In this document: one piece after another, positions 1 through 62,287 of the stretch
How the letters are laid out: every line of letters begins with the position of its first letter
How positions within the stretch are numbered: position 1 is the first letter of the stretch
Origin: an uncultured Bacteroidales bacterium
Lineage (GTDB): Bacteria; Bacteroidota; Bacteroidia; Bacteroidales; UBA932
Direction: 5' to 3'
Assembly: GCA_944322585.1 (NCBI GenBank)
Contig: CALUPB010000016.1
Location: 1-62,287, forward strand
DNA: 62,287 bases
Program-made: the position numbers and the translations under genes
The notes under the pieces: model-generated
What the model saw: the letters and a program-made list of their open reading frames with translations, nothing else
Told to the model about the DNA's origin: nothing
Databases searched by the model: none

Positions 1-369
1 GGGGTATTCTTGCGGATAATCATTCAAACTTTTTTGCGCTAAAATATGGAGGCATAGAATACCTGTCAATACCCCGGCAGCAGGTTTATACGAATCGAGA
101 CAGGATTTTTCTCTTTTTTACTGCTTTTGCTTTTTTCGTGATGTCTTTTTGAGTATTTATCCGCATTAGGTTCCACTAAAAAGAAATCAGTCCCTGAAAG
201 TCCGGACGGCGTGGCCGCCCGTGGCCTCGTGAACGGGAGGTCGAGAACGGTTCATGAGAATGTCCGGGGACATCCGAAAGTTAGCAGTCCGCTTGCAGTG
301 GAAGGGATTCCCTGGGCCAGACATTTACGGCTTGCCTATATGGGGTATTTTGCGGATAAGCATTAAATG
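1..369. repeat. Imperfect repeats around GCGGATAA in gene-free DNA
   Basis: The first 490 bases contain no credible gene. A stretch of about 28 bases at 1-28 recurs imperfectly at 342-369; both start GGGGTATT and contain TGCGGATAA followed by CATT. A third copy of the core GCGGATAA lies inverted at 157-164. Three copies of an 8-mer in 360 bases suggest the remains of a mobile element end, an integration scar or a regulator-bound region. No transposase fragment was recognised between the copies, so the nature is uncertain. Confidence 0.4.
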
Positions 370-432
370 AATATAAAGTAAATGCATTACAGAAGGCAGA
401 AAGGTGGCTTTCGGACCTGGATGGGATAAATA

Positions 433-464
433 GAAGGCGGCTAAAACCGATTTTAGTCGCCTTC
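433..464 (-). terminator. Hairpin terminator of the minus-strand PUL arm
   Basis: A 14-base arm at 433-446 pairs with 451-464 around a 4-base loop, with a single mismatch (GAAGGCG g CTAAAA against TTTTAG t CGCCTTC). It lies 28 bases beyond the stop codon of the last minus-strand gene of the glycosaminoglycan locus. On the minus strand it is followed by a moderately T-rich tract. It is the likely transcription stop for that operon. Confidence 0.7.
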
Positions 465-491
465 AGAATATGCTATGTGTTGCCGGCAATT

Positions 492-2801
492 TTACCGCTG
501 TGCACCGTAGCTGCTGTATTCTCCGGACAGTGTATATGTCCCTGTTGTAATATCAAGACTTGTGAAAGGAGAAGCGTCTATGATGTTTACAGGTTCAACA
601 GTACCGGTAGCAGGAGAATAGTTGGAACTGTAGAATATATTGTATACAGCCCCATTGTTGTCGAATGCATAATTGGCCGTAGCATTTGCAGAGGAAGGAT
701 ATGAACCGGTCTCTGCCACATTGCAGCGGATCATGTTCCTGTTGTTGCTTTGTGTCTGGTCAGTATAGAAAATATTCCTGTTCAGGGTTGCAGACTGAAC
801 CGTTTCTGCAATTATCATAGCCGAATTGCTCGGTACTGCGTTTATGAATGTATTGTTTTCAACACAGATTTCTTCAACGGTAGTCGCATTGTCACCGTTT
901 GTTCCGCTGCTGACCAGCCTGAAACCTGTGGCAAGGTTTTGAGGACAGTAGAAAATATTATTTCTGTATATTATCTGTTTGAATACGGTTTCATTTGTGT
1001 TTGTATGAATCATGAACCTGTTTGATGCATTGTCTGGCACATTGACATTGCAGTTGACCATTATGAATTTGTCAAGATATCTTGCTCCGCTTATCGAATA
1101 GAATGGAGATGACTTTGTCATGTGAATGTCACAATTGTCGAACACTAACTCTCCAAATGCCCCTTGTTCGGCATAATTCGTATTGACAGTAAATATGTAG
1201 TTTGTAAAGTTCGAAGCATCAATTGTAATATTGTAAAGAATAAGGCGGGACTTTTCGCCGCTTACAGCTGATAGATACTTGCTTGCCATGATCGTCCATA
1301 CAGGCTTATTCTCCATGTCATTCCCGACAAGAATGACATTCTGGTTGGCTACATTGCCAATTGTACATCCTCCATCGATAAAATAAATATTCCCGTTTGT
1401 GGCAGAAATTTCCCCTTCTGTCACATGTACGATGTTTTCATCAGAGAAATCACTTCGTTTATATGTGCTTTCACCGATAGTAATGTTCCCGCCTGCCATA
1501 AATAGGTCATAGTATGTCTCCGGAGTCAGGGTAGTGACAGATACGGAGATGATGTTGCCGTAGATAGGGTTGCCTTCATTGTCATTTATCGGGAGGAGAT
1601 AGAGGGTGTATGCTGTGTTGTAAGTGATTGCTGTTCCGTCCGATGTGTGGGTCAGGCCGTCAAGAACTGTCGGATTGCTTTCTTCTACAAGTGTTCCGCT
1701 TGACAGCAGGGCACTCTGGTCAGGTGCAGCGGTTGTTGAGGCGTAGAGCAGGTATCTGTATCCTGTAAGGTTCTCAACGTCGCTTATGCTGAATGAAACT
1801 GATGTGAACTCAATTGTCCCGGCTTCTACTTTCATTGTCGGTACCGGCCCGGAAACGGTTTCAACCTGCATCTTGGCGAAGAGGGAGAGTCCGTCCTTGT
1901 TGAGGGCGTGGATAGTGATGTCTTTCCCGGTGTCGGCGGTTACCTTGGTGAGTGCGGCGGCCGGTGCGGATGCAGGAGCCGTTACGGTAAGGGTGGCCTC
2001 TCCTGTCTCGTTTATGTCGCTGAGGGATGCTTTCCAGCCCTGTGGAGCAGTGAGCTTTGCCGAAACCACTCCGGTGGTCTTTACGGTATAATCCTTTGTG
2101 TCTCCGGCGGAGAATACCTGTACTGTCTCGTAGTCTACAGGATTCTGTCCGTCATATATGATGCAGGAGAAGTCGGATACGACAGGGATTACAAGCGGGG
2201 TGTCCGAATTCGCAAGGGTAATTGTGAGAGTCCCGTTCTCTTCGTCGTATTCAACATCCTTGAACCATGATGTGCCGGATTCTCCGACGGCAGGGACTTT
2301 GTCCTCCGTCCCGGCATAGTGTACATCGCTGAATGTCTTTCCTCCGTCAGTGCTTACCTGCCAGTACCCGTCTTCGCTGACCTGGAACTGCGGGGCTATC
2401 CCCTGTGCGCTTGCAGGAGTGTTTTCGTCGACCATGATGTCGTCATAGCTGTCGCCGTCATCATAGCTGACTTCCCAGTTCCCTTCTGCGTCTATCCTGA
2501 CGAGCGGTGTGTTCCCCGCAGTCCCGTTGGTGATGGTGTATGTCTCCCCGTTGGAAGCGGAGAAGGTATAGCCGTTTTCGGTTTCAGTTATGCTTGTGAT
2601 TACCGTCCCGTCTTCAAGCAGACCATTGATTGCCGTAAGGCTTTCATTGAAAGAGGCCACCTGATTTTCGAGGGCTGTCACCCTGCTGTCGAGAGAATCT
2701 ATGCGCTCTTCGATGCCGCTCAGGTCGGTGCATGATGCGAAAATGGCGGCCCCCCCTAAGAGAAGAGCTGCGCATTTGGTCATTGTATTATGAATGTTCA
2801 T
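492..2801 (-). CDS. DUF4988 lipoprotein with C-terminal beta-helix
   Basis: A 769-residue surface lipoprotein. The signal peptide ends at the lipobox cysteine C24. A heptad-patterned coiled coil follows at about 27-60, then a DUF4988-type module at about 60-210 with two repeats containing 'G.W.VS.DGG'. Next are Ig/fibronectin-like segments (about 215-425), and finally a Ser/Asn/Thr-rich right-handed beta-helix region (about 430-769) resembling DUF4957/DUF5123 proteins. Beta-helix domains of this kind occur in polysaccharide lyases and glycan-binding proteins. I cannot assign a catalytic residue. It is the last gene of the minus arm, 94 bases after the PL29-like gene, with which it shares the coiled coil and DUF4988 head. 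It is probably a surface glycosaminoglycan-binding protein or an uncharacterised lyase. Confidence 0.75.
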   Translation of the reverse strand: MNIHNTMTKCAALLLGGAAIFASCTDLSGIEERIDSLDSRVTALENQVASFNESLTAINGLLEDGTVITSITETENGYTFSASNGETYTITNGTAGNTPLVRIDAEGNWEVSYDDGDSYDDIMVDENTPASAQGIAPQFQVSEDGYWQVSTDGGKTFSDVHYAGTEDKVPAVGESGTSWFKDVEYDEENGTLTITLANSDTPLVIPVVSDFSCIIYDGQNPVDYETVQVFSAGDTKDYTVKTTGVVSAKLTAPQGWKASLSDINETGEATLTVTAPASAPAAALTKVTADTGKDITIHALNKDGLSLFAKMQVETVSGPVPTMKVEAGTIEFTSVSFSISDVENLTGYRYLLYASTTAAPDQSALLSSGTLVEESNPTVLDGLTHTSDGTAITYNTAYTLYLLPINDNEGNPIYGNIISVSVTTLTPETYYDLFMAGGNITIGESTYKRSDFSDENIVHVTEGEISATNGNIYFIDGGCTIGNVANQNVILVGNDMENKPVWTIMASKYLSAVSGEKSRLILYNITIDASNFTNYIFTVNTNYAEQGAFGELVFDNCDIHMTKSSPFYSISGARYLDKFIMVNCNVNVPDNASNRFMIHTNTNETVFKQIIYRNNIFYCPQNLATGFRLVSSGTNGDNATTVEEICVENNTFINAVPSNSAMIIAETVQSATLNRNIFYTDQTQSNNRNMIRCNVAETGSYPSSANATANYAFDNNGAVYNIFYSSNYSPATGTVEPVNIIDASPFTSLDITTGTYTLSGEYSSYGAQR

Positions 2802-2895
2802 ATTATAAAAATTTAATGTTGTATTGTTTGTCCGTATTCTATTGCAACCCGGCCTCTATGACGGCCTGCGCGCCGTTCCGGAACGGGTTGTCGTA

Positions 2896-5502
2896 TCATT
2901 TCAGTGCCGTAAGCCAAGCCGGAACATATCCGAGCCGTCTTCGTAGCTGTGCCTCGTAAAGAGACTCCGGAGTCACGGCCGTCCCGTTGCTTTCGATGTA
3001 TTTTATCTGTTCCGGAGATTCGTCGAATGTCACTGGCGAGCCATGGAAGCCAACGACTACCGGCGGCAGGAATTTCCACCATTGGTTATTGCTGTCCCAC
3101 CATATCCATGTCCCGGAATATGGAGTCGTATTTTCAAAATTCCATATGGTCAGATCTGCGAGATGGTTAGGCATCTGCGTCGCATCACCGCCCTGTCTCC
3201 ACCGTTTCCATCCTCCGGAGCAGCAGTCTATCAATGTCGCGCGAGGTTGTGTGGCATGAGCTTCGAAGCATGAATCCGGCCCCCATACATTCCTCCATAG
3301 GACGGCTCCTATACTTTGTTTTGATACGCCCACAGCGTGGTATTGCCCTGTCCATTCTATGCTGCTCCCCACTACCTCATGTCCTTCTTCATCCATACGG
3401 TATCCTTCAGCGAGATCGTCCACGTCTCCGATAAAGACTCTTGACGAACGTTCTGATCTTATGGCCGAATGTCCGCGTGTCCCTTCAATGACAATGTCAT
3501 AGGCGGAAACATTTGCGCTGCTTATTATCGAGCATGCCTCACTGATGCTTTTAAATCCGACTCTTCTGATCCATGAATTGGTGAGCCTTGTCATACTGAC
3601 AGGTTTATATGCCCCATCGTCCTCCCAATCGGCATGATGGTCAAAACGTTCCTTTGCGTTTCCTACGAATGTCAGGTCTTCGATACCTACGTTCTCATAA
3701 TGCTGGTACCGTACTATTGTCCAACCCCAGTCGGCATCTACAGCATGCATCAATGGTTCGTGGAAAGTGATGGTGTTCCCTTTTACCGATTCTATCTGAT
3801 GAAGATCTTCTATATTTACGCCTTCGGTAACGATATCCCAAGTATTCCAATACCTGTCATCGCTTGTGTAAGGATACAGTTCCTCCTCTACGGCATCTTT
3901 GTTCGGTGCCATATAAAGACATACCCAGTCCCCGGTCCTGAGTCCGGCAGTGCCGTCTACAGTTACGGAAAATGAGCCTTTGGCTGAATTTCCTGTGACA
4001 GTGGCCAGCACTTGGGTCGTCTGGACTCCGGTATTGTGCTTGAACTGTATCATGTCAAGTGATGAATACAGCTCATTGTTCCGTGGCAAATTAGGATCTT
4101 CCATTATTAACCTTGTCAGGTCTTTACCGGCACCTTTCATTATTATATTGCTTCCACGGATGATTATGGACTGGCTCAATGCCCCTTCAGGAAAACTCTC
4201 GTCCGGGATATTGTCTTCATCCGTGTGAAGAATATAATCTCCTTCAGGAAAGTAGATGATGATATTTCTCGGCTGGTTGCTGTGGGGGAATGTTATCTGA
4301 GTCCTGTCTCCATTAGTCCCGGGTGTGATGCCGGGAATACTGTATTCTCCGAGGGCATCCGTCAGGAGGGCTATGAAAGCTTCCCTGTCTGTCCGTCCGG
4401 CGGTCTGGTAGTCCTTTATGTTATATACGGTGTATCCTGCCAGATTCGTGGTGCATGTCCCGTCGGCGGCCTCGTATACCATGACGTCAGGAGGTGCGGT
4501 CTCGCCATGCTTGTATCCTGCATATGAGAAATCAAGAAGGACATTGTCTTCAGACTGGGACAGGAACCGGTTCCAGGCCTCACTGTCCGACTCGTCGATG
4601 TCTACAGGATTGAGATGGAAAGTGAACGTATATGCCCTGAGATATTTCTCTTCCGACTGCAGGTACACTGTGATGTCACAGTCTTCTTCTGTCCCGTCCG
4701 AAGGTGCTGTGACTATGATTTCCTGCCGTCCGTCCTCTGTCTCTGTTATCTGCACCCTCCATCCTTCAGGACATTCCGGGTACGCATTGACAACATCAGG
4801 AGAGAATTTTGCATAGAAATGCAGACTTTCGTCCAGCAGTATGGTACGGCCGTCCTCATAGCCTTCCACTTCCATCGTGATGATGTCGGAGCGGACATCT
4901 AAGGAAAGTTTACGCCCGTCGGCAAGTACGATGTCGACAGTCATGTTCTCCTCGTTGTAGACCACGTCCATGAAAAAAGAGTCGGTAAGTGAACTGCCGG
5001 TGGCGGGGAACGGCAGCCCGTCTTTGTCCGTGAGGTTTTCCCATGAAGAACCGCCGTCGCAGCTTATCTGCCAGTTCCCTGCTTCGCTCACTCCGAGCCG
5101 TGGGGTCAGCCCTTCCGAAGGCATCCCGGGGATGATTTCGGCTTCGGCGCCTTCCCCGTATGCCACGGTCCAGTTGCCGTCGGCATCGATGCCTATCACG
5201 GGAGTTATACCTTTGCCGTCCTCTGTCGCGATGTGCAGGTCGACAGAGGTTCCGTCGCTCATGTCCAGCCTGTAGACCATCCCGTTGTCAAAAGAATGTA
5301 CGGCCATGATAATCAGTCCGCTCTCATATAGCGTGTATGCGGCAATGATATTGTCGTTGACCTTGGAGACGGTTGTCTCGATGGCTGCGACCCTGTTCTC
5401 AAGCCCGGACAGATCGCTTTCGAGCTGTGAAGTGTCGACACAGGAAACGCTGCCCAGAATGGTGACGGCTACAGCGGTTGTGACCGGATATATGTGTTTC
5501 AT
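2896..5502 (-). CDS. PL29-like glycosaminoglycan lyase lipoprotein (DUF4988 + DUF4955)
   Basis: The start at 5502 is chosen over an in-frame ATG at 5553 because it gives a clean lipoprotein signal peptide ending at C21; the product is 868 residues. A coiled coil (about 25-50) and a DUF4988 module (about 55-210) are followed by an Ig-like linker. A large C-terminal domain then begins with 'DFSYAGYKHGE', typical of DUF4955. This architecture matches PL29, whose founding member BT3328 of Bacteroides thetaiotaomicron is a surface chondroitin sulfate/hyaluronan lyase. The family call is from recall of the architecture, not from a search. Its place beside two PL8 genes, a sulfatase and GH88 supports initial surface cleavage of uronic-acid glycosaminoglycans. 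It lies 25 bases downstream of the sulfatase gene. Confidence 0.72.
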   Translation of the reverse strand: MKHIYPVTTAVAVTILGSVSCVDTSQLESDLSGLENRVAAIETTVSKVNDNIIAAYTLYESGLIIMAVHSFDNGMVYRLDMSDGTSVDLHIATEDGKGITPVIGIDADGNWTVAYGEGAEAEIIPGMPSEGLTPRLGVSEAGNWQISCDGGSSWENLTDKDGLPFPATGSSLTDSFFMDVVYNEENMTVDIVLADGRKLSLDVRSDIITMEVEGYEDGRTILLDESLHFYAKFSPDVVNAYPECPEGWRVQITETEDGRQEIIVTAPSDGTEEDCDITVYLQSEEKYLRAYTFTFHLNPVDIDESDSEAWNRFLSQSEDNVLLDFSYAGYKHGETAPPDVMVYEAADGTCTTNLAGYTVYNIKDYQTAGRTDREAFIALLTDALGEYSIPGITPGTNGDRTQITFPHSNQPRNIIIYFPEGDYILHTDEDNIPDESFPEGALSQSIIIRGSNIIMKGAGKDLTRLIMEDPNLPRNNELYSSLDMIQFKHNTGVQTTQVLATVTGNSAKGSFSVTVDGTAGLRTGDWVCLYMAPNKDAVEEELYPYTSDDRYWNTWDIVTEGVNIEDLHQIESVKGNTITFHEPLMHAVDADWGWTIVRYQHYENVGIEDLTFVGNAKERFDHHADWEDDGAYKPVSMTRLTNSWIRRVGFKSISEACSIISSANVSAYDIVIEGTRGHSAIRSERSSRVFIGDVDDLAEGYRMDEEGHEVVGSSIEWTGQYHAVGVSKQSIGAVLWRNVWGPDSCFEAHATQPRATLIDCCSGGWKRWRQGGDATQMPNHLADLTIWNFENTTPYSGTWIWWDSNNQWWKFLPPVVVGFHGSPVTFDESPEQIKYIESNGTAVTPESLYEAQLRRRLGYVPAWLTALK

Positions 5503-5527
5503 GGTGAAGTATCCTTTTATCGGTAAA

Positions 5528-7105
5528 TTATTGTCCGTTATCATTCCGGCCATACGGTACCGGAGCCGGGAATCCGGCCTGTTCCATCAGGTCCGGCAGG
5601 ATTCCTTTCCTGTACCAAATGTCATCGGCTTCTTCGAGCTTTCCGGCCAGGAGTCCGCAAAGTCCGGAGAACAGTTCCGGATTTTCATCGTAAGGAATGC
5701 TGTACATCTGATACGGGTCATTCCAGTCGTCGAACAGCAGCACGCGGCTGAGTTGTCCGTCGCGCGTAATGGTTATTTCCATGGTGTACCTGTCTGTCTT
5801 TACGCCCCTTGCTTCCGGGAAGATGCCGTGGACTTTCCCATCCGTCCCCGTTTCCCCGTCCAGGTTGCGGATATACAGCGTGGCGTCCGGGACAATGCAT
5901 TCCCTCCCGTTTTCGAGGAACACTGGAGAGAGGTCCAGCCCTTCGGCAGAGTCGGGAATCATGTCCTCCAGCCCGGCCAGCCCAAGAAGTGTCGGCATTA
6001 TGTCTGTGGTGCTGAGCATGGTGCTGTCCACCCTATGCCGGATCCTGCCCGGATAACGTATCATGTACGGTACGCAGTAGGATTCAGTGTATATGGAGTT
6101 CTTGGGGTCGTATGTGCCGTGGCTGCACATCGTTTCCCCGTGGTCGGAAGTGAATATGACTATGGTGTTCCTGTCGAGGCCGAGGTCCTTCAGTTCTGCG
6201 AGCAGCCGTCCGAATTCCCTGTCTACACCTGTCACGTTGGCGAAATAATATCTGGCGGCAGGTGCCTTGGAAAGAGTGGTGTCTGCGTTGGGCCTGACAT
6301 ACAGTTCACTGTAATCCAGATCCCTGTATAGACTGTAGTCTTCCTCCATGCAGTCATCAAGACTTCCGTACGGGCTGTGGGGAGGATTGTAGGCCAGCAT
6401 AAGGAAAAACGGCTTGTCTGCGTCACGTTCTCCGTTCCTGTTGCGGAGGAACTCTATTGCCTTGTCAGTCTCGTGTTTCACTGAATATTCATGAGGATCG
6501 TGGCGGACGCCTTCGGTATCCCAGTAGTGGGGATTCTTGTGGACGTCAAATGTGCCGTATGAATACCAGTATCTGAAGCCATGCCTTCTCTCCGGAGGGG
6601 TATAGGCGTCCCATTCAGGATTGCTGTCGCTTACGTAATGTCCAGGATTGTCCGGATTGTTTTTCATCGGTGTTTCGGCGTGGAGCTTCCCGATGTAGCC
6701 GCAGAAATAGCCGGCCGCATCAAGTACATCCGAAATGCACGTGGCGTCAGGCCGCAGCGTACTTGCAGGACGCAGGGAATTGCAGTTGAGGGTCACTCCG
6801 TTCCTTTCCGGATACATGCCTGTCAGGAGCATGCCCCTGTGGGGGCTGCTGAGCGGACATGTGCTGACAGCACTGCTGAGCACGAGCGATTCTCCGGCAA
6901 AACCGTCAAGGTTGGGAGTATGCACCGGATCTGCTTTCCATCCGACAACGCCTTCATATTCAGGAGAGTCCCAGAACGCAAGGGAAGATATCCTGAACTG
7001 GTCCGGGAAGACATAGATTATGTTCGGCATGGCGTCTTCGGCACTGTTGCATGAAACGGCTGCCATACCGGTGAGTGGCAATATGATGCTGCGGTTGATC
7101 TTCAT
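5528..7105 (-). CDS. Serine-type S1 sulfatase lipoprotein
   Basis: A 525-residue sulfatase. The start at 7105 gives a lipoprotein signal peptide ending at C19; the longer frame from 7150 would bury it. The metal-binding start 'PNIIYVFPDQ' is followed by the sulfatase signature S86-S-P-H-R90 then 'GMLLTG'. The residue to be oxidised to formylglycine is therefore serine, not cysteine, so maturation should need a radical-SAM anSME, which is not in this window. The metal-site motif 'TSDHGE' is present. In this locus it most likely removes O-sulfate from chondroitin sulfate fragments. The position cleaved (4-O, 6-O or 2-O) cannot be told from sequence. It lies between the PL8 and PL29 genes in the minus-arm operon and is the only sulfatase here. 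Confidence 0.9.
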   Translation of the reverse strand: MKINRSIILPLTGMAAVSCNSAEDAMPNIIYVFPDQFRISSLAFWDSPEYEGVVGWKADPVHTPNLDGFAGESLVLSSAVSTCPLSSPHRGMLLTGMYPERNGVTLNCNSLRPASTLRPDATCISDVLDAAGYFCGYIGKLHAETPMKNNPDNPGHYVSDSNPEWDAYTPPERRHGFRYWYSYGTFDVHKNPHYWDTEGVRHDPHEYSVKHETDKAIEFLRNRNGERDADKPFFLMLAYNPPHSPYGSLDDCMEEDYSLYRDLDYSELYVRPNADTTLSKAPAARYYFANVTGVDREFGRLLAELKDLGLDRNTIVIFTSDHGETMCSHGTYDPKNSIYTESYCVPYMIRYPGRIRHRVDSTMLSTTDIMPTLLGLAGLEDMIPDSAEGLDLSPVFLENGRECIVPDATLYIRNLDGETGTDGKVHGIFPEARGVKTDRYTMEITITRDGQLSRVLLFDDWNDPYQMYSIPYDENPELFSGLCGLLAGKLEEADDIWYRKGILPDLMEQAGFPAPVPYGRNDNGQ

Positions 7106-7169
7106 GTAGAGTGATATTATGTGGTTCTTCCGTTCTGCCGGACAATCCAATCCGCGGCCCGGCGAAGAT

Positions 7170-10100
7170 TTATTCTCCTATGATCCGGATAAGTTCGATT
7201 TCTTCTGTCCTGGCCTCTCCTGTAGTGAAATGTATGCTGGTCGTGTCTCCGTTGTTCCTGACAGTGACATCGCTCCGTCCGGCATTCCCGAGTTTCCATC
7301 TTCCGCGGATAGTGATGTCAATCGCAGTCTCTTCACATGGGGCATCGATCCATTCCCTGCCATATACGCTTCTTTCTGTCCGTTTGCCGTGCCCGTCGAG
7401 AATTTCATCGCTCGGCCCGCTGTAAAGGTTGAGGTCGGGATTGCTTGCGCTCAGGGTAAGTACCGCGCCTGAACGGCTCATCATTATCATGCACGGTGAT
7501 GATGCCACTATTCCGGATCTGGTCGCTGTCCCGTCCCATCCTTCCGTGTCTTCTTCCTCGAGTTCCTCGAATATGGAGCCTGAAATGATCCCGGATTCGT
7601 CATCCTTTATCAGATGGGCCTTGCTGTCGCACCTGATGACAGTATAGGGCAGTTTCTCAGAATATTCGCGGATTTCCTCGTCGGTGGCATGGATAACGGT
7701 CATATATTCATACGAATCTTTCATGTAGGCATTCCCGGTTATCGCGCCTTTGCCGACAATGTCTCCGTGACATATATACGCTTTCTCGAAATAGCCTTCC
7801 GTAGTCCTGTCCGTTTCCTCGTGCAGAGAATACTGGAGTCCGCGTGATACCGCCACCTTGCCGTCCCTGACAAACCATGCATTCCCGAACCTGTCCTGAA
7901 GGGTGATGAGACTGCCTTCATATTCATGATGGAATTCCCTTGCCGCGATCGAGCCTCCGTTGACTTTGGTAATGTCCTGCTGCGGATCTTCCAAGGCGTT
8001 CTGGAAAAGAGTGGTATGCAGGGATGATCCCGGAAGGAAGTTCTCGAGGTCGGAGCCGAGAGCTATGATGCGGTTCCCGAATGCGAAATATGACTTGTGA
8101 GCCCTGAGAGAACCGTTGTATTTGTCATGTTCGTGCAGAATCATGGCATATGCACCGGCATTCCCCTTATGGGTTACGCCTCCGGCGAACCACTGGTCCG
8201 AAAGAAGCATCTCTTCATATCCCGAGAATTCGTCCACATTCCGGACATCGGCCTTCATCGCCTCCATAGGGATTTCAGCTGCCGTGGTGCCGGGAATGTG
8301 GCGCCAGTCCCAGCCGTCTACCCTGAATCCGCTCCCGAAGCTGCTGATTTCGGGCTCGCCGTCAGCGAGGATCTGCATGCTGCCGTGCGTCAGATAACGG
8401 CCGTAGTGGTTGGCCCCGTTGTATATTTCGGCTGACCAGAGATATCTGCTGTGTCCGGCAATCGTCACGGACCATTCGTCCTGTCTGTATGTCAGCGAAC
8501 AGTTGAACGGATATGAATGGCAGCCGGCAGGCGCTTTTTCAGCCGTGAAGCCGGCATCGGTGAACTTGCGGCTCCATTTGCCGTCCGCATCGAGTCTCAG
8601 ATAGGCTTCGGCCAGTTCTTTGTCTATTGGCTGTACTCCGTCAGGCGAACCGGCATCGGCGAGAAGTCCGTATTGCCGGGGAATGAGTTCTCCCTTGCCG
8701 TCGGGATGCCGCCCGGACATCGCAAGCGGGAATGATTTCACGTTGCAGTAGAACCTCATTTCCAGAAGGGCTTTCTTCAGTACGTTGTGTCCCCGTTCCG
8801 TTATGGCATAGTCTGTCCCGTGAAGCATCCACACTGCATTCACAGCCCCGTCGAACCCTCCGGTCGCATATGCGGGATAAGCCTTTCTGTGGTGCTGGAC
8901 CGTCCCGTCAGGCTTGAATGCCGGCCTTAAGCCCGGGGCGTACCTGAATCCGTTGTCAATCCATCTCGACAGGGCCTGCATGTATGCTTTCTTGTATGGA
9001 GTGTCATCCAGCATGAGCAGGGCAGCCGTCCGTCCCATAAGGGATGTGTTGAAGGCATCGATGTCCATCCCGGGTTCTGCCGGAGCGGTCTTGACTTCCC
9101 CGACGCCCGAGAACCATTCCATTGCCTGCTGCACGTCTTCTTCTAATCCTGCCTCTGCAAGTACTTCCCGCATTATCACTGGTGCGGTGTAGAAGTTGCG
9201 CATGCTGTAGCCGAGGTGATGAAGGGTGCCGAGCGCACTTCCGGCCGCATACCCCTGGTCGAGCATGTGCCTTGTCATGGTAACATACATGTCCGCGGTT
9301 TCCTGTTTCCATGCCGGGTCGTCGCTCCTGAGATATGAGAGAGCGAGATCGAACATGAAATCATTGGCTGCTCTGAGAAGCTGTCCGTTGTCCGAGAACC
9401 GTTTCGAGGCGTCCGTAATACCGAGATTGATGTATGTCTCTCCGTATCTTGTGAAGAAGACAGGTTTGCCGGTGATTGAACCGTCCTTGTTCCACCGTAT
9501 CCCGTATGAGGAGAACTGCTCCCTGAGTCTTTCGTGGGAAGGGGCGTTCTTTCCGTCAGTTACCAATGTGATGAACCTGTTCCTTACAGTGTCCGTCTGG
9601 GCGATATCCTCTGCGGCAATGCTGTCAGCCTGAGGTATGTCAAGTTCACGTTTCCAGCTGTCCAGCAGGACGAGCCAGTGGGAGGTTGTGCCCTTGTTGA
9701 TGAACGGGGCCTGGAAATCGGCAGTATGGTGCCGTACATCCTCGAAAGCCGAAGTGATGATGCCGTCGAAGAAGAGCCTTCCTTTCCTGACCTGTTCCGG
9801 GGCTGTGATTACGACCCTGTCCATGCCGGTCTGCGGTGTGCCTTCCATGTCACGGTCGAATGCGACCCATGCCCCTCTCCATCCCTTGAAACCGAGTCCG
9901 TACCTGAAACTGCAGCACAGACTGTCTCCTTTCATGAAAGAGAATGTAAGCTGGCCGTCCAGCGGGGTCTCGGAATATACCCAGAATACGAAAGTGGATA
10001 CCGAAGTCTCTTTAGGATTGGGATTTTCCGGGAGATACGGTATGTCTCCCGCAATCTCGATACCGGCACCTCCCTTCCTCCATTTCCACATGAGGGAATT

Positions 10101-10298
10101 CTCGCCGAGCTTTGAATGCAGGGAAGAGATGCTTAAGGAAGATTTCTTCAGGGCCTTGACAGGGGCCGTTTCCTCCTGCTCGAAAGACAGGATTTCCGGA
10201 TGGTCCGGAAAGTCGGTATACTGCTGTGCCACTGCTGCTGTCAGAGATACCATCAGCAGCAGTGCGGAAATCATTATTGAACGGTGTATGACAGTCAT
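7170..10298 (-). CDS. PL8 chondroitinase ABC-type lyase
   Basis: A 1042-residue secreted lyase with a Sec signal peptide ending near 'AVAQQ' (about residue 25). The layout fits chondroitin sulfate ABC lyases: an N-terminal jelly-roll carbohydrate-binding domain (about 30-215), an alpha/alpha-toroid catalytic domain (about 230-590) and C-terminal beta-sandwiches. The catalytic stretch 'DGTVQHHRKAYPAY' supplies H470 and Y477, with the seven-residue spacing of His501/Tyr508 in the Proteus vulgaris enzyme. An arginine in 'SGRHPDG' follows. It cleaves glycosaminoglycans by beta-elimination, giving delta-4,5-unsaturated disaccharides for the GH88 enzyme encoded just upstream (27-base gap). The length matches the ABC-lyase branch rather than the shorter (about 700-residue) AC lyases. 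Confidence 0.88.
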   Translation of the reverse strand: MTVIHRSIMISALLLMVSLTAAVAQQYTDFPDHPEILSFEQEETAPVKALKKSSLSISSLHSKLGENSLMWKWRKGGAGIEIAGDIPYLPENPNPKETSVSTFVFWVYSETPLDGQLTFSFMKGDSLCCSFRYGLGFKGWRGAWVAFDRDMEGTPQTGMDRVVITAPEQVRKGRLFFDGIITSAFEDVRHHTADFQAPFINKGTTSHWLVLLDSWKRELDIPQADSIAAEDIAQTDTVRNRFITLVTDGKNAPSHERLREQFSSYGIRWNKDGSITGKPVFFTRYGETYINLGITDASKRFSDNGQLLRAANDFMFDLALSYLRSDDPAWKQETADMYVTMTRHMLDQGYAAGSALGTLHHLGYSMRNFYTAPVIMREVLAEAGLEEDVQQAMEWFSGVGEVKTAPAEPGMDIDAFNTSLMGRTAALLMLDDTPYKKAYMQALSRWIDNGFRYAPGLRPAFKPDGTVQHHRKAYPAYATGGFDGAVNAVWMLHGTDYAITERGHNVLKKALLEMRFYCNVKSFPLAMSGRHPDGKGELIPRQYGLLADAGSPDGVQPIDKELAEAYLRLDADGKWSRKFTDAGFTAEKAPAGCHSYPFNCSLTYRQDEWSVTIAGHSRYLWSAEIYNGANHYGRYLTHGSMQILADGEPEISSFGSGFRVDGWDWRHIPGTTAAEIPMEAMKADVRNVDEFSGYEEMLLSDQWFAGGVTHKGNAGAYAMILHEHDKYNGSLRAHKSYFAFGNRIIALGSDLENFLPGSSLHTTLFQNALEDPQQDITKVNGGSIAAREFHHEYEGSLITLQDRFGNAWFVRDGKVAVSRGLQYSLHEETDRTTEGYFEKAYICHGDIVGKGAITGNAYMKDSYEYMTVIHATDEEIREYSEKLPYTVIRCDSKAHLIKDDESGIISGSIFEELEEEDTEGWDGTATRSGIVASSPCMIMMSRSGAVLTLSASNPDLNLYSGPSDEILDGHGKRTERSVYGREWIDAPCEETAIDITIRGRWKLGNAGRSDVTVRNNGDTTSIHFTTGEARTEEIELIRIIGE

Positions 10299-10325
10299 CC
10301 GGTTATGTTTCTTGTGCAGGGCGGA

Positions 10326-11546
10326 CTATTTCTCCGGGTCTCCCTGAACCGGAGCCAGCCCGTTCCCGATGTTGCGTTTGCGTATCAGGGCTTCGAGGAA
10401 ATAGTAGTCGGCATAGTTGAGCGGGACGTCGATGCTGCTTCCGTGAGGGATGCTGCCGACTGAATGCATCAGGATGAAGCCTCCGTTCGTCCCCTGTGCG
10501 GCCCTGTATGCCGGTGTGGAAAGGGATGCGATTATCCTGTCCGCCTTCTCGAAATAAGAGGTGTTGCCGGTAAGGTAACCGAGTTCGTAGAGGGCCGAAG
10601 CAATGATGGCTGCGGAAGACACGTCGCGGTAGGTGTCAGGGATGTCGGGCGCGTCGAAATCCCAGTACGGTACGAGATCTTCCGGCATGTTCGGGTCATT
10701 GAATATGAACCCGGCCACATTCTCGGCCTGTCTGAGATACCTGTCATATCCGGTGAACCTGTATGCCGTGGTGTAGCCGTAAAGGGCCCAGGCCTGTCCT
10801 CTTGCCCATGCCGATTCATCAGCATAGCCCTGTGCAGTGCATCTGTGGAGTACTTCCCCGGTCTCCGGATCATAGTCTACTACATGGTAGCAGCTGTAGT
10901 CCGGCCTGAAATGGTTCTCCATTGTCTTGTCCGCATGGCTTATTGCAATTTTAGCATAAGTGGAGTCCCCGCTGAATTCGGTAGCCTTGAACAGAAGCTC
11001 CAGATTCATCATGTTGTCTATGATGACAGGGCATTTCCATCCTCTTTCGGACTGCCACCCCCTGTCTACGTTCCATGACTGGATGATGCCGGCTCCGGGC
11101 CTGAACCGGGTGGACAGCGATTTCGCCGTAGTGACGCAGACATCTTTGTATTCGGGTATATTCTTGAGCCGTAATCCATTGCCATAACTGTCATAGATCA
11201 TGAACCCGACATCGTGATGCCATGTGAGGTATTGTATGGAATCAAGGATTTCGGTATGCTTCCTGGCATGTCCGGCCCACATTTCATCCCCCGTAAGTTC
11301 GTACATGTACCAGAGAGTGCCGGCGAAGAAACCGCTTACCCAGTCATCAGTAGGGACATACACGATTTCACCGTCCATATATGTCGAAGGTATGCGTACT
11401 GTGTCACCGGCTTCCGAAGCCTCCATCAGTGCTCCTATCTGCGCCTTGGCATTTCCGATGTTTTCGGAAATGATGTCGGTCGGACGGTTGCAGGCGGTGA
11501 GGGTGGCGGCGGCAAGGCCGGCGGCGATGGTAGTTTTAAGGTTCAT
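10326..11546 (-). CDS. GH88 unsaturated glucuronyl hydrolase
   Basis: A 406-residue enzyme, close to the usual GH88 size, with a lipobox ending at C19, so probably periplasmic and inner-face anchored. It removes the delta-4,5-unsaturated uronic acid from lyase-generated disaccharides. The two conserved aspartates are visible: D112 in 'TWHHDVGFM' and D177 in 'PVIIDNMMNLELL', as are the family motifs 'ARGQAWALYGY' and 'PLNYADYYFLEAL'. It is the first gene of the minus arm, so its promoter lies in the 188-bp divergent control region. The gene order GH88, PL8, sulfatase, lyase follows the degradation pathway in reverse. Confidence 0.92.
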   Translation of the reverse strand: MNLKTTIAAGLAAATLTACNRPTDIISENIGNAKAQIGALMEASEAGDTVRIPSTYMDGEIVYVPTDDWVSGFFAGTLWYMYELTGDEMWAGHARKHTEILDSIQYLTWHHDVGFMIYDSYGNGLRLKNIPEYKDVCVTTAKSLSTRFRPGAGIIQSWNVDRGWQSERGWKCPVIIDNMMNLELLFKATEFSGDSTYAKIAISHADKTMENHFRPDYSCYHVVDYDPETGEVLHRCTAQGYADESAWARGQAWALYGYTTAYRFTGYDRYLRQAENVAGFIFNDPNMPEDLVPYWDFDAPDIPDTYRDVSSAAIIASALYELGYLTGNTSYFEKADRIIASLSTPAYRAAQGTNGGFILMHSVGSIPHGSSIDVPLNYADYYFLEALIRKRNIGNGLAPVQGDPEK

Positions 11547-11610
11547 GGTATGTCATTTATAATAATTAAAAATCAGTTCCAATGCGGTATTGCTGATAAG
11601 CAATAGTTTG

Positions 11611-11642
11611 CGAAATTAAAAAATAATTGCGAAAAAGACAAA
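11611..11642 (-). promoter_or_regulatory. Candidate promoter of the minus PUL arm
   Basis: On the minus strand, TAATTTCG at 11618-11611 resembles the Bacteroidetes -7 box TAnnTTTG with one mismatch. A TTTG at 11642-11639 is placed 20 bases upstream as the -33 box. The site lies 65 bases ahead of the GH88 start codon. The -7 box overlaps one of the TTGCGAAA repeats. Confidence 0.35.
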
Positions 11643-11679
11643 ATGTTTGCCCTGTCCGGTCCGAAAGACTGTAAAAAAG

Positions 11680-11709
11680 TTGTAATAACCTGAAAATTTG
11701 ATAAATTTG
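11680..11709 (+). promoter_or_regulatory. Promoter of the PL8-SusC-SusD arm
   Basis: TAAATTTG at 11702-11709 is an exact match to the Bacteroidetes -7 consensus TAnnTTTG. A TTG at 11680-11682 lies 19 bases upstream as the -33 element. Transcription would begin near 11716, about 20 bases before the first gene, leaving a short leader. Confidence 0.6.
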
Positions 11710-11734
11710 TGATTTCGCAACTAATCGCATAACA

Positions 11735-14700
11735 ATGATGTACAAAAGATTATTGACTATACTGATGTCGGTGCCGGTATTTTCCTGTGCGGTGCAGGCG
11801 GCAATCAATTCCCAGCATAATTTCGAGGATGGCGTTCCGGCCTTTGTCAAGGCTGAAGGGCAGGCGGTCCTGACGTCGTCTGAAGAGAAATTCAAGGATG
11901 GTTCGCATTCCCTGAAATTCGAGTGGAGCGGTCCAGCCTCCATGGTCTTCTCCAATTTCCTCGACATGGAAGCTTCCATGAAAGTGAACGGGGCCGGTGT
12001 GATGGTGTGGATTTACAGTACCGCACCTGCCGATACCCCGATGCGGTTTACGTTCTGGAACTGGAGCGGAGAAGAAATCTGCCATTTCGACTTCAATATG
12101 GCTTTCACCGGATGGAGGACTGCGTGGATAAAGTATATCGACATGCGCACTCCGGACGGCGGGTATTATGGTGACATCAAGGCGTCGGAACGGCCTGTCA
12201 ATGCGGCGCGGATGACGGTATCCATGCCGGAATCCATGCCGTCGGGGATCGTCTATCTCGACAGACTGTCGTTTTCCGTGAAGAAACTGCATGACCAGAT
12301 TACCCCGGACATGCAGATACCGGACAACAACAATCATCTTAAGAGGAACATGTGGCATTGGGCGCGTCTGTGGGAATGGGAGCAGTATCCGCAGCCGGAG
12401 GTTCCCGCTCTGACGGCGGAAGGACAGAGAATGCTTGATCTCGTGGAGGAAAGGATGGACGAAGTGATTGCCTCGTCCAATTCGAGCGAGACATATGTCG
12501 CCAACACTCTGGTCGGCAGGGCGGATGACATGTATTCGAAATACGGACTGAAGCGGCTTCCGGACGGGTCTGTGACGGGAGCGCCCCTGCTGAGCGACGA
12601 CGAGTTCAACAATTCCCTCGGTGAAATGCGTATCCGATATATCGGACAGATAATCTACTACTATGCCCAGCAGTATTACTATACTGGCAGCAAGGACAAT
12701 CTGGAGAGGGTGTTCGTAACCATGGACCATGCCATAGACCAGGGATTTGCATATGGCAGCGGACAGGGGACCAACCATCACTACGGTTACCAGATAAGGG
12801 AATTGTATAAGGGGATGTGGCTGCTCAGGGATGAAATCGCCGCTGCGGGGAAGGCCGATGAATACCAGAAGGTCCTTGAATACTGGAGCGGTCTGCAGGA
12901 GACGCGGCAGCCTTTCGTGTACGGCCGGGACGAAATTCTTGACAGCTGGCACACTCTTCTGGAAGCCAAGCTGATAGCGGCCATGATGACTTCAGACCCT
13001 GCCGCCAGGTATGCAAAAATGAAGGCTCTCGGCACATGGGTTTCCGGCTCCCTTGTATGGTCTCCGGGGACACTCGGCGGCCTGAAGCCGGACGGGACTT
13101 CCTTCCATCACGGAGGGCATTATCCGGCGTATTCGGTCGGGGCATTTGCCGCTGTGGGGGATTTCTGCCATTATACGAAAGATACCGATTTCGTGATTGC
13201 GGAGGACGCGCGGCGCACATTCAAGCATGCCCTGCTGACCATGAGGGACTATTGCAATCTTACCGACTGGGGTGTGGGGATATGCGGAAGGCATCCGTTC
13301 AACGGCTTTATCCCCAAGGCGGATATAGAAGCGTTTGCCTCCCTTGCCCTTCTCGGTGACCTGACAGGGGCCGGACTCGGGGCTGATCCTGAGTTAGGGG
13401 GGGCCTACCTCTATCTCGGAGGAGCCGAACCTGAGTCTGTCTCAGCCCTCAGGAAAGCCGGGGTGTCTTCGGCATCTGCCGCTCCGGAAGGTTTCTTTGT
13501 CCTCAATTATGCGGCACTCGGCATCCACAGACGCGACAACTGGATGCTTTCCCTCAAGGCATACAATTCAGACGTATGGAGTGCCGAGATATATGCGGCG
13601 GACAACCGTTTCGGAAGATACCAGAGTTACGGTACCGCCCAGCTGATAGGTTCCGGCAAGCCTGTGTCGGCAAAGGCAAGCGGATATTCGCAGGAGGGTT
13701 GGGACTGGAACAGAATGCCGGGAGCCACCACCATCCATCTGCCGTTCGACAAGCTCGACAGTCCGCTGAAAGGGACACTGATGGAAAGGAATGATTCCCG
13801 CTTCCCGGGAGTGTCTTCCCTTGAGGGCCGCAACGGTGTTCTCGCATTCACTTATGTGGAGAAGGACAGGCCTAATTTCTGTGCCGGGGCGACTGCCACC
13901 AAAAGTGTATTCTGCTTCGACAACAGGATAGTGTTCCTCGGAAGCGGCATCACCAACACTTCTTCCTGGCCGACCGAGACCACTCTCTACCAGCTCAGGC
14001 TCGATGACAGGGCTTCCGAGGTGGATATCAACGAAGAATGGTTCGACACTTTCCCTCTCAACTACAAATTCGCCTCGGAGGGGCAGGCCGTCGTGACGGA
14101 TATCAACGGCAATGTCTATATCCTTCCGGACGGTACCGGGCTCAATGTGGTCAAGCAGAGCCAGACATCGCCGTCCGACACCAAGAAAAAGGAAGGTACA
14201 GGCGATTTCATCACTGCCTACATAGACCACGGAGTTTCTCCGAAGGATGCATCGTATGAATATCTCATGCTCATCCGGCCGTCCGGCAAGGATGCAGGAA
14301 AATTCTCGAAGAATCTCCCGTATACCGTAATAAGGAAGGACAATGCCGCACATGTGGTGAATGACCATATTACCGGCATTACGGCCTATGTCTGCTATAA
14401 GGCATATGACGGAGGTGCATCCGCCGAGGCATTCGTACGACTCCCGAAAGGGAAGGACGCAAAGCCGTATCTTCCGGTCAGGGCCATCGACGCCGAAACT
14501 ATCGTGATGGAGAGGACAGCGGAAGACGGTTCGGTGATAATGAGCATCTGTACCCCTGATCTCGGGATTACGCAGAAGGCCTATACCACTCCGCAGCCGA
14601 GCCAGCCTCTTGAGAGGACTGTAGTCATAGAAGGGAATTATACCCTCGGGGACAATGACGGCAATGTGAAAGTTACTTCCGGAGCCGGGACTACGACTGT

Positions 14701-14755
14701 GACGGTGACATGTGTCGACGGCCGACCTGTGGAATTCCGCCTTGCCGCGATGTAG
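11735..14755 (+). CDS. Second PL8 chondroitinase ABC-type lyase
   Basis: A 1006-residue PL8 lyase opening the plus arm. It has an N-terminal signal peptide (cleavage near 'VQAAIN', about residue 22), a jelly-roll domain (about 25-190), an alpha/alpha toroid (about 210-560) and C-terminal beta-sandwich domains. Catalytic H459 and Y466 lie in 'DGTSFHHGGHYPAY' with the same seven-residue spacing as the paralogue on the minus strand; an arginine follows in 'CGRHPFNG'. It is clearly diverged from the 7170-10298 paralogue, so the two probably differ in substrate (sulfation pattern or hyaluronan) or endo/exo mode. ATG also occurs at 11738, so the exact start is open by one codon. SusC follows 88 bases downstream. 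Confidence 0.88.
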   Translation: MMYKRLLTILMSVPVFSCAVQAAINSQHNFEDGVPAFVKAEGQAVLTSSEEKFKDGSHSLKFEWSGPASMVFSNFLDMEASMKVNGAGVMVWIYSTAPADTPMRFTFWNWSGEEICHFDFNMAFTGWRTAWIKYIDMRTPDGGYYGDIKASERPVNAARMTVSMPESMPSGIVYLDRLSFSVKKLHDQITPDMQIPDNNNHLKRNMWHWARLWEWEQYPQPEVPALTAEGQRMLDLVEERMDEVIASSNSSETYVANTLVGRADDMYSKYGLKRLPDGSVTGAPLLSDDEFNNSLGEMRIRYIGQIIYYYAQQYYYTGSKDNLERVFVTMDHAIDQGFAYGSGQGTNHHYGYQIRELYKGMWLLRDEIAAAGKADEYQKVLEYWSGLQETRQPFVYGRDEILDSWHTLLEAKLIAAMMTSDPAARYAKMKALGTWVSGSLVWSPGTLGGLKPDGTSFHHGGHYPAYSVGAFAAVGDFCHYTKDTDFVIAEDARRTFKHALLTMRDYCNLTDWGVGICGRHPFNGFIPKADIEAFASLALLGDLTGAGLGADPELGGAYLYLGGAEPESVSALRKAGVSSASAAPEGFFVLNYAALGIHRRDNWMLSLKAYNSDVWSAEIYAADNRFGRYQSYGTAQLIGSGKPVSAKASGYSQEGWDWNRMPGATTIHLPFDKLDSPLKGTLMERNDSRFPGVSSLEGRNGVLAFTYVEKDRPNFCAGATATKSVFCFDNRIVFLGSGITNTSSWPTETTLYQLRLDDRASEVDINEEWFDTFPLNYKFASEGQAVVTDINGNVYILPDGTGLNVVKQSQTSPSDTKKKEGTGDFITAYIDHGVSPKDASYEYLMLIRPSGKDAGKFSKNLPYTVIRKDNAAHVVNDHITGITAYVCYKAYDGGASAEAFVRLPKGKDAKPYLPVRAIDAETIVMERTAEDGSVIMSICTPDLGITQKAYTTPQPSQPLERTVVIEGNYTLGDNDGNVKVTSGAGTTTVTVTCVDGRPVEFRLAAM

Positions 14756-14843
14756 GGTACTGCCGGTCCGGTCTGACGAAAGAGGACTTTCCCATTCCGG
14801 AGGCAACGGTGTATTTGAAAATCAAGTTTAAAACACAATACCG

Positions 14844-17800
14844 ATGTATAAGCTAACTGTACTGTTGACAGCGCTGGCCCTTTTCGCAGGTTCACTGCGG
14901 GAAGCGTCGGCTCAGAATATGGATGTCAAGGGACGGGTCACGGACACATCCGGCGAACCGCTTGTGGCTGTCACTGTCTATGAATCCGGCAATACCTCGA
15001 ACGGGACGGTGACGGACATGGACGGTAACTATACCATTTCCGTCCCTCAGACAGCGACCCTGATATTCTCCTGCCTCGGCTTTGATGAAGTTCAGGAGCA
15101 GGTTGCAAAGAGGGGAGTGATCAATGTCTCTATGGAGGAGGAAAACCTGTCTTTGGATGCGGCGGAAGTGGTGAGTGTGGGGTACGGTTCCGTGACAAGA
15201 CGAGACCTGACCGGCTCCATCAGCAAGGTGGATATGGGAGAGATAATGAAGACTCCCGTGACCAATTTCGACCAGGCCCTGACCGGACGTGTGGCAGGAG
15301 TCGTGGTCACGACCTCCGACGGTTCTCTCGGGGCTGAGGCCAATATCACTATCAGGGGCAACAACTCCCTGACACAGAGCAGCGCTCCTCTGTATGTCAT
15401 TGACGGGTTCCCTTCCGAAAGTTCCATGGCGCTTTCCCTCAACTCCGCCGACATCGAATCCATAGATATCCTCAAGGATGCTTCTGCGACGGCGATCTAT
15501 GGAGCGAGGGGAGCCAACGGAGTGATTGTCATTACGACCAAGCAGGGTGTCGAAGGCAAGCCGAAAGTCAATTTCAGCGCATCATGGACAGGCAATGTGA
15601 TATCCGGCAAGGTCGACCTGATGGATGCGTACGAGTTCGTGGATTTCCAGACCGACAGGTACGAGGTGTTCGGAGGAACCAATATCTATCTTGAGCACAA
15701 CGATGTGACCTATGATATCGAGGAATACCGCAATGTCAGGACATATGACTGGCAGGACATGATCTACAGACCTGCATTCGTGCAGAACTACAATGTCTCA
15801 CTTTCCGGAGGAAGCAAGGAGGCGGGCAACCGCTATGCTGCCAGTTTCTCCGTGCTCGACCAGGACGGTATCATCGTGAACTCCAATTTCCAGAGATATC
15901 AGGGCAAGATAAATTTCTCGCAGAATATCGGAAAGAAGATAAAGGCGGATCTGAACGTGAACTATTCCCGGTCTGTTACAAGCGGTACAAATCCCACTTC
16001 CGCCCAGCAGTCCAACAGGGCATCCGGGTGGCTGATGTATTCCGTCTGGGGCTACCGTCCGGTGAAGCCGATATGGGATACAAGTTCAGACGACGATTTC
16101 CTCAATGCCCCTATCGATGATGAGGTGTCGGATGAAAGCAATTACCGTTTCAATCCGTCCCTGTCGGTACGCAACGAATACAGGAAGACGATACAGGATT
16201 ATGTGAATGCCCAGCTCGGCCTGACTTATACGATTATCCCTGATCTTGTACTGAAGGTGACGGGTACCTATACCTATCAGAACCGTCGCAGGGAGGAGTT
16301 CAACGGAACCATGACCTATACGGGAAACGACCGGTCTCCGGGAGGGGCAGGCATCAACGGCGCCATCTACTGGACCAATTGGGTCACCTGGCTGAACGAG
16401 AATACCCTTACCTGGACGAAACATATCAGAAGGACGCATCATCTGACTCTCCTCGGCGGTCTGACGTTCCAGGGCCAGACCAATGACTACAAAGGGACAA
16501 GATCGACCAATATGACTACGGAAGCCCTCGGGCTCAACGGGATGCATACCGGGAACTATCAGACGGTCACTCCGTGGGAGTATAACTGGACGATGATGTC
16601 GGGTCTGTTCAGACTCCAGTACAATTACCGCTATAAATATTATCTTACGGCATCGTTCCGTGCTGACGGCTCTTCGAAATTCCCCAAGAACAACCAGTGG
16701 GGATATTTCCCGTCCGCTTCCCTTGCATGGAACTTCAACAGGGAGGAGCTCCTGAAGAACAGCAGCTGGCTCAAGAACGGAAAGCTCCGCCTGTCATGGG
16801 GACTGACCGGCAACAACCGTACTACCACTCCGTATGATTTCTACGCACAGCTTGTTACGACTCCGGGAGATCCCGATTCCAACGACTATGTATTCGGAGG
16901 GGAAATCGTCCCCGGATATTACCCCGGGAACATGGCCAATGACAACCTCAAATGGGAGACTACCGAGCAGTGGGATGTGGGTCTCGATCTTTCGTTCTTC
17001 GAGGGGGACAGGATACGTTTCACTGCCGACTGGTATATGAAGAATACCTATGACCTTCTGCTGAGAGCTACGATGCCTTCTTCAACCGGCTATGAATCCG
17101 CAATGATGAATATCGGGTCCATGCGCAACCGCGGATGGGAATTCTCTCTTGAAACGATCAATGTCAACACGAAGAATTTCCAGTGGACAACGTCCTTCAA
17201 TATCGCGTTCAACCGCAATACCGTTACTGCCCTTACGAGCGGTCAGCAGTCCCTGCTCTCCACAGTGTATTGGGACGAGAGGTTCAATTCGCAGTATCCT
17301 TACATCACCCAGGTCGGCAAGCCGTCAGGGATGATGTACGGTTTCATCTATGAAGGCACCTACAAGGCCGATGACTTTGTCGGGAACTATCTGAAGGACG
17401 GTATCCCGTATGTCTCCACTTACAACAAGTCCGAGATAAGGCCAGGCGATCCTAAATACAGGGATGTCAACGGAGACGGCATCATCGACGACAACGACCG
17501 CACCATCATAGGCTGCGGGCAGCCGATCCATACAGGAGGATTCGGGAACTCGTTCTATTTTCATGGCTTCGACGTGAACATATTCTTCTCGTGGAGTTAC
17601 GGCAACGATGTCCTCAATGCCAACAGGCTTATTTTTGAGAACGGTTCGCTTGCAAGCCTCAACCAGTTCGCTTCCTATACGGACCGGTTCGATCTTCAGG
17701 ACAATCCTGACAGCGACATGCCGAGGATCGGGGCGAACGGTACATTCCTCTATTCTTCACGTGTCGTGGAGGACGGCTCATATCTCAGGCTCAGGAATGT

Positions 17801-18017
17801 CTCCATAGGCTACACTCTGCCGAGGAGGGCTCTCCGGAGACTTCATCTTGACACCATGAGAATATATCTGTCGGCCGACAACATCTGGACATGGACGAAT
17901 TATTCGGGTCCGGATCCTGAGGTTTCCACAAGGAATTCGGTCCTTACCCCGGGATTCGACTGGTCCGCGTATCCGAGGGCATTCGGGCTGACGGGAGGAA
18001 TTTCATTCACTTTCTGA
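14844..18017 (+). CDS. susC-like: SusC-family TonB-dependent outer membrane transporter (GAG locus)
   Basis: A 1057-residue transporter with a signal peptide ending near 'REASAQN'. A carboxypeptidase-regulatory-like beta-sandwich ('VKGRVTDTSGEPL', about 27-110) comes next, then a TonB-box-like 'VVSVGYG' segment. The plug domain contains 'APLYVIDGFP', 'IESIDILKDASATAIYG' and 'GANGVIVITTK', which are SusC hallmarks. The 22-strand barrel ends in a terminal phenylalanine. It lacks an N-terminal STN domain, so it is not expected to signal through a FecR/sigma pair. It should import lyase products across the outer membrane with the SusD encoded 18 bases downstream. Confidence 0.95.
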   Translation: MYKLTVLLTALALFAGSLREASAQNMDVKGRVTDTSGEPLVAVTVYESGNTSNGTVTDMDGNYTISVPQTATLIFSCLGFDEVQEQVAKRGVINVSMEEENLSLDAAEVVSVGYGSVTRRDLTGSISKVDMGEIMKTPVTNFDQALTGRVAGVVVTTSDGSLGAEANITIRGNNSLTQSSAPLYVIDGFPSESSMALSLNSADIESIDILKDASATAIYGARGANGVIVITTKQGVEGKPKVNFSASWTGNVISGKVDLMDAYEFVDFQTDRYEVFGGTNIYLEHNDVTYDIEEYRNVRTYDWQDMIYRPAFVQNYNVSLSGGSKEAGNRYAASFSVLDQDGIIVNSNFQRYQGKINFSQNIGKKIKADLNVNYSRSVTSGTNPTSAQQSNRASGWLMYSVWGYRPVKPIWDTSSDDDFLNAPIDDEVSDESNYRFNPSLSVRNEYRKTIQDYVNAQLGLTYTIIPDLVLKVTGTYTYQNRRREEFNGTMTYTGNDRSPGGAGINGAIYWTNWVTWLNENTLTWTKHIRRTHHLTLLGGLTFQGQTNDYKGTRSTNMTTEALGLNGMHTGNYQTVTPWEYNWTMMSGLFRLQYNYRYKYYLTASFRADGSSKFPKNNQWGYFPSASLAWNFNREELLKNSSWLKNGKLRLSWGLTGNNRTTTPYDFYAQLVTTPGDPDSNDYVFGGEIVPGYYPGNMANDNLKWETTEQWDVGLDLSFFEGDRIRFTADWYMKNTYDLLLRATMPSSTGYESAMMNIGSMRNRGWEFSLETINVNTKNFQWTTSFNIAFNRNTVTALTSGQQSLLSTVYWDERFNSQYPYITQVGKPSGMMYGFIYEGTYKADDFVGNYLKDGIPYVSTYNKSEIRPGDPKYRDVNGDGIIDDNDRTIIGCGQPIHTGGFGNSFYFHGFDVNIFFSWSYGNDVLNANRLIFENGSLASLNQFASYTDRFDLQDNPDSDMPRIGANGTFLYSSRVVEDGSYLRLRNVSIGYTLPRRALRRLHLDTMRIYLSADNIWTWTNYSGPDPEVSTRNSVLTPGFDWSAYPRAFGLTGGISFTF

Positions 18018-18035
18018 GGATAAGGAGGACAGACT

Positions 18036-19739
18036 ATGAACATGAAAATATATATTCTTGCAGCTTCTCTGACCGCGTTCGCTTCATGCAGTTTCCTGGA
18101 TGTGGAGCCTACCGTCATGACAGGGACTACATACGCATCGGAAGAGGAAGCGCTCTACGGTCTTGCAGGTGTATACGGAGTCATCAATAATGAAGCGTTT
18201 TACGGGAACTATTATTCCCAGATGCTTTCCAATGTGGATGATCTGTGCTACTATAACCGTACTTCAGGCAATAATTTTTCGGTGTGGTACCAGCATAATG
18301 CCAGTTCTTCCGAAATATATGAAGCATGGACGGAAATCTACCAGGGCATAGGGAATGCCAACACTTTCATGGAAGCCATGGAGAATTCGGAATTCGATCC
18401 TGGACACAAGCTGTACAGCGAGGCCCGCTTCCTCAGGGCATACTATTATTTCATTCTTGCACAGGCCTGGGGCGACGTCCCTTTGAGGCTGACTTCCACG
18501 ACATCACCTTATTATGTCCAGTGTGAGGCGACACCCCAGCTGCAGATCCTGCAATGGGTCGTTTCCGAGATGGAGGCATGTCTCGACCATGCGGAGGAAT
18601 CACTCGCCAATGCTCCGTCAAGGGTGGTGAAGACCACCATGTGGGGTATCCTTGCCAGGGTCTACCTGTTTATGGCGGGCGAGTCCATAACCGGCACCGA
18701 TGACGCGATGAAGAAAGAGTATTACGGCAAGGTAGTCGAGTATGCGGGAAAAGTGATGGGTAGCGGGAAACACAGGCTCAATCTGGGGGATGCGACCAAT
18801 GACGGCTATTCCCAGATGTTCATCAACATGATTGCCGATGTATATGACACTGAATATTATGAATCCATGTGGGAAGCCGATTTCAAGGGGAACCGTTCAA
18901 GTTCCGACAACTGGAGCAACGGCCGTATCGGCAATGTCATAGGACTTCAGTGCCAGCTTACCGACGGGTTTTCGGATCCGGATCTGGAATGCAATTTCTC
19001 CTATGGCCAGTACAACGGTTCCCTCAAGCTGTGGAACCTCTATTGGACGGAAGACAGGACTGACGCGGAGATCCGTCTGGCTGACGATGACGATCCGCAT
19101 TGGGACAGGCGTCAGGCCTGGAACATGTGTCCGTACAATTATCAGGGAAAGGACAGTGAAGGTATAGAAAGAGGCAGGAAAACCTATTACGGGAAAACTG
19201 CGGATGATCCTACGGATTCGAAGGCGGTAAGAAATTGCGGGAAATACCGCAGGGAGACCAGATATGAGGGTATAAGGGGAAGCTCTAACGGCTATACTCC
19301 TCTTAATTATCCGATTCTCCGCTATGCGGATATCCTGCTGATGTATGCCGAGGCATATAATGAATGCAATGGTCCGGATTCGGAAGTGTTCGAAAACTGC
19401 ATTCTCCCGATTCGGGACAGGGCCGGTATATCCACCCGTCCGTTCGACGGGAACTATGACACTAAGGAGACTTTCCGTCAGCTCGTCCGCAACGAGAGGG
19501 GAAGGGAGCTCGTGTTCGAGTCGCTGAGGAAGTACGACCTTATCAGATGGGGTATATTCGTAGAAGAAATGAAAAAATATACGGAGGATACCTATTCGGG
19601 AGAATGGGCCAGCGGGAGTACGGAGGCTGCTGCGGCAAGAATTATAGCCGCTTCCGTGCAGCCGCGCCATATACTGCTTCCTATTCCGAACATAGAGCTC
19701 GGAGTCAATGAAGCTCTCAGGCAGAATCCGTTATGGTAA
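18036..19739 (+). CDS. susD-like: SusD/RagB-family glycan-binding lipoprotein (GAG locus)
   Basis: A 567-residue surface lipoprotein (lipobox ending at C18) that forms the lid of the SusC barrel. It shows the TPR-containing SusD fold: 'YSEARFLRAYYYFILAQAWGDVPL' type helices at about 125-150, 'YPILRYADILLMYAEAYNE' at about 425-445, and a C-terminal 'RNERGRELVFESLRKYDLIRWG' segment. It lies 18 bases after susC and overlaps the frame upstream of the next lipoprotein gene, so all are co-transcribed. Confidence 0.95.
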   Translation: MNMKIYILAASLTAFASCSFLDVEPTVMTGTTYASEEEALYGLAGVYGVINNEAFYGNYYSQMLSNVDDLCYYNRTSGNNFSVWYQHNASSSEIYEAWTEIYQGIGNANTFMEAMENSEFDPGHKLYSEARFLRAYYYFILAQAWGDVPLRLTSTTSPYYVQCEATPQLQILQWVVSEMEACLDHAEESLANAPSRVVKTTMWGILARVYLFMAGESITGTDDAMKKEYYGKVVEYAGKVMGSGKHRLNLGDATNDGYSQMFINMIADVYDTEYYESMWEADFKGNRSSSDNWSNGRIGNVIGLQCQLTDGFSDPDLECNFSYGQYNGSLKLWNLYWTEDRTDAEIRLADDDDPHWDRRQAWNMCPYNYQGKDSEGIERGRKTYYGKTADDPTDSKAVRNCGKYRRETRYEGIRGSSNGYTPLNYPILRYADILLMYAEAYNECNGPDSEVFENCILPIRDRAGISTRPFDGNYDTKETFRQLVRNERGRELVFESLRKYDLIRWGIFVEEMKKYTEDTYSGEWASGSTEAAAARIIAASVQPRHILLPIPNIELGVNEALRQNPLW

Positions 19740-19795
19740 ATGCCGGAGAAACAGTCCGGAAGACGATAGGTTTTAAACTGTCAAATACGAACAAT

Positions 19796-20815
19796 ATGAT
19801 GATCAAAAGATTATTCCCTTATATACTCCTGTCCCTGCTCCTCCTTACGGCCGGCTGCGAGCAGAAGGGCATGTATACGGAAGTGGATTTCAATGTCACG
19901 TTGGATGCTTCCAATACCTATTATGCGGGAGAGCCGGTGGTGTTCAACATTTCAGGCAATCCCGACAACCTCGTGTTCTACAGCGGAGAGATGGGCTCCG
20001 ACTATCGGTATCATGACAGGTACCAGGTGCCTGAAGAAGATGTGGAGGCCATGACATTGAGTTTAAGTCTCCAGCACAGGTTCGGCGATACGGGCGGAAA
20101 GGCATTGGACATTTACTATACCAATGATTTTAAAGGGCTTTCCGGAAATGATGCCCAGGCTGACAAGGCTCTTCTCCAGGAGATGCTTGATGGCGGCATG
20201 CAGGGATGGACCAAAGTGGAGTATAAGGATGAAACAGTCAAGTCCGGTGTCTGGGAAACGGTTACGGCCGACCTTTCAGGCTGTATCTCCAATCTCTGCA
20301 TTGCTTTCCACTGGCATCCCGATGCGGATGAGGAGGGGGAGAGGATCGATACGTACTTTGCCAACGGGGAACTTACCGTGGATATCAGCGGTACTGAAAC
20401 TTCAAGGTATGACTTGGAGACGCTTATGGGAACGACAACAGTTATGATGTCGGATCAGATAGAGGATCCTTATCACAGGGAGAATACCAACGGCTGGATA
20501 AGATTCGGTCTTTCAGATGCCGCTATAAGTTTCGCCGGAGGATTTTATATTAAAAATCCGAACGATGGCAGTGCCGGAATAGATCATACATGCGAAGGAT
20601 GGCTGGTTTCCACTCCGCGTGCATTCAATTCCGCGGAGCCTGATACGGGAACGGCCATAAAGAATATCCAGAACTATCTTCCGAGCTACTCCTACACCTA
20701 TGAGGAGCCCGGGACATACGATGCCGTCTTTGTCGGAGCCAATTCTAACTATATGGGAGCATCGCAGGAAGTGAAGCATGTACGCGTCACTGTCCTTCCT
20801 GCCCCTATAGAATAA
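19796..20815 (+). CDS. DUF5017-like surface glycan-binding lipoprotein (SusE-like position)
   Basis: The start at 19796 is chosen because it gives a lipoprotein signal peptide ending at C21; the open frame upstream to 19733 has no such signal. The 340-residue product opens with a PKD/Ig-like module ('DASNTYYAGEPVVFNISG') and continues into beta-rich sequence resembling DUF5017 proteins. These occupy the SusE position in glycosaminoglycan loci and bind the polysaccharide at the cell surface. A C-terminal 'YTYEEPGTYDAVFVGAN' segment resembles a PKD strand pair. It is the last gene of the plus arm and converges on the U32 gene with only 9 bases between the stop codons. Confidence 0.75.
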   Translation: MMIKRLFPYILLSLLLLTAGCEQKGMYTEVDFNVTLDASNTYYAGEPVVFNISGNPDNLVFYSGEMGSDYRYHDRYQVPEEDVEAMTLSLSLQHRFGDTGGKALDIYYTNDFKGLSGNDAQADKALLQEMLDGGMQGWTKVEYKDETVKSGVWETVTADLSGCISNLCIAFHWHPDADEEGERIDTYFANGELTVDISGTETSRYDLETLMGTTTVMMSDQIEDPYHRENTNGWIRFGLSDAAISFAGGFYIKNPNDGSAGIDHTCEGWLVSTPRAFNSAEPDTGTAIKNIQNYLPSYSYTYEEPGTYDAVFVGANSNYMGASQEVKHVRVTVLPAPIE

Positions 20816-20824
20816 TGGCTTGGA

Positions 20825-22930
20825 TCATATTGTCTTTATGACCATTTCGCAGACGGAGCAGTCGAAGACGGCAGTGAATTTCTGCCCGTTGTTCAGCAGA
20901 TAAAGGGGAGCGGCGTTCCGGCTGCTGCCATGTGTGTTCTTCTGGCTTACGCCCTGTAGCGTAGGGATTTTCGTGCTTTGCGGTGATGAGCCGCCGGACG
21001 TGGCGAAGGTTTTGTAGGCATGGTGTCGGGGACAGAGACCGAGTTCGTAACGGATGCAGTATTTGGTGCGCATCAGTTCCGCTCCGTTCCGGTGGGTCAG
21101 TTCGTATGCCGGTTCCGACACCCGGTAGCCTGCTTCCGAATACAGTTCCTCTGCAAGCCGGTTGGCGACATTTGTCTTGTAGTCGGCGATCCTGTTGCCT
21201 GTATCCGTGCCTGATATCTTCTGGCCGTTCATCTTCAACGTCTTGTCGTCCATGTCTGTCCCGTTTATCAGGATGTTGTCCGGATTCTCGGAAAGGACAT
21301 CCAGCGACAGGGTGTCGGCAATGTCGTTCCTGATATGGTTGAGTGTGGCGGATGACAGCAGGGGCAGCGTCCCGTCATGGACAATCCCGTCGACCCGGAA
21401 AGCGTAGATACCCGATGTCCTGGACAGCTGGGTGCGGATCATCGCTTCCATCCTGTCCATGTTCGCAGCCATTTCCTGCCATAACCCTTCATATTCTTTC
21501 ACGGCCTCCCGTCCGTTTTCGCTCCAGGCCTTGACTGACAATATGTGTGTGCCGTCAGACATTATGAATGAAACGGTTATTCCCGCATTGATTCTCCTGA
21601 CACACGGTCTTGCATTCATCCCTTTTTCGAATGCGATGTCATAGTTCCTGAATATCTTCGCCCCTTCGAAGAGTGCTGGAGTGCTTTTGCACCGGACTGA
21701 AAGCCCCTCTCCGACATCGGCCCGGACCCCTTCCACTTCACCGTTCCTGCCGATGAAAGCCAGCCCGTCCCCGTTGTTTATCCGGAGCCTGCGGCCGTTT
21801 ACGGGCCTTATGGAGAAGGTTGTCCTGTCCCTGTTCAGCCCGGTGACTGTCCCGAGTTCCTCTCCCATCGACTTGGCGGAATCCATTGCGGCCCATTTGC
21901 CACGTTTCCCGTCGAGGAACAGTTCCGTATATCCCCTGTTGAATGTCTTGTCGAGGTCAGGCACGAAGCCTCCCGTGACTCTTCCATAGGAAGCCCTACG
22001 GTATTTTCCTCCTGATTGCTCCACGAGGCGGTCCAAAGCCAGTGAATAAGCCCTTACCGTGTTTCTTACATATGAAATGTTCTTCAGCCTGCCCTCTATC
22101 TTGAAGGACATGACTCCGGCATCGGCAAGGTCTTCGAGCCTGCCCGACAGGTTGTAGTCTTTAAGCGAGAGCAGGGCCTTGTCCCGGACGAGAATGTGTC
22201 CATCGGAGTCAGTCAGATCGTATCTTGACCGGCAGGCCTGGATACATGCACCCCGGTTGGCGCTCCGTCCTGCAATCCTTTCCGACAGGTAGCATTGTCC
22301 GCTGTAGCAGACGCACAGGGCACCGTGTACGAAAAACTCTATTTCGCAGCTGACAGCGGAAGCTATTTCCCTTATCTGTCGGAGAGAAAGCTCCCGTTCG
22401 AGGACTATCCTGCTGAAACCGAGCGCTTCCAGCTCCTTCGCCTTTTCCACCGTCCTGATGGCGCATTGGGTGGAGGCATGTAACACCGGCATCTTCCCGC
22501 TTGCGACACCGGAGTGATGGCTTTCCGTCCGGATGATGTCGTCCGGATGTCCGCGCAGAATACCGCCGTCGGTCCTGTCAGGCTGTCGGAATGATCCATA
22601 CAGTACATCTGAACGTTTGCGCAGGAGTCCGATTATGGCCATGTCCTGTACTATTATGGCATCCGCCCCGGCCCCGGCTATTTCGTCCATCAGTACTGCG
22701 GCATCGTCCAGTTCTTCGTCGTATATTATCGTATTCAGGGTGACGAATATCTTCGCACCGTACTGATGGGCGTACCTGCACAGCATGGCGATGTCTTCGA
22801 TGCTGTTCCCGGCAGCCTGTCTCGCCCCGAACCGCGGTCCGGCGATATATACGGCATCGGCACCGCAGTCAATCGCCGCGATGCCGATGTCAGCATTCCT
22901 TGCCGGAGCAAGAAGTTCAAGACTTCTCAT
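20825..22930 (-). CDS. U32 peptidase family protein (RlhA/TrhP-like), with inserts
   Basis: A 701-residue U32 protein. It starts with the family motif 'ELLAPARNADIGIAAIDCGADAVYIAGPRFGAR'-like stretch (residues 5-36). The cysteine signature is at about 205-240 ('CVCYSGQCYLSE' and 'GACIQACRSRY'), followed by 'SFKIEGRLKN'. U32 proteins such as RlhA and TrhP hydroxylate bases in 23S rRNA or tRNA; proteolysis is an old annotation. The C-terminal part fits DUF3656. The protein is longer than usual. A hydrophilic insert at about 111-145 precedes 'LHASTQ', and another at about 635-667, rich in Ser, Gly and Thr, interrupts the C-terminal 'CPRHHAYK ... APLYLLNNGQ' region. It ends with a pair of cysteines (FDCSVCE). 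It is convergent with the GAG locus. Confidence 0.85.
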   Translation of the reverse strand: MRSLELLAPARNADIGIAAIDCGADAVYIAGPRFGARQAAGNSIEDIAMLCRYAHQYGAKIFVTLNTIIYDEELDDAAVLMDEIAGAGADAIIVQDMAIIGLLRKRSDVLYGSFRQPDRTDGGILRGHPDDIIRTESHHSGVASGKMPVLHASTQCAIRTVEKAKELEALGFSRIVLERELSLRQIREIASAVSCEIEFFVHGALCVCYSGQCYLSERIAGRSANRGACIQACRSRYDLTDSDGHILVRDKALLSLKDYNLSGRLEDLADAGVMSFKIEGRLKNISYVRNTVRAYSLALDRLVEQSGGKYRRASYGRVTGGFVPDLDKTFNRGYTELFLDGKRGKWAAMDSAKSMGEELGTVTGLNRDRTTFSIRPVNGRRLRINNGDGLAFIGRNGEVEGVRADVGEGLSVRCKSTPALFEGAKIFRNYDIAFEKGMNARPCVRRINAGITVSFIMSDGTHILSVKAWSENGREAVKEYEGLWQEMAANMDRMEAMIRTQLSRTSGIYAFRVDGIVHDGTLPLLSSATLNHIRNDIADTLSLDVLSENPDNILINGTDMDDKTLKMNGQKISGTDTGNRIADYKTNVANRLAEELYSEAGYRVSEPAYELTHRNGAELMRTKYCIRYELGLCPRHHAYKTFATSGGSSPQSTKIPTLQGVSQKNTHGSSRNAAPLYLLNNGQKFTAVFDCSVCEMVIKTI

Positions 22931-22943
22931 CCCTGCCGGAAAA

Positions 22944-23879
22944 TTATTTCTGGAGAGCCTTGAGCTGCTCCTGGGCCTGTGCCCCGTACTGAGGGTCTGA
23001 AGCCACTTTCTGATAGTATTCTATGGCTTTCTCCTTGTTGCCTGCCTGCTGGTAGAGGACTGCGATAGTGAAAGTATATGCATTCACATTCTTCGCTTTC
23101 GGAACAGCGATGTATTTCTCGAAATATGAGATGGCTGCGGCATTGTCCCCGAGCTTCTGCGAAGAATTGGCGGCAATCAGATAGGCATTGGCGTTGCTGG
23201 CATTATAAGATGCGGATTTTTCGGCAGCAGCTATGGCCTCATTGTATTTCGCTGACTTGTAATATGAGTTGGCAACTCTCAGATAGAGATTGGTAAGCTG
23301 CTTTGCTGCACTGCTTTCTTCTCCGTATTTGCCGGCCTTGGTATAGGCGGAGTCAGCATCTGCAATCTTGCCGGATGATGCATATGCGCTTCCGAGCAGA
23401 AGGTAGGCGCGTCCGTTCTCCGGATCGATGGCTATTGCCTGATTGATGGCTTCAATGGCCCCTGCGAGGTTCTTGGCCTTGATCAGACTGTTCCCTTTCA
23501 GGAAATATGCCTGGAAAAGCCTTTCCGGAACGGCGTCCTGTACTTCGGTGTTGCCGTATTCCTTGGCGGATGTCATTGCCTCGTTGAGTGTGGCTATGGC
23601 ATTGTCATAGTCATCGTTGTCAATATACTGTTTCCCTATTGCGAAGATTGTGGCAGGGATTACGGTCTTGCACTGTGCAACGACGTCATTCCCTGCGTCA
23701 CCGCACGATTCCGCTATGGCCAGGGCCTGTTTGAAGAACTCCAGGGCGGAAGCGTTGTCTCCCATCTGCTGTGACATTACGCCGTTGTTGAGGTTCTCGA
23801 TGGCCTGGTTGACGTCCTGTGCCGATACGGTGGCCGCAGCGAACAATGCTGCAATAGCCGTTAGAATGATTTTTTTCAT
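22944..23879 (-). CDS. Periplasmic TPR-repeat protein
   Basis: A 311-residue exported protein with a Sec signal peptide ending at about residue 20 ('VSAQD') and no lipobox. The rest is TPR-like helical repeats, seen as 'AIENLNNGV...', 'AIEAINQAIAIDPENGRAYLLLG' type units and 'YYQKVASDPQYG'. TPR arrays mediate protein-protein contacts; the partner is unknown. It is divergent from the M16-like gene with a 118-bp shared promoter region, and sits 13 bases upstream of the U32 gene on the same strand, so the two may be co-transcribed. Confidence 0.85.
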   Translation of the reverse strand: MKKIILTAIAALFAAATVSAQDVNQAIENLNNGVMSQQMGDNASALEFFKQALAIAESCGDAGNDVVAQCKTVIPATIFAIGKQYIDNDDYDNAIATLNEAMTSAKEYGNTEVQDAVPERLFQAYFLKGNSLIKAKNLAGAIEAINQAIAIDPENGRAYLLLGSAYASSGKIADADSAYTKAGKYGEESSAAKQLTNLYLRVANSYYKSAKYNEAIAAAEKSASYNASNANAYLIAANSSQKLGDNAAAISYFEKYIAVPKAKNVNAYTFTIAVLYQQAGNKEKAIEYYQKVASDPQYGAQAQEQLKALQK

Positions 23880-23941
23880 AATTATAGTCTTTATCAGTTA
23901 AATTATTTCCTGTTTTTCCGGAGCACTTGCAATGCAACTCA

Positions 23942-23970
23942 CAAATTTAGCAAAAACTTTCTTATTTTTG
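23942..23970. promoter_or_regulatory. Back-to-back -7 boxes of divergent genes
   Basis: On the minus strand TAAATTTG (23949-23942) and on the plus strand TATTTTTG (23963-23970) both match the Bacteroidetes -7 consensus TAnnTTTG. They would drive the TPR gene and the M16-like gene. No convincing -33 box was found for either. Confidence 0.45.
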
Positions 23971-23997
23971 TAATTGTGGCCATAAAACCATAGGAAA

Positions 23998-26631
23998 ATG
24001 CCAAGGATATTCCATATGTCCCTTATTGCAGCCGTGCTTGCGGCCGTTCCCTCATTTGCGGCTTCGCCGGCTCCTCCCGGTCTTCCCGGGGATCCTGCCG
24101 TCATGCGGGGAACCCTTCCTGACGGCATTGCATATTATATCGTATCCAATCCGTCAGAGAAAGGCATGGCGGAATTCGCCCTTGTAAGGAAAGGCGCACC
24201 GGGGGATTCGCTTCCGGAGGCGGTTATGGAAGCGAGAGCTTCGATTACACGTATTCCGAGATTGGAGAACGGAACGGCAAGGGATTACATCGCCCGCAAC
24301 GGCTTCCCTTCAACGCTTTGCCGCAGATCCCCTTCCGGGCAGGTGAAAGTGACGGAAGATGCTGTCATCTACAGGTTCGGGTCCTTTCCGGTCTCGGGAC
24401 GCGAGGCAGTTGTGGATTCTACCCTCATGCTGCTGTTCGGCATAGTGGCGGCCCAGGATTCTCTGCAGGTTGTCCGTCCGACATCATCCTATGCTGTTGT
24501 GGTATCGGGGGACATTGACCGGGATGCCGTGCTGTCCAAGATGAAGATGCTTTCACTGATGGTGCCGTCGAGGGGAGGAAATCCTGAAACGGACACTTCA
24601 TATATGTGGAAAGGCATGGACAGTCTCGAATGTGCCGTGGCCGGAGGCGCAAAGGCAGGGCTGGCCGAGATACGGGTGTCTTTCCCGTCCCCGAGGACTC
24701 CGGAAGAATATATGGGGTCTGCCATAACCGCCGTGTCGGACCATCTTGCGGGGATACTCGACAAGGTGTTGAAAAAGAGGCTTTACAGTGAACTGAAACG
24801 TAATTCCGTCCCGGTGGCGGATGTCTCGTGCCGTTATCGCAGGAGTTCCGACGGCCCCGGGGATGAGGAATATTCCGTTACTGTCAGGACGGATACCGCC
24901 TGTCTTGAACCCGCCCTTTCAGTCACCGCTTCCGTCATTTCGGCTGTGGACGGCAAGGGGATACTTCCCAAAGAGTTCGCGGATGCAAGGAATGAATACA
25001 TGATACAGCTTTACAGACAGTCTCTCGATCCTTTGACCTGCAACAGGAAATATGTAGATGCCTGCATTTCGTCATTTCTGTACGGGGCTTCTATCGTTAA
25101 AAAGTCCGATACGTTCGAATTCCTGTCGAGGGGACAGATGCCGGATTCCACCAGGGCAAGGCTGTTCAATAACTTCGCATCCGAGCTTCTTGACAGTGCG
25201 TGCCGCCTTACGGTGACTGTCCCTGAAGGACATGTGTCGGACAGGTCACGCATTAAAACGCTTTTTGTCAGGTCATGGGAGGATGCTACGCAGAATTCCG
25301 TATATACTTCCTATTCTGTAAACATGAGCGATTCCCTTGCATTCGGTGACAGGCCGTCGGAAAGGCTTAAGGTGGTGCGGAGCCGGCCGGAACCGGTGTC
25401 CGGCGGATCTTTGTGGGAGTTCTCCAACGGGATGAAGGTAGTTTACAAGAGGATGGCTACCGGAGGGCTGTTCTATTACGACCTGATGATACGGGGCGGG
25501 TATTCGGCAATGGAGGATATAAAGAAAGGAGAAGGCGCATTCCTTGCCGACATGCTTGAGACATATGACATCGACGGGTTGCGGAGCGGGGATTTCAACC
25601 GTCTTCTGCTTTCCGAGGGCATCACCATGTCCAGCCGTGTCACGGTGTCCGACCTGAATATAGCCGGGATGGCTCCGAGACCTTCTCTGACGCTTCTCAT
25701 GAAAGCTCTCGTGGCTGTTGCGGAAGGCAGGACGATAGACCCGGACGCATTTGCCTATTACAGGCAGTGCGAGGCATTGAGAATACGTGCAAGGGAGGGT
25801 TCCCTCCGGGACAGGATAACTGCCATCGACAGTCTGATGTGCCCGTCGTACAATTATTCTTCCAATCCGGCGGTGGAAGCGCTGTATCCGGATCTGCAGG
25901 ACAGGGCAATGAAGTTTTTCGACAGCCAGTTTTCAAGGGCGAATGACGGCGTCCTGGTGATCGTCGGGGATATGGAAGAGACAGCAATGAGACGGTTTCT
26001 CCAGAAGCATCTCGGCGGATTTTCAACCATGCCTCTCGCGTCCGTCAGAATCCGTCTGCCGTATCAGCCGATTTCAGGCTGGACTACCCATATCCGGGAA
26101 GGACGCAGGCAGAGCGTCGAGGTGGCGATGTCCGCTCAGCTTCCGTTTACAGCAGAGAATTATATGGCTCTGCAGGTGGCATCAATGGCTGTGGAAGATG
26201 CCATGGAACAGGCAATGTGCGGGAGAGGGGTATCGGTGAGGGTGCTTTCCGATTTCTCTGCCTATCCACAGGAGAGGATAAACCTTATGATATCCCTTAC
26301 GGAACTTGACCCGGATTCTCTTCCTCTTGACGAGCGTCAGAGGGGACCTATTGTGCTTCTGTACCGGGTCAGATCCGTACTTTCATCACTTTCCGGGATG
26401 ACGGTCCCGGACGACCGGATTGCTCTTTACAGGGATATAGTCAAGAATAATGTCCTGTCCCTGCAGCAGGATCCGCAGTATTGGATAGAGGCTGTAAGGA
26501 TGAGGTATTCCTTCGGCAAGGATCTTAATACGAAATATGCTGAAAAAACAGACGCCGTGACCGGAGAGACGGTGAAGGAGATAATTTCCATGCTGAATTC
26601 CGGCAGCAAGGTCGAATATGTTGTCAGATGA
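23998..26631 (+). CDS. M16-family protein lacking the zinc-binding motif
   Basis: An 877-residue exported protein with two-part M16 (pitrilysin-like) organisation. After the signal peptide, the first domain starts 'GTLPDGIAYYIVSN', the usual 'LPNGLTYYI' opening. Where an active enzyme has HxxEH followed by a Gly-rich loop, this protein reads 'ARASITRIPRLENGTARDY' (about residues 80-98), so both histidines and the glutamate are missing. The second half restarts at about 470 with 'WEFSNGMKVVYKRM' and 'VLVIVGDME'. It is probably a non-catalytic chaperone-like or scaffold M16 partner in the periplasm. Its stop codon overlaps the DUF3109 start (ATGA). Confidence 0.75.
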   Translation: MPRIFHMSLIAAVLAAVPSFAASPAPPGLPGDPAVMRGTLPDGIAYYIVSNPSEKGMAEFALVRKGAPGDSLPEAVMEARASITRIPRLENGTARDYIARNGFPSTLCRRSPSGQVKVTEDAVIYRFGSFPVSGREAVVDSTLMLLFGIVAAQDSLQVVRPTSSYAVVVSGDIDRDAVLSKMKMLSLMVPSRGGNPETDTSYMWKGMDSLECAVAGGAKAGLAEIRVSFPSPRTPEEYMGSAITAVSDHLAGILDKVLKKRLYSELKRNSVPVADVSCRYRRSSDGPGDEEYSVTVRTDTACLEPALSVTASVISAVDGKGILPKEFADARNEYMIQLYRQSLDPLTCNRKYVDACISSFLYGASIVKKSDTFEFLSRGQMPDSTRARLFNNFASELLDSACRLTVTVPEGHVSDRSRIKTLFVRSWEDATQNSVYTSYSVNMSDSLAFGDRPSERLKVVRSRPEPVSGGSLWEFSNGMKVVYKRMATGGLFYYDLMIRGGYSAMEDIKKGEGAFLADMLETYDIDGLRSGDFNRLLLSEGITMSSRVTVSDLNIAGMAPRPSLTLLMKALVAVAEGRTIDPDAFAYYRQCEALRIRAREGSLRDRITAIDSLMCPSYNYSSNPAVEALYPDLQDRAMKFFDSQFSRANDGVLVIVGDMEETAMRRFLQKHLGGFSTMPLASVRIRLPYQPISGWTTHIREGRRQSVEVAMSAQLPFTAENYMALQVASMAVEDAMEQAMCGRGVSVRVLSDFSAYPQERINLMISLTELDPDSLPLDERQRGPIVLLYRVRSVLSSLSGMTVPDDRIALYRDIVKNNVLSLQQDPQYWIEAVRMRYSFGKDLNTKYAEKTDAVTGETVKEIISMLNSGSKVEYVVR

Positions 26632-27224
26632 AAAAAGAAGATATACCATCCATAATCCAGATAGACGACTGCCTCGTGTCGTCGGAGATACTTACGGAAT
26701 ATTTTGCCTGTGACTATGACAGGTGCAAGGGCTGCTGCTGCGTGATCGGAGACAGCGGAGCTCCTCTTGAAGAAAGCGAACCGGAGGCGATAGAGAAGAA
26801 TTATCCGGTCTTTTCCTCCATTATGCGGCCTCAGGGCCGTGAAACGGTCAGGAAGAAAGGTTTCTTCGAGATAGATATCGACGGGGATATGGTCACTCCT
26901 CTTGTTCCGGGGAGCGAGGAATGTGCCTATACCTGTTTCGGTCCGGACGGAAGCTGCTTCTGCTCAATGGAGAGGAAATGGTTCGAAGGGGAGGGCGATT
27001 TCCGCAAGCCCATATCCTGCTGGCTTTATCCTATAAGGGTATCCATCCTGTCCAACGGCCTGAAAGCCCTCAATCTTCACCGCTGGGACATCTGCAGGGA
27101 CGCATTCAGGCGAGGCAGACGCGAAAACATCAGAGTCTTCGAATTCCTCGAAGATCCCATCACCCGTTACTTCGGTCCTGAATTCTTTCAAGCCCTGAAG
27201 CAATGCGCAGCACATCTTTCCTAA
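26628..27224 (+). CDS. DUF3109 cysteine-rich protein
   Basis: A 198-residue cytoplasmic protein of the DUF3109 family, common and conserved in Bacteroidetes. It has a cluster of cysteines 'CDYDRCKGCCCVIGDSGAP' near residues 28-46, then 'CAYTCFGPDGSCFCSMERK' near 104-122, and 'PISCWLYPIRV'. The spacing suggests a metal or iron-sulfur site related to the zinc/iron-chelating CxxCxxxCC (YkgJ-like) group. The reaction is unknown. Translation is coupled to the M16-like gene by a 4-base overlap. The last 65 bases overlap the 3' end of the convergent membrane-protein gene. Confidence 0.8.
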   Translation: MKKEDIPSIIQIDDCLVSSEILTEYFACDYDRCKGCCCVIGDSGAPLEESEPEAIEKNYPVFSSIMRPQGRETVRKKGFFEIDIDGDMVTPLVPGSEECAYTCFGPDGSCFCSMERKWFEGEGDFRKPISCWLYPIRVSILSNGLKALNLHRWDICRDAFRRGRRENIRVFEFLEDPITRYFGPEFFQALKQCAAHLS

Positions 27225-27627
27225 GACCTTCGACTGTCACTCCTCCTTCTGTGGCGGTGATTGTAATGCGGTCTTCGAACATTCTGGAGAGCCGGCTGAC
27301 CGTGCCGTCATGCCTGAACGTCATCATGCCCGGTTTTGCCTTTTCGAGGCTGTAGTAGTGGTTCTCCATGTATTTTTTAATGTCGTTCCTGACATTGTCC
27401 CAACTGTCTTGCATCGTCGCCATCCTGTTGACATATCCGACTTTCGGATAGATTGCCGCCAGTACGGCGAACAGCAGTGCAATCTGCCACAGGGCATCGT
27501 ATCCGTTCCTGAACATTGTCTCTATATCGGGTTCCACAGCCCTTATCAGTACGAGAAGTGTCAGTATAATGACAAGAAGTACAGACAGATAGATAAAATA
27601 TTTGATGGCTCTGACGAAATATTTCAT
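27160..27627 (-). CDS. Small conserved membrane protein, unknown function
   Basis: A 155-residue protein with two predicted membrane helices (about 10-29 and 45-63, 'IKYFIYLSVLLVIILTLLVLI'-type and 'LWQIALLFAVLAAIYP') and a soluble C-terminal part of about 90 residues. I recognise it only as a Bacteroidales-type hypothetical protein. Its 3' end overlaps the DUF3109 gene by 65 bases in opposite orientation, so one strand's coding sequence constrains the other there. A -7 box (27651-27658) lies just upstream. Confidence 0.65.
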   Translation of the reverse strand: MKYFVRAIKYFIYLSVLLVIILTLLVLIRAVEPDIETMFRNGYDALWQIALLFAVLAAIYPKVGYVNRMATMQDSWDNVRNDIKKYMENHYYSLEKAKPGMMTFRHDGTVSRLSRMFEDRITITATEGGVTVEGLRKDVLRIASGLERIQDRSNG

Positions 27628-27650
27628 GATACATCGTGTTTAGTATTCTG

Positions 27651-27814
27651 CAAACTTACATATAAATCCGCTATTTCTGCTCCGGCCGGATAAAAAAGTC
27701 AGATCTTTTCAGGAAATTGTAATCTGTAGCTCCGGAGCAAACTGCACTGAAACCGGAATTGCCCCTTAATATTCCGATTGCTATGGCAATTTAACGAATT
27801 ATATTGTATATTTG
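27651..27814. promoter_or_regulatory. Divergent promoter elements
   Basis: On the minus strand TAAGTTTG at 27658-27651 serves the small membrane protein gene. On the plus strand TATATTTG at 27807-27814 serves the coiled-coil gene. Both fit TAnnTTTG. No correctly spaced -33 box was clear. The plus-strand transcript would have a leader of about 80 bases. Confidence 0.45.
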
Positions 27815-27907
27815 TACGATATGAGTTGAAAACATGGCATCGGGCGTGGAGTTGTCCATGTATTTGGATGGACAGGGTTTCCGCCAGTGCCCCAAATGGA
27901 TTTGTCT

Positions 27908-28816
27908 ATGGAAGAGAACAGGAAGATTGAACAGTTGCCGGGCAGGAATGAAGAGCAGTCTGCCGGGCTGAAGAAGACGATGTATGTTCTGGCGGCGGTG
28001 GCGGCCGTACTGCTTGTCGCTCTGGCTGCGGTATGGATGGAAAGATCATCCCTCGTGAAAGAACTGAAGATCGAGAAGGAAGATCTTACGAAGGAGATGA
28101 TAGCTCTGCAGAATGACTATGCGAGTCTTTCTTCTGACTATGAATCAATAAACATGCAGTTGGATTCTTCCCGTGAGGAAGTGTCGCAGCTGATTGAGAG
28201 GATAAAGAGGACTGAAGCCACAAACAGGACCAAGATCCGTCAGTATGAGAAGGAACTCGGTACTCTCAGGAGCATAATGAGGAACTATATCGTTCAGATA
28301 GATTCGCTCAACACCCTTAATCAGAAACTTACCGCCGATGCGGCAGCTGCACGCAGGGAAGCGGCGGAGAGCCGTCGACAGAACGAGGAACTCAACAGGA
28401 CAGTCAAGGATCTTTCCGGCCAGGTTGCGGCAGGAGCTGTCCTCAAGGGACGCGGTCTGAGGCTTGATGCCTATAATGCATCGAACAGGATTACGGACAG
28501 GAGCAGCAGGGTAGTGCGCCTTATGGCAACTCTCAGCCTTGTGGAGAACGAACTGGCAGACAAGGGTGCTACACGGGTATACATTCAGGTCAAGGATCCG
28601 GACGGAGCATTGCTTACGAATGCTTCCAGCAAGGAATTCTTGCTTGACGGCCAGCCGATGATGGCATCTGCTTCAAGGGAAGTCGATTATCAGGGCTCGG
28701 AGGTCGAGCTCAGCATATACCTCAACGATATTCCGGATTATGTGAAGGGTATTTATACCGTTGAGGCGTTCACGGAGAAGGGCAGTCTCGGAACGGCTGA
28801 ACTGATGCTCAGATAA
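27908..28816 (+). CDS. Single-pass membrane coiled-coil protein
   Basis: The ATG at 27908 is preferred (302 residues); in-frame GTG at 27887 and ATG at 27896 are alternatives. A short basic N-terminus precedes one membrane helix (about 26-45, Ala/Val-rich 'YVLAAVAAVLLVALAAVW'). A long coiled coil runs about 50-175 and ends in a beta-rich C-terminal domain (about 185-300) with 'GLRLDAYNASNRITDRSSRV' type sequence. This layout fits a conserved Bacteroidetes envelope protein with a periplasmic rod and a terminal domain. No enzymatic motif is seen. It stands alone, followed 98 bases later by hemW. Confidence 0.7.
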   Translation: MEENRKIEQLPGRNEEQSAGLKKTMYVLAAVAAVLLVALAAVWMERSSLVKELKIEKEDLTKEMIALQNDYASLSSDYESINMQLDSSREEVSQLIERIKRTEATNRTKIRQYEKELGTLRSIMRNYIVQIDSLNTLNQKLTADAAAARREAAESRRQNEELNRTVKDLSGQVAAGAVLKGRGLRLDAYNASNRITDRSSRVVRLMATLSLVENELADKGATRVYIQVKDPDGALLTNASSKEFLLDGQPMMASASREVDYQGSEVELSIYLNDIPDYVKGIYTVEAFTEKGSLGTAELMLR

Positions 28817-28914
28817 TTGTCCTGAAGTGTTCCATTCCGGAGCGGACCGATCTTCGGGAAGTCCGGAGGGTCTGGAGGTCAGGCATTGCTGTAGTTTGAT
28901 TTTGTCCTGACTTT

Positions 28915-30534
28915 ATGATATATGTACATGTTCCATATTGCAGAAGTTTCTGCACCTATTGTGACTTCTATTCTGAACTGTCATGCGGAAACCGCAATGC
29001 CTTTGTAGGTGCGGCATGTGCCGAGATAGCTGCAAGGTCGGATGAGATAAGGTCTGGTATAGGGGTCGGATGGAAGGAGATCCGGGGCGACAGGGATGCT
29101 GTCGGGAACAATACATTGTATATCGGAGGCGGAACGCCTTCGGTTCTGTCTCTTGATGAACTGAAGCGGATTGTGTCTGCCTGCCGTGCCGCTGCATTTC
29201 CGGGAGAAAACAGGTCCGGCCGTTGCCGGAAGCCGGATACGGAATGGCTGGTGGACAATGGTGTAACCTGTATCGGCTCCGGACAGGATCCGGTGTCGGA
29301 CCCCGGACATGATGCCGGGATTGACGGGAACAGCCGCTTTGATGAATTTACCGTCGAGGTAAACCCTGATGACATAGTCCGGAAAGGCCCTTCCTATGTG
29401 GAGGGCCTGCTCCGTCTCGGGGTGGACAGGATAAGTATGGGCATCCAGTCATTGGATGACAGGGTACTCGGATGGATGAACCGCCGGCATGACGCCGCTG
29501 CCGCCCGGAAGGCATACAGAATACTGCGTGAAGCGGGAGCAGGGAATATAAGCATAGATCTGATATTCGGGTATGACATGAGATATATCCCGGGATTTGG
29601 CGGGACGGAAGTTCATGGATACAGGCATGCTTCAGGAACGGGTAATGTCAGGATGGACCGGCAGGATGCCGTGGAGCACTGGAGCAGGACTGTGGAGCAG
29701 GCCCTCGATATTTCCGGTGACGGTTCCCTTCCGCAGCATGTTTCCGCCTATCAGCTGTCGGTGGAGGATGGCAGCGTCCTGGCGCAGTCCGTTGCGGAAG
29801 GGAAGTATGCGGAACTTCCGGATGATGTCTGTGCAGAACAGTATTCCGTGCTTTGCAGGTTGTTGAAGGATGCAGGGTACCGTCATTACGAGATCTCGAA
29901 TTTTGCCTTGCCGGGATATGAAGCAAAGCACAATAGCGCTTACTGGCGTCATGTGCCTTATGTCGGTGTCGGTCCGGGGGCACACTCGTTGGTGTACCGG
30001 CCTTCATTTCGGACAGATGCAGGCCCGGTTCCGGATTTGTCTGGCAATCAGACAGCTGACCCTGTACAGATCCCCGGTTCGTCATACAGTCAGGCAGAAG
30101 GCCGGTCATACGGTTCGTCAGACAGTTTGCATACAGGCATGGAATGTCCGCCGCCGGGAGGGGAGGCGTCCGGAACGGATAGGGAGACATGCGGCCTTAT
30201 GCGCAGGTGGAATATTCCGGATGTCGCTGCCTACCTGCAAGCTGCCGCATCCGGAGACTGGGACGGCATCCGCGAGTTTGAATACCTGTCTCGGGAACAG
30301 TATGTCACGGAGGAGATAATGCTCGGGCTCCGGACTGACAGGGGAGTGCCGCGCAGGCTTCTGATGTCGGAATCTTCCAGAGAGCGGAATACGGAAAAAC
30401 TCCTCCGTACGGGTTCTCTTGTTCCCGTCGGAGGAGTTGTCCTGAAGCAGGCGGGTTCAGAAAAGGAATCCCGCCTGCGTATTCCTGAAGATCATTTCTT
30501 CGTTTCGGATGATATCATTTCCGACTTGCTTTGA
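28915..30534 (+). CDS. hemW: HemW-type radical SAM heme chaperone with four inserts
   Basis: A radical SAM protein of the HemW/HemN-like family. The cluster ligands are C9, C13 and C16 (CRSFCTYC, CX3CX2C). Family blocks follow: 'TLYIGGGTPS', 'FTVEVNPDD', 'GVDRISMGIQSLDD', 'NISIDLIFGY', 'QHVSAYQLSVEDGS' and 'HYEISNFALPGYEAKHN.AYW'. HemW inserts heme into respiratory enzymes; the CX3CX2C without a fourth cysteine fits HemW rather than coproporphyrinogen dehydrogenase. At 539 residues it is about 160 longer than usual. The excess sits in hydrophilic inserts at about 44-55, 96-140, 220-249 and 361-431, between conserved blocks, so the core is intact. Confidence 0.85.
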   Translation: MIYVHVPYCRSFCTYCDFYSELSCGNRNAFVGAACAEIAARSDEIRSGIGVGWKEIRGDRDAVGNNTLYIGGGTPSVLSLDELKRIVSACRAAAFPGENRSGRCRKPDTEWLVDNGVTCIGSGQDPVSDPGHDAGIDGNSRFDEFTVEVNPDDIVRKGPSYVEGLLRLGVDRISMGIQSLDDRVLGWMNRRHDAAAARKAYRILREAGAGNISIDLIFGYDMRYIPGFGGTEVHGYRHASGTGNVRMDRQDAVEHWSRTVEQALDISGDGSLPQHVSAYQLSVEDGSVLAQSVAEGKYAELPDDVCAEQYSVLCRLLKDAGYRHYEISNFALPGYEAKHNSAYWRHVPYVGVGPGAHSLVYRPSFRTDAGPVPDLSGNQTADPVQIPGSSYSQAEGRSYGSSDSLHTGMECPPPGGEASGTDRETCGLMRRWNIPDVAAYLQAAASGDWDGIREFEYLSREQYVTEEIMLGLRTDRGVPRRLLMSESSRERNTEKLLRTGSLVPVGGVVLKQAGSEKESRLRIPEDHFFVSDDIISDLL

Positions 30535-30560
30535 GGTTGAGTCGACCTTAATAACTGTTT

Positions 30561-33695
<3,135 letters not shown>

Positions 33696-33728
33696 TTATT
33701 AATTGATATGATGTTGGTTTGTATGATA

Positions 33729-34853
33729 TCATGGTGTCGGATCCGTCCAATGTATCCGGATGCCCTGCCGTTCCATGCCCCTGAACCATGTCATCTGCCG
33801 TTTGGCGAACTGGTGTATGGCTATGGCGAGCCGTTCCCGCATCTGTGCATAGTCCAGTTCTCCCGTGACATACATGGTGACATATTTGTATTCGAGACCA
33901 TAGTAAATCAGGTCTTCCGGTGTCAGCCCGCTGTCAAGCAGCCGCCTTATCTCGTCCGCCATCCCTTCCTCAAGTCTTGCATCGAGCCGCCGGTCGATCC
34001 TTGCGTTCCTTTCGTCGCGGCTGACCAATGTACCTATATAATATGTATGCTTCGGAAGATAGTCTGTCCTCGGAGCAGGATGGTCTTTCTCATAAATGGC
34101 GATTTCCAAAGCGCGGATAAGCCTTTTGCGTGTGTCGAAATCCGTAGTGTTGTGCAGTGGCTTCAGGCTTGCGAGTCTTTTAATGAGAGTCTCCGTGTCT
34201 TCCTTTTCCAGTTCAGCCCTGAGTTCCGGGTCTGCCGGTACCTCCGGGAGGGAATAGCCGCAAGTGGCTGCTTCGATATACAGTCCAGAGCCTCCGCAGA
34301 GGATCGGAATGCCTCCTCTGTGTCTGATGTCGTCATATGCCTTTTCGAAATCGCGCTGGTATTCGTATATATTGTATTTCGACCCCGGAGGGACAATGTC
34401 TATGAGATGGTACGGGATTTCTCCGTATTCTTCCATGTCCTTTCCGGTTCCGATGTCCATCCCTTTGTAGACCTGTCTGGAATCCGCGGAAATGATTTCC
34501 GCTCCTGCGCATCCGGCTCCATGCATCCCGTTCTTTGGACTGCGGTGTTCCGGAATGATTCCCCCATTTGTCCGATCGCTTCCGGAACCGTTCTCCTTCT
34601 GTGAGCGGCCTGTTTCGGAAACACTTCCGTCCGGGCAGCGGATGAAAGGCGATTCTACGGCTTTGTCAAGAAGCCTGTTGAATTCCCTTGCCAGCCGGAC
34701 TGCATATCTCGTCTTGCCTGATGCCGTAGGGCCGAGCACACAGAAAAGATCAGTCTTACCCTCAAGATAAGACTGAAGAAGGACAGAGGCGTCTATTGTT
34801 TCCGCTTCCGGTAGCGGAGCCATGTTCCATTCTTTTTTATTCGGGTTTCCCAT
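33729..34853 (-). CDS. miaA: tRNA dimethylallyltransferase MiaA, with an internal insert
   Basis: MiaA adds a dimethylallyl group to A37 of tRNAs reading UNN codons. The P-loop 'VLGPTASGKTRYAV' is at about 37-50. 'AEIISADSRQVYKGMDIGTGK' at about 117-138, 'YHLIDIVPP', 'GGSGLYIEAATCGY' and a C-terminal 'FAKRQMTWFRG' follow, so the enzyme core is complete. The protein is 374 residues against about 300-310 usually. A hydrophilic insert (about 67-117, rich in Gly, Ser, Asn, Arg) lies between the P-loop helix and the DSRQ strand. A -7 box TAAATTTG lies at 34886-34879 upstream. Confidence 0.93.
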   Translation of the reverse strand: MGNPNKKEWNMAPLPEAETIDASVLLQSYLEGKTDLFCVLGPTASGKTRYAVRLAREFNRLLDKAVESPFIRCPDGSVSETGRSQKENGSGSDRTNGGIIPEHRSPKNGMHGAGCAGAEIISADSRQVYKGMDIGTGKDMEEYGEIPYHLIDIVPPGSKYNIYEYQRDFEKAYDDIRHRGGIPILCGGSGLYIEAATCGYSLPEVPADPELRAELEKEDTETLIKRLASLKPLHNTTDFDTRKRLIRALEIAIYEKDHPAPRTDYLPKHTYYIGTLVSRDERNARIDRRLDARLEEGMADEIRRLLDSGLTPEDLIYYGLEYKYVTMYVTGELDYAQMRERLAIAIHQFAKRQMTWFRGMERQGIRIHWTDPTP

Positions 34854-35068
34854 CAGGCATTGGATAAATGCTCGGCTACAAATTTAAGACAATAAATCGG
34901 TATATAATATAACGGATAAATTAATAAGTATAACAGATTTGTCAAATTCAGCCGGTCTGCGGTGAAATTGACGTTATAGATAGCTTCTGCCGTTCTGGAA
35001 ATTCTCCCGGAAAATCACCGGTAAAATTTATATTGATAAAAATTTAGGCAGCATCCGGGAAATTTTAT

Positions 35069-35076
35069 TACCTTTG
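35069..35076 (+). promoter_or_regulatory. -7 box of the tRNA-Ser gene
   Basis: TACCTTTG matches the Bacteroidetes -7 consensus TAnnTTTG and lies 48 bases ahead of the mature tRNA 5' end. Confidence 0.5.
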
Positions 35077-35123
35077 CAGTCTGTTCCGGAAATTCTTTTT
35101 CATGGAGCGGGACTCATGTTACT

Positions 35124-35211
35124 GGAGAGATGCTCGAGTGGCTTAAGAGGCACGCCTGGAAAGCGTGTATACGACAAAATCGTATCTCGGGTTCGAATCC
35201 CGATCTCTCCG
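35124..35211 (+). tRNA. tRNA-Ser (anticodon GGA)
   Basis: An 88-base class II tRNA. The acceptor stem GGAGAGA (35124-35130) pairs with TCTCTCC (35204-35210), with discriminator G at 35211. The anticodon loop in 'GCCTGGAAAGC' gives GGA for serine. A long variable arm (TACGACAAAATCGTA) and the T loop GGTTCGAATCC are present. CCA is not encoded. The 246 bases that follow, to 35457, hold no gene I can support. Confidence 0.96.
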
Positions 35212-35457
35212 CAAGGCGACAAACTGAAAATTACAAAAGTTGGCAGACGATTTGAATGCCTGTCCCCGCCTTTTTTCGTGGGCTCACGGAAATGCTCTCT
35301 CGGGTCACATACCCTCGTCGCCCCCTCCCACTTGAGTACAGACAATAACAGCAGCCCCAGCAGGTTCTGCGGGAGCTGCCACATGCAAATTTGACTTCAG
35401 GATCCTCGTTCGGCAATCTCCCTGTCTTCGCAGAGCATATCGCTGTCCGAGTGCCGG

Positions 35458-35946
35458 TTACAGCGTTTCCTCCTCGTCATCAGTGTCGGGAATGAGTCCC
35501 TCAGGGATGGCGTCGATACGGGAATATACCCTGACTTCGGACGGATCGTCCGTCGCTGTCCAGATCATGCTGTCTGATGTCAGTCCCGATACGGCATACC
35601 AGTGTGACCACTGCTTGAAATCCATATAGTCGTAGTAGCCGCCTATGGTCTTTTTCTCATGATCGATATCGAACTCTCCGGTCATGACAGACGCCACCGA
35701 AGATGTGGTCTCGATATTGGAGCATGAAGTGAATTCGCCTTGCCGAGTAAGTTCGATATAGGCATAGGTCCCCTCGGCGAGAGGTTCCCCGTTCCATTCG
35801 ACAAGCTCCCATGTCCCGGCTACATTGTAATATGTCAGGGACAGGTATTCTTCCGTCTCTGTCCCGGACTTGTCGCATGATACGGCAAAAGACACCGCCC
35901 AGGCCGTTGCCAGTACATTCAAAATGTTTCTAAAAATATGTTTCAT
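35458..35946 (-). CDS. Small lipocalin-like lipoprotein
   Basis: The start at 35946 gives a 162-residue lipoprotein with a lipobox at C24; the longer frame from 36015 has no signal peptide and overlaps the upstream gene. The mature part 'VAGTWELVEWNGEPL' followed by about eight beta-strand segments resembles the lipocalin-like small lipoproteins of Bacteroidetes. The end is acidic ('DTDDEEETL'). It is the last gene of the SusC/SusD protease cluster, starting one base after the DUF1573 stop codon. Function and ligand are unknown. Confidence 0.7.
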   Translation of the reverse strand: MKHIFRNILNVLATAWAVSFAVSCDKSGTETEEYLSLTYYNVAGTWELVEWNGEPLAEGTYAYIELTRQGEFTSCSNIETTSSVASVMTGEFDIDHEKKTIGGYYDYMDFKQWSHWYAVSGLTSDSMIWTATDDPSEVRVYSRIDAIPEGLIPDTDDEEETL

Positions 35947-35947
35947 C

Positions 35948-36844
35948 TTATCTTCTGATATTTGTTTCATCAATAATTTCCACCTGTATCGTCCTCTGCG
36001 AAGGCGGCAGGTCAAGACCGGTCAGAATGACGGGGACAGCCTTCAGCATCCTCATCGGTACGGCTCCGGGGTCATAGGAGACTACAATGTCCGCCTCCCC
36101 GCCGGGCGGTATCGTCTCGGGTTCGCACCTTAACGTCAGGAACGGCGGCAGCAATCCTGCATCGGCACCTATCGTCAGGGGAGTGTCTCCGGCATTCATG
36201 CACATTATCCTTTCGACACCTTTCTTCTGCCCGTCGAACTTTACGGAGGTACGGCGCAGACAAAGATTCCCCATCCGGTACCGGTACAGCCATACAGGTA
36301 CATCCGCAGCCTCTACATATCCTTTCAGCGACAGGACCGCCGCCGGTCTGGAACCGGAGAGATCGGTGTAGACGAATATCCGTCTCTCGAACTTCCCCGG
36401 ATGGCCCTTGGGATGATACGTTATCGTCAGTGACCCGCTTTTTCCGGGCGCTACCGGCTGCCTGTCGAACGAAGGGACGGCGCATCCGCATGTCGTGGAG
36501 ACTTTCAGCACTGTTACCGGTCTGTCTCCCGTGTTTGTCCATGTATATCCGTATTCCGGCGGGACAGCCGTCTCGTCAATGGTTCCGGTATCTATCACTT
36601 TTGTCCTGAAATGCATCGAAGCGCCTGCTTCCGAGACTTCAGGACAGTACAGGCTGTCTATAGTCTTCTCCCTCCTGTCCAGCTCCGTACTGTCGGCGGC
36701 GTTCCGCTCCGTCAAGGACAGGCTGTCAGCCAAAGTCCTTGACGGGATGACGGAAGCAGGCCGTGAGACAGACCCTCCTGCCATCATCCACAGCGGACAT
36801 GACCAGATGGCAGCAATGGCCGATATGACATATCCCGGTCTCAT
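35948..36844 (-). CDS. DUF1573 exported protein, two repeats
   Basis: A 298-residue protein with an N-terminal signal-like segment and a DUF1573 (ASPM/SPD-2/Hydin-like Ig) domain, seen as 'GYTWTNTGDRPVTVLKVSTTCGCAVPSFDRQPVAPG' type sequence (about 98-133) with the diagnostic CGC. A second similar unit at about 195-290 ('NAGDTPLTIGADAGLLPPF' and 'IPPGGEADIVVSYDPG') lacks the CGC. Such proteins are common in the Bacteroidetes periplasm; the role is unknown. It lies 15 bases after the protease gene in the same operon. Confidence 0.8.
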   Translation of the reverse strand: MRPGYVISAIAAIWSCPLWMMAGGSVSRPASVIPSRTLADSLSLTERNAADSTELDRREKTIDSLYCPEVSEAGASMHFRTKVIDTGTIDETAVPPEYGYTWTNTGDRPVTVLKVSTTCGCAVPSFDRQPVAPGKSGSLTITYHPKGHPGKFERRIFVYTDLSGSRPAAVLSLKGYVEAADVPVWLYRYRMGNLCLRRTSVKFDGQKKGVERIMCMNAGDTPLTIGADAGLLPPFLTLRCEPETIPPGGEADIVVSYDPGAVPMRMLKAVPVILTGLDLPPSQRTIQVEIIDETNIRR

Positions 36845-36859
36845 GTTCCTTCTGAAGGC

Positions 36860-38983
36860 CTACAGCCAGCCCTCGCTTGTGCGGACCGTGATTGCAAAAG
36901 TCTGCTGCACACCGCCGGAGGTTGTGATGGTGGCTGTCGTAGAGCCGCTCTTGAGGCCGAAGAAAGTCAGGTTTCCGGTCACACCGCTTACGGAAGCGGA
37001 AGCACTGGATGCAAGCCCGTCAGCACTTACAGTGGCTACAGACGGGTCATCAACAGTCACGGAGAAACTCTCCCCTTCAAGGAAAGCAGAAGGGGCTACG
37101 GTAACCGAGGCTACGGTAGCCGAGGCTCCTGCATTGATATACACATTGGGGAATTCCATGGCTACGCCCGCACCGTCACCGGCAATCTTGTTCAAGAATG
37201 CGAAGGCATTCACGACACCAGCCCCCATGTTGTTCCTGTATGAGGATAGACGCATAGTGCGTGCATGGATAAGAGGGTCGGCATCCACCTGCCATTTGTA
37301 GTAGAACTTGTCTCCTGACAGGATGTTATCCTTCAACGGGGTCGCGGACTCATACAGAAGATCCATTATCTCGTCTGCGGTGAAATGCTTGTGGAGTCTG
37401 GCTGCGTATGAAAGCCCGAGCGCCACCACTCCGGATACGTGAGGGCAGGCCATTGATGTCCCCTCCATGTAGCCGTAGCCTGACTCGCTTATGTGGGTAG
37501 GTACGGTGGAAAGTATGCATCCTACGGCGCCCCTGTCTCCGTCAGTCTCCTTGAAGTCGAAATAATAGTCCTGGTCCCCTCCTGGAGCGGATATCTTGGT
37601 GTATGTCCCGTAGTTGGTGTATGTGGCTGGAGTAAAGTCACCAGCTACGGCAGCCACTGAGACACAACCGTCATACGCACCGGGGAAACCGGCCATCGGG
37701 GCATACTCATTCCCTGATGCAAAGACCGGAATACCTCCCTTCACCGGCCCGTTCTCGGAACCTGCGTTATGGATGAAATAGTCGAGGGCCGCCTTTTCAA
37801 GAGGGCTGGCATATTCCCATTCGTCCTCATCACGGTAACCAGTGCCGTACTCATACGGGTTTGCAGCGCCTGAAGTATAGCCGAAACTGCACTGGAGGAC
37901 TACGGCCCCGTTGTCGGCTGCATACTTGATGGCCCGGGAGAGACTCACAGTATTCGATGAAAGGTTGCCTGAAAAAATCTGGCATGACATGAGCCTTACT
38001 CCGGTCGTCTCCAGGGCATCGGCTTCGGGACCGGCAATGGAGGATATGCCATCATTGCCGTTGGTGGCCGCTATGATCCCCCCGCAATGAGAGCCGTGCC
38101 CCGTATCGCTGACGGCATCCCAGGAGACATCGCCGCGGCTGTTGATGAAATCATAGCCATGGTAGTCACCGGCATACCCGTTGCCATCATTGTCGTCATG
38201 TGAATACTCCGTCTCATCTTCGTTCACCCAGAGACTGTTCACAAGATCAGGATGCTTGAGGTAGAGCCCCTCGTCGAGCACGGCGACGATTATGGAAGGG
38301 TCACCCTTGCACAGTCCACGCGCTTTCTCCCATGAGATGTCATTGCCGGCGACAAACTTGTCCCGCGCCTCCTTGTCAAAAGGATAGCCGTCCACAGACG
38401 ACACCTCGGAATTGAGAGTGTATTTCGAAGTGTTCTCGGTGATGTTCTTCAGGTTCCACTGCCATTCGAGAAGATCCCCCTCCCCGCTGATACGGGTAGC
38501 CGGAGACGGACGGAAAGGTATCACCTTGCCGTCATACGCCTTCCTTATCGTCAGCACCGGGGATGCGGACTGCACCTCTCCCAGGGCGGAAAGTTTCTCC
38601 ACCACATCCTCCACATCTTCATCCTCGCTGAAATGCACGACATACCAGAGATGCAGTCCGGCCGTACGGGCCCTGTCTTCCGTAGCCCTGTCCACCGGAA
38701 ATACCCGTTCGAGACGGTAACCTCCGATAACATCGAGAAGTTCATCAACAGTATTCACCCCTGAACGTGTGGCGGGCGCCTTGGCGAGTCCGGCTTCCTC
38801 GAGCAGATCCGCCAGCGATTCGTCGAACTTCAGGACCACCTCTCCGGGAAGATATGCCGGAACTGTCTCTTCCGGTGCAGATGTCACCGGAGATTCGGCT
38901 GCCGGGGACACCTTCGCACAGGAAACAGCCGCAACCGTGGCGGCGGATACCAGAAATATATTCAATAATCTCATTTTCATCAT
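36860..38983 (-). CDS. Subtilisin-family (S8) surface lipoprotein protease
   Basis: A 707-residue lipoprotein (lipobox at C22) with an N-terminal inhibitor-like pro-domain (about 40-145, 'LPGEVVLKFDESL'). An S8 catalytic domain runs from about 190 to 600, and a C-terminal Ig-like domain (about 610-707) contains 'SFSVTVDDPSVATVSADGLA', of the bacterial Big_2 type. The triad is D237 ('AVLDEGLYLKHPDL'), H296 ('GHGSHCGG') and S510 ('GTSMACPHVSG'). All three are present, so it should be active. Its position behind SusC/SusD suggests it cuts proteins at the cell surface to make peptides for import. Confidence 0.9.
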   Translation of the reverse strand: MMKMRLLNIFLVSAATVAAVSCAKVSPAAESPVTSAPEETVPAYLPGEVVLKFDESLADLLEEAGLAKAPATRSGVNTVDELLDVIGGYRLERVFPVDRATEDRARTAGLHLWYVVHFSEDEDVEDVVEKLSALGEVQSASPVLTIRKAYDGKVIPFRPSPATRISGEGDLLEWQWNLKNITENTSKYTLNSEVSSVDGYPFDKEARDKFVAGNDISWEKARGLCKGDPSIIVAVLDEGLYLKHPDLVNSLWVNEDETEYSHDDNDGNGYAGDYHGYDFINSRGDVSWDAVSDTGHGSHCGGIIAATNGNDGISSIAGPEADALETTGVRLMSCQIFSGNLSSNTVSLSRAIKYAADNGAVVLQCSFGYTSGAANPYEYGTGYRDEDEWEYASPLEKAALDYFIHNAGSENGPVKGGIPVFASGNEYAPMAGFPGAYDGCVSVAAVAGDFTPATYTNYGTYTKISAPGGDQDYYFDFKETDGDRGAVGCILSTVPTHISESGYGYMEGTSMACPHVSGVVALGLSYAARLHKHFTADEIMDLLYESATPLKDNILSGDKFYYKWQVDADPLIHARTMRLSSYRNNMGAGVVNAFAFLNKIAGDGAGVAMEFPNVYINAGASATVASVTVAPSAFLEGESFSVTVDDPSVATVSADGLASSASASVSGVTGNLTFFGLKSGSTTATITTSGGVQQTFAITVRTSEGWL

Positions 38984-39007
38984 TTGTTTCTCCTATCAGT
39001 CGGGACG

Positions 39008-40909
39008 TCAGTCAGCGAATTTCTTGTTCGCGTACACATCGTAATAATAATCCATATTCACAGGGATATCGTCAAAGCGGGCGGCCCGGCCGTCGCTGTC
39101 CGTACCTTCCTGCGTAAAAATAAACGTGGACGGCTCCCACCAGTCCATGAGAGGATGGTACATGAGCCACTTGTGAGTATCCGGATCGAGAGAACCCGAG
39201 AAACGGTTCAGGTTGATCGAGAACACCCTCAGTTTCGGCAGCACCTTAGGTATCTGGAGCGCATCGAATTCATCATACGCAGCGTCTTCATTCGGGGCAC
39301 CCGGAGCCGCAAGCGAATCCGCAACTGACAGGATCCTGTCCTCGCCGTCCTGGACGAACGGTATCTGGTCGCTGTGAGACCAGTTGCCTTTGCCGATATA
39401 GCTCCGGATCTGGTCGTCAGTAGGCAGGGATCCCTCCAGATAGTTGAGGGTCAGTTCGAGTGTATCAAGATTGTCCCATTTGAGAAGCCTTACAGGGAAA
39501 CCACCGCCCATAGACGAGTTCTCCGGATCAGTGTTCTCAAGATACAGCCCCGCGTTCTCTTCCGCGAACTGTTCCGGAGAGCTTGCGGTGGAATTGCTCA
39601 GGTCATATACCACGCGCCGCTGGTTGCTCCTCATCACGAAAGCATGGAGAGACGGGAAATACTTTGCACTGAAACGCGGGTCTATATTGCTGAAATTGTT
39701 GCTCGACAGGTTCAGGTACTCCAATTTAGGAAAAGCCGGGCCCCCGTTCTGCCAGAAGAAGGAATCCGGCAGGGATTCATTGTCGAGCCCGTATGCCGCA
39801 ATGGTGAGCCTCTTCAGGACGCTCGGCCTGTCAGGCTGCTCCCCGAGTTCCATGAGATATTCGCCGAGTTCTATACCTTCACGGAAGCTGGAATTTTCGT
39901 TTGAATAGAATTCAAGTTCCTCTGCCGCATCGAGCCATGACACCTGATAAGGGATACCGTCATTGGTATTGAACATGAAGAAACGGACTGAACGTACCCT
40001 TCCGACCCATTCGTCAGGAATCGGCTGGCCATCAGAAATCTCGTCACCCTCTTCCCAGAGGTGCACGTCATCCCAGCGCTCCATCCTCGTGGATGTGTCC
40101 CATCCTCCGGACCATACATTAAGGGCGCGGGAAATGGAGACAAGGGCGGTAGAGTCCGCAGCTCTCGGGTCCTCCGGCTTTGCCGCTGCGGAAGTCTGGG
40201 TCACCTGCACATGGTCAATGCGGGTCACAAGGCTCTCCGAAGGGTTGACGGGCTCTCCGGCTTCATCTACCGGAGTGAAGTGGACCTCCGCAATCCTTGT
40301 TTCCGGCAGGGAATTGATGTCCCAGTTGAACCTCAGCGTCACCTTGCGCGGGCGCGCACCCTTTGTCAGGACAAGTTCAGGGTTCTCCTCATATTCTTCA
40401 ATCCATGAGTCTTCTGCTGCCACAGGATTCCCCTCCCCGTCGGTGAAACTCACTGCAAACCTGACATTGGAGTTCAGAGTCACATTGAAATAACGGTCTG
40501 ACAGCGATTCGTAGTCGGGCACCTCGACTTCGGTTTTCTCCACCGCTATGGTATATCCGTAATTCTGCTGCACCACCGTGATATCCCGGGAATCCCAGTT
40601 GTCCCCGGTGATGGTAACTGTCCCCGTCCTTGTGGCGACCTCTGCATTTTTCATCACAATGGCGGAATCGACAATGATCCGGCAGGTCCTGGAACCGTTC
40701 CCGTTTGCCGGGGAGACGGTAATCCACGGCACATTGGCGGAAGCTATCCATGAACCGGGAGAAGAAACCTCCACGGTAGCGGATCCGCCTTCTGCCTCAA
40801 CTTCGAGCAGGTCGCTGTCAAGGACAAACGGCACATCTTCCTTAGTCTGGCAGGCAAATGCAGCCACAAGACCTGCGGCAAACAACGCAATATTTCTGTA
40901 TATCTTCAT
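39008..40909 (-). CDS. BACON and leucine-rich-repeat lipoprotein
   Basis: A 633-residue lipoprotein (lipobox at C20). The first mature domain (about 30-115) is BACON-like, with 'VEVSSPGSWIASANVPWITVSPANG' type sequence. A second beta-rich domain spans about 115-245. The C-terminal half (about 330-600) carries irregular leucine-rich repeats such as 'PKLEYLNLSSNNFSNI' and 'LRVFSINLNRFSG'. Both module types bind proteins or glycans at the surface. It is 24 bases ahead of the protease gene and 19 bases after a second LRR lipoprotein gene, so it is part of the same operon. Confidence 0.78.
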   Translation of the reverse strand: MKIYRNIALFAAGLVAAFACQTKEDVPFVLDSDLLEVEAEGGSATVEVSSPGSWIASANVPWITVSPANGNGSRTCRIIVDSAIVMKNAEVATRTGTVTITGDNWDSRDITVVQQNYGYTIAVEKTEVEVPDYESLSDRYFNVTLNSNVRFAVSFTDGEGNPVAAEDSWIEEYEENPELVLTKGARPRKVTLRFNWDINSLPETRIAEVHFTPVDEAGEPVNPSESLVTRIDHVQVTQTSAAAKPEDPRAADSTALVSISRALNVWSGGWDTSTRMERWDDVHLWEEGDEISDGQPIPDEWVGRVRSVRFFMFNTNDGIPYQVSWLDAAEELEFYSNENSSFREGIELGEYLMELGEQPDRPSVLKRLTIAAYGLDNESLPDSFFWQNGGPAFPKLEYLNLSSNNFSNIDPRFSAKYFPSLHAFVMRSNQRRVVYDLSNSTASSPEQFAEENAGLYLENTDPENSSMGGGFPVRLLKWDNLDTLELTLNYLEGSLPTDDQIRSYIGKGNWSHSDQIPFVQDGEDRILSVADSLAAPGAPNEDAAYDEFDALQIPKVLPKLRVFSINLNRFSGSLDPDTHKWLMYHPLMDWWEPSTFIFTQEGTDSDGRAARFDDIPVNMDYYYDVYANKKFAD

Positions 40910-40928
40910 AACAATTCAATATATTTTT

Positions 40929-43646
40929 CTAATCCAACATTGCATCGCAGTTGATGATTTCCTGGCCGGGATCATAGTACAGATAATATGCTCCCGCCTG
41001 CCATGCTGCGCAGACATCGGACGCATCGAATACGATGTTGGGGTTGTCGCTGATGTCGAGATAGAAGATGAGCGTGGAAATGGAGTCATCCCTTATGACC
41101 CTCAGATCATTGGAACCGATATAGAATCCTCTCAGTCCCGTGTGGGTATAGAGACCCTCCGGCCAGTCACTCAGACACCTCTCTCCTGCGGAATTGCGCT
41201 GGCCCCTGATGCTGAATGCCGTCATGCGCAGAATATTGAGGGGTTCGAGAGGGAATGACGAGAACGAATTGCAGGACAGGTCCATACCGGAAACATAGGG
41301 CAATGACTCCGCACTGAAATCCTCTGGAATGTCAGTAAGGTTGTTGTACTGCAGGTCGAGAGTGGTAAGGTTGCTCGTATATTCCCCGTCAAGGCAGCCT
41401 TCCGGGAACTCTTTCATTCCGCAGGACTGCATCACGAGCACTTCCACATAAGAGTCAGTCTCTGCGAGCTCTTTAGGGAAAGTCAATATCGGGTTTGCAG
41501 TGAGAGTCAGTGTCACGACCCTGACCCCGTTGAATTCCGACGCGTCAGGCAGCTTCCCGATACTGTTGTGCGCAACATTAATGGATGTCATGATAATATT
41601 GTCAGGATCAGACGAGAAGCAGTTAGGGAAGGATGTCAGGTCATTGTATGAGATGCTGAATGAATCGAGGGCATCGAGGGAGCAGAAACCTTCCGGAACG
41701 CCGGTAATATGATTGTCATCGAATGAAAGTTCCTGAGGGGCAAAATTCTCGCCGAACTGAGGAAGCTCACCCTGTATATTGTTCTGCATCACATTGAGCA
41801 TGCCGAGACTGGCCATGTCACCTACGCTCTCAGGAAGTTCCGTAAGCTGGTTCTGGAGGAAATAGAGAACCTGTATCTTGTCCTCGGAAGCCCCTCCCGC
41901 AATGGCATCAAGGGCATTGTTGGAACCTTCCGGAGTAAACCCGTTGGTGGAGAGGTTCACTGTGATCAGGTTAGGAAGTGCGGCCACGCCCTCCGGAAGA
42001 GTTTCAAGCTCCGGACAGTTGTAAATCTCAAGTTCGGTGACTGATGTGAGCTGGCTGAACACGTCAGTGCCCGGGAAGCCTGACTCCGTTATCGGGGAGT
42101 TGGCTATGGACAGGGATTCAAGACGCTGCAGGTTCCGGATCTCACCGCTGATACCCGTCAGACCGTTGGTCAGCTTTCCGAGGTTCATGTCATACGGACG
42201 GATCTGGCTGTCTCCTGCCGGAGCCGTACCGGCAGCCGCCATACGGGAAATCTCGTCCAGGGACATCCCGTTGTAGAACGATGCGGCAGACGAAGTCTTC
42301 CCGTTCATCCGGAGTGCAAGTGCGCATGCCGGTGACAATGGTTCCGCAGGGCAGATATCCTTGCCGAAATCCCTGTATTTGTCCTGTATCCAGCGGGCCT
42401 TTGCCTCCTGAGTGCCGTCCACCGGATACTGGGAGCCAGGTCCGTGATACTGCTTGACCTCGTTGTGGTCCCCGAGGGAAAGCCGTACCAGCTCGGTCAA
42501 TTGTCCGATTTCATCCGGAAGGAATCCGTGGATGCCGAAACCGCTGAGATCAAGGCTTGCCACACGGCCGTTGTCGTGTATCTGCACTCCCGGCTGGTCT
42601 CCCCACAGGTCGGGATCCTTGTCGAAGTTCCAGTTGGAACCGGCCGGCCAGGTCTGGCCTTCGTAATACCAGTCCTCACCGCCGAGCGCCTCCCAAATGG
42701 CACGCAGAGCATAGTAATCCCTGATATATTCATCCGTCTCGACAAGTGTGACAGGGACATCGGCCTCTGTAAGTTCATTGTCGGAAACCTCGATAGTGTT
42801 CTCCTGCTCCTCGAAACTGTCGCTGAAATCCTGTGTCTCGAGAGGAATGTCATCGGAATCAAGCAGCTTGTAGGACAGTATCTTGTAGCTTCCGGCAGGA
42901 GCATATACTATGGAATCCGCCTGGCTTGAAGAAGTCTGCTCTCCGGTCACGCCGTCTTCCCCGTCATAATGCTCGTCTCCGTTGAAATGGATGGAGAAGG
43001 TCACCGGAATGCCTGTGAAGGAAACGACCTGTGTCTGCTCGTTGACATCCACGAGAGTAATGTCCAGGGAGGATATCTCGTCGAATGTATATCCGTTGTC
43101 ACGGCGGTCCCTCAGGCCGAGCCCGGGATTGAGACCGGAGAGATCCTTGACAAGGTTGAAGCGGATCATTCCCCTCGGGGCCACGTCAGCCGTCAGGTCG
43201 AAGACTTCCATCCCGCCAGGGATGATGGTGAGAGGCTTTGCCACCACAGTACGGTTGCCGTTTCCTATCTGGTTGTCAAGATTGTCATATAAGGCGTATG
43301 ACACTACCTCGTAGTCTCCTTTCAGAAGCCGGAGCTTTGCACTGCGCAGGCCGAACTCGGCAGCCTCGTTGTCGGCAGCCGAAAGGGTCAGGGTCTGCGA
43401 AATGGTACGCCCTTCGCTGTTGGTAAGCATTATGTTTATCTTGCCGGCCTGGGACAGTTCGTCCAGAAGATAGTCTCCGGAGGCTTTGGTGACGTTGCCG
43501 TAGGAAACCTCCTTGTAGAGCTTGAACTGGACATAGCCGTAGTCCGTTTCCCTGTTGTCCGGAAGCTCTTCACGGGCACACCCGGTGACAAGCAGGGCCG
43601 ACACGGACAGGATGGCGGACAAGGTCATTAGAAAGAGTCGTTTCAT
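40929..43646 (-). CDS. DUF4458-like and leucine-rich-repeat lipoprotein
   Basis: The start at 43646 gives a signal peptide with lipobox C23 and a product of 905 residues. The N-terminal third has two beta-sandwich modules resembling DUF4458 ('YVQFKLYKEVSYGNVTKA'; 'GMIRFNLVKDLSGLNPG'). An LRR domain follows from about 325 to 880 with many 'L..L.L..N.L...P' units, for example 'LGMLNVMQNNIQGELP' and 'LTTLDLQYNNLTDIPEDF'. Leucine-rich repeats imply protein binding. It is probably a surface receptor delivering protein substrate to the protease and SusC/SusD pair of the same operon. Confidence 0.78.
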   Translation of the reverse strand: MKRLFLMTLSAILSVSALLVTGCAREELPDNRETDYGYVQFKLYKEVSYGNVTKASGDYLLDELSQAGKINIMLTNSEGRTISQTLTLSAADNEAAEFGLRSAKLRLLKGDYEVVSYALYDNLDNQIGNGNRTVVAKPLTIIPGGMEVFDLTADVAPRGMIRFNLVKDLSGLNPGLGLRDRRDNGYTFDEISSLDITLVDVNEQTQVVSFTGIPVTFSIHFNGDEHYDGEDGVTGEQTSSSQADSIVYAPAGSYKILSYKLLDSDDIPLETQDFSDSFEEQENTIEVSDNELTEADVPVTLVETDEYIRDYYALRAIWEALGGEDWYYEGQTWPAGSNWNFDKDPDLWGDQPGVQIHDNGRVASLDLSGFGIHGFLPDEIGQLTELVRLSLGDHNEVKQYHGPGSQYPVDGTQEAKARWIQDKYRDFGKDICPAEPLSPACALALRMNGKTSSAASFYNGMSLDEISRMAAAGTAPAGDSQIRPYDMNLGKLTNGLTGISGEIRNLQRLESLSIANSPITESGFPGTDVFSQLTSVTELEIYNCPELETLPEGVAALPNLITVNLSTNGFTPEGSNNALDAIAGGASEDKIQVLYFLQNQLTELPESVGDMASLGMLNVMQNNIQGELPQFGENFAPQELSFDDNHITGVPEGFCSLDALDSFSISYNDLTSFPNCFSSDPDNIIMTSINVAHNSIGKLPDASEFNGVRVVTLTLTANPILTFPKELAETDSYVEVLVMQSCGMKEFPEGCLDGEYTSNLTTLDLQYNNLTDIPEDFSAESLPYVSGMDLSCNSFSSFPLEPLNILRMTAFSIRGQRNSAGERCLSDWPEGLYTHTGLRGFYIGSNDLRVIRDDSISTLIFYLDISDNPNIVFDASDVCAAWQAGAYYLYYDPGQEIINCDAMLD

Positions 43647-43732
43647 ACTATTTATTCTCAATCAATTATAGTCAAATCAAATTATTTTGAAACGGTTGCG
43701 GACCGGGTATCCGGCCCGCAACCGGTAAATGA

Positions 43733-46156
43733 TTATTCAGTGACAACGCGGCAGATAATGATGCAGGCTATACCGCTCAAGGACTCGTTATAGAAAGTGA
43801 CTCTGCATTCATTGTCATCAGGCGTTACAAGCGAAGGATCTACTTCGAACATTGCCAGCCCGGCCATAGGATTGACTGTCAGCCAGTCCGATGCACCGAA
43901 ATTCCAGCCTGTTGCAGGGAAATTGGAAATGACTGCCATCCCGCTTCCCGTTCCTGTATATGTCAGTAGATAACATGGTGCGGTGACACCCTCTTCTGTA
44001 TATTCCGTGAATGTAAAGTCAGGAGCCCCCTGTGTCATTTCAAGGTCAAGAGAACCGCTTCCGCCGGCATCCGAATCATATACGATATGGATAATGGCTA
44101 CACATACATTCCCGTTCATCAGCAGGAAATAGGCATCTCCTTCAGCCGAACCCGGAGCTACCCCTATATAATTGGTACCTGTAGATTCGGATTCCCTGTA
44201 CTGGGCCCAATATGAAGATACCTGGTCATCTGCAAGTATGCCGGAATTCATATCGAACACCTTGTAGCTGTCATACTCGACATTGACTTTGAACTGTGTA
44301 TCGGCACCGAATTCATAGTCGCTTGCGATTTTAGTATAAGTGATTTCATAACCAGGGGTATCGTATGACACGCCGATTCCTTCCATATAGTATATGTCAT
44401 CGTTCGGGTCAAGTTCCCCGAATGACGCGCCGACATCGGTACTTGCCCATCCTTCATCAGGATTATACGGCTCTACCGCTCCTGCAGGAGCATTCTGCTC
44501 AATGTAGGCTACTGCATAATTTTCATATTCAGGAAGTATGACAGTACCATCCCTCTGATCAAACAGCACCATAGTCACATCGTCGCCATATCCGGCACTA
44601 TTCGCTTTTGCAAGAATGCTGTCCCATACCTCAGGAGGGAATGCCATGACAAGACCTTCGCGGGCGTCTCCAGTATTTTCAGCAACACTGACAGTCATAG
44701 TAACCGACTGAATAGCAGCTGCAGAAGAAGCCCAGTTGTAAGTATGGTTAATCCATCCGGCTTCACCTTCTTCATCTATCCAATAAAATCCGTTCCGTAT
44801 ATAGAATTCACTGACGACAACCTCTGCCGCACTGGTAATCTCAACCGTCGCGTTGGTACTCATACCCATCTCGTCGGCCTGGTATCCGCCTTCAGCATCG
44901 AAGGTGAAGTCCGGCACCTGATTCACGTAGAAAATGCCTGTAATATCCGGTGACGTGACATTGAAAGTCCTGGAGTAGACATCGTCCGTCTCGTCCCCGA
45001 AGTTTATAGTGACAGTACTCTCTGCACCGTCCGTGACGATATCGGAAGGAGCGACGTAAATACGGTAGTAGGTCTCCGTCTCATAGTTGTCGGATGTCTC
45101 CTCCACTACGGTCCCGTCCCCTACGCTCACCCAGCCGGCACCGGCAACGGTAAGGTTGAAGTTAGCCTTGACAAGGATGTAGGCATCGACTTCAGTTATC
45201 GTGGCCGACGGTCTCCAGAGCAGGTCCACATTTCCGGCCCCTGTACCGTCTGCACTTTCAGAAAGCGTCAGAGGCGTCTCGCTGTAGAGCCAGTTGTAAG
45301 GGCTGTCATCCCCTGAAGGGGTCTGGAAGTTGCGGTTGTCATCATCAGGCACGGTCGCCCTTACCTCGAGGACAGGGACAAACTGAGGCGCGTTTACGGA
45401 TACGGCCACTTCCTCAAAACCTTCGACTTCGGAGGTAATGTCGAAACTGTAGGAAACCGGGGTCTCACCAAGATTGACCTGGCTGCAGAAGACTTCGTAC
45501 TCCGAATACCTGCCGCTCGCGGACGGGGACTGGAGTTCGGTAAGCCTGAGACCGGCAGTCTCTATGTTGGTTCCGTAGCTGAAGTTGGATTCCACCCTTA
45601 TGTATGAGACATAGCCGTTTCTCGTGGCGTCCCAGAGCATAGGGACGGCAGCGCCTGCGGCCAGCGGATCACCGTATTCATAGAGGAATCCGGTGGATTC
45701 GGCCGGAGTCTGGAAATACTCATGGCCGTCGCTGTCCTCCGCGATTTTTGCCGGTACTATATTGAGCAGAGCTTCTCCTCTGGAAAGGGTGAGGGTGGCT
45801 ATGACACGCGTCTCCCCTCCCATCCTCATGGAGACTTCCACTTCGTGGTCTGCAAGGTCGTTCATTTCGGCAAGGCATACTATCTCTACCGTAACATCGC
45901 CGGCAGGGCCTCCTATTGAGTAGGATATCTGCTCGCCGTTGCGTATGCCCCAGAAATCTGACGCTGTAGAAGGAATGCTCACCATCCACTCCTGGTTAGG
46001 GCTGAGATGGAGAGTGTAGGTCGAGTTCGGCTCCACAAAATCCTCGACAGGATCAGGGAAGTTCGGCGCAGGTGTACCCTCGTCAGTGGTACACGCGGTG
46101 ACAAGTGCAGCAAGGAGCAGTGTCACCGGCAAAAGTCTTTCTGCAAGTTTTTTCAT
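43733..46156 (-). CDS. Large Ig-like-repeat lipoprotein, unrecognised
   Basis: An 807-residue lipoprotein (lipobox at C22). The mature protein is acidic and beta-rich, with at least two long repeats recognisable by 'FQTPAESTGFLYEYGDPL' (about 148) and 'FQTPSGDDSPYNWLYSETPL' (about 287), each followed by 'VPMLWDATR' or 'VDLLWRPSA' and a 'F.V...' strand pattern. Some segments recall BACON or DUF5003-type sequence, but I cannot assign a family or an active site. It lies between the SusD-side lipoprotein and the LRR genes, the usual place for surface substrate-binding subunits. Confidence 0.65.
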   Translation of the reverse strand: MKKLAERLLPVTLLLAALVTACTTDEGTPAPNFPDPVEDFVEPNSTYTLHLSPNQEWMVSIPSTASDFWGIRNGEQISYSIGGPAGDVTVEIVCLAEMNDLADHEVEVSMRMGGETRVIATLTLSRGEALLNIVPAKIAEDSDGHEYFQTPAESTGFLYEYGDPLAAGAAVPMLWDATRNGYVSYIRVESNFSYGTNIETAGLRLTELQSPSASGRYSEYEVFCSQVNLGETPVSYSFDITSEVEGFEEVAVSVNAPQFVPVLEVRATVPDDDNRNFQTPSGDDSPYNWLYSETPLTLSESADGTGAGNVDLLWRPSATITEVDAYILVKANFNLTVAGAGWVSVGDGTVVEETSDNYETETYYRIYVAPSDIVTDGAESTVTINFGDETDDVYSRTFNVTSPDITGIFYVNQVPDFTFDAEGGYQADEMGMSTNATVEITSAAEVVVSEFYIRNGFYWIDEEGEAGWINHTYNWASSAAAIQSVTMTVSVAENTGDAREGLVMAFPPEVWDSILAKANSAGYGDDVTMVLFDQRDGTVILPEYENYAVAYIEQNAPAGAVEPYNPDEGWASTDVGASFGELDPNDDIYYMEGIGVSYDTPGYEITYTKIASDYEFGADTQFKVNVEYDSYKVFDMNSGILADDQVSSYWAQYRESESTGTNYIGVAPGSAEGDAYFLLMNGNVCVAIIHIVYDSDAGGSGSLDLEMTQGAPDFTFTEYTEEGVTAPCYLLTYTGTGSGMAVISNFPATGWNFGASDWLTVNPMAGLAMFEVDPSLVTPDDNECRVTFYNESLSGIACIIICRVVTE

Positions 46157-46200
46157 GACTTTCGGTTTTAACGATAAAACTATAATTAAGTGAGATAGGT

Positions 46201-47124
46201 CTACATCCCTTCTTCTTTCTGCAGCCTGTCGGCCTCCTCATCGGAAACCCACTCCATCACATTGTAAAAGTCTCCCACATATCCCACGAGGGTACTCAGG
46301 TCGTAGACATAGGCCCTGAGCCACAGGGACACGAACGACTGGCAGCTGTTGAAATAGGACACATAGGCAGGACTGTCCATCCCCAGTATCCTGTTGTCCC
46401 CGTTGGCCTGGCCGAAGACGGACAGTTCATCGCTTATGACCTGGTCCTCAGGCATGGTGACACGCGGATTGGCGGGATCGCTGTTGTCGAAGCATATCCT
46501 GACATCATATCCGTCGAAAAGCCAGTCCTCGAGAATTACGGCATTTTCGTCAGAAGGGTCCGGTCTGGTCTTTATGAGCCTCTGGTACGACTGGGAGACA
46601 TTCGTCAGCCCCGGATATTCGTACAGGAACATCGAAGTCACGACGCACCATCCTGTAAACGTGTCGCGAGAGTACGGACACACCTTGTACATCGACACCC
46701 TGGTCTCGTCACCGTACAGGCTCCATGTAAGCTGTTCCGGCATCACGAGCTTCAGGTTGAACGAAAGGGTGTCTTCATCATTGAAACGGTCATATTTCGG
46801 ATAGACTACGACATCCGCGCTGTATTTCCCTGCGGGAATAGTGATTGTGTTGGACTCCAGCACATAGTCCCGGCCCTCCACGGCATTGCTGCCCTCATCG
46901 ACAATCTCGACCGCTATTGTCCTGTCATAGCTGCAGGACACTGTGGATGAAACTGGAACCGTAAAGCTGTAGTTATCATCATTCAGGACAGGGTGCACGG
47001 ACAGCGTATCCTGGAACAGGATATACTCCCTGTCCACCACCCTCGTACCGGTCTCCTGACAGGCCGTGAAGAGGACTGCCGGAAACACCGCTGCCATAAA
47101 TATTATAGGTATTCTTATTGTCAT
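46201..47124 (-). CDS. DUF4843/DUF4984-like surface lipoprotein
   Basis: A 307-residue lipoprotein (lipobox at C22) with an N-terminal Calx-beta-like domain ('VEIVDEGSNAVEGRDYVLESNTITIPAGKY' region, about 75-115). Its C-terminal part contains 'MDSPAYVSYFNSCQSFVSL', as in DUF4843/DUF4984 proteins. Such proteins are regularly encoded right after SusD in RagAB-like peptide-uptake operons and may ride on the SusCD complex. It is 14 bases after the SusD gene. Confidence 0.75.
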   Translation of the reverse strand: MTIRIPIIFMAAVFPAVLFTACQETGTRVVDREYILFQDTLSVHPVLNDDNYSFTVPVSSTVSCSYDRTIAVEIVDEGSNAVEGRDYVLESNTITIPAGKYSADVVVYPKYDRFNDEDTLSFNLKLVMPEQLTWSLYGDETRVSMYKVCPYSRDTFTGWCVVTSMFLYEYPGLTNVSQSYQRLIKTRPDPSDENAVILEDWLFDGYDVRICFDNSDPANPRVTMPEDQVISDELSVFGQANGDNRILGMDSPAYVSYFNSCQSFVSLWLRAYVYDLSTLVGYVGDFYNVMEWVSDEEADRLQKEEGM

Positions 47125-47138
47125 TGCGCTTGCTGTGT

Positions 47139-48713
47139 TTACCTGTTATTGCTTGGATTTCCTTCTATGTCTGATCCCGGAGCCTCTATCTCATGCTGAG
47201 GTATCGGCCAGACGAACAGCGGATCGTCCGCACTGATTTCAAGGTCATTGCCCTCTGTCTGGGAATAGCTGTTAGGTGTCCTTTCAAAGCCCATATTCCA
47301 TCTCTTGAGGTCATTCAGACGGAAACCCTCCATATAAAGTTCCTTGACTCTCTCCCGGGATATGGTTTCCAGCCAGTCCGACCCGACCGACACTGCCCCG
47401 GCGCCTCTGTTCTGGCTGAGTGTGGTGAGGTCGTTGGTTGCAAGTCCGGTGTTCCCGAGCCTGCAGTTAGCCTCGGCACGTATCAGATACTGCTCCGCGA
47501 GCCTCAGAGGCTTAGGCATGGACACATGGTAGAGCTGGTAAGTATTGGTGAACGAGCGGTTGCCCCAGTATTTTACCACGAGAGGCACCGGTATCTCGAA
47601 AGAGTATCCGTTCTGTATACCAGTCACACTCGCGTCCGCAAAATAGGCCAGATAGCGGATATCACTGGATGAATACAGGCCTACGACCCATTCCGAAGGG
47701 ACATAGTCAGGGTAGAGGTAGGTGTAGTCGCGGGTGTAGTTGAGGAATACCGTTCCGAGCGCTCCTCCGTAGGATGTCCCGGTGAACCCGATACGCCAGA
47801 TAATCTCCGTACCGGTGTCGTAGTACCACAGGCTGTCGAACCCGGTATAGCCGGTGGTCTGGTTCACAGATGTGCCGCTCAGGGCAAACGCACCGTTGTC
47901 TATCACATATGATGAATATGTCACGGCATCTTCCCAGTCCCTCATGTACAGGGCGACACGGGAGCGGATCGCATAGACGGCAGCAGGAGAAATGTAATAG
48001 TTGTCATATACATCATCCTCGCTTGCAGACGGGTCATCATCCCCGTCGTCGAGCAGTTCCTCGGCCCTGTCGAGATCGTCGAGCACATGCTGCCATGAAT
48101 CATAAAGGGAAGCCCTCTTCACCGGCTCCGGCTCGAAATATTTAGTCCGGAGCACTACCCCGGGCAGATTTCTGGCGGCCTCATCGTCCGGAATACTGCC
48201 ATCGCTGTCAGCAGCCGGATACGCCGCGCAAAAACATTTGATAAGTTCGGAATAGCATAGAGCCCGGATTGCATAGACCTCACCTGTATAGGCATCAAGG
48301 GTTTCGAGGTTGTCCTCGTCAGTCTCGGAGGCTATCACATCCGCAATTCTGTCGAGATAGAAATTGCAGTTGCCGATGACGGAATACAAGGCGCCGTAAA
48401 CACCTTCTATATGTTCGTTGGTAGGCCGGATATCCCATTCCCAGATGCCAGGATACGGGTTGTTGTTGGTCAGTGAAGCCATCACGAGGTCTGCCTGGAT
48501 ATCCGGGAGCAGGGCAAGGCTTCCGCTGTAGAGATTGCCGCTTTTCAGGCTCGCATATATCCCTATGAGATGCTGCTCGGCATCAGAGAAGGTCTTCATC
48601 GAATTCTGCACGGGAATGGCTGAACCCGGATATTTTTCAAGGCAGGATGTGACCGTCCCGACGGCAATTGCGGAAAGGGCCGCATATTTTATGAAGTTCA
48701 ATATATGTTTCAT
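47139..48713 (-). CDS. susD-like: SusD/RagB-family lipoprotein (peptide-type locus)
   Basis: A 524-residue SusD homologue with lipobox C24. Conserved features are 'AYTGEVYAIRALCYSELIKCFCAAYP' (about 140-165), 'LRLAEQYLIRAEANCRLG' (about 395-412) and 'SRERVKELYMEGFRLNDLKRW' (about 447-468). It follows susC by 14 bases. The gene neighbourhood (lipoproteins, LRRs and a protease, with no glycosidase) suggests its ligand is peptide rather than glycan. Confidence 0.93.
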   Translation of the reverse strand: MKHILNFIKYAALSAIAVGTVTSCLEKYPGSAIPVQNSMKTFSDAEQHLIGIYASLKSGNLYSGSLALLPDIQADLVMASLTNNNPYPGIWEWDIRPTNEHIEGVYGALYSVIGNCNFYLDRIADVIASETDEDNLETLDAYTGEVYAIRALCYSELIKCFCAAYPAADSDGSIPDDEAARNLPGVVLRTKYFEPEPVKRASLYDSWQHVLDDLDRAEELLDDGDDDPSASEDDVYDNYYISPAAVYAIRSRVALYMRDWEDAVTYSSYVIDNGAFALSGTSVNQTTGYTGFDSLWYYDTGTEIIWRIGFTGTSYGGALGTVFLNYTRDYTYLYPDYVPSEWVVGLYSSSDIRYLAYFADASVTGIQNGYSFEIPVPLVVKYWGNRSFTNTYQLYHVSMPKPLRLAEQYLIRAEANCRLGNTGLATNDLTTLSQNRGAGAVSVGSDWLETISRERVKELYMEGFRLNDLKRWNMGFERTPNSYSQTEGNDLEISADDPLFVWPIPQHEIEAPGSDIEGNPSNNR

Positions 48714-48727
48714 CGCATTTCCTCCTG

Positions 48728-51691
48728 TTAGAATGTCAGGTCAAGTCCGAATGTGAACTGGCGGGACATCGGATACTGGGCAATATAGATATTGGATACG
48801 CCCTCAGGGTCAAGACCGGAGAAACCGGTGACCGTAAACAGGTTCTGAGCCTGGAAATAGACCCTGAGCCCCTCGATGAAGCCTGTCCTGCGTATAAGTG
48901 GAGACGGGAACTGGTATGCCAGCATAAGATTCTTCAATCTGAGGAAAGAAGCATCTTCGAGAAGCCTGTCGTCAAACTCCATATACACTCCGTGGCGCGG
49001 GGTCTCGGAAATGTCTCCCGGCTCCTTCCACCTGTCAAGAAGCTTGACGGACTGGTTGTAGGTCTGGTAACGCCCGTTGGATTCCTGGTAGAAGCGGTCA
49101 TTGTTTATCATCCACCTGTCAGCCACCCAGCTGAACTGTGCGGAAAGCGAAAGGCCCTTCCAGGCGAATGTGGTGCCGAATCCACCTGCCCACGGCGCAT
49201 TGTAGCTCTTGCCTACCATCACACGGTCCTCGTCCCTGAGTTCGTTGGTAATCTCCCCGTCCTTGGTGTACCAGAGGGCATCCCCGTTCGCAGGATTTAC
49301 CCCGGCGAAACGGTTCAGGAAAAATTCCCCGGAATCATGGCCGACGACGAGCTTCAGGTTCGTGTTCGCGATTTCGTATTCCTGCACCCCGTTGTAAAGT
49401 TCGGAGATCCTGTTTCTGTTATATGAGACGTTGGCGTTCAGCTGCCATGAGAAATCGCCGATCTGAAGCGCCGTCCCAGAGAGATTCAGTTCGGCACCGC
49501 GGTTCGTCATGGCCCCTATGTTGTCCCAGTTGCTGCCGAAACCGTTGTCTGAATATGACTGAGGCACGAGCATGAGCAGGTTGTACGTGTATTTGTTGTA
49601 AAGTTCAAGATCCACATTCAGTCTGTTCCAGAATGCAAAATGGAAGGCGAGATTGGTGATCCAGGTGGACTCCCAGCTCAGATTCTCATTGCCCTGGGAT
49701 ATAGGGGCAAGGCCCGGTGTCCCGACATAGTCGCCGGCACTCCCGACAAGGGCAAGGTGATTGTAGTTCGGAATCTCTGAATTGCCCGATGTGCCGCTGT
49801 TGAATGCTATCTGGGCATAGGTCAGCCAACTCCGGGCAGGAGCCATGAAGTCTTCGTTGAGCATGTTCCACATGAATCCGACGGCCCCGAACCCGGCCCA
49901 TCTGCCATCCCGTCCGAACCGTGAAGAAGCATCCGCACGGCCTGAAAGTTCGAGATAGTATCTGTTCGCATAATTGTATTCCGCCCTTGCGAAGAATGAC
50001 AGGAATCCATAGTCGTCATCGGTCGTGTCGCTCCACGAGGTGGCCCGTGAACCCGTCGTGACATTGGTCATGTAGTGGTTGTTCTGGCCGGCCGTAAGGA
50101 TGCTGAAATCCTCATAATGGTAGTTTATACCCTCCTGCGCGACCATGAAGTTGAAAGAATGGTCGTGGTTGATATCGAACTGGTAGTTGACCGTATTGGT
50201 CACCGACAGAGTCAGGCCATCCGTAGAGAGCCTCTGGGCCGAGCCCTGCTCCTGGTTGGGGATAAAGTCAGGATATGACCTGCCGTATCCAGTGGTATGG
50301 GTGTAGTCAACTGTAAACTGGGAACGTATCGAAAGCCCCTTTATCGGCCTTGCCTCCGCAAAGATCGTAGAGAACACCTTGTATCTCTTGTATGTACGGG
50401 GATTGTGCTCCAGCCAGTCGATAGGGTTGACCCCGTCCCCTTTCCAGCTCGTTGCCGGATCGGAACCTCCTGAAACGGCAATGGAACCGTCGGCATTGTA
50501 CGGATTCCAGTAAGGAAGCATGAACTGGGCCGCCGAGATAGGTGTCACGATGGATGGCGCACCCTCATCGGCCTGCTCGATTTCCTGATAGTTGAGCATG
50601 GTGTTCGTGCCTATGGTCAGCCATCCGGCGGCACGCTGCTCGACATTGGCCCTGACGGAATACCGGCTGAAGCCGGATCCGAGAGCCACCCCTTCCTGGT
50701 CGTAGTAGGCTCCGGAAATGTAATAATTGGTGTTTTCCGTTGCCCCTGACACAGACAGTTCATAATTCTGAAGCATCGCCGCATCGTTGTACACGACATT
50801 TTCCCAGTCCACGTCGGTCTGTGAAAGGACGCTGTAGTCCTTGCCGGCATCTATGCCTATTTCCTTCTCGTACCGGATGCGTTCAGCGGTATTCATAAGA
50901 TTCCACTGCCCGTGCGCCACATCAGAGAAACCGAGCTGTGTGCGGAATGTAATAGTCGGCTTGTCGGCCATACGTCCGCGCTTGGTTGTTATGACAATCA
51001 CCCCGTTGGATGCCCTGGCCCCATAGATGGATGTCGAGGAGGCATCTTTCAGGACGGATATGCTCTCGATGTCGGACGGATTTATGGAGTTGAATTCCGA
51101 GGCCGAGATGGCGGCACCGTCAAGGATGTATAGCGGTGCCGTGCCGGAATTGATGGAATTTGACCCGCGGATGAGCATGGTGGCCGCAGCACTCGGTTCG
51201 CCGGAAGAGGACAGGACCGTCAGGCCGGGAACCTGCCCCTGGAGGGCCTGATCGAATGCGGCTGTAGGGGTGCTTTCGATTTTTTCCGATTTGACACTGG
51301 ATACGGAACCTGTAATCGTACCCTTTTTCCTTACTCCGTAGGCGACCACCACGGTCTCTTCAAGCATCTGGGTGTCGGATTCAAGTGCGACATCATGAGT
51401 GATGGAAGATGAGCCTGACGGAACTGTGAATTCAGTTGTCTGATAGCTGATGGCGTGGAATGTGAGGACGGTTCCGGCCGGGACAGTGATCGAATAGCTG
51501 CCGTCATCAGAAGCGGTTACGCCCCCCCCGACGGATGACATGACCACTACCCCGATCAGAGGTGCGCCGTCTTCGGACGACGTGACTACACCTTTGACCG
51601 TAACTTCCTCCTTCCCCTCAGTCTGCGCTGACGCAGCGGGTGCCACGACGCATATCAGCAGTTCAAGAAGAAATAACAATGTAGTTTTCAT
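48728..51691 (-). CDS. susC-like: SusC/RagA-family TonB-dependent transporter (peptide-type locus)
   Basis: A 987-residue SusC homologue. The signal peptide ends at about 'ASAQTE' (residue 22), followed by a carboxypeptidase-regulatory-like domain ('VKGVVTSSEDGAPLIGV', about 32-110). The TonB-box-like 'ETVVVAYGVRKKG', plug blocks 'APLYILDGAA', 'IESISVLKDASSTSIYGARASNGVIVITTKRG' region and the barrel, ending in phenylalanine, follow. There is no STN domain. It leads a nine-gene minus-strand operon that includes a subtilase. RagAB of Porphyromonas gingivalis and the BT2261-2264 complex are precedents for SusCD systems that carry peptides. Confidence 0.93.
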   Translation of the reverse strand: MKTTLLFLLELLICVVAPAASAQTEGKEEVTVKGVVTSSEDGAPLIGVVVMSSVGGGVTASDDGSYSITVPAGTVLTFHAISYQTTEFTVPSGSSSITHDVALESDTQMLEETVVVAYGVRKKGTITGSVSSVKSEKIESTPTAAFDQALQGQVPGLTVLSSSGEPSAAATMLIRGSNSINSGTAPLYILDGAAISASEFNSINPSDIESISVLKDASSTSIYGARASNGVIVITTKRGRMADKPTITFRTQLGFSDVAHGQWNLMNTAERIRYEKEIGIDAGKDYSVLSQTDVDWENVVYNDAAMLQNYELSVSGATENTNYYISGAYYDQEGVALGSGFSRYSVRANVEQRAAGWLTIGTNTMLNYQEIEQADEGAPSIVTPISAAQFMLPYWNPYNADGSIAVSGGSDPATSWKGDGVNPIDWLEHNPRTYKRYKVFSTIFAEARPIKGLSIRSQFTVDYTHTTGYGRSYPDFIPNQEQGSAQRLSTDGLTLSVTNTVNYQFDINHDHSFNFMVAQEGINYHYEDFSILTAGQNNHYMTNVTTGSRATSWSDTTDDDYGFLSFFARAEYNYANRYYLELSGRADASSRFGRDGRWAGFGAVGFMWNMLNEDFMAPARSWLTYAQIAFNSGTSGNSEIPNYNHLALVGSAGDYVGTPGLAPISQGNENLSWESTWITNLAFHFAFWNRLNVDLELYNKYTYNLLMLVPQSYSDNGFGSNWDNIGAMTNRGAELNLSGTALQIGDFSWQLNANVSYNRNRISELYNGVQEYEIANTNLKLVVGHDSGEFFLNRFAGVNPANGDALWYTKDGEITNELRDEDRVMVGKSYNAPWAGGFGTTFAWKGLSLSAQFSWVADRWMINNDRFYQESNGRYQTYNQSVKLLDRWKEPGDISETPRHGVYMEFDDRLLEDASFLRLKNLMLAYQFPSPLIRRTGFIEGLRVYFQAQNLFTVTGFSGLDPEGVSNIYIAQYPMSRQFTFGLDLTF

Positions 51692-51714
51692 AAACCTGAC
51701 TTAATTTCGCGGCG

Positions 51715-51722
51715 CAAAAGTA
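51715..51722 (-). promoter_or_regulatory. -7 box of the second SusC operon
   Basis: On the minus strand TACTTTTG matches TAnnTTTG and lies 24 bases upstream of the SusC start codon. No good -33 box was found. The leader would be very short. Confidence 0.45.
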
Positions 51723-52052
51723 AACAATATTTTTATATAATTACGGACATTAATAAATATTTTTCTGCTTTGAATTAGAGAGTTATATTAGTCGGCTTCA
51801 GTTTTTGCGGGAATTTGATTACTGTTTGTAAGTAAAGAGCGTGATACGGTTGATAATCATAATGAAATTCCGGATTATGCTTAATGTCTTTAAATGCCGT
51901 ATTTATGCGGAAAAGCCGTATGTCACAAAGTGTCACGCGGTTTGATATAATCGCAGGTGCGGCCGGCAGGTATGGTGACAGTTACGCCGCAATTGACCGG
52001 ACCGTAATCAGTTCCCGGTCACAAGATATATTCGCATGATTTTTTCGCTGTA
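51723..52052. other. Gene-free stretch upstream of the second SusC operon
   Basis: These 330 bases hold no supported gene. The part near SusC is very A/T-rich. Around 51918-51938 there is a short direct repeat TGTCAC...TGTCAC next to a CCGTAT repeat, which could bind a regulator. No hairpin terminator for either flanking gene was clear. Confidence 0.4.
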
Positions 52053-52502
52053 TCAGTACCGTTCCATTTCCCGGCGGAGATCCTTTTCCTTTATGGACTG
52101 GCGCTTGTCGTATTCTTTCTTTCCGCGGGCAAGGGCGATAAGCAGCTTGGCATACCCGTTGTCGGCTATGTAAAGCTTTACGGCAATGATAGTGAGTCCC
52201 TTTTCCTTTACCGCGCGGCTGAGTTTGCCGAGTTCCTTCTTCGTGAGCAGCAGTTTGCGGTCCCTCCGAGGATCATGTTTTCCCCATGTCCCCCACCAGT
52301 AGTCGGCTACATGCATGTTCTTGACATAGAGCTCACCGTTGTTGAAATAGCAGAAACTGTCCGCAAGAGAGGCTTTGCCCGCCCTTATGGACTTTATTTC
52401 CGTCCCCGTGAGGACGATGCCGGCCTGATAGGTTTCGAGAAATTCGTAGTCGAACGATGCCCGGCGGTTCTTGATTTCAACTTTGCTTTTTGCTTTCGGC
52501 AT
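52053..52502 (-). CDS. smpB: SsrA-binding protein SmpB
   Basis: A 149-residue protein, the normal SmpB length, starting '[21 protein letters not shown]'; the in-frame extension to 52583 is not part of the family. It binds tmRNA and brings it to stalled ribosomes for trans-translation. Signature segments are '[23 protein letters not shown]', '[12 protein letters not shown]', '[11 protein letters not shown]' and the basic C-terminal tail '[23 protein letters not shown]' region. No tmRNA gene was seen nearby. A -7 box TATATTTG at 52536-52529 lies 26 bases ahead of the start. Confidence 0.96.
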
Positions 52503-52711
52503 GGTATCCTGTCTTTGTCTGCCGCCTGCAAATATACGCAAACTAACCCACATACGGATAAATTTTGGAGGAACAATGCACACTCTTGGAAATTAAAGGT
52601 GACGTGCGGTTATATCCAATGTCCGTCATTGGGGCATATCTGCCATTTTTGAGGAGTCAAGGAAACAAATCGCTACCTATCCGTTGCCTTTCCAGGAAAA
52701 TTCGGGTTAAA

Positions 52712-52768
52712 TTGCAATGTATCTGCGTAGGTAGTCAATTAATGACTACATTTGCAATGTCATTGCAA
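52712..52768 (+). promoter_or_regulatory. Paired palindromes and -7 box upstream of the AbiEi gene
   Basis: Two perfect inverted repeats are packed just ahead of the antitoxin frame: GTAGTCA-ATTAA-TGACTAC (52731-52749) and TTGCAATG-T-CATTGCAA (52752-52768). A direct copy of TTGCAATG is at 52712-52719. TACATTTG at 52747-52754 fits the -7 consensus and lies between the palindromes, 21 bases before the ATG. AbiEi antitoxins are known to repress their own promoter through inverted repeats, so this is a likely autoregulatory operator. Confidence 0.6.
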
Positions 52769-52775
52769 TTTGATT

Positions 52776-53480
52776 ATGGAAAAACGAACTGCCTTGCATC
52801 GTTTAGTTGCCAAATCAAGGATTATTTCTCCTTGGCGTAATTTTTATGTCATTATGCCTGTGGAGTATTTGTTGAAAGGAATAATTCCACCTGTTTTCTA
52901 TATGGATCAACTGATGTCCTATCTCGGGAAAAAATATTATGTCTCTCTTTTAAATGCGGCCTCTTTTTATGGCGCATCGCATCAAAGAGTCCAGACTTTT
53001 TCAGTCATGGTGGAGCAGCCGAGCTTAAGGAATACTTCCAAGAACGGGACTCCCATTCTGTTCTTTTCAAAAAAAGAGATCCGGATGGAATTTATAAAGA
53101 AACACAAGACACAGACAGGTTACATCAACGTATCTTCTCCTGAACTGACAGCCATTGACTTGATAGAAAACGAAAAGAACGTAGGCGGTCTGAACCGCGT
53201 CTGTACTGTTTTGAATGAATTGTCCGATGCCATGAATCTGGATAGTTTGGATGATTCCTTTTTCAACATATCGACTACGCCTGTCTTTCAACGGTTGGGA
53301 CTTATCCTGGAACACAGCCTTGGACGGGAGGAACTTGCGGAAACATTATATTCAAAAATAGAGGCTGCCGAATTAAAATTAAGAAAGGTCCCGTTTAAAA
53401 TAAACAAACCGACAGATGGTTGTGAAGTTGATAAAAGATGGAAAGTGATTGTTAACCAAGAAATAGAGATAGACGAATGA
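52776..53480 (+). CDS. AbiEi-family antitoxin, N-terminally short
   Basis: A 234-residue AbiEi-type protein, from ATG 52776. The TTG at 52752 lies inside the palindrome and an in-frame TGA is at 52743. Family sequence is clear: 'RIISPWRNFYVIMPVEYLLKG', 'FYMDQLMSYLGKKYYVSLLNAASFYGASHQR' region, and 'ELTAIDLIENEKNVGGLNRV'. Most relatives begin with a full winged-helix of about 50 more residues; here only its last helix ('RTALHRLVAKS') remains. DNA binding may therefore be impaired, unless this is a naturally short form. The region is more A/T-rich than its neighbours, pointing to transfer. The gene overlaps the toxin start by 4 bases (ATGA). Confidence 0.8.
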   Translation: MEKRTALHRLVAKSRIISPWRNFYVIMPVEYLLKGIIPPVFYMDQLMSYLGKKYYVSLLNAASFYGASHQRVQTFSVMVEQPSLRNTSKNGTPILFFSKKEIRMEFIKKHKTQTGYINVSSPELTAIDLIENEKNVGGLNRVCTVLNELSDAMNLDSLDDSFFNISTTPVFQRLGLILEHSLGREELAETLYSKIEAAELKLRKVPFKINKPTDGCEVDKRWKVIVNQEIEIDE

Positions 53481-53943
53481 TACCGGAATTTGCAATCAGA
53501 GAATGGAGCGAACACGTTCCGTGGACAGAGTCCGAGCAGATTGAACAGGATCTGCTGATATGCAGAGCCTTGACCGAGATATATAAGGATGAATATCTCG
53601 CGTCCCACCTGGCTTTCCGTGGAGGGACTGCATTACACAAGTTGTTTCTCTCGCCCCAACCCAGGTACAGCGAAGATATTGACTTGGTACAGGTTAACGC
53701 TGAGCCTATCAAAGAAACCTATGACCGTATAAGAGATGCCCTCGCTTTTCTCGGAGAGCCGAAAGTGAAACAGAAGAAACATAACAATACTTTGATTTCA
53801 GGCTGGAATCGGAAGTCATACCTGTAGTTCCGATTCATCTTAAAGTGGAAATCAACTGTAAAGAACATTTCAGCGTACTGCCTATGCAGCACATACCCTT
53901 TTCAGACCTGATGAAGAATTTGATGCACAAATCGTCCACATAA
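53477..53943 (+). pseudogene. AbiEii-family nucleotidyltransferase toxin, frameshifted and truncated
   Basis: The first frame (53477-53827) gives 116 residues with the nucleotidyltransferase motif 'AFRGGTALHKLFLSPQPRYSEDIDLVQV', family-typical for AbiEii toxins of about 300 residues. Near 53794-53800 the reading frame breaks. Restoring one base resumes family-like sequence in the next frame ('RLESEVIPVVPIHLKVEINCKEHFSVLPMQHIPF' region) until a stop at 53941-53943. The rest of the protein is missing. The toxin is therefore probably dead. After 53943 another frame reads 'RPDEEFDAQIVHINIGFI', perhaps from a deletion joint. Confidence 0.8.
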
Positions 53944-54012
53944 ATATCGGCTTTATATGAATGAACGTCACAAATCATAACACCGTTTTGCCCTTGAGCC
54001 GTGAAAAAGATA

Positions 54013-54119
54013 CCGCCCTCGCGATTCACATCGCAAGGGCGGCGCAATTCTAACCTAAAACTTAACCTATGAAAAAACTATTCGATTTCAAAATATTGCA
54101 AATCCTGTGCCACAGGTAG
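54013..54119 (+). other. GC-rich hairpin followed by a 16-codon reading frame
   Basis: CCGCCCT-c-GCGA at 54013-54024 pairs with TCGC-a-AGGGCGG at 54031-54042, a strong stem with a 6-base loop and no T-tract. It is followed by an A/T-rich leader with repeated AACCTAAAACTTAACCT-like sequence, and ATG at 54069 opening a frame MKKLFDFKILQILCHR that stops at 54119. It could be the expression leader of a lost mobile gene or a small-peptide element. It sits between the broken toxin gene and the cyclophilin gene, which is on the other strand. Confidence 0.35.
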
Positions 54120-54174
54120 CCTGCAGGGACAGTCAAAGCATGTTTTTCTCTATTTTCGGGAAATTTTGCATCAA

Positions 54175-54900
54175 TTACTGTTCTTCGGCAGGGGCTGCCT
54201 CCTGTGCGGACAGCATTTCCGGGTCAGGATATATCCTGATTATCTTCACACTGTTGAGAGGACAGTCCCTGCTGTCCGTGGCAACAGCGGCAATCCTGTC
54301 GATTACGTCGAGCCCTTCGACGGTCTCGCCGAATACGGTGTATTCCCCGTCAAGCTGGGCACAGTTCATTTCGTCCTGTACGATGTAGAACTGCGAGCCT
54401 GAAGATGCCTTTTTCGGGTTGGCGGCATCTCCGCGCCTGGCTGCTGCAAGAGCTCCTTTCCTGTGAGTATATTCAGGGACGAACTCGGCAGGTATTGTGT
54501 AGTCCGGGCCTCCGGTTCCGTATTGGGATTTCTTTGACGGATCCTTTGTGAGCGGGTCTCCTCCCTGAATCATGAATCCGTTGATTACACGGTGGAAAAG
54601 TAACCCGTCGTAGAAATGTTCATGTACGAGCTTGACGAAATTGTCCCTGTGTTTAGGGGTCTTGCTGTACAGTTTTACCTTTATTGTCCCGAGACTGGTC
54701 TCTATGTCGAAGACCGGCTCTTCAGGAAGGTCTGCAGGATTGAAATTCATGGTATCTTTCTTTACGGTGTTTTCTGTAACGACAGCCGCGTCTGACTTGG
54801 AGTCCGTGGCTTTCTTCGCTTCTTCGTTGCCGGAGCAGTTGCATGATACGGTTGCTGCTACCAGACCGGCAAGGCAGAGTGTTCTGATGAAATTTTTCAT
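54175..54900 (-). CDS. Cyclophilin-type peptidyl-prolyl isomerase lipoprotein
   Basis: A 241-residue lipoprotein (lipobox at C20, 'TVSCNCSG') with a polar linker to about residue 60 and a cyclophilin domain to about 225. Family blocks are 'TSLGTIKVKLYSKTPKHRDNFVKLVHE', 'YDGLLFHRVINGFMIQGGDP' with the catalytic arginine in FHRV, 'SSGSQFYIVQ' and 'LDGEYTVFGETVEGLDVIDRI'. It catalyses cis-trans isomerisation of proline bonds in envelope proteins. It lies 106 bases downstream of the hydrolase gene on the same strand. Confidence 0.92.
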   Translation of the reverse strand: MKNFIRTLCLAGLVAATVSCNCSGNEEAKKATDSKSDAAVVTENTVKKDTMNFNPADLPEEPVFDIETSLGTIKVKLYSKTPKHRDNFVKLVHEHFYDGLLFHRVINGFMIQGGDPLTKDPSKKSQYGTGGPDYTIPAEFVPEYTHRKGALAAARRGDAANPKKASSGSQFYIVQDEMNCAQLDGEYTVFGETVEGLDVIDRIAAVATDSRDCPLNSVKIIRIYPDPEMLSAQEAAPAEEQ

Positions 54901-55006
54901 ATTTAGTGTTTTACATGTTTCCGAATTCTGGGACTTTCATCTTTTGGCGGTAGAGAAGGCATCAACTGTCATGCCGAAATCTCCTGCCGGTGTCATGTCT
55001 TTATGC

Positions 55007-55858
55007 CTAAAGAGTGGACAACCAGTCAAGAACGGATTTCTGCCAGTCGTCGTAGTAACGGAATTTAGGATTTATCCCCCAACCGTGACCCCCTGAAGGG
55101 TATATATGCAGGCTGGCCTTGACCCCGTTCTCTTTGAGTCTCTGATAAAAAATGGCGCTGTTGACCGCCGGGACCACCTTGTCGTCATCGCTGTGGAAAA
55201 GCAATGTCGGAGGAGTCGTACTGTCGACATGTTTTTCGAGGGAGAATGCCATTGCTTTAGGCGAGTTGGCATCCTTGTCGCCCATCAGCTGGACGAAAGT
55301 GCCTTTATGGCGTATGTCAAGGTCGGCGGATATTACCGGATAGAACAGAATCATGAATGCCGGCTTGTTTTCGGACAGCACTCCCACGCTTCCGGCGAGG
55401 TAGCCTCCTGCAGAGGTTCCGGAGACCCCTATTTTCTCCGGGTCCACTCCGAATTCATCGGCCCTGGCTTTCATGACACGGAGGGCTTCATCCGCATCGT
55501 TGCGCGGTATTTCGCTGTGGCCGTTCGGGAGACGGTATTTCACCACAGCGGCGGTAATGCCATGTTCCGCAAACCATTTGGCTGTCTTGTGCCCGTTCGG
55601 AAGAGAAAGGTTGGAGTAGCCTCCGCCGGGAAAGAATACGATGCCCTGCCCGGTGGCGTTTTCTCCTGCCTTGTATACCCACATTTCGGCAGTGGTGGTG
55701 TTGCTGACCGCTCCTCCTTTCGAAACCTTTTCTTCTCCGGAGAGACCGTTGGACGTGGGAGCCGTCGAGTTGTCCCACAGACGGATATGTACAGGTTCCT
55801 GAGCCTGTACGGCTGCTGCCATTCCTGCTGCAGCAATCAGAATCATGAGCTTCTTCAT
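55007..55858 (-). CDS. Exported alpha/beta-hydrolase (acetyl-esterase-like)
   Basis: A 283-residue hydrolase with a signal peptide ending near 'AAVQAQEP' (residue 19). The oxyanion motif is 'GIVFFPGGGYSNLS', the nucleophile S149 lies in 'GVSGTSAGGYLAG', an acidic cluster D224-D226 in 'HSDDDKVVP' supplies the aspartate, and H258 lies in 'SGGHGWG'. This set fits BD-FAE/xylan-acetylesterase-like enzymes that remove acetyl or similar groups from sugars. It starts 2 bases after the ptsI stop codon, so it belongs to the PTS operon. It may deacylate the sugar or polyol before uptake, which is inference. Confidence 0.88.
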   Translation of the reverse strand: MKKLMILIAAAGMAAAVQAQEPVHIRLWDNSTAPTSNGLSGEEKVSKGGAVSNTTTAEMWVYKAGENATGQGIVFFPGGGYSNLSLPNGHKTAKWFAEHGITAAVVKYRLPNGHSEIPRNDADEALRVMKARADEFGVDPEKIGVSGTSAGGYLAGSVGVLSENKPAFMILFYPVISADLDIRHKGTFVQLMGDKDANSPKAMAFSLEKHVDSTTPPTLLFHSDDDKVVPAVNSAIFYQRLKENGVKASLHIYPSGGHGWGINPKFRYYDDWQKSVLDWLSTL

Positions 55859-55860
55859 TG

Positions 55861-57729
55861 TTATTGTCCTGTTGATTTATATTGTCTTATCCTGGCTTTT
55901 ACGTCTCCTGTGGCAGAGGCGTTGACGCTGAAAATCTCCAGACCGCTGTCAAGCAGAAATCCGATAGCTTCAGGATCCGATGCCATTTCTCCGCACATCG
56001 CGACATCGATTCCGGCCTTGTGTCCTTCTTCTATGACATGGCTGATACACCGTAACACGGCAGTGTCGAGAGAGTTGTACAATGATGCGACTTTCGGGTT
56101 GCCTCTGTCGGCAGCCATTATATACTGTGTAAGGTCATTTGTCCCGATACTGAAGAAATTGCATTCTGCAGCAAGCATATCCGCTATCATGACTGCTGCC
56201 GGTGTCTCTATCATCACCCCGGTCTTTATATCCGGGTCGGATGCCAACCCTTCGGCTGTCAGGGATTTGCGGCAGAATTCGAGTTCCTTTTTCGCCTGAC
56301 GCAATTCTTCCAGAGTCGTTATCATCGGGAACATGATGCGTACATTCCCGTATGCCGAGGCCCGCAATATGGCCCGTAACTGGGCTCTGAACATTTCTCG
56401 CCTGTCTAAGGAAATACGTATGGCCCTCCATCCGAGGAACGGATTGTCTTCATTCCCTATATCAAGGTATGGCAGTTTTTTGTCGCCTCCTATGTCGAGT
56501 GTCCGGATTGTCAGCGGTCTGTCTCCGCAGGCTTCGGCGGCAGCGCGATAGGCGGAATACTGGGTCTCCTCATCAGGGAAATCGCTGCTTTCCATGTACA
56601 GGAACTCACTCCGGAGCAGCCCGATTCCGTCAGCTCCGGCCTCTATTGCAGTACGTACATCATTTACATTGCCGGCATTGCCTTCTACGTAAATCCGTTT
56701 CCCGTCTAAAGTGACTGCCGGTTCATGTGAAGAACGTGCCGCGGCTGAACGTGTTTCGGCATAGTGTGCAATGAGTTCTCTATAGGACCGGAGAACAGTC
56801 CCGTCAGGGTTGACAATCACTTTGGCTCCCGGTCCGTCTATTATTATACAGTCTCCGTCATGTATTCTCGACATGCAGTCCCGGACACCGGTCATGGCGG
56901 CTATGCCTTTGTTCCTTGCGATGATACAGACATGGCTTGTGATGCTGCCTTTCTCGGTGACAAGTCCTGCCAGTCTGTTGAAGTCCATCCTGGCGGTGTC
57001 GGAAGGGGCCAGCTCTTCGGCAACTATTATAGTGCCTTCCGGCAACTCTCTTGAAATCCCGGTTCCCGTTCCTGTCTTAGTCCCGGTTTCAGTTCCGGTC
57101 TCCTTTCCGGTCCCAGTTCCGGTCCCAGTTCCGGTTTCAGTTCCGGTTTCAGTTCCGGTCTCAGTTCCGGTCTCCTTTCCGATCCCGGTCCCTGTTTCGG
57201 GTGTATCCGGTGTCCCGGTTCTGCCGCAGGCACCGTCATCGGCAGGTCCGGCTTTCCCGGTGGTGCCTACATCCGTAGTCGATATCGCTTCGGACCGGCT
57301 CAGACCATTATTCTCTTCGGAACAGACAGCCGGCAGGGCATTTATTATCTGTCTGCATACATCGCGGACATCATCAGTCCTGCTGCGCAGATATTCATCG
57401 TCTATCATGGAAAGCATGGTGCAGATCGAGTCGCAGGCTTCTTCTACGGCCTTGTCTGCCGGAAGCCCTTCGGCTGTAATCTTTGTTTCCACTTCTTCCG
57501 ACAGCATCGGGTCATCCGCCATTTCTGAATGTGCAGCGAATATCTCCTCTTGCTCTGCAAGGTCTGAAAGTCGTGATTTCACCTGCTTGAGAGCCAGATG
57601 AAACCTTTTGCATTCTTCTTTGCTGCTGCCTGACGGAATATATCGGGATATTGCCATGGACGGCCTGTACAGAAATGCTGTCCCGCAGGCAATCCCGTCT
57701 GTCTTTATGCCGGTGTCTATTGTCAGCAT
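55861..57729 (-). CDS. ptsI: PTS Enzyme I with a tandem-repeat linker insert
   Basis: A 622-residue phosphoenolpyruvate-protein phosphotransferase, against about 575 in the family. The HPr-binding domain (about 20-150) is followed by an insert (about 150-230). The phosphohistidine domain carries H266 in 'GSITSHVCIIARNKGI', and the PEP-binding barrel contains 'GIGLLRSEFLYM', 'RTLDIGGDKKLPY', 'FFSIGTNDLTQY' and cysteine in 'VAMCGEMA'. E. coli has the active histidine at 189, so about 77 residues have been added before it. The insert contains about ten units of Gly-Thr-Glu-Thr type. Being in the linker between domains, it need not prevent activity. It starts one base after ptsH. Confidence 0.92.
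   Translation of the reverse strand: MLTIDTGIKTDGIACGTAFLYRPSMAISRYIPSGSSKEECKRFHLALKQVKSRLSDLAEQEEIFAAHSEMADDPMLSEEVETKITAEGLPADKAVEEACDSICTMLSMIDDEYLRSRTDDVRDVCRQIINALPAVCSEENNGLSRSEAISTTDVGTTGKAGPADDGACGRTGTPDTPETGTGIGKETGTETGTETGTETGTGTGTGTGKETGTETGTKTGTGTGISRELPEGTIIVAEELAPSDTARMDFNRLAGLVTEKGSITSHVCIIARNKGIAAMTGVRDCMSRIHDGDCIIIDGPGAKVIVNPDGTVLRSYRELIAHYAETRSAAARSSHEPAVTLDGKRIYVEGNAGNVNDVRTAIEAGADGIGLLRSEFLYMESSDFPDEETQYSAYRAAAEACGDRPLTIRTLDIGGDKKLPYLDIGNEDNPFLGWRAIRISLDRREMFRAQLRAILRASAYGNVRIMFPMITTLEELRQAKKELEFCRKSLTAEGLASDPDIKTGVMIETPAAVMIADMLAAECNFFSIGTNDLTQYIMAADRGNPKVASLYNSLDTAVLRCISHVIEEGHKAGIDVAMCGEMASDPEAIGFLLDSGLEIFSVNASATGDVKARIRQYKSTGQ
57060..57195. repeat. 12-bp tandem repeats inside ptsI
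   Basis: About ten imperfect copies of a 12-bp unit (CAGTTCCGGTCT-like on the plus strand) encode the repeating Thr-Glu-Thr-Gly/Gly-Thr sequence of the Enzyme I insert on the minus strand. Because the unit is a multiple of three, copy-number changes keep the frame. Confidence 0.85.
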
Positions 57730-57730
57730 T

Positions 57731-57994
57731 TCAGTCCTTTATGTTTCTGATGAATCCGGCCACTGCCGATGCGATGGCCTGTTCGTCTCCTCCTTCGACC
57801 CTTATCTCGGCCTCGGTTCCGCATTTCAGCCCGAGGGACAGGATTGACAGCATGCTCGCTGCATTCACTTCCTTGGCCTCTGTGCATATCGTTATCTTTG
57901 CCGGTGCGAAACTCTTGACGAGTTTTACGAGTTCTCCAGCCGGTCTTGCATGCATTCCCGAAGGAGCGGTTACGGTTACTTTTTCTGTGGTCAT
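57731..57994 (-). CDS. ptsH: HPr phosphocarrier protein
   Basis: An 87-residue HPr, normal size. The active histidine is H15 in 'SGMHARPAGELV'. A serine, S47 in 'NAASMLSILSLGLK', occupies the place of the regulatory Ser46 of Gram-positive HPr; whether an HPr kinase exists is unknown from this window. HPr passes phosphate from Enzyme I (next gene, 1-base gap) to the EIIA domain of the permease (previous gene, 4-base gap). The operon therefore encodes a whole phosphorelay. Confidence 0.95.
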   Translation of the reverse strand: MTTEKVTVTAPSGMHARPAGELVKLVKSFAPAKITICTEAKEVNAASMLSILSLGLKCGTEAEIRVEGGDEQAIASAVAGFIRNIKD

Positions 57995-57998
57995 AAGA

Positions 57999-60260
57999 TT
58001 ATTCCTGTTTTAAAGCATTGTATATCTCGCTGATGTCAGAAGTGGATGACAGTCTGTCCAGCAGTTCTTCGTCCTCCAGAACGCCTGCTAGGTTGGCAAG
58101 GATGGACAGGTGATCGTCTCCGACCCCTGCAATACCTATGACGAGCCGGGCCTTTTCCTCTCCGAAGTCCACTCCGTCGGGATATTGGAGTACGACTATG
58201 CCGGAGTGCAGCACTTCGGCCTTGGCTTCGGATGTGCCGTGCGGGATCGCAATGCCCATACCCATGTAGGTGGTGCTCAGTTTTTCCCGTTCAACCATGG
58301 CTTCTATGTAGTCCGGTTTGACATACCCTCCTTCTGCAAGCATCTTTCCTGCACGCCTTATTGCATCTTCCTTGCTTTCGGGACGGAGTCCGATTGCAAT
58401 GTTCTGTTCGGTCAGCAGTCTGTCGGGCTTGCCTGTCTGCGGATGTTCATCCCCTTGCCCGGCAGTGTCGGTTTCTCCATCGGTCGGTCCGGACTCTCTA
58501 CGGATTTCATGCCTGTCGCTGCCGGTTTCCGTTACAGCAGTTCCGGTACCGGATTCTTCTGCGCTGTCTGCGGAATTATCGGCATTATCATGTCGCGTAT
58601 TCTGCAATCTGATGAAAAGGTCATCCAGGTGTTTGTCAGACAGGAAGTTGTCTATGACTACCACTTCGCTGCCTCTGTAAAATCCGATATTGTTCCCTGT
58701 CCCGGCCGCAGATTCATCTTTGTCTCCGGCGAGCCTGCGGGCTATAATGGCCTGGCAGACAATCACATCGGCATTTTCAGGAATCCTGTCGGCGGCACTG
58801 TTGGTCACTTCCGTGCCTATGCCGGCTTTCTGAAGCCTCTGTCTGAATCTCGTGGCTCCCAAAGCACTCGACCCCATTCCTGCATCGCAGACAAATACTA
58901 TTTTATGCACTGGCCTGTTTGCTGCATTTCCATTCACAGAGGTATTTCCCTGTCGGCATGAAGTCTGTGTCCCTTGAGAAGCGTTTCCCTGTCTGTCAGT
59001 GTCCTGTTCCTTCTGAGAAGCATTTCCCTGTCTGTCGGCGCCCTGTCCTCCCGAAGTATTTTCTGTCAGTCCGGTGACAGTTGCCCTTATCCCCGGAGTT
59101 TTTCCTTTCGGTCCGGTGGCGATTGTCCGTATTCCCGTTTTTCCCCCTGTCAGACCGGTGACAGTTCCCCTTATTCCCGAAGTTTTCCTTCCAGCTGATG
59201 ATATGTCTGTGTTTTCTCCGTTCTCTCCGTCAGATGGGTTTTCATCAGGAGATGTCTTTTTTAGTCTGATGAATGGCATGGCGACGGCAAATGAGACGGC
59301 GGCAGATATCAGGACTCCGGCAAGAATGGTCAGCGTCATCCCTTTAGGAGCCATGGCAAGCACTGATATTATGCTTCCGGGCGATGCCGGAGCCACTAAT
59401 CCCGCTCCTGTCAGAGAGTAGAACAGAAGAGCGGAGGCCGAGCCTGCAATGGTCGACAATATGAGTACGGGACGTGCAAGGATGTAAGGGAAATAAATTT
59501 CGTGGATTCCTCCGAAGAACTGTATTATTATCGCTCCAGGAGCGGACTGTTTCTCATTGCCACGTCCGAATATCCAGTAGGCCAGCAGCATTCCGACTCC
59601 CGGGCCCGGATTGGTCTCGATAAGGAACATTATGGAAGAACCGAATTCCCTTGCCTGTTCGATGCCTATGGGGGAGAAAATGCCGTGATTTACCGCATTG
59701 TTGAGGAAAAGGACTTTTGCGGGCTCCACAAACAGTGATACAAGAGGGAGCAGTCCGTGCCGTATTACCACGTCCGCGCCTGCACTGATGGCAAGGGTAA
59801 GCCATGTGACGATGTTCCCGATTACAAGATATCCGAGAATGGCCAGCAGCATCCCGATGATTCCGATGGAGAAATTGTTCACGAGCATCTCAAAGCCAGC
59901 CTTGACTTTACCCTCCACCAAATGGTCGAACTTTTTGATGCACCATCCGGCAAGAGGCCCCATTATCATGGCTCCGATGAACATCGGTATTTCGCTTCCT
60001 GCGATTACTCCCACTGTGGCGATGGCACCTATTACCCCTCCTCTGTCTCCGCCTGCGTTCCGGCCGCCCGTGTAACCTATAAGCAGAGGCAGAAGATATG
60101 TCAGCATTGCCGGGACAAGCTTCGCAAGCCTTTCATCGGGCCACCAACCTGAGGGGATGAAAAGAGCGGTTATGAATCCCCAGGCTATGAAAGCCCCGAT
60201 ATTGGGCATGACCATCGCGCTCAAGGCGCGTCCGAATTTCTGGATTCCCTGACGCATCAT
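57999..60260 (-). CDS. mtlA: Mannitol-family PTS permease EIICBA with long linkers
   Basis: A 753-residue fused permease (E. coli MtlA has 637). EIIC (about 1-335) has eight or more membrane segments with 'GAFIAWGFITALFIP', 'NNAVNHGIFSPIG' and 'FFGGIHEIYFPYIL'. EIIB (about 450-550) has the phosphocysteine C458 in 'FVCDAGMGSSALGAT'. EIIA (about 615-753) has the phosphohistidine H674 in 'IAIPHGTSEAK'. Two added hydrophilic linkers lie at about 338-447 and about 552-612. It should import and phosphorylate mannitol or a similar hexitol. No mannitol-1-phosphate dehydrogenase gene is in the window. Its ATG overlaps the fecR stop by one base (TAATG), so translation is coupled. Confidence 0.88.
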   Translation of the reverse strand: MMRQGIQKFGRALSAMVMPNIGAFIAWGFITALFIPSGWWPDERLAKLVPAMLTYLLPLLIGYTGGRNAGGDRGGVIGAIATVGVIAGSEIPMFIGAMIMGPLAGWCIKKFDHLVEGKVKAGFEMLVNNFSIGIIGMLLAILGYLVIGNIVTWLTLAISAGADVVIRHGLLPLVSLFVEPAKVLFLNNAVNHGIFSPIGIEQAREFGSSIMFLIETNPGPGVGMLLAYWIFGRGNEKQSAPGAIIIQFFGGIHEIYFPYILARPVLILSTIAGSASALLFYSLTGAGLVAPASPGSIISVLAMAPKGMTLTILAGVLISAAVSFAVAMPFIRLKKTSPDENPSDGENGENTDISSAGRKTSGIRGTVTGLTGGKTGIRTIATGPKGKTPGIRATVTGLTENTSGGQGADRQGNASQKEQDTDRQGNASQGTQTSCRQGNTSVNGNAANRPVHKIVFVCDAGMGSSALGATRFRQRLQKAGIGTEVTNSAADRIPENADVIVCQAIIARRLAGDKDESAAGTGNNIGFYRGSEVVVIDNFLSDKHLDDLFIRLQNTRHDNADNSADSAEESGTGTAVTETGSDRHEIRRESGPTDGETDTAGQGDEHPQTGKPDRLLTEQNIAIGLRPESKEDAIRRAGKMLAEGGYVKPDYIEAMVEREKLSTTYMGMGIAIPHGTSEAKAEVLHSGIVVLQYPDGVDFGEEKARLVIGIAGVGDDHLSILANLAGVLEDEELLDRLSSTSDISEIYNALKQE
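58937..59205. repeat. 39-bp and ~45-bp tandem repeats in the mtlA linker
   Basis: Three 39-bp units (about 58938-58976, 58977-59015, 59016-59054) encode repeats ending in DRQGNAS-like residues. Adjacent to them, about three ~45-bp units (about 59060-59200) encode GIRxTVTGLT-like repeats. All keep the reading frame and lie between the EIIC and EIIB domains. Confidence 0.8.
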
Positions 60261-61237
60261 TATTCTGCTTTATAGACCACTTCGTATCGGTCTCCGGTAA
60301 GATATTCCATGATTTTCAGTACCTCGTCGATTGTATTGGTCCTCAGATAGCTGAAAGTGTATTTCCTGTCCAGCCCGTCGAAAGAACCGGAAAGACGGAC
60401 ATTGAAGTCGTCTTCAATCCTTGAGATTATCTGATAGAGGGTCGCATCCGTCATTGATACGAGATTGTATTCCAGAAGCACGATGTTGGCCGCATCGACG
60501 GATGAGATCCGGAGTTTCTTCGTGTCGCTGTCGTATTCGGCCTTATGGTCAGGAGTAAGCGTCGCAAGATTATGCCCGTCAGAAGACTGTAGGCTGACGG
60601 AACCCCGTTCGAGTATCACGTCCGTATCCCCGGTGCTGCCGTCGGTCTCGACGCAGAATGCCGTTCCGAGTACCCGGACGGTGAGATTGCCCGTATGGAC
60701 GCGGAACGGTGCGCTGTCATTCTTGACAACATCGAAATATGCCTTGCCCGTAAGGGTCACGTCCCGTCCCTTTTCAGAAAATTTCCTTTGAATGGACAGC
60801 GTGCTTCCGTCTTTCATCCAGACTTCTGTCCCGTCTTCAAGGGTGATGGTTCTGGCGGTCCCGGAGGTGTTTTCATATGTGAAATAAGGTTCTTCCAGCA
60901 TCTGGACCGATGTCTGTGAAGGTGTAAGGAAGACAGCAAGGAGTATGGATGCCGCTATTCCGGCCGTAGCTGAGATGGCGGCTATGATACGGTTCCTTTT
61001 CTTTCTGGAAACTGTCTCTATCCTCCGGTTTACCCCTGACATGAATTTCGAGAATGAGGCAAGATCATCATTCTCCCTGTATGCCTGGCCGGCATTCCAC
61101 ATGGCTTTTGTATCGTAGAAAAATCTCCTGTTTTCTTCAGATTCCTCTATCCATCCCGAAAGCATCCGGTTTTCCTGCTCCGTGGTTTCCCCGGCGAGGT
61201 ATCTGCATATGATGGGGCCGATGTCCATAACAGTCAA
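60260..61237 (-). CDS. FecR-family anti-sigma factor
   Basis: A 325-residue membrane protein. The cytoplasmic N-terminal domain (about 1-80, 'GWIEESEENRRFFYDTKAMWNAG') is typical of Bacteroidetes FecR. One membrane helix (about 84-106), a FecR domain (about 120-215, 'TLEDGTEVWMKDGSTLSIQRKF' region) and a C-terminal DUF4974 domain (about 253-322, 'TLYQIISRIEDDFNVRLSG') follow. It should hold the ECF sigma factor encoded upstream inactive until a surface signal arrives. Such pairs normally precede an STN-containing SusC; here the next gene is a PTS permease whose start overlaps the fecR stop. ATG 61228 is an alternative start. Confidence 0.92.
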   Translation of the reverse strand: MTVMDIGPIICRYLAGETTEQENRMLSGWIEESEENRRFFYDTKAMWNAGQAYRENDDLASFSKFMSGVNRRIETVSRKKRNRIIAAISATAGIAASILLAVFLTPSQTSVQMLEEPYFTYENTSGTARTITLEDGTEVWMKDGSTLSIQRKFSEKGRDVTLTGKAYFDVVKNDSAPFRVHTGNLTVRVLGTAFCVETDGSTGDTDVILERGSVSLQSSDGHNLATLTPDHKAEYDSDTKKLRISSVDAANIVLLEYNLVSMTDATLYQIISRIEDDFNVRLSGSFDGLDRKYTFSYLRTNTIDEVLKIMEYLTGDRYEVVYKAE

Positions 61238-61414
61238 GGTTTCAGTGTAATTAATGCCAACCGGACGGTGTGTCCGTTTTGATGGAATGTCTGCACCTCG
61301 GCTTCATCGGATACAAACACCATATTATATACAGTTGAACGGGTAAAATCACCCAACACATATTTTACAAAATTGATAAATTTAAAGGATAACTGCAAAT
61401 TATTCCCCTCTTGC

Positions 61415-61978
61415 TTATTTGAAATCGAACTCGGCAAGGATCGTCCGGAGCTGCTGCAGGGCCAGAAAGACGTGGTTCTCTACAGTGCTGACCGAAATGC
61501 CGAGTTCCTTGCTTATTTCCTTGTGCGACAGGCCCATGACATAGTTCATCCTGAATACTTCCCTGCGTTTCTTCGGAAGCCGTTCGATTGCCCTGTTGAT
61601 ATTCTTCCTCATGTCGATGGAATATATCCGTCTTATAACCGGGTTGGAGTCAGGGTCGTACATTTCGTAGTTGTCTGTCTCGATCCGTTCCTTGCAGAAT
61701 GACATATATTTGTCTCCCTGCCGGTTCCTGTTTATGAAGTTGACGGCTGTGTTGTAGACGCTTCTCATGAGATAACTGTAGAGAGAAAGGTCTGGATTCA
61801 CCCCCCCTCGGCGCGTCCATACGTTAGCGAATACCTCCTGGACAATATCCTGTGCCCAGTCGTTGCCGACGAGAAGCCGTGCATACGACATCAGCGGAGT
61901 GTAGTATAATCCGCACATGTAGTCGAAGGCTTCACGGTTGCCGGCCCGTATCTCTGTTATAAGCTCTCTGTTGTCCAT
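61415..61978 (-). CDS. ECF-type RNA polymerase sigma factor
   Basis: A 187-residue sigma factor of the Bacteroidetes ECF group. Region 2 (about 20-90) includes 'DWAQDIVQEVFANVWTRR'. Region 4 (about 130-182) includes 'LPKKRREVFRMNYVMGLSHKEISKELGISVSTVENHV', a helix-turn-helix for the -35 element. It is followed after 177 gene-free bases by the fecR gene. It has the same orientation as the PTS operon and is the obvious candidate for its regulation. Confidence 0.94.
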   Translation of the reverse strand: MDNRELITEIRAGNREAFDYMCGLYYTPLMSYARLLVGNDWAQDIVQEVFANVWTRRGGVNPDLSLYSYLMRSVYNTAVNFINRNRQGDKYMSFCKERIETDNYEMYDPDSNPVIRRIYSIDMRKNINRAIERLPKKRREVFRMNYVMGLSHKEISKELGISVSTVENHVFLALQQLRTILAEFDFK

Positions 61979-61989
61979 TGTAGCGACTG

Positions 61990-61997
61990 CAAAGATA
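61990..61997 (-). promoter_or_regulatory. -7 box of the ECF sigma gene
   Basis: On the minus strand TATCTTTG fits TAnnTTTG, 12 bases ahead of the sigma-factor start codon. No -33 box was clear. Confidence 0.45.
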
Positions 61998-62065
61998 GAA
62001 AATAATTTGTTGCGCTACCGTTACGGGAATGTAAAGAAAAAAATTAACCTGCCCCTCGTAGAGCC

Positions 62066-62287
62066 GCCTCCAAGGCATGGTCCCGTTCCAGGTCTGCGCG
62101 ATTTTTGCAGACCTGGCACACCCATCCTTGCTGGAGCCCGCTCCAGGGCCTCTTGCCGTTCCAGGTCTGCGCGGTTTTGACAGGCCTGGCACGCCCACCC
62201 TTGCTGGAGACCGCTCCAGGGCCTCTTGCCGTTCCAGGTCTGCGCGGTTTTGACAGGCCTGGCACGCCCACCCTTGCTGGAGACCGC
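62066..62287. repeat. 73-bp tandem repeat array with conserved hairpins, cut by the window edge
   Basis: Two identical 73-bp units (62140-62212, 62213-62285) follow a diverged 74-bp unit (62066-62139), and a further unit begins at the window end. Each unit has an inner hairpin: CCAGGTCTGC (62088-62097) with GCAGACCTGG (62107-62116) in unit 1, and CCAGGTCTG (62161-62169) with CAGGCCTGG (62181-62189) in unit 2. CTGGAG..CTCCAG forms a second stem across the joints. The unit length is not a multiple of three, so open frames through the array are accidental. It lies upstream of the sigma-factor gene; the function is unknown. Confidence 0.85.

Follow-up and report, generated by a model that had tools for sequence, protein, structure and literature searches.

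Why do several conserved cytoplasmic enzymes encoded in this window, the whole stretch of 62,287 nucleotides that was analysed, carry long hydrophilic segments between their conserved blocks? The host is a gut bacterium that probably belongs to the genus Candidatus Cryptobacteroides. A preliminary description had reported in-frame inserts in HemW, MiaA, Enzyme I and the mannitol PTS permease. Alignments with other species of the genus (congeners) and family models agree on all four proteins, and the observation is confirmed: the inserts are in frame, hydrophilic, missing from the relatives compared, and located within loops or domain linkers (Table 1).

HemW, at 539 residues, compares with 361 positions in the NCBIfam model, which it matches below that model's cut-off, and with a median of 391 residues in relatives, calculated from 76 of 80 named relatives' loci, the motif search having been unsuccessful in the other four. 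Self-similarity in its first insert reaches p = 0.055, while the third matches itself at a 36-bp offset over residues 388–407. The loop corresponding to the second holds repetitive sequence in the congener G120. The MiaA insert is absent from G100, the nearest congener then sampled. The Enzyme I insert sits between the N-terminal domain and the mobile domain (PF05524 and PF00391) and is a 12-bp minisatellite encoding TGTE/TGTK repeats. In the PTS permease, insert 1 separates EIIC from IIB and contains a 42-bp tandem repeat at 59049–59186; insert 2, between IIB and IIA, has no significant repeat.

Table 1. Positions in the window of the insert-bearing proteins, their inserts and the U32/TrhP-like protein.
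Feature	Position	Strand	Extent	Basis or remark
hemW	28915..30534	+	539 aa, three main inserts	NCBIfam hemN_rel (below cut-off) and congener alignment
HemW insert 1	29185..29325	+	residues ~91-137	CCGG-dense, low pLDDT
HemW insert 2	29584..29637	+	residues 224-241	
HemW insert 3	29992..30135	+	residues 360-407	
miaA	33729..34853	-	374 aa	TIGR00174, PF01715
MiaA insert	34518..34673	-	residues 61-112, 52 extra residues	
ptsI (Enzyme I)	55861..57729	-	622 aa	TIGR01417
Enzyme I insert	57052..57312	-	residues 140-226, ~87 residues	bounds set by hand
PTS mannitol IICBA permease	57999..60260	-	753 aa	NF011663
PTS permease insert 1	58935..59258	-	residues 335-442, ~108 residues	bounds set by hand
PTS permease insert 2	58434..58625	-	residues 546-609, ~64 residues	bounds set by hand
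U32/TrhP-like protein	20825..22930	-	701 aa	extra length mostly common to G100

The U32 protein, originally placed in the same set, is not counted here. Its counterpart in G100 is nearly as long (692 residues) and aligns with it over 657 residues at 72%, so most of the extra length is shared rather than peculiar to this genome. The proteins described as insert-free proved to be so: no insert was found in SmpB, in DUF3109, in the ECF sigma factor, or in HPr (57731–57994, 87 residues), for which length was the sole criterion. LacZ, the one protein examined with regard to the statement that exported proteins lack the pattern, likewise has no insert and matches its profile end to end.

The suggestion that the process is genome-wide holds within the 462 kb (16%) of this genome that we compared with three congeners. 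This sample contains 38 inserts totalling 1507 residues in 24 proteins, a list in which three inserts were bounded by hand and some entries may reflect shifted alignments or genuine structure. They are enriched in T, G, Q, H, and S and depleted in W, F, Y, and L. In pairwise ortholog comparisons counting inserts of 15 residues or more, this genome has 6 affected proteins and G100 has 1 among 32; the corresponding figures are 10 and 3 of 28 for the comparison with G081, and 5 and 0 of 25 for that with G016. RsmA/KsgA carries a 153-residue insert with 39-bp repeats and is otherwise 69–77% identical to its counterparts in 14 congeners. In several congeners, the KsgA matches split at a different site, i.e. 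these species are not insert-free. In UvrA, this genome and G081 carry unrelated inserts in one shared loop.

Inserts coincide with low predicted confidence in both modelled proteins, HemW and KsgA: AlphaFold2 gives pLDDT values below 50 over most of the inserts and mostly good confidence for the cores. Translational bypassing elements need neither keep the frame nor lack stops. Here, none of 78 conserved loci is frame-broken, although this is a weak control, more than one aligned piece being present in just one of the 78. Moreover, inserts were located within open frames, and frame-broken ones could escape detection.

Slippage or tandem expansion, one of the two origins initially suggested, is supported for part of the set. 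Tandem self-similarity (p ≤ 0.05) was detected in 11 of the 28 testable inserts (at least 20 residues) against 5 of 81 control segments, and the offsets are divisible by three in 10 of these 11; the remaining 17 show no self-similarity. Frame-keeping tandem units are found in Enzyme I, PTS permease insert 1, KsgA, and a second MiaA. The sampled 462 kb contain 32 tandem arrays, compared with two in 396 kb of G100, with periods that are multiples of three in 19 of the 21 arrays inside ORFs and in 4 of the 11 outside. Array number sets this genome apart from G100 only, since G081 and G016 are also array-rich in ORFs (19 and 12 arrays, respectively, in 400 kb each). A mutator state through loss of mismatch repair was rejected, as MutS and MutL are both present above cut-off.

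The other suggested origin, a small coding-compatible palindromic repeat, found no support in the sample from this genome but is borne out in congeners, at some of the same loops. No dispersed 14-mer family was present in the 462 kb after low-complexity filtering, and inverted repeats within inserts are no more frequent than expected by chance (p ≤ 0.05 in 1 insert of 30). A genome-wide search with the Enzyme I/PTS DNA returned no strong second copy, although one tandem look-alike already known escaped it. With the Enzyme I unit set aside, insert matches elsewhere are weak: 10 of 38 inserts have non-self matches at E < 0.05 in the 462-kb sample, where about two are expected, and given these matches some sequence may be common to inserts. 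Self-BLAST returned eight stretches with at least four matches, one of which overlaps a listed insert, by 3 bp in the KsgA tandem array. Complementarity is slightly higher between the flanks of matched insert ends than between those of mismatched ends (p = 0.027 by permutation, n = 34), and direct target duplications at inserts gave no signal (p = 0.41).

A motif shared by the insert DNA was also sought. CCGG reaches 2.2 times the codon-shuffled count in inserts, but just 12 of 62 CCGG clusters overlap a listed insert. As a motif shared by inserts it was rejected, because in the core genes of all four genomes CCGG is likewise 1.3 to 1.6 times as frequent as in the shuffled versions; 14 congener MiaA-loop inserts show no such excess. 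We treat the CCGG richness as an exaggerated host preference. Plain slippage does not predict a CCGG excess beyond codon composition.

In congeners, palindromic repeats lie in frame within AtpG, RecR, TruB, UvrA, and other genes. Three loops that hold inserts here contain palindromic repeats there: the MiaA loop (in several congeners), the UvrA loop, and the third HemW loop. The last of these carries short dispersed palindromes in G081, the only insert-bearing HemW loop in which that genome has them; the long HemW element of G081 lies in a loop with only about a dozen extra residues in the window protein. The G081 elements are palindromic, occur as dispersed copies, and are in frame in several genes and in several frames, with 14 of the 16 examined loci covered by an ORF. 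One palindromic core was found in 84 of 200 congeners versus none of 247 genomes sampled from the order as a whole, and is absent from this genome, G100, G060, and G120. A known structured RNA was rejected as the identity of the congener element, Rfam having returned just two sub-threshold matches, to microRNA-type hairpins, for eight element loci.

The outer arms of the element copies are locus-specific yet complementary, an arrangement of which we found no description in the literature. Aligning RsmE, UvrA, and DnaX failed to separate the host arm from the other outer arm; judging by family motifs, the downstream arm is presumably the host's in the UvrA and AtpG elements. The palindromes appear to be mobile, because their host genes, orientations, and frames differ. 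Tentatively, a superfamily of mobile palindromic elements may be present in the genus, entering coding loops and having a conserved multi-hairpin core with an outer stem newly formed around it at every site, for example by inverted target duplication or template-switch perfection, and their decay may feed disordered segments genus-wide, including those of the window.

The reading we favor, with a probability of roughly 0.6, is that loops and linkers are permissive sites, filled by tandem duplication here and by palindromes in congeners, with selection acting as a filter. Exposed loops and domain linkers of Candidatus Cryptobacteroides housekeeping proteins would serve as landing sites for extra DNA, and only additions that keep the frame, contain no stop codon, and are soluble would survive; the surviving inserts would be hydrophilic and disordered for that reason. 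In this species, the recognizable source would be tandem duplication, with short units growing into in-frame minisatellites and then drifting beyond recognition, while in congeners some of these loops would have received palindromic repeats. Where an insert shows no repeat, it would be the decayed remnant of a tandem or palindromic one. The inserts are probably nearly neutral, with selection doing no more than filtering them.

It is possible, though on balance doubtful, that the inserts here are mainly old palindromic elements decayed past recognition, onto which tandem duplication was later superimposed. The palindrome-bearing MiaA, UvrA, and third HemW loops of congeners and the slight flank complementarity point in that direction. 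Against it stand the chance-level inverted repeats and the lack of any family in the 462-kb sample, the absence of the one core tested from this genome and three others, the congener MiaA-loop inserts without CCGG excess, and the position of the long G081 HemW element in a loop that is barely extended here. Selection of the inserts for a function (condensate formation or binding, for example), as opposed to tolerance, would fit the recurrence of the same loops in several species and the strong composition bias, but is improbable: sequence, length, and presence vary between related species within one gene, and solubility filtering alone would be expected to yield this composition. Although the genome assembly is in 33 contigs, misassembly, chimaeric reads, or a length normal for the families are very hard to credit as the source, given that the frame is kept and stops are absent across many unrelated genes, that model and congener lengths are shorter, and that other species' assemblies have inserts at the same loops.

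With permissive loops and linkers as the preferred reading, several known systems offer partial parallels. Rickettsia palindromic elements are described as extending various housekeeping genes in frame, typically in unstructured segments, and similar elements are reported in Wolbachia and Methanocaldococcus jannaschii (PMC2996958). As far as that account describes them, they share with the inserts of this genome an in-frame position in conserved housekeeping genes, but the inserts, as sampled, are neither palindromic nor present in dispersed copies. The congener elements are both palindromic and multi-copy, but the sequence of their outer stem differs among copies, complementarity being preserved. 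Intragenic REPs of the GTAG and CGTC families are short palindromes within genes of several species, many of them replication or repair genes, Bacteroidetes being one of several phyla with reported CGTC repeats (PMC3733652). On our reading, the 28-bp element of G120 resembles them; REPs, however, are predominantly intergenic, in contrast to the G081 loci, nearly all under an ORF.

Coding minisatellites share the head-to-tail units and the prevalence of periods divisible by three, but here the arrays lie in conserved enzymes of the cytoplasm, KsgA, MiaA, and Enzyme I among them. In Nematomorpha mitochondria, long inverted repeats occur in coding sequence, along with some hydrophilic insertions, and template switching has been proposed (PMC6649704); the accessible part of that report notes no conserved dispersed core of the kind seen in congeners. 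Our literature search turned up no publication describing inserts of this kind in Cryptobacteroides.

For annotation, these findings call for caution, as core-enzyme lengths and domain boundaries can be misleading in Candidatus Cryptobacteroides. The complementary arms of the congener elements, specific to each locus, raise the question of how short palindromes arise or move. Hundreds of species of this gut lineage have been sequenced, and in them non-coding DNA may be seen becoming protein inside conserved enzymes, at stages ranging from a palindrome or tandem repeat to an unrecognizable loop, and the palindromes of sister species in the same loops suggest how such a transition can occur.

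In-frame inserts in conserved proteins of this genome are real, and they differ between species. HemW of the window has 539 aa, against a model of 361 positions; named relatives have a median of 391 aa (measured at 76 of 80 loci, of which six reach at least 450 aa and two at least 539 aa). The HemW loops of other species also contain inserts, unrelated in sequence. MiaA has 52 residues without counterpart in G100, the nearest congener among the first ones searched (its HemW reaches 74% identity over the best segment), and the inserts of Enzyme I and the PTS permease lie between Pfam domains. The preliminary description is borne out for these four proteins and for SmpB, DUF3109 and the sigma factor, where profile matches show no insert, as in LacZ. 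Its inclusion of U32 is unsupported, since the G100 copy is almost equally long.

The pattern extends beyond the window, which is the entire contig G000:C16 of a 2.87-Mb genome (33 contigs, 93.5% complete). In the window plus 400 kb of further stretches (462 kb, about 16% of the genome), reciprocal best hits of at least 50% identity and three hand-bounded Enzyme I and PTS permease inserts gave a total of 38 (12 aa or longer) that add up to 1507 residues and are spread over 24 proteins; an alignment shift or genuine structure may underlie some of them. Among the carriers are RsmA/KsgA (153 aa), ArgB (two inserts), RNase HII (50 aa), a second MiaA, an AmpG-like transporter (under the family cut-off), a SpoIID-domain protein, DnaG, MetG and UvrA.

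We infer that the genus is Cryptobacteroides, because Candidatus Cryptobacteroides intestinavium, merdavium, avicola and faecihippi are among the names in the best 80 of 572 HemW loci. The genus is very large, and 400 genomes were sampled from it. In comparisons with three congeners (400 kb each of G081 and G016, 396 kb of G100), inserts of at least 15 aa occurred in 6/32 orthologs here versus 1/32 in G100, 10/28 versus 3/28 in G081, and 5/25 versus 0/25 in G016. The congeners themselves carry inserts too: G100 had 3/16 versus 1/16 in G081 and 1/8 versus 0/8 in G016, and G081 and G016 had 1/9 each. From 29 congener KsgA loci, 17 full-length sequences were obtained; the 14 in the alignment are 69-77% identical to that of this genome, with a short stretch at most at the insert site. 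Several congeners (G009, G045, G046 and G085 among them) show a KsgA match split at a different site, which suggests further inserts there.

Thr, Gly, Gln, His and Ser are over-represented in the inserts, whose content of Trp, Phe, Tyr and Leu is reduced; T at codon position 2 drops from 28% to 14%. An AlphaFold2 model of HemW (alignment of 6 sequences, mean pLDDT 66.8, pTM 0.71) has pLDDT below 50 at residues 99-139, 226-245 and 363-425, and also at 14-25, 52-63 and 507-515. For KsgA (15 sequences, pTM 0.63), pLDDT is below 50 at 34-183 and mostly above 80 in the remainder. A frame change was seen in 0/78 conserved loci, a weak control with more than one aligned piece in just 1/78.

The preliminary description offered two sources, slippage expansion or a small coding-compatible palindromic repeat, and in this genome the evidence favors tandem growth for part of the inserts. 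Self-similarity exceeding that of codon shuffles (p ≤ 0.05) was seen in 11 of the 28 inserts that reach 20 aa versus 5/81 control segments, with an offset divisible by 3 in 10 of the 11; the other 17 show no repeat. Tandem Repeats Finder reported 32 arrays in the 462 kb, with periods divisible by 3 in 19 of the 21 within ORFs (called mechanically from ATG, at least 100 aa) versus 4 of the 11 outside. G100 has 2 arrays (1 in an ORF), but G081 has 22 (19 in ORFs) and G016 16 (12 in ORFs), and array number therefore separates this genome from G100 only. G016 also has intergenic arrays with a 74-bp unit; that of the repeat at the window end is 73 bp. A mutator arising through mismatch-repair loss was rejected, MutS and MutL both being present.

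Repeat and insert features in the sampled stretches of this genome (L numbers) and in the window
Feature	Position	Description
Second MiaA gene	L045:16010-17008	own 85-aa insert with 45-bp repeats
MurB	L044:230-1804	525 aa versus 343-position model; extra segments CCGG-dense; outside the 24-protein set
Intergenic 12-bp minisatellite	L041:11764-11845	between genes read from their translations as argC and argD; unit closely resembles the one in the Enzyme I insert
Overlapping tandem arrays	L050:2438-3187	several, 20-59 bp, outside selected ORFs
Contig-end tandem repeat	window 62083-62287	73 bp, 2.8 copies

As for the palindromic source, no dispersed 14-mer occurred at four or more places in the 462-kb sample after low-complexity filtering, and inverted repeats in inserts were at chance level (1/30), which argues against such an element in the sampled part of this genome. 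End-to-end complementarity of the insert flanks was marginal (p 0.027, n=34). Non-self matches at E<0.05 in the sample were found for 10/38 inserts, about 2 being expected, all weak except the match to the argC-argD array. Enzyme I and PTS permease DNA (4.4 kb) gave no other whole-genome match better than E 0.037, in a search that missed this array (local BLAST E 2e-12) and is thus blind to such repeats.

Insert DNA in the sampled stretches is also rich in CCGG (22.3 per kb; core genes have 8.2 and the codon-shuffled inserts about 10), an excess not common to 14 congener MiaA-loop inserts. CCGG clusters number 132 per Mb here versus 48 to 55 in three congeners; only 12/62 overlap listed inserts, and core genes of all four genomes exceed their own shuffles.

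In congeners, palindromic repeats do occupy such loops. A palindrome of about 28 bp forms part of a HemW insert in G120 (the insert gives 39 matches on 18 contigs, many being both strands of one palindrome), and a longer element is dispersed in G081 (23 matches). An ORF lies over the match in 14/16 G081 loci examined; as ORFs make up about 93% of the G081 sample, genes are neither clearly preferred nor avoided. Family search assigned 9/10 host proteins, RsmE, PcrA/UvrD, RibF, AtpG, MtaB, TruB, TilS, RecR and AroK (PcrA and AroK under their cut-offs); L248, the tenth, matched no family and probably represents an antisense ORF. UvrA and DnaX (a partial copy) are further hosts, and in HemW the element occupies a loop that is longer by only about a dozen residues in the window protein. 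As we interpret the sequences, the element is read through, stop-free, in four frames, and its core carries hairpins. Its outer arms are copy-specific (14 copies, 19-31 bp including a few shared bases next to the core, 84-100% complementary): minus the shared bases, matched arms had an average score of 14.3 (lowest 6.6) versus 5.4 (highest 11.0) when swapped between copies. With one mismatch allowed, a 23-base core piece occurs in 84/200 congener genomes and in 0/247 drawn across the order (these include G000 and G229 of this genus plus two other members of its family); the piece is missing from this genome, G100, G060 and G120.

The MiaA loop filled in the window holds long inserts in 15/29 congener genes fetched, these being the best-scoring among 384/400 genomes with a match and enriched for long ones. 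Of the 15, 14 were examined as DNA, and 11 of these contain palindromes with one or the other of two cores that differ from that of G081 (8 and 3 genes), the core being only partly present in L303. The insert of L296 shares 22-25 bp with two others, that of L304 has nothing in common with the others, and that of L306 looks REP-like. Matched arms, ten tested, gave 15.8 (lowest 12.2) versus 5.0 (highest 8.4) swapped. Palindromic elements with copy-specific, complementary outer stems in conserved genes are seen at L247-L261 (G081) and L291-L303 (MiaA loops). A literature search found no description of an intragenic palindromic element with a locus-specific outer stem; the relatives among known systems are coding minisatellites, intragenic REPs and the palindromic elements of Rickettsia.

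The same loop can be filled differently: that of UvrA holds the palindrome in G081 and an unrelated insert here, and where HemW insert 3 lies, the G081 protein gene contains short palindromes that recur in weaker form at two further sites of the G081 sample. The MiaA genes of highest core identity to that of the window (83%) have no insert. The repeat-less inserts of this genome may be old palindromes. In the best account, tolerant loops would repeatedly acquire in-frame DNA, and would do so by at least two routes, with tandem growth acting in this lineage and palindromic repeats in others; drift would follow, together with filtering for an intact frame and for solubility.
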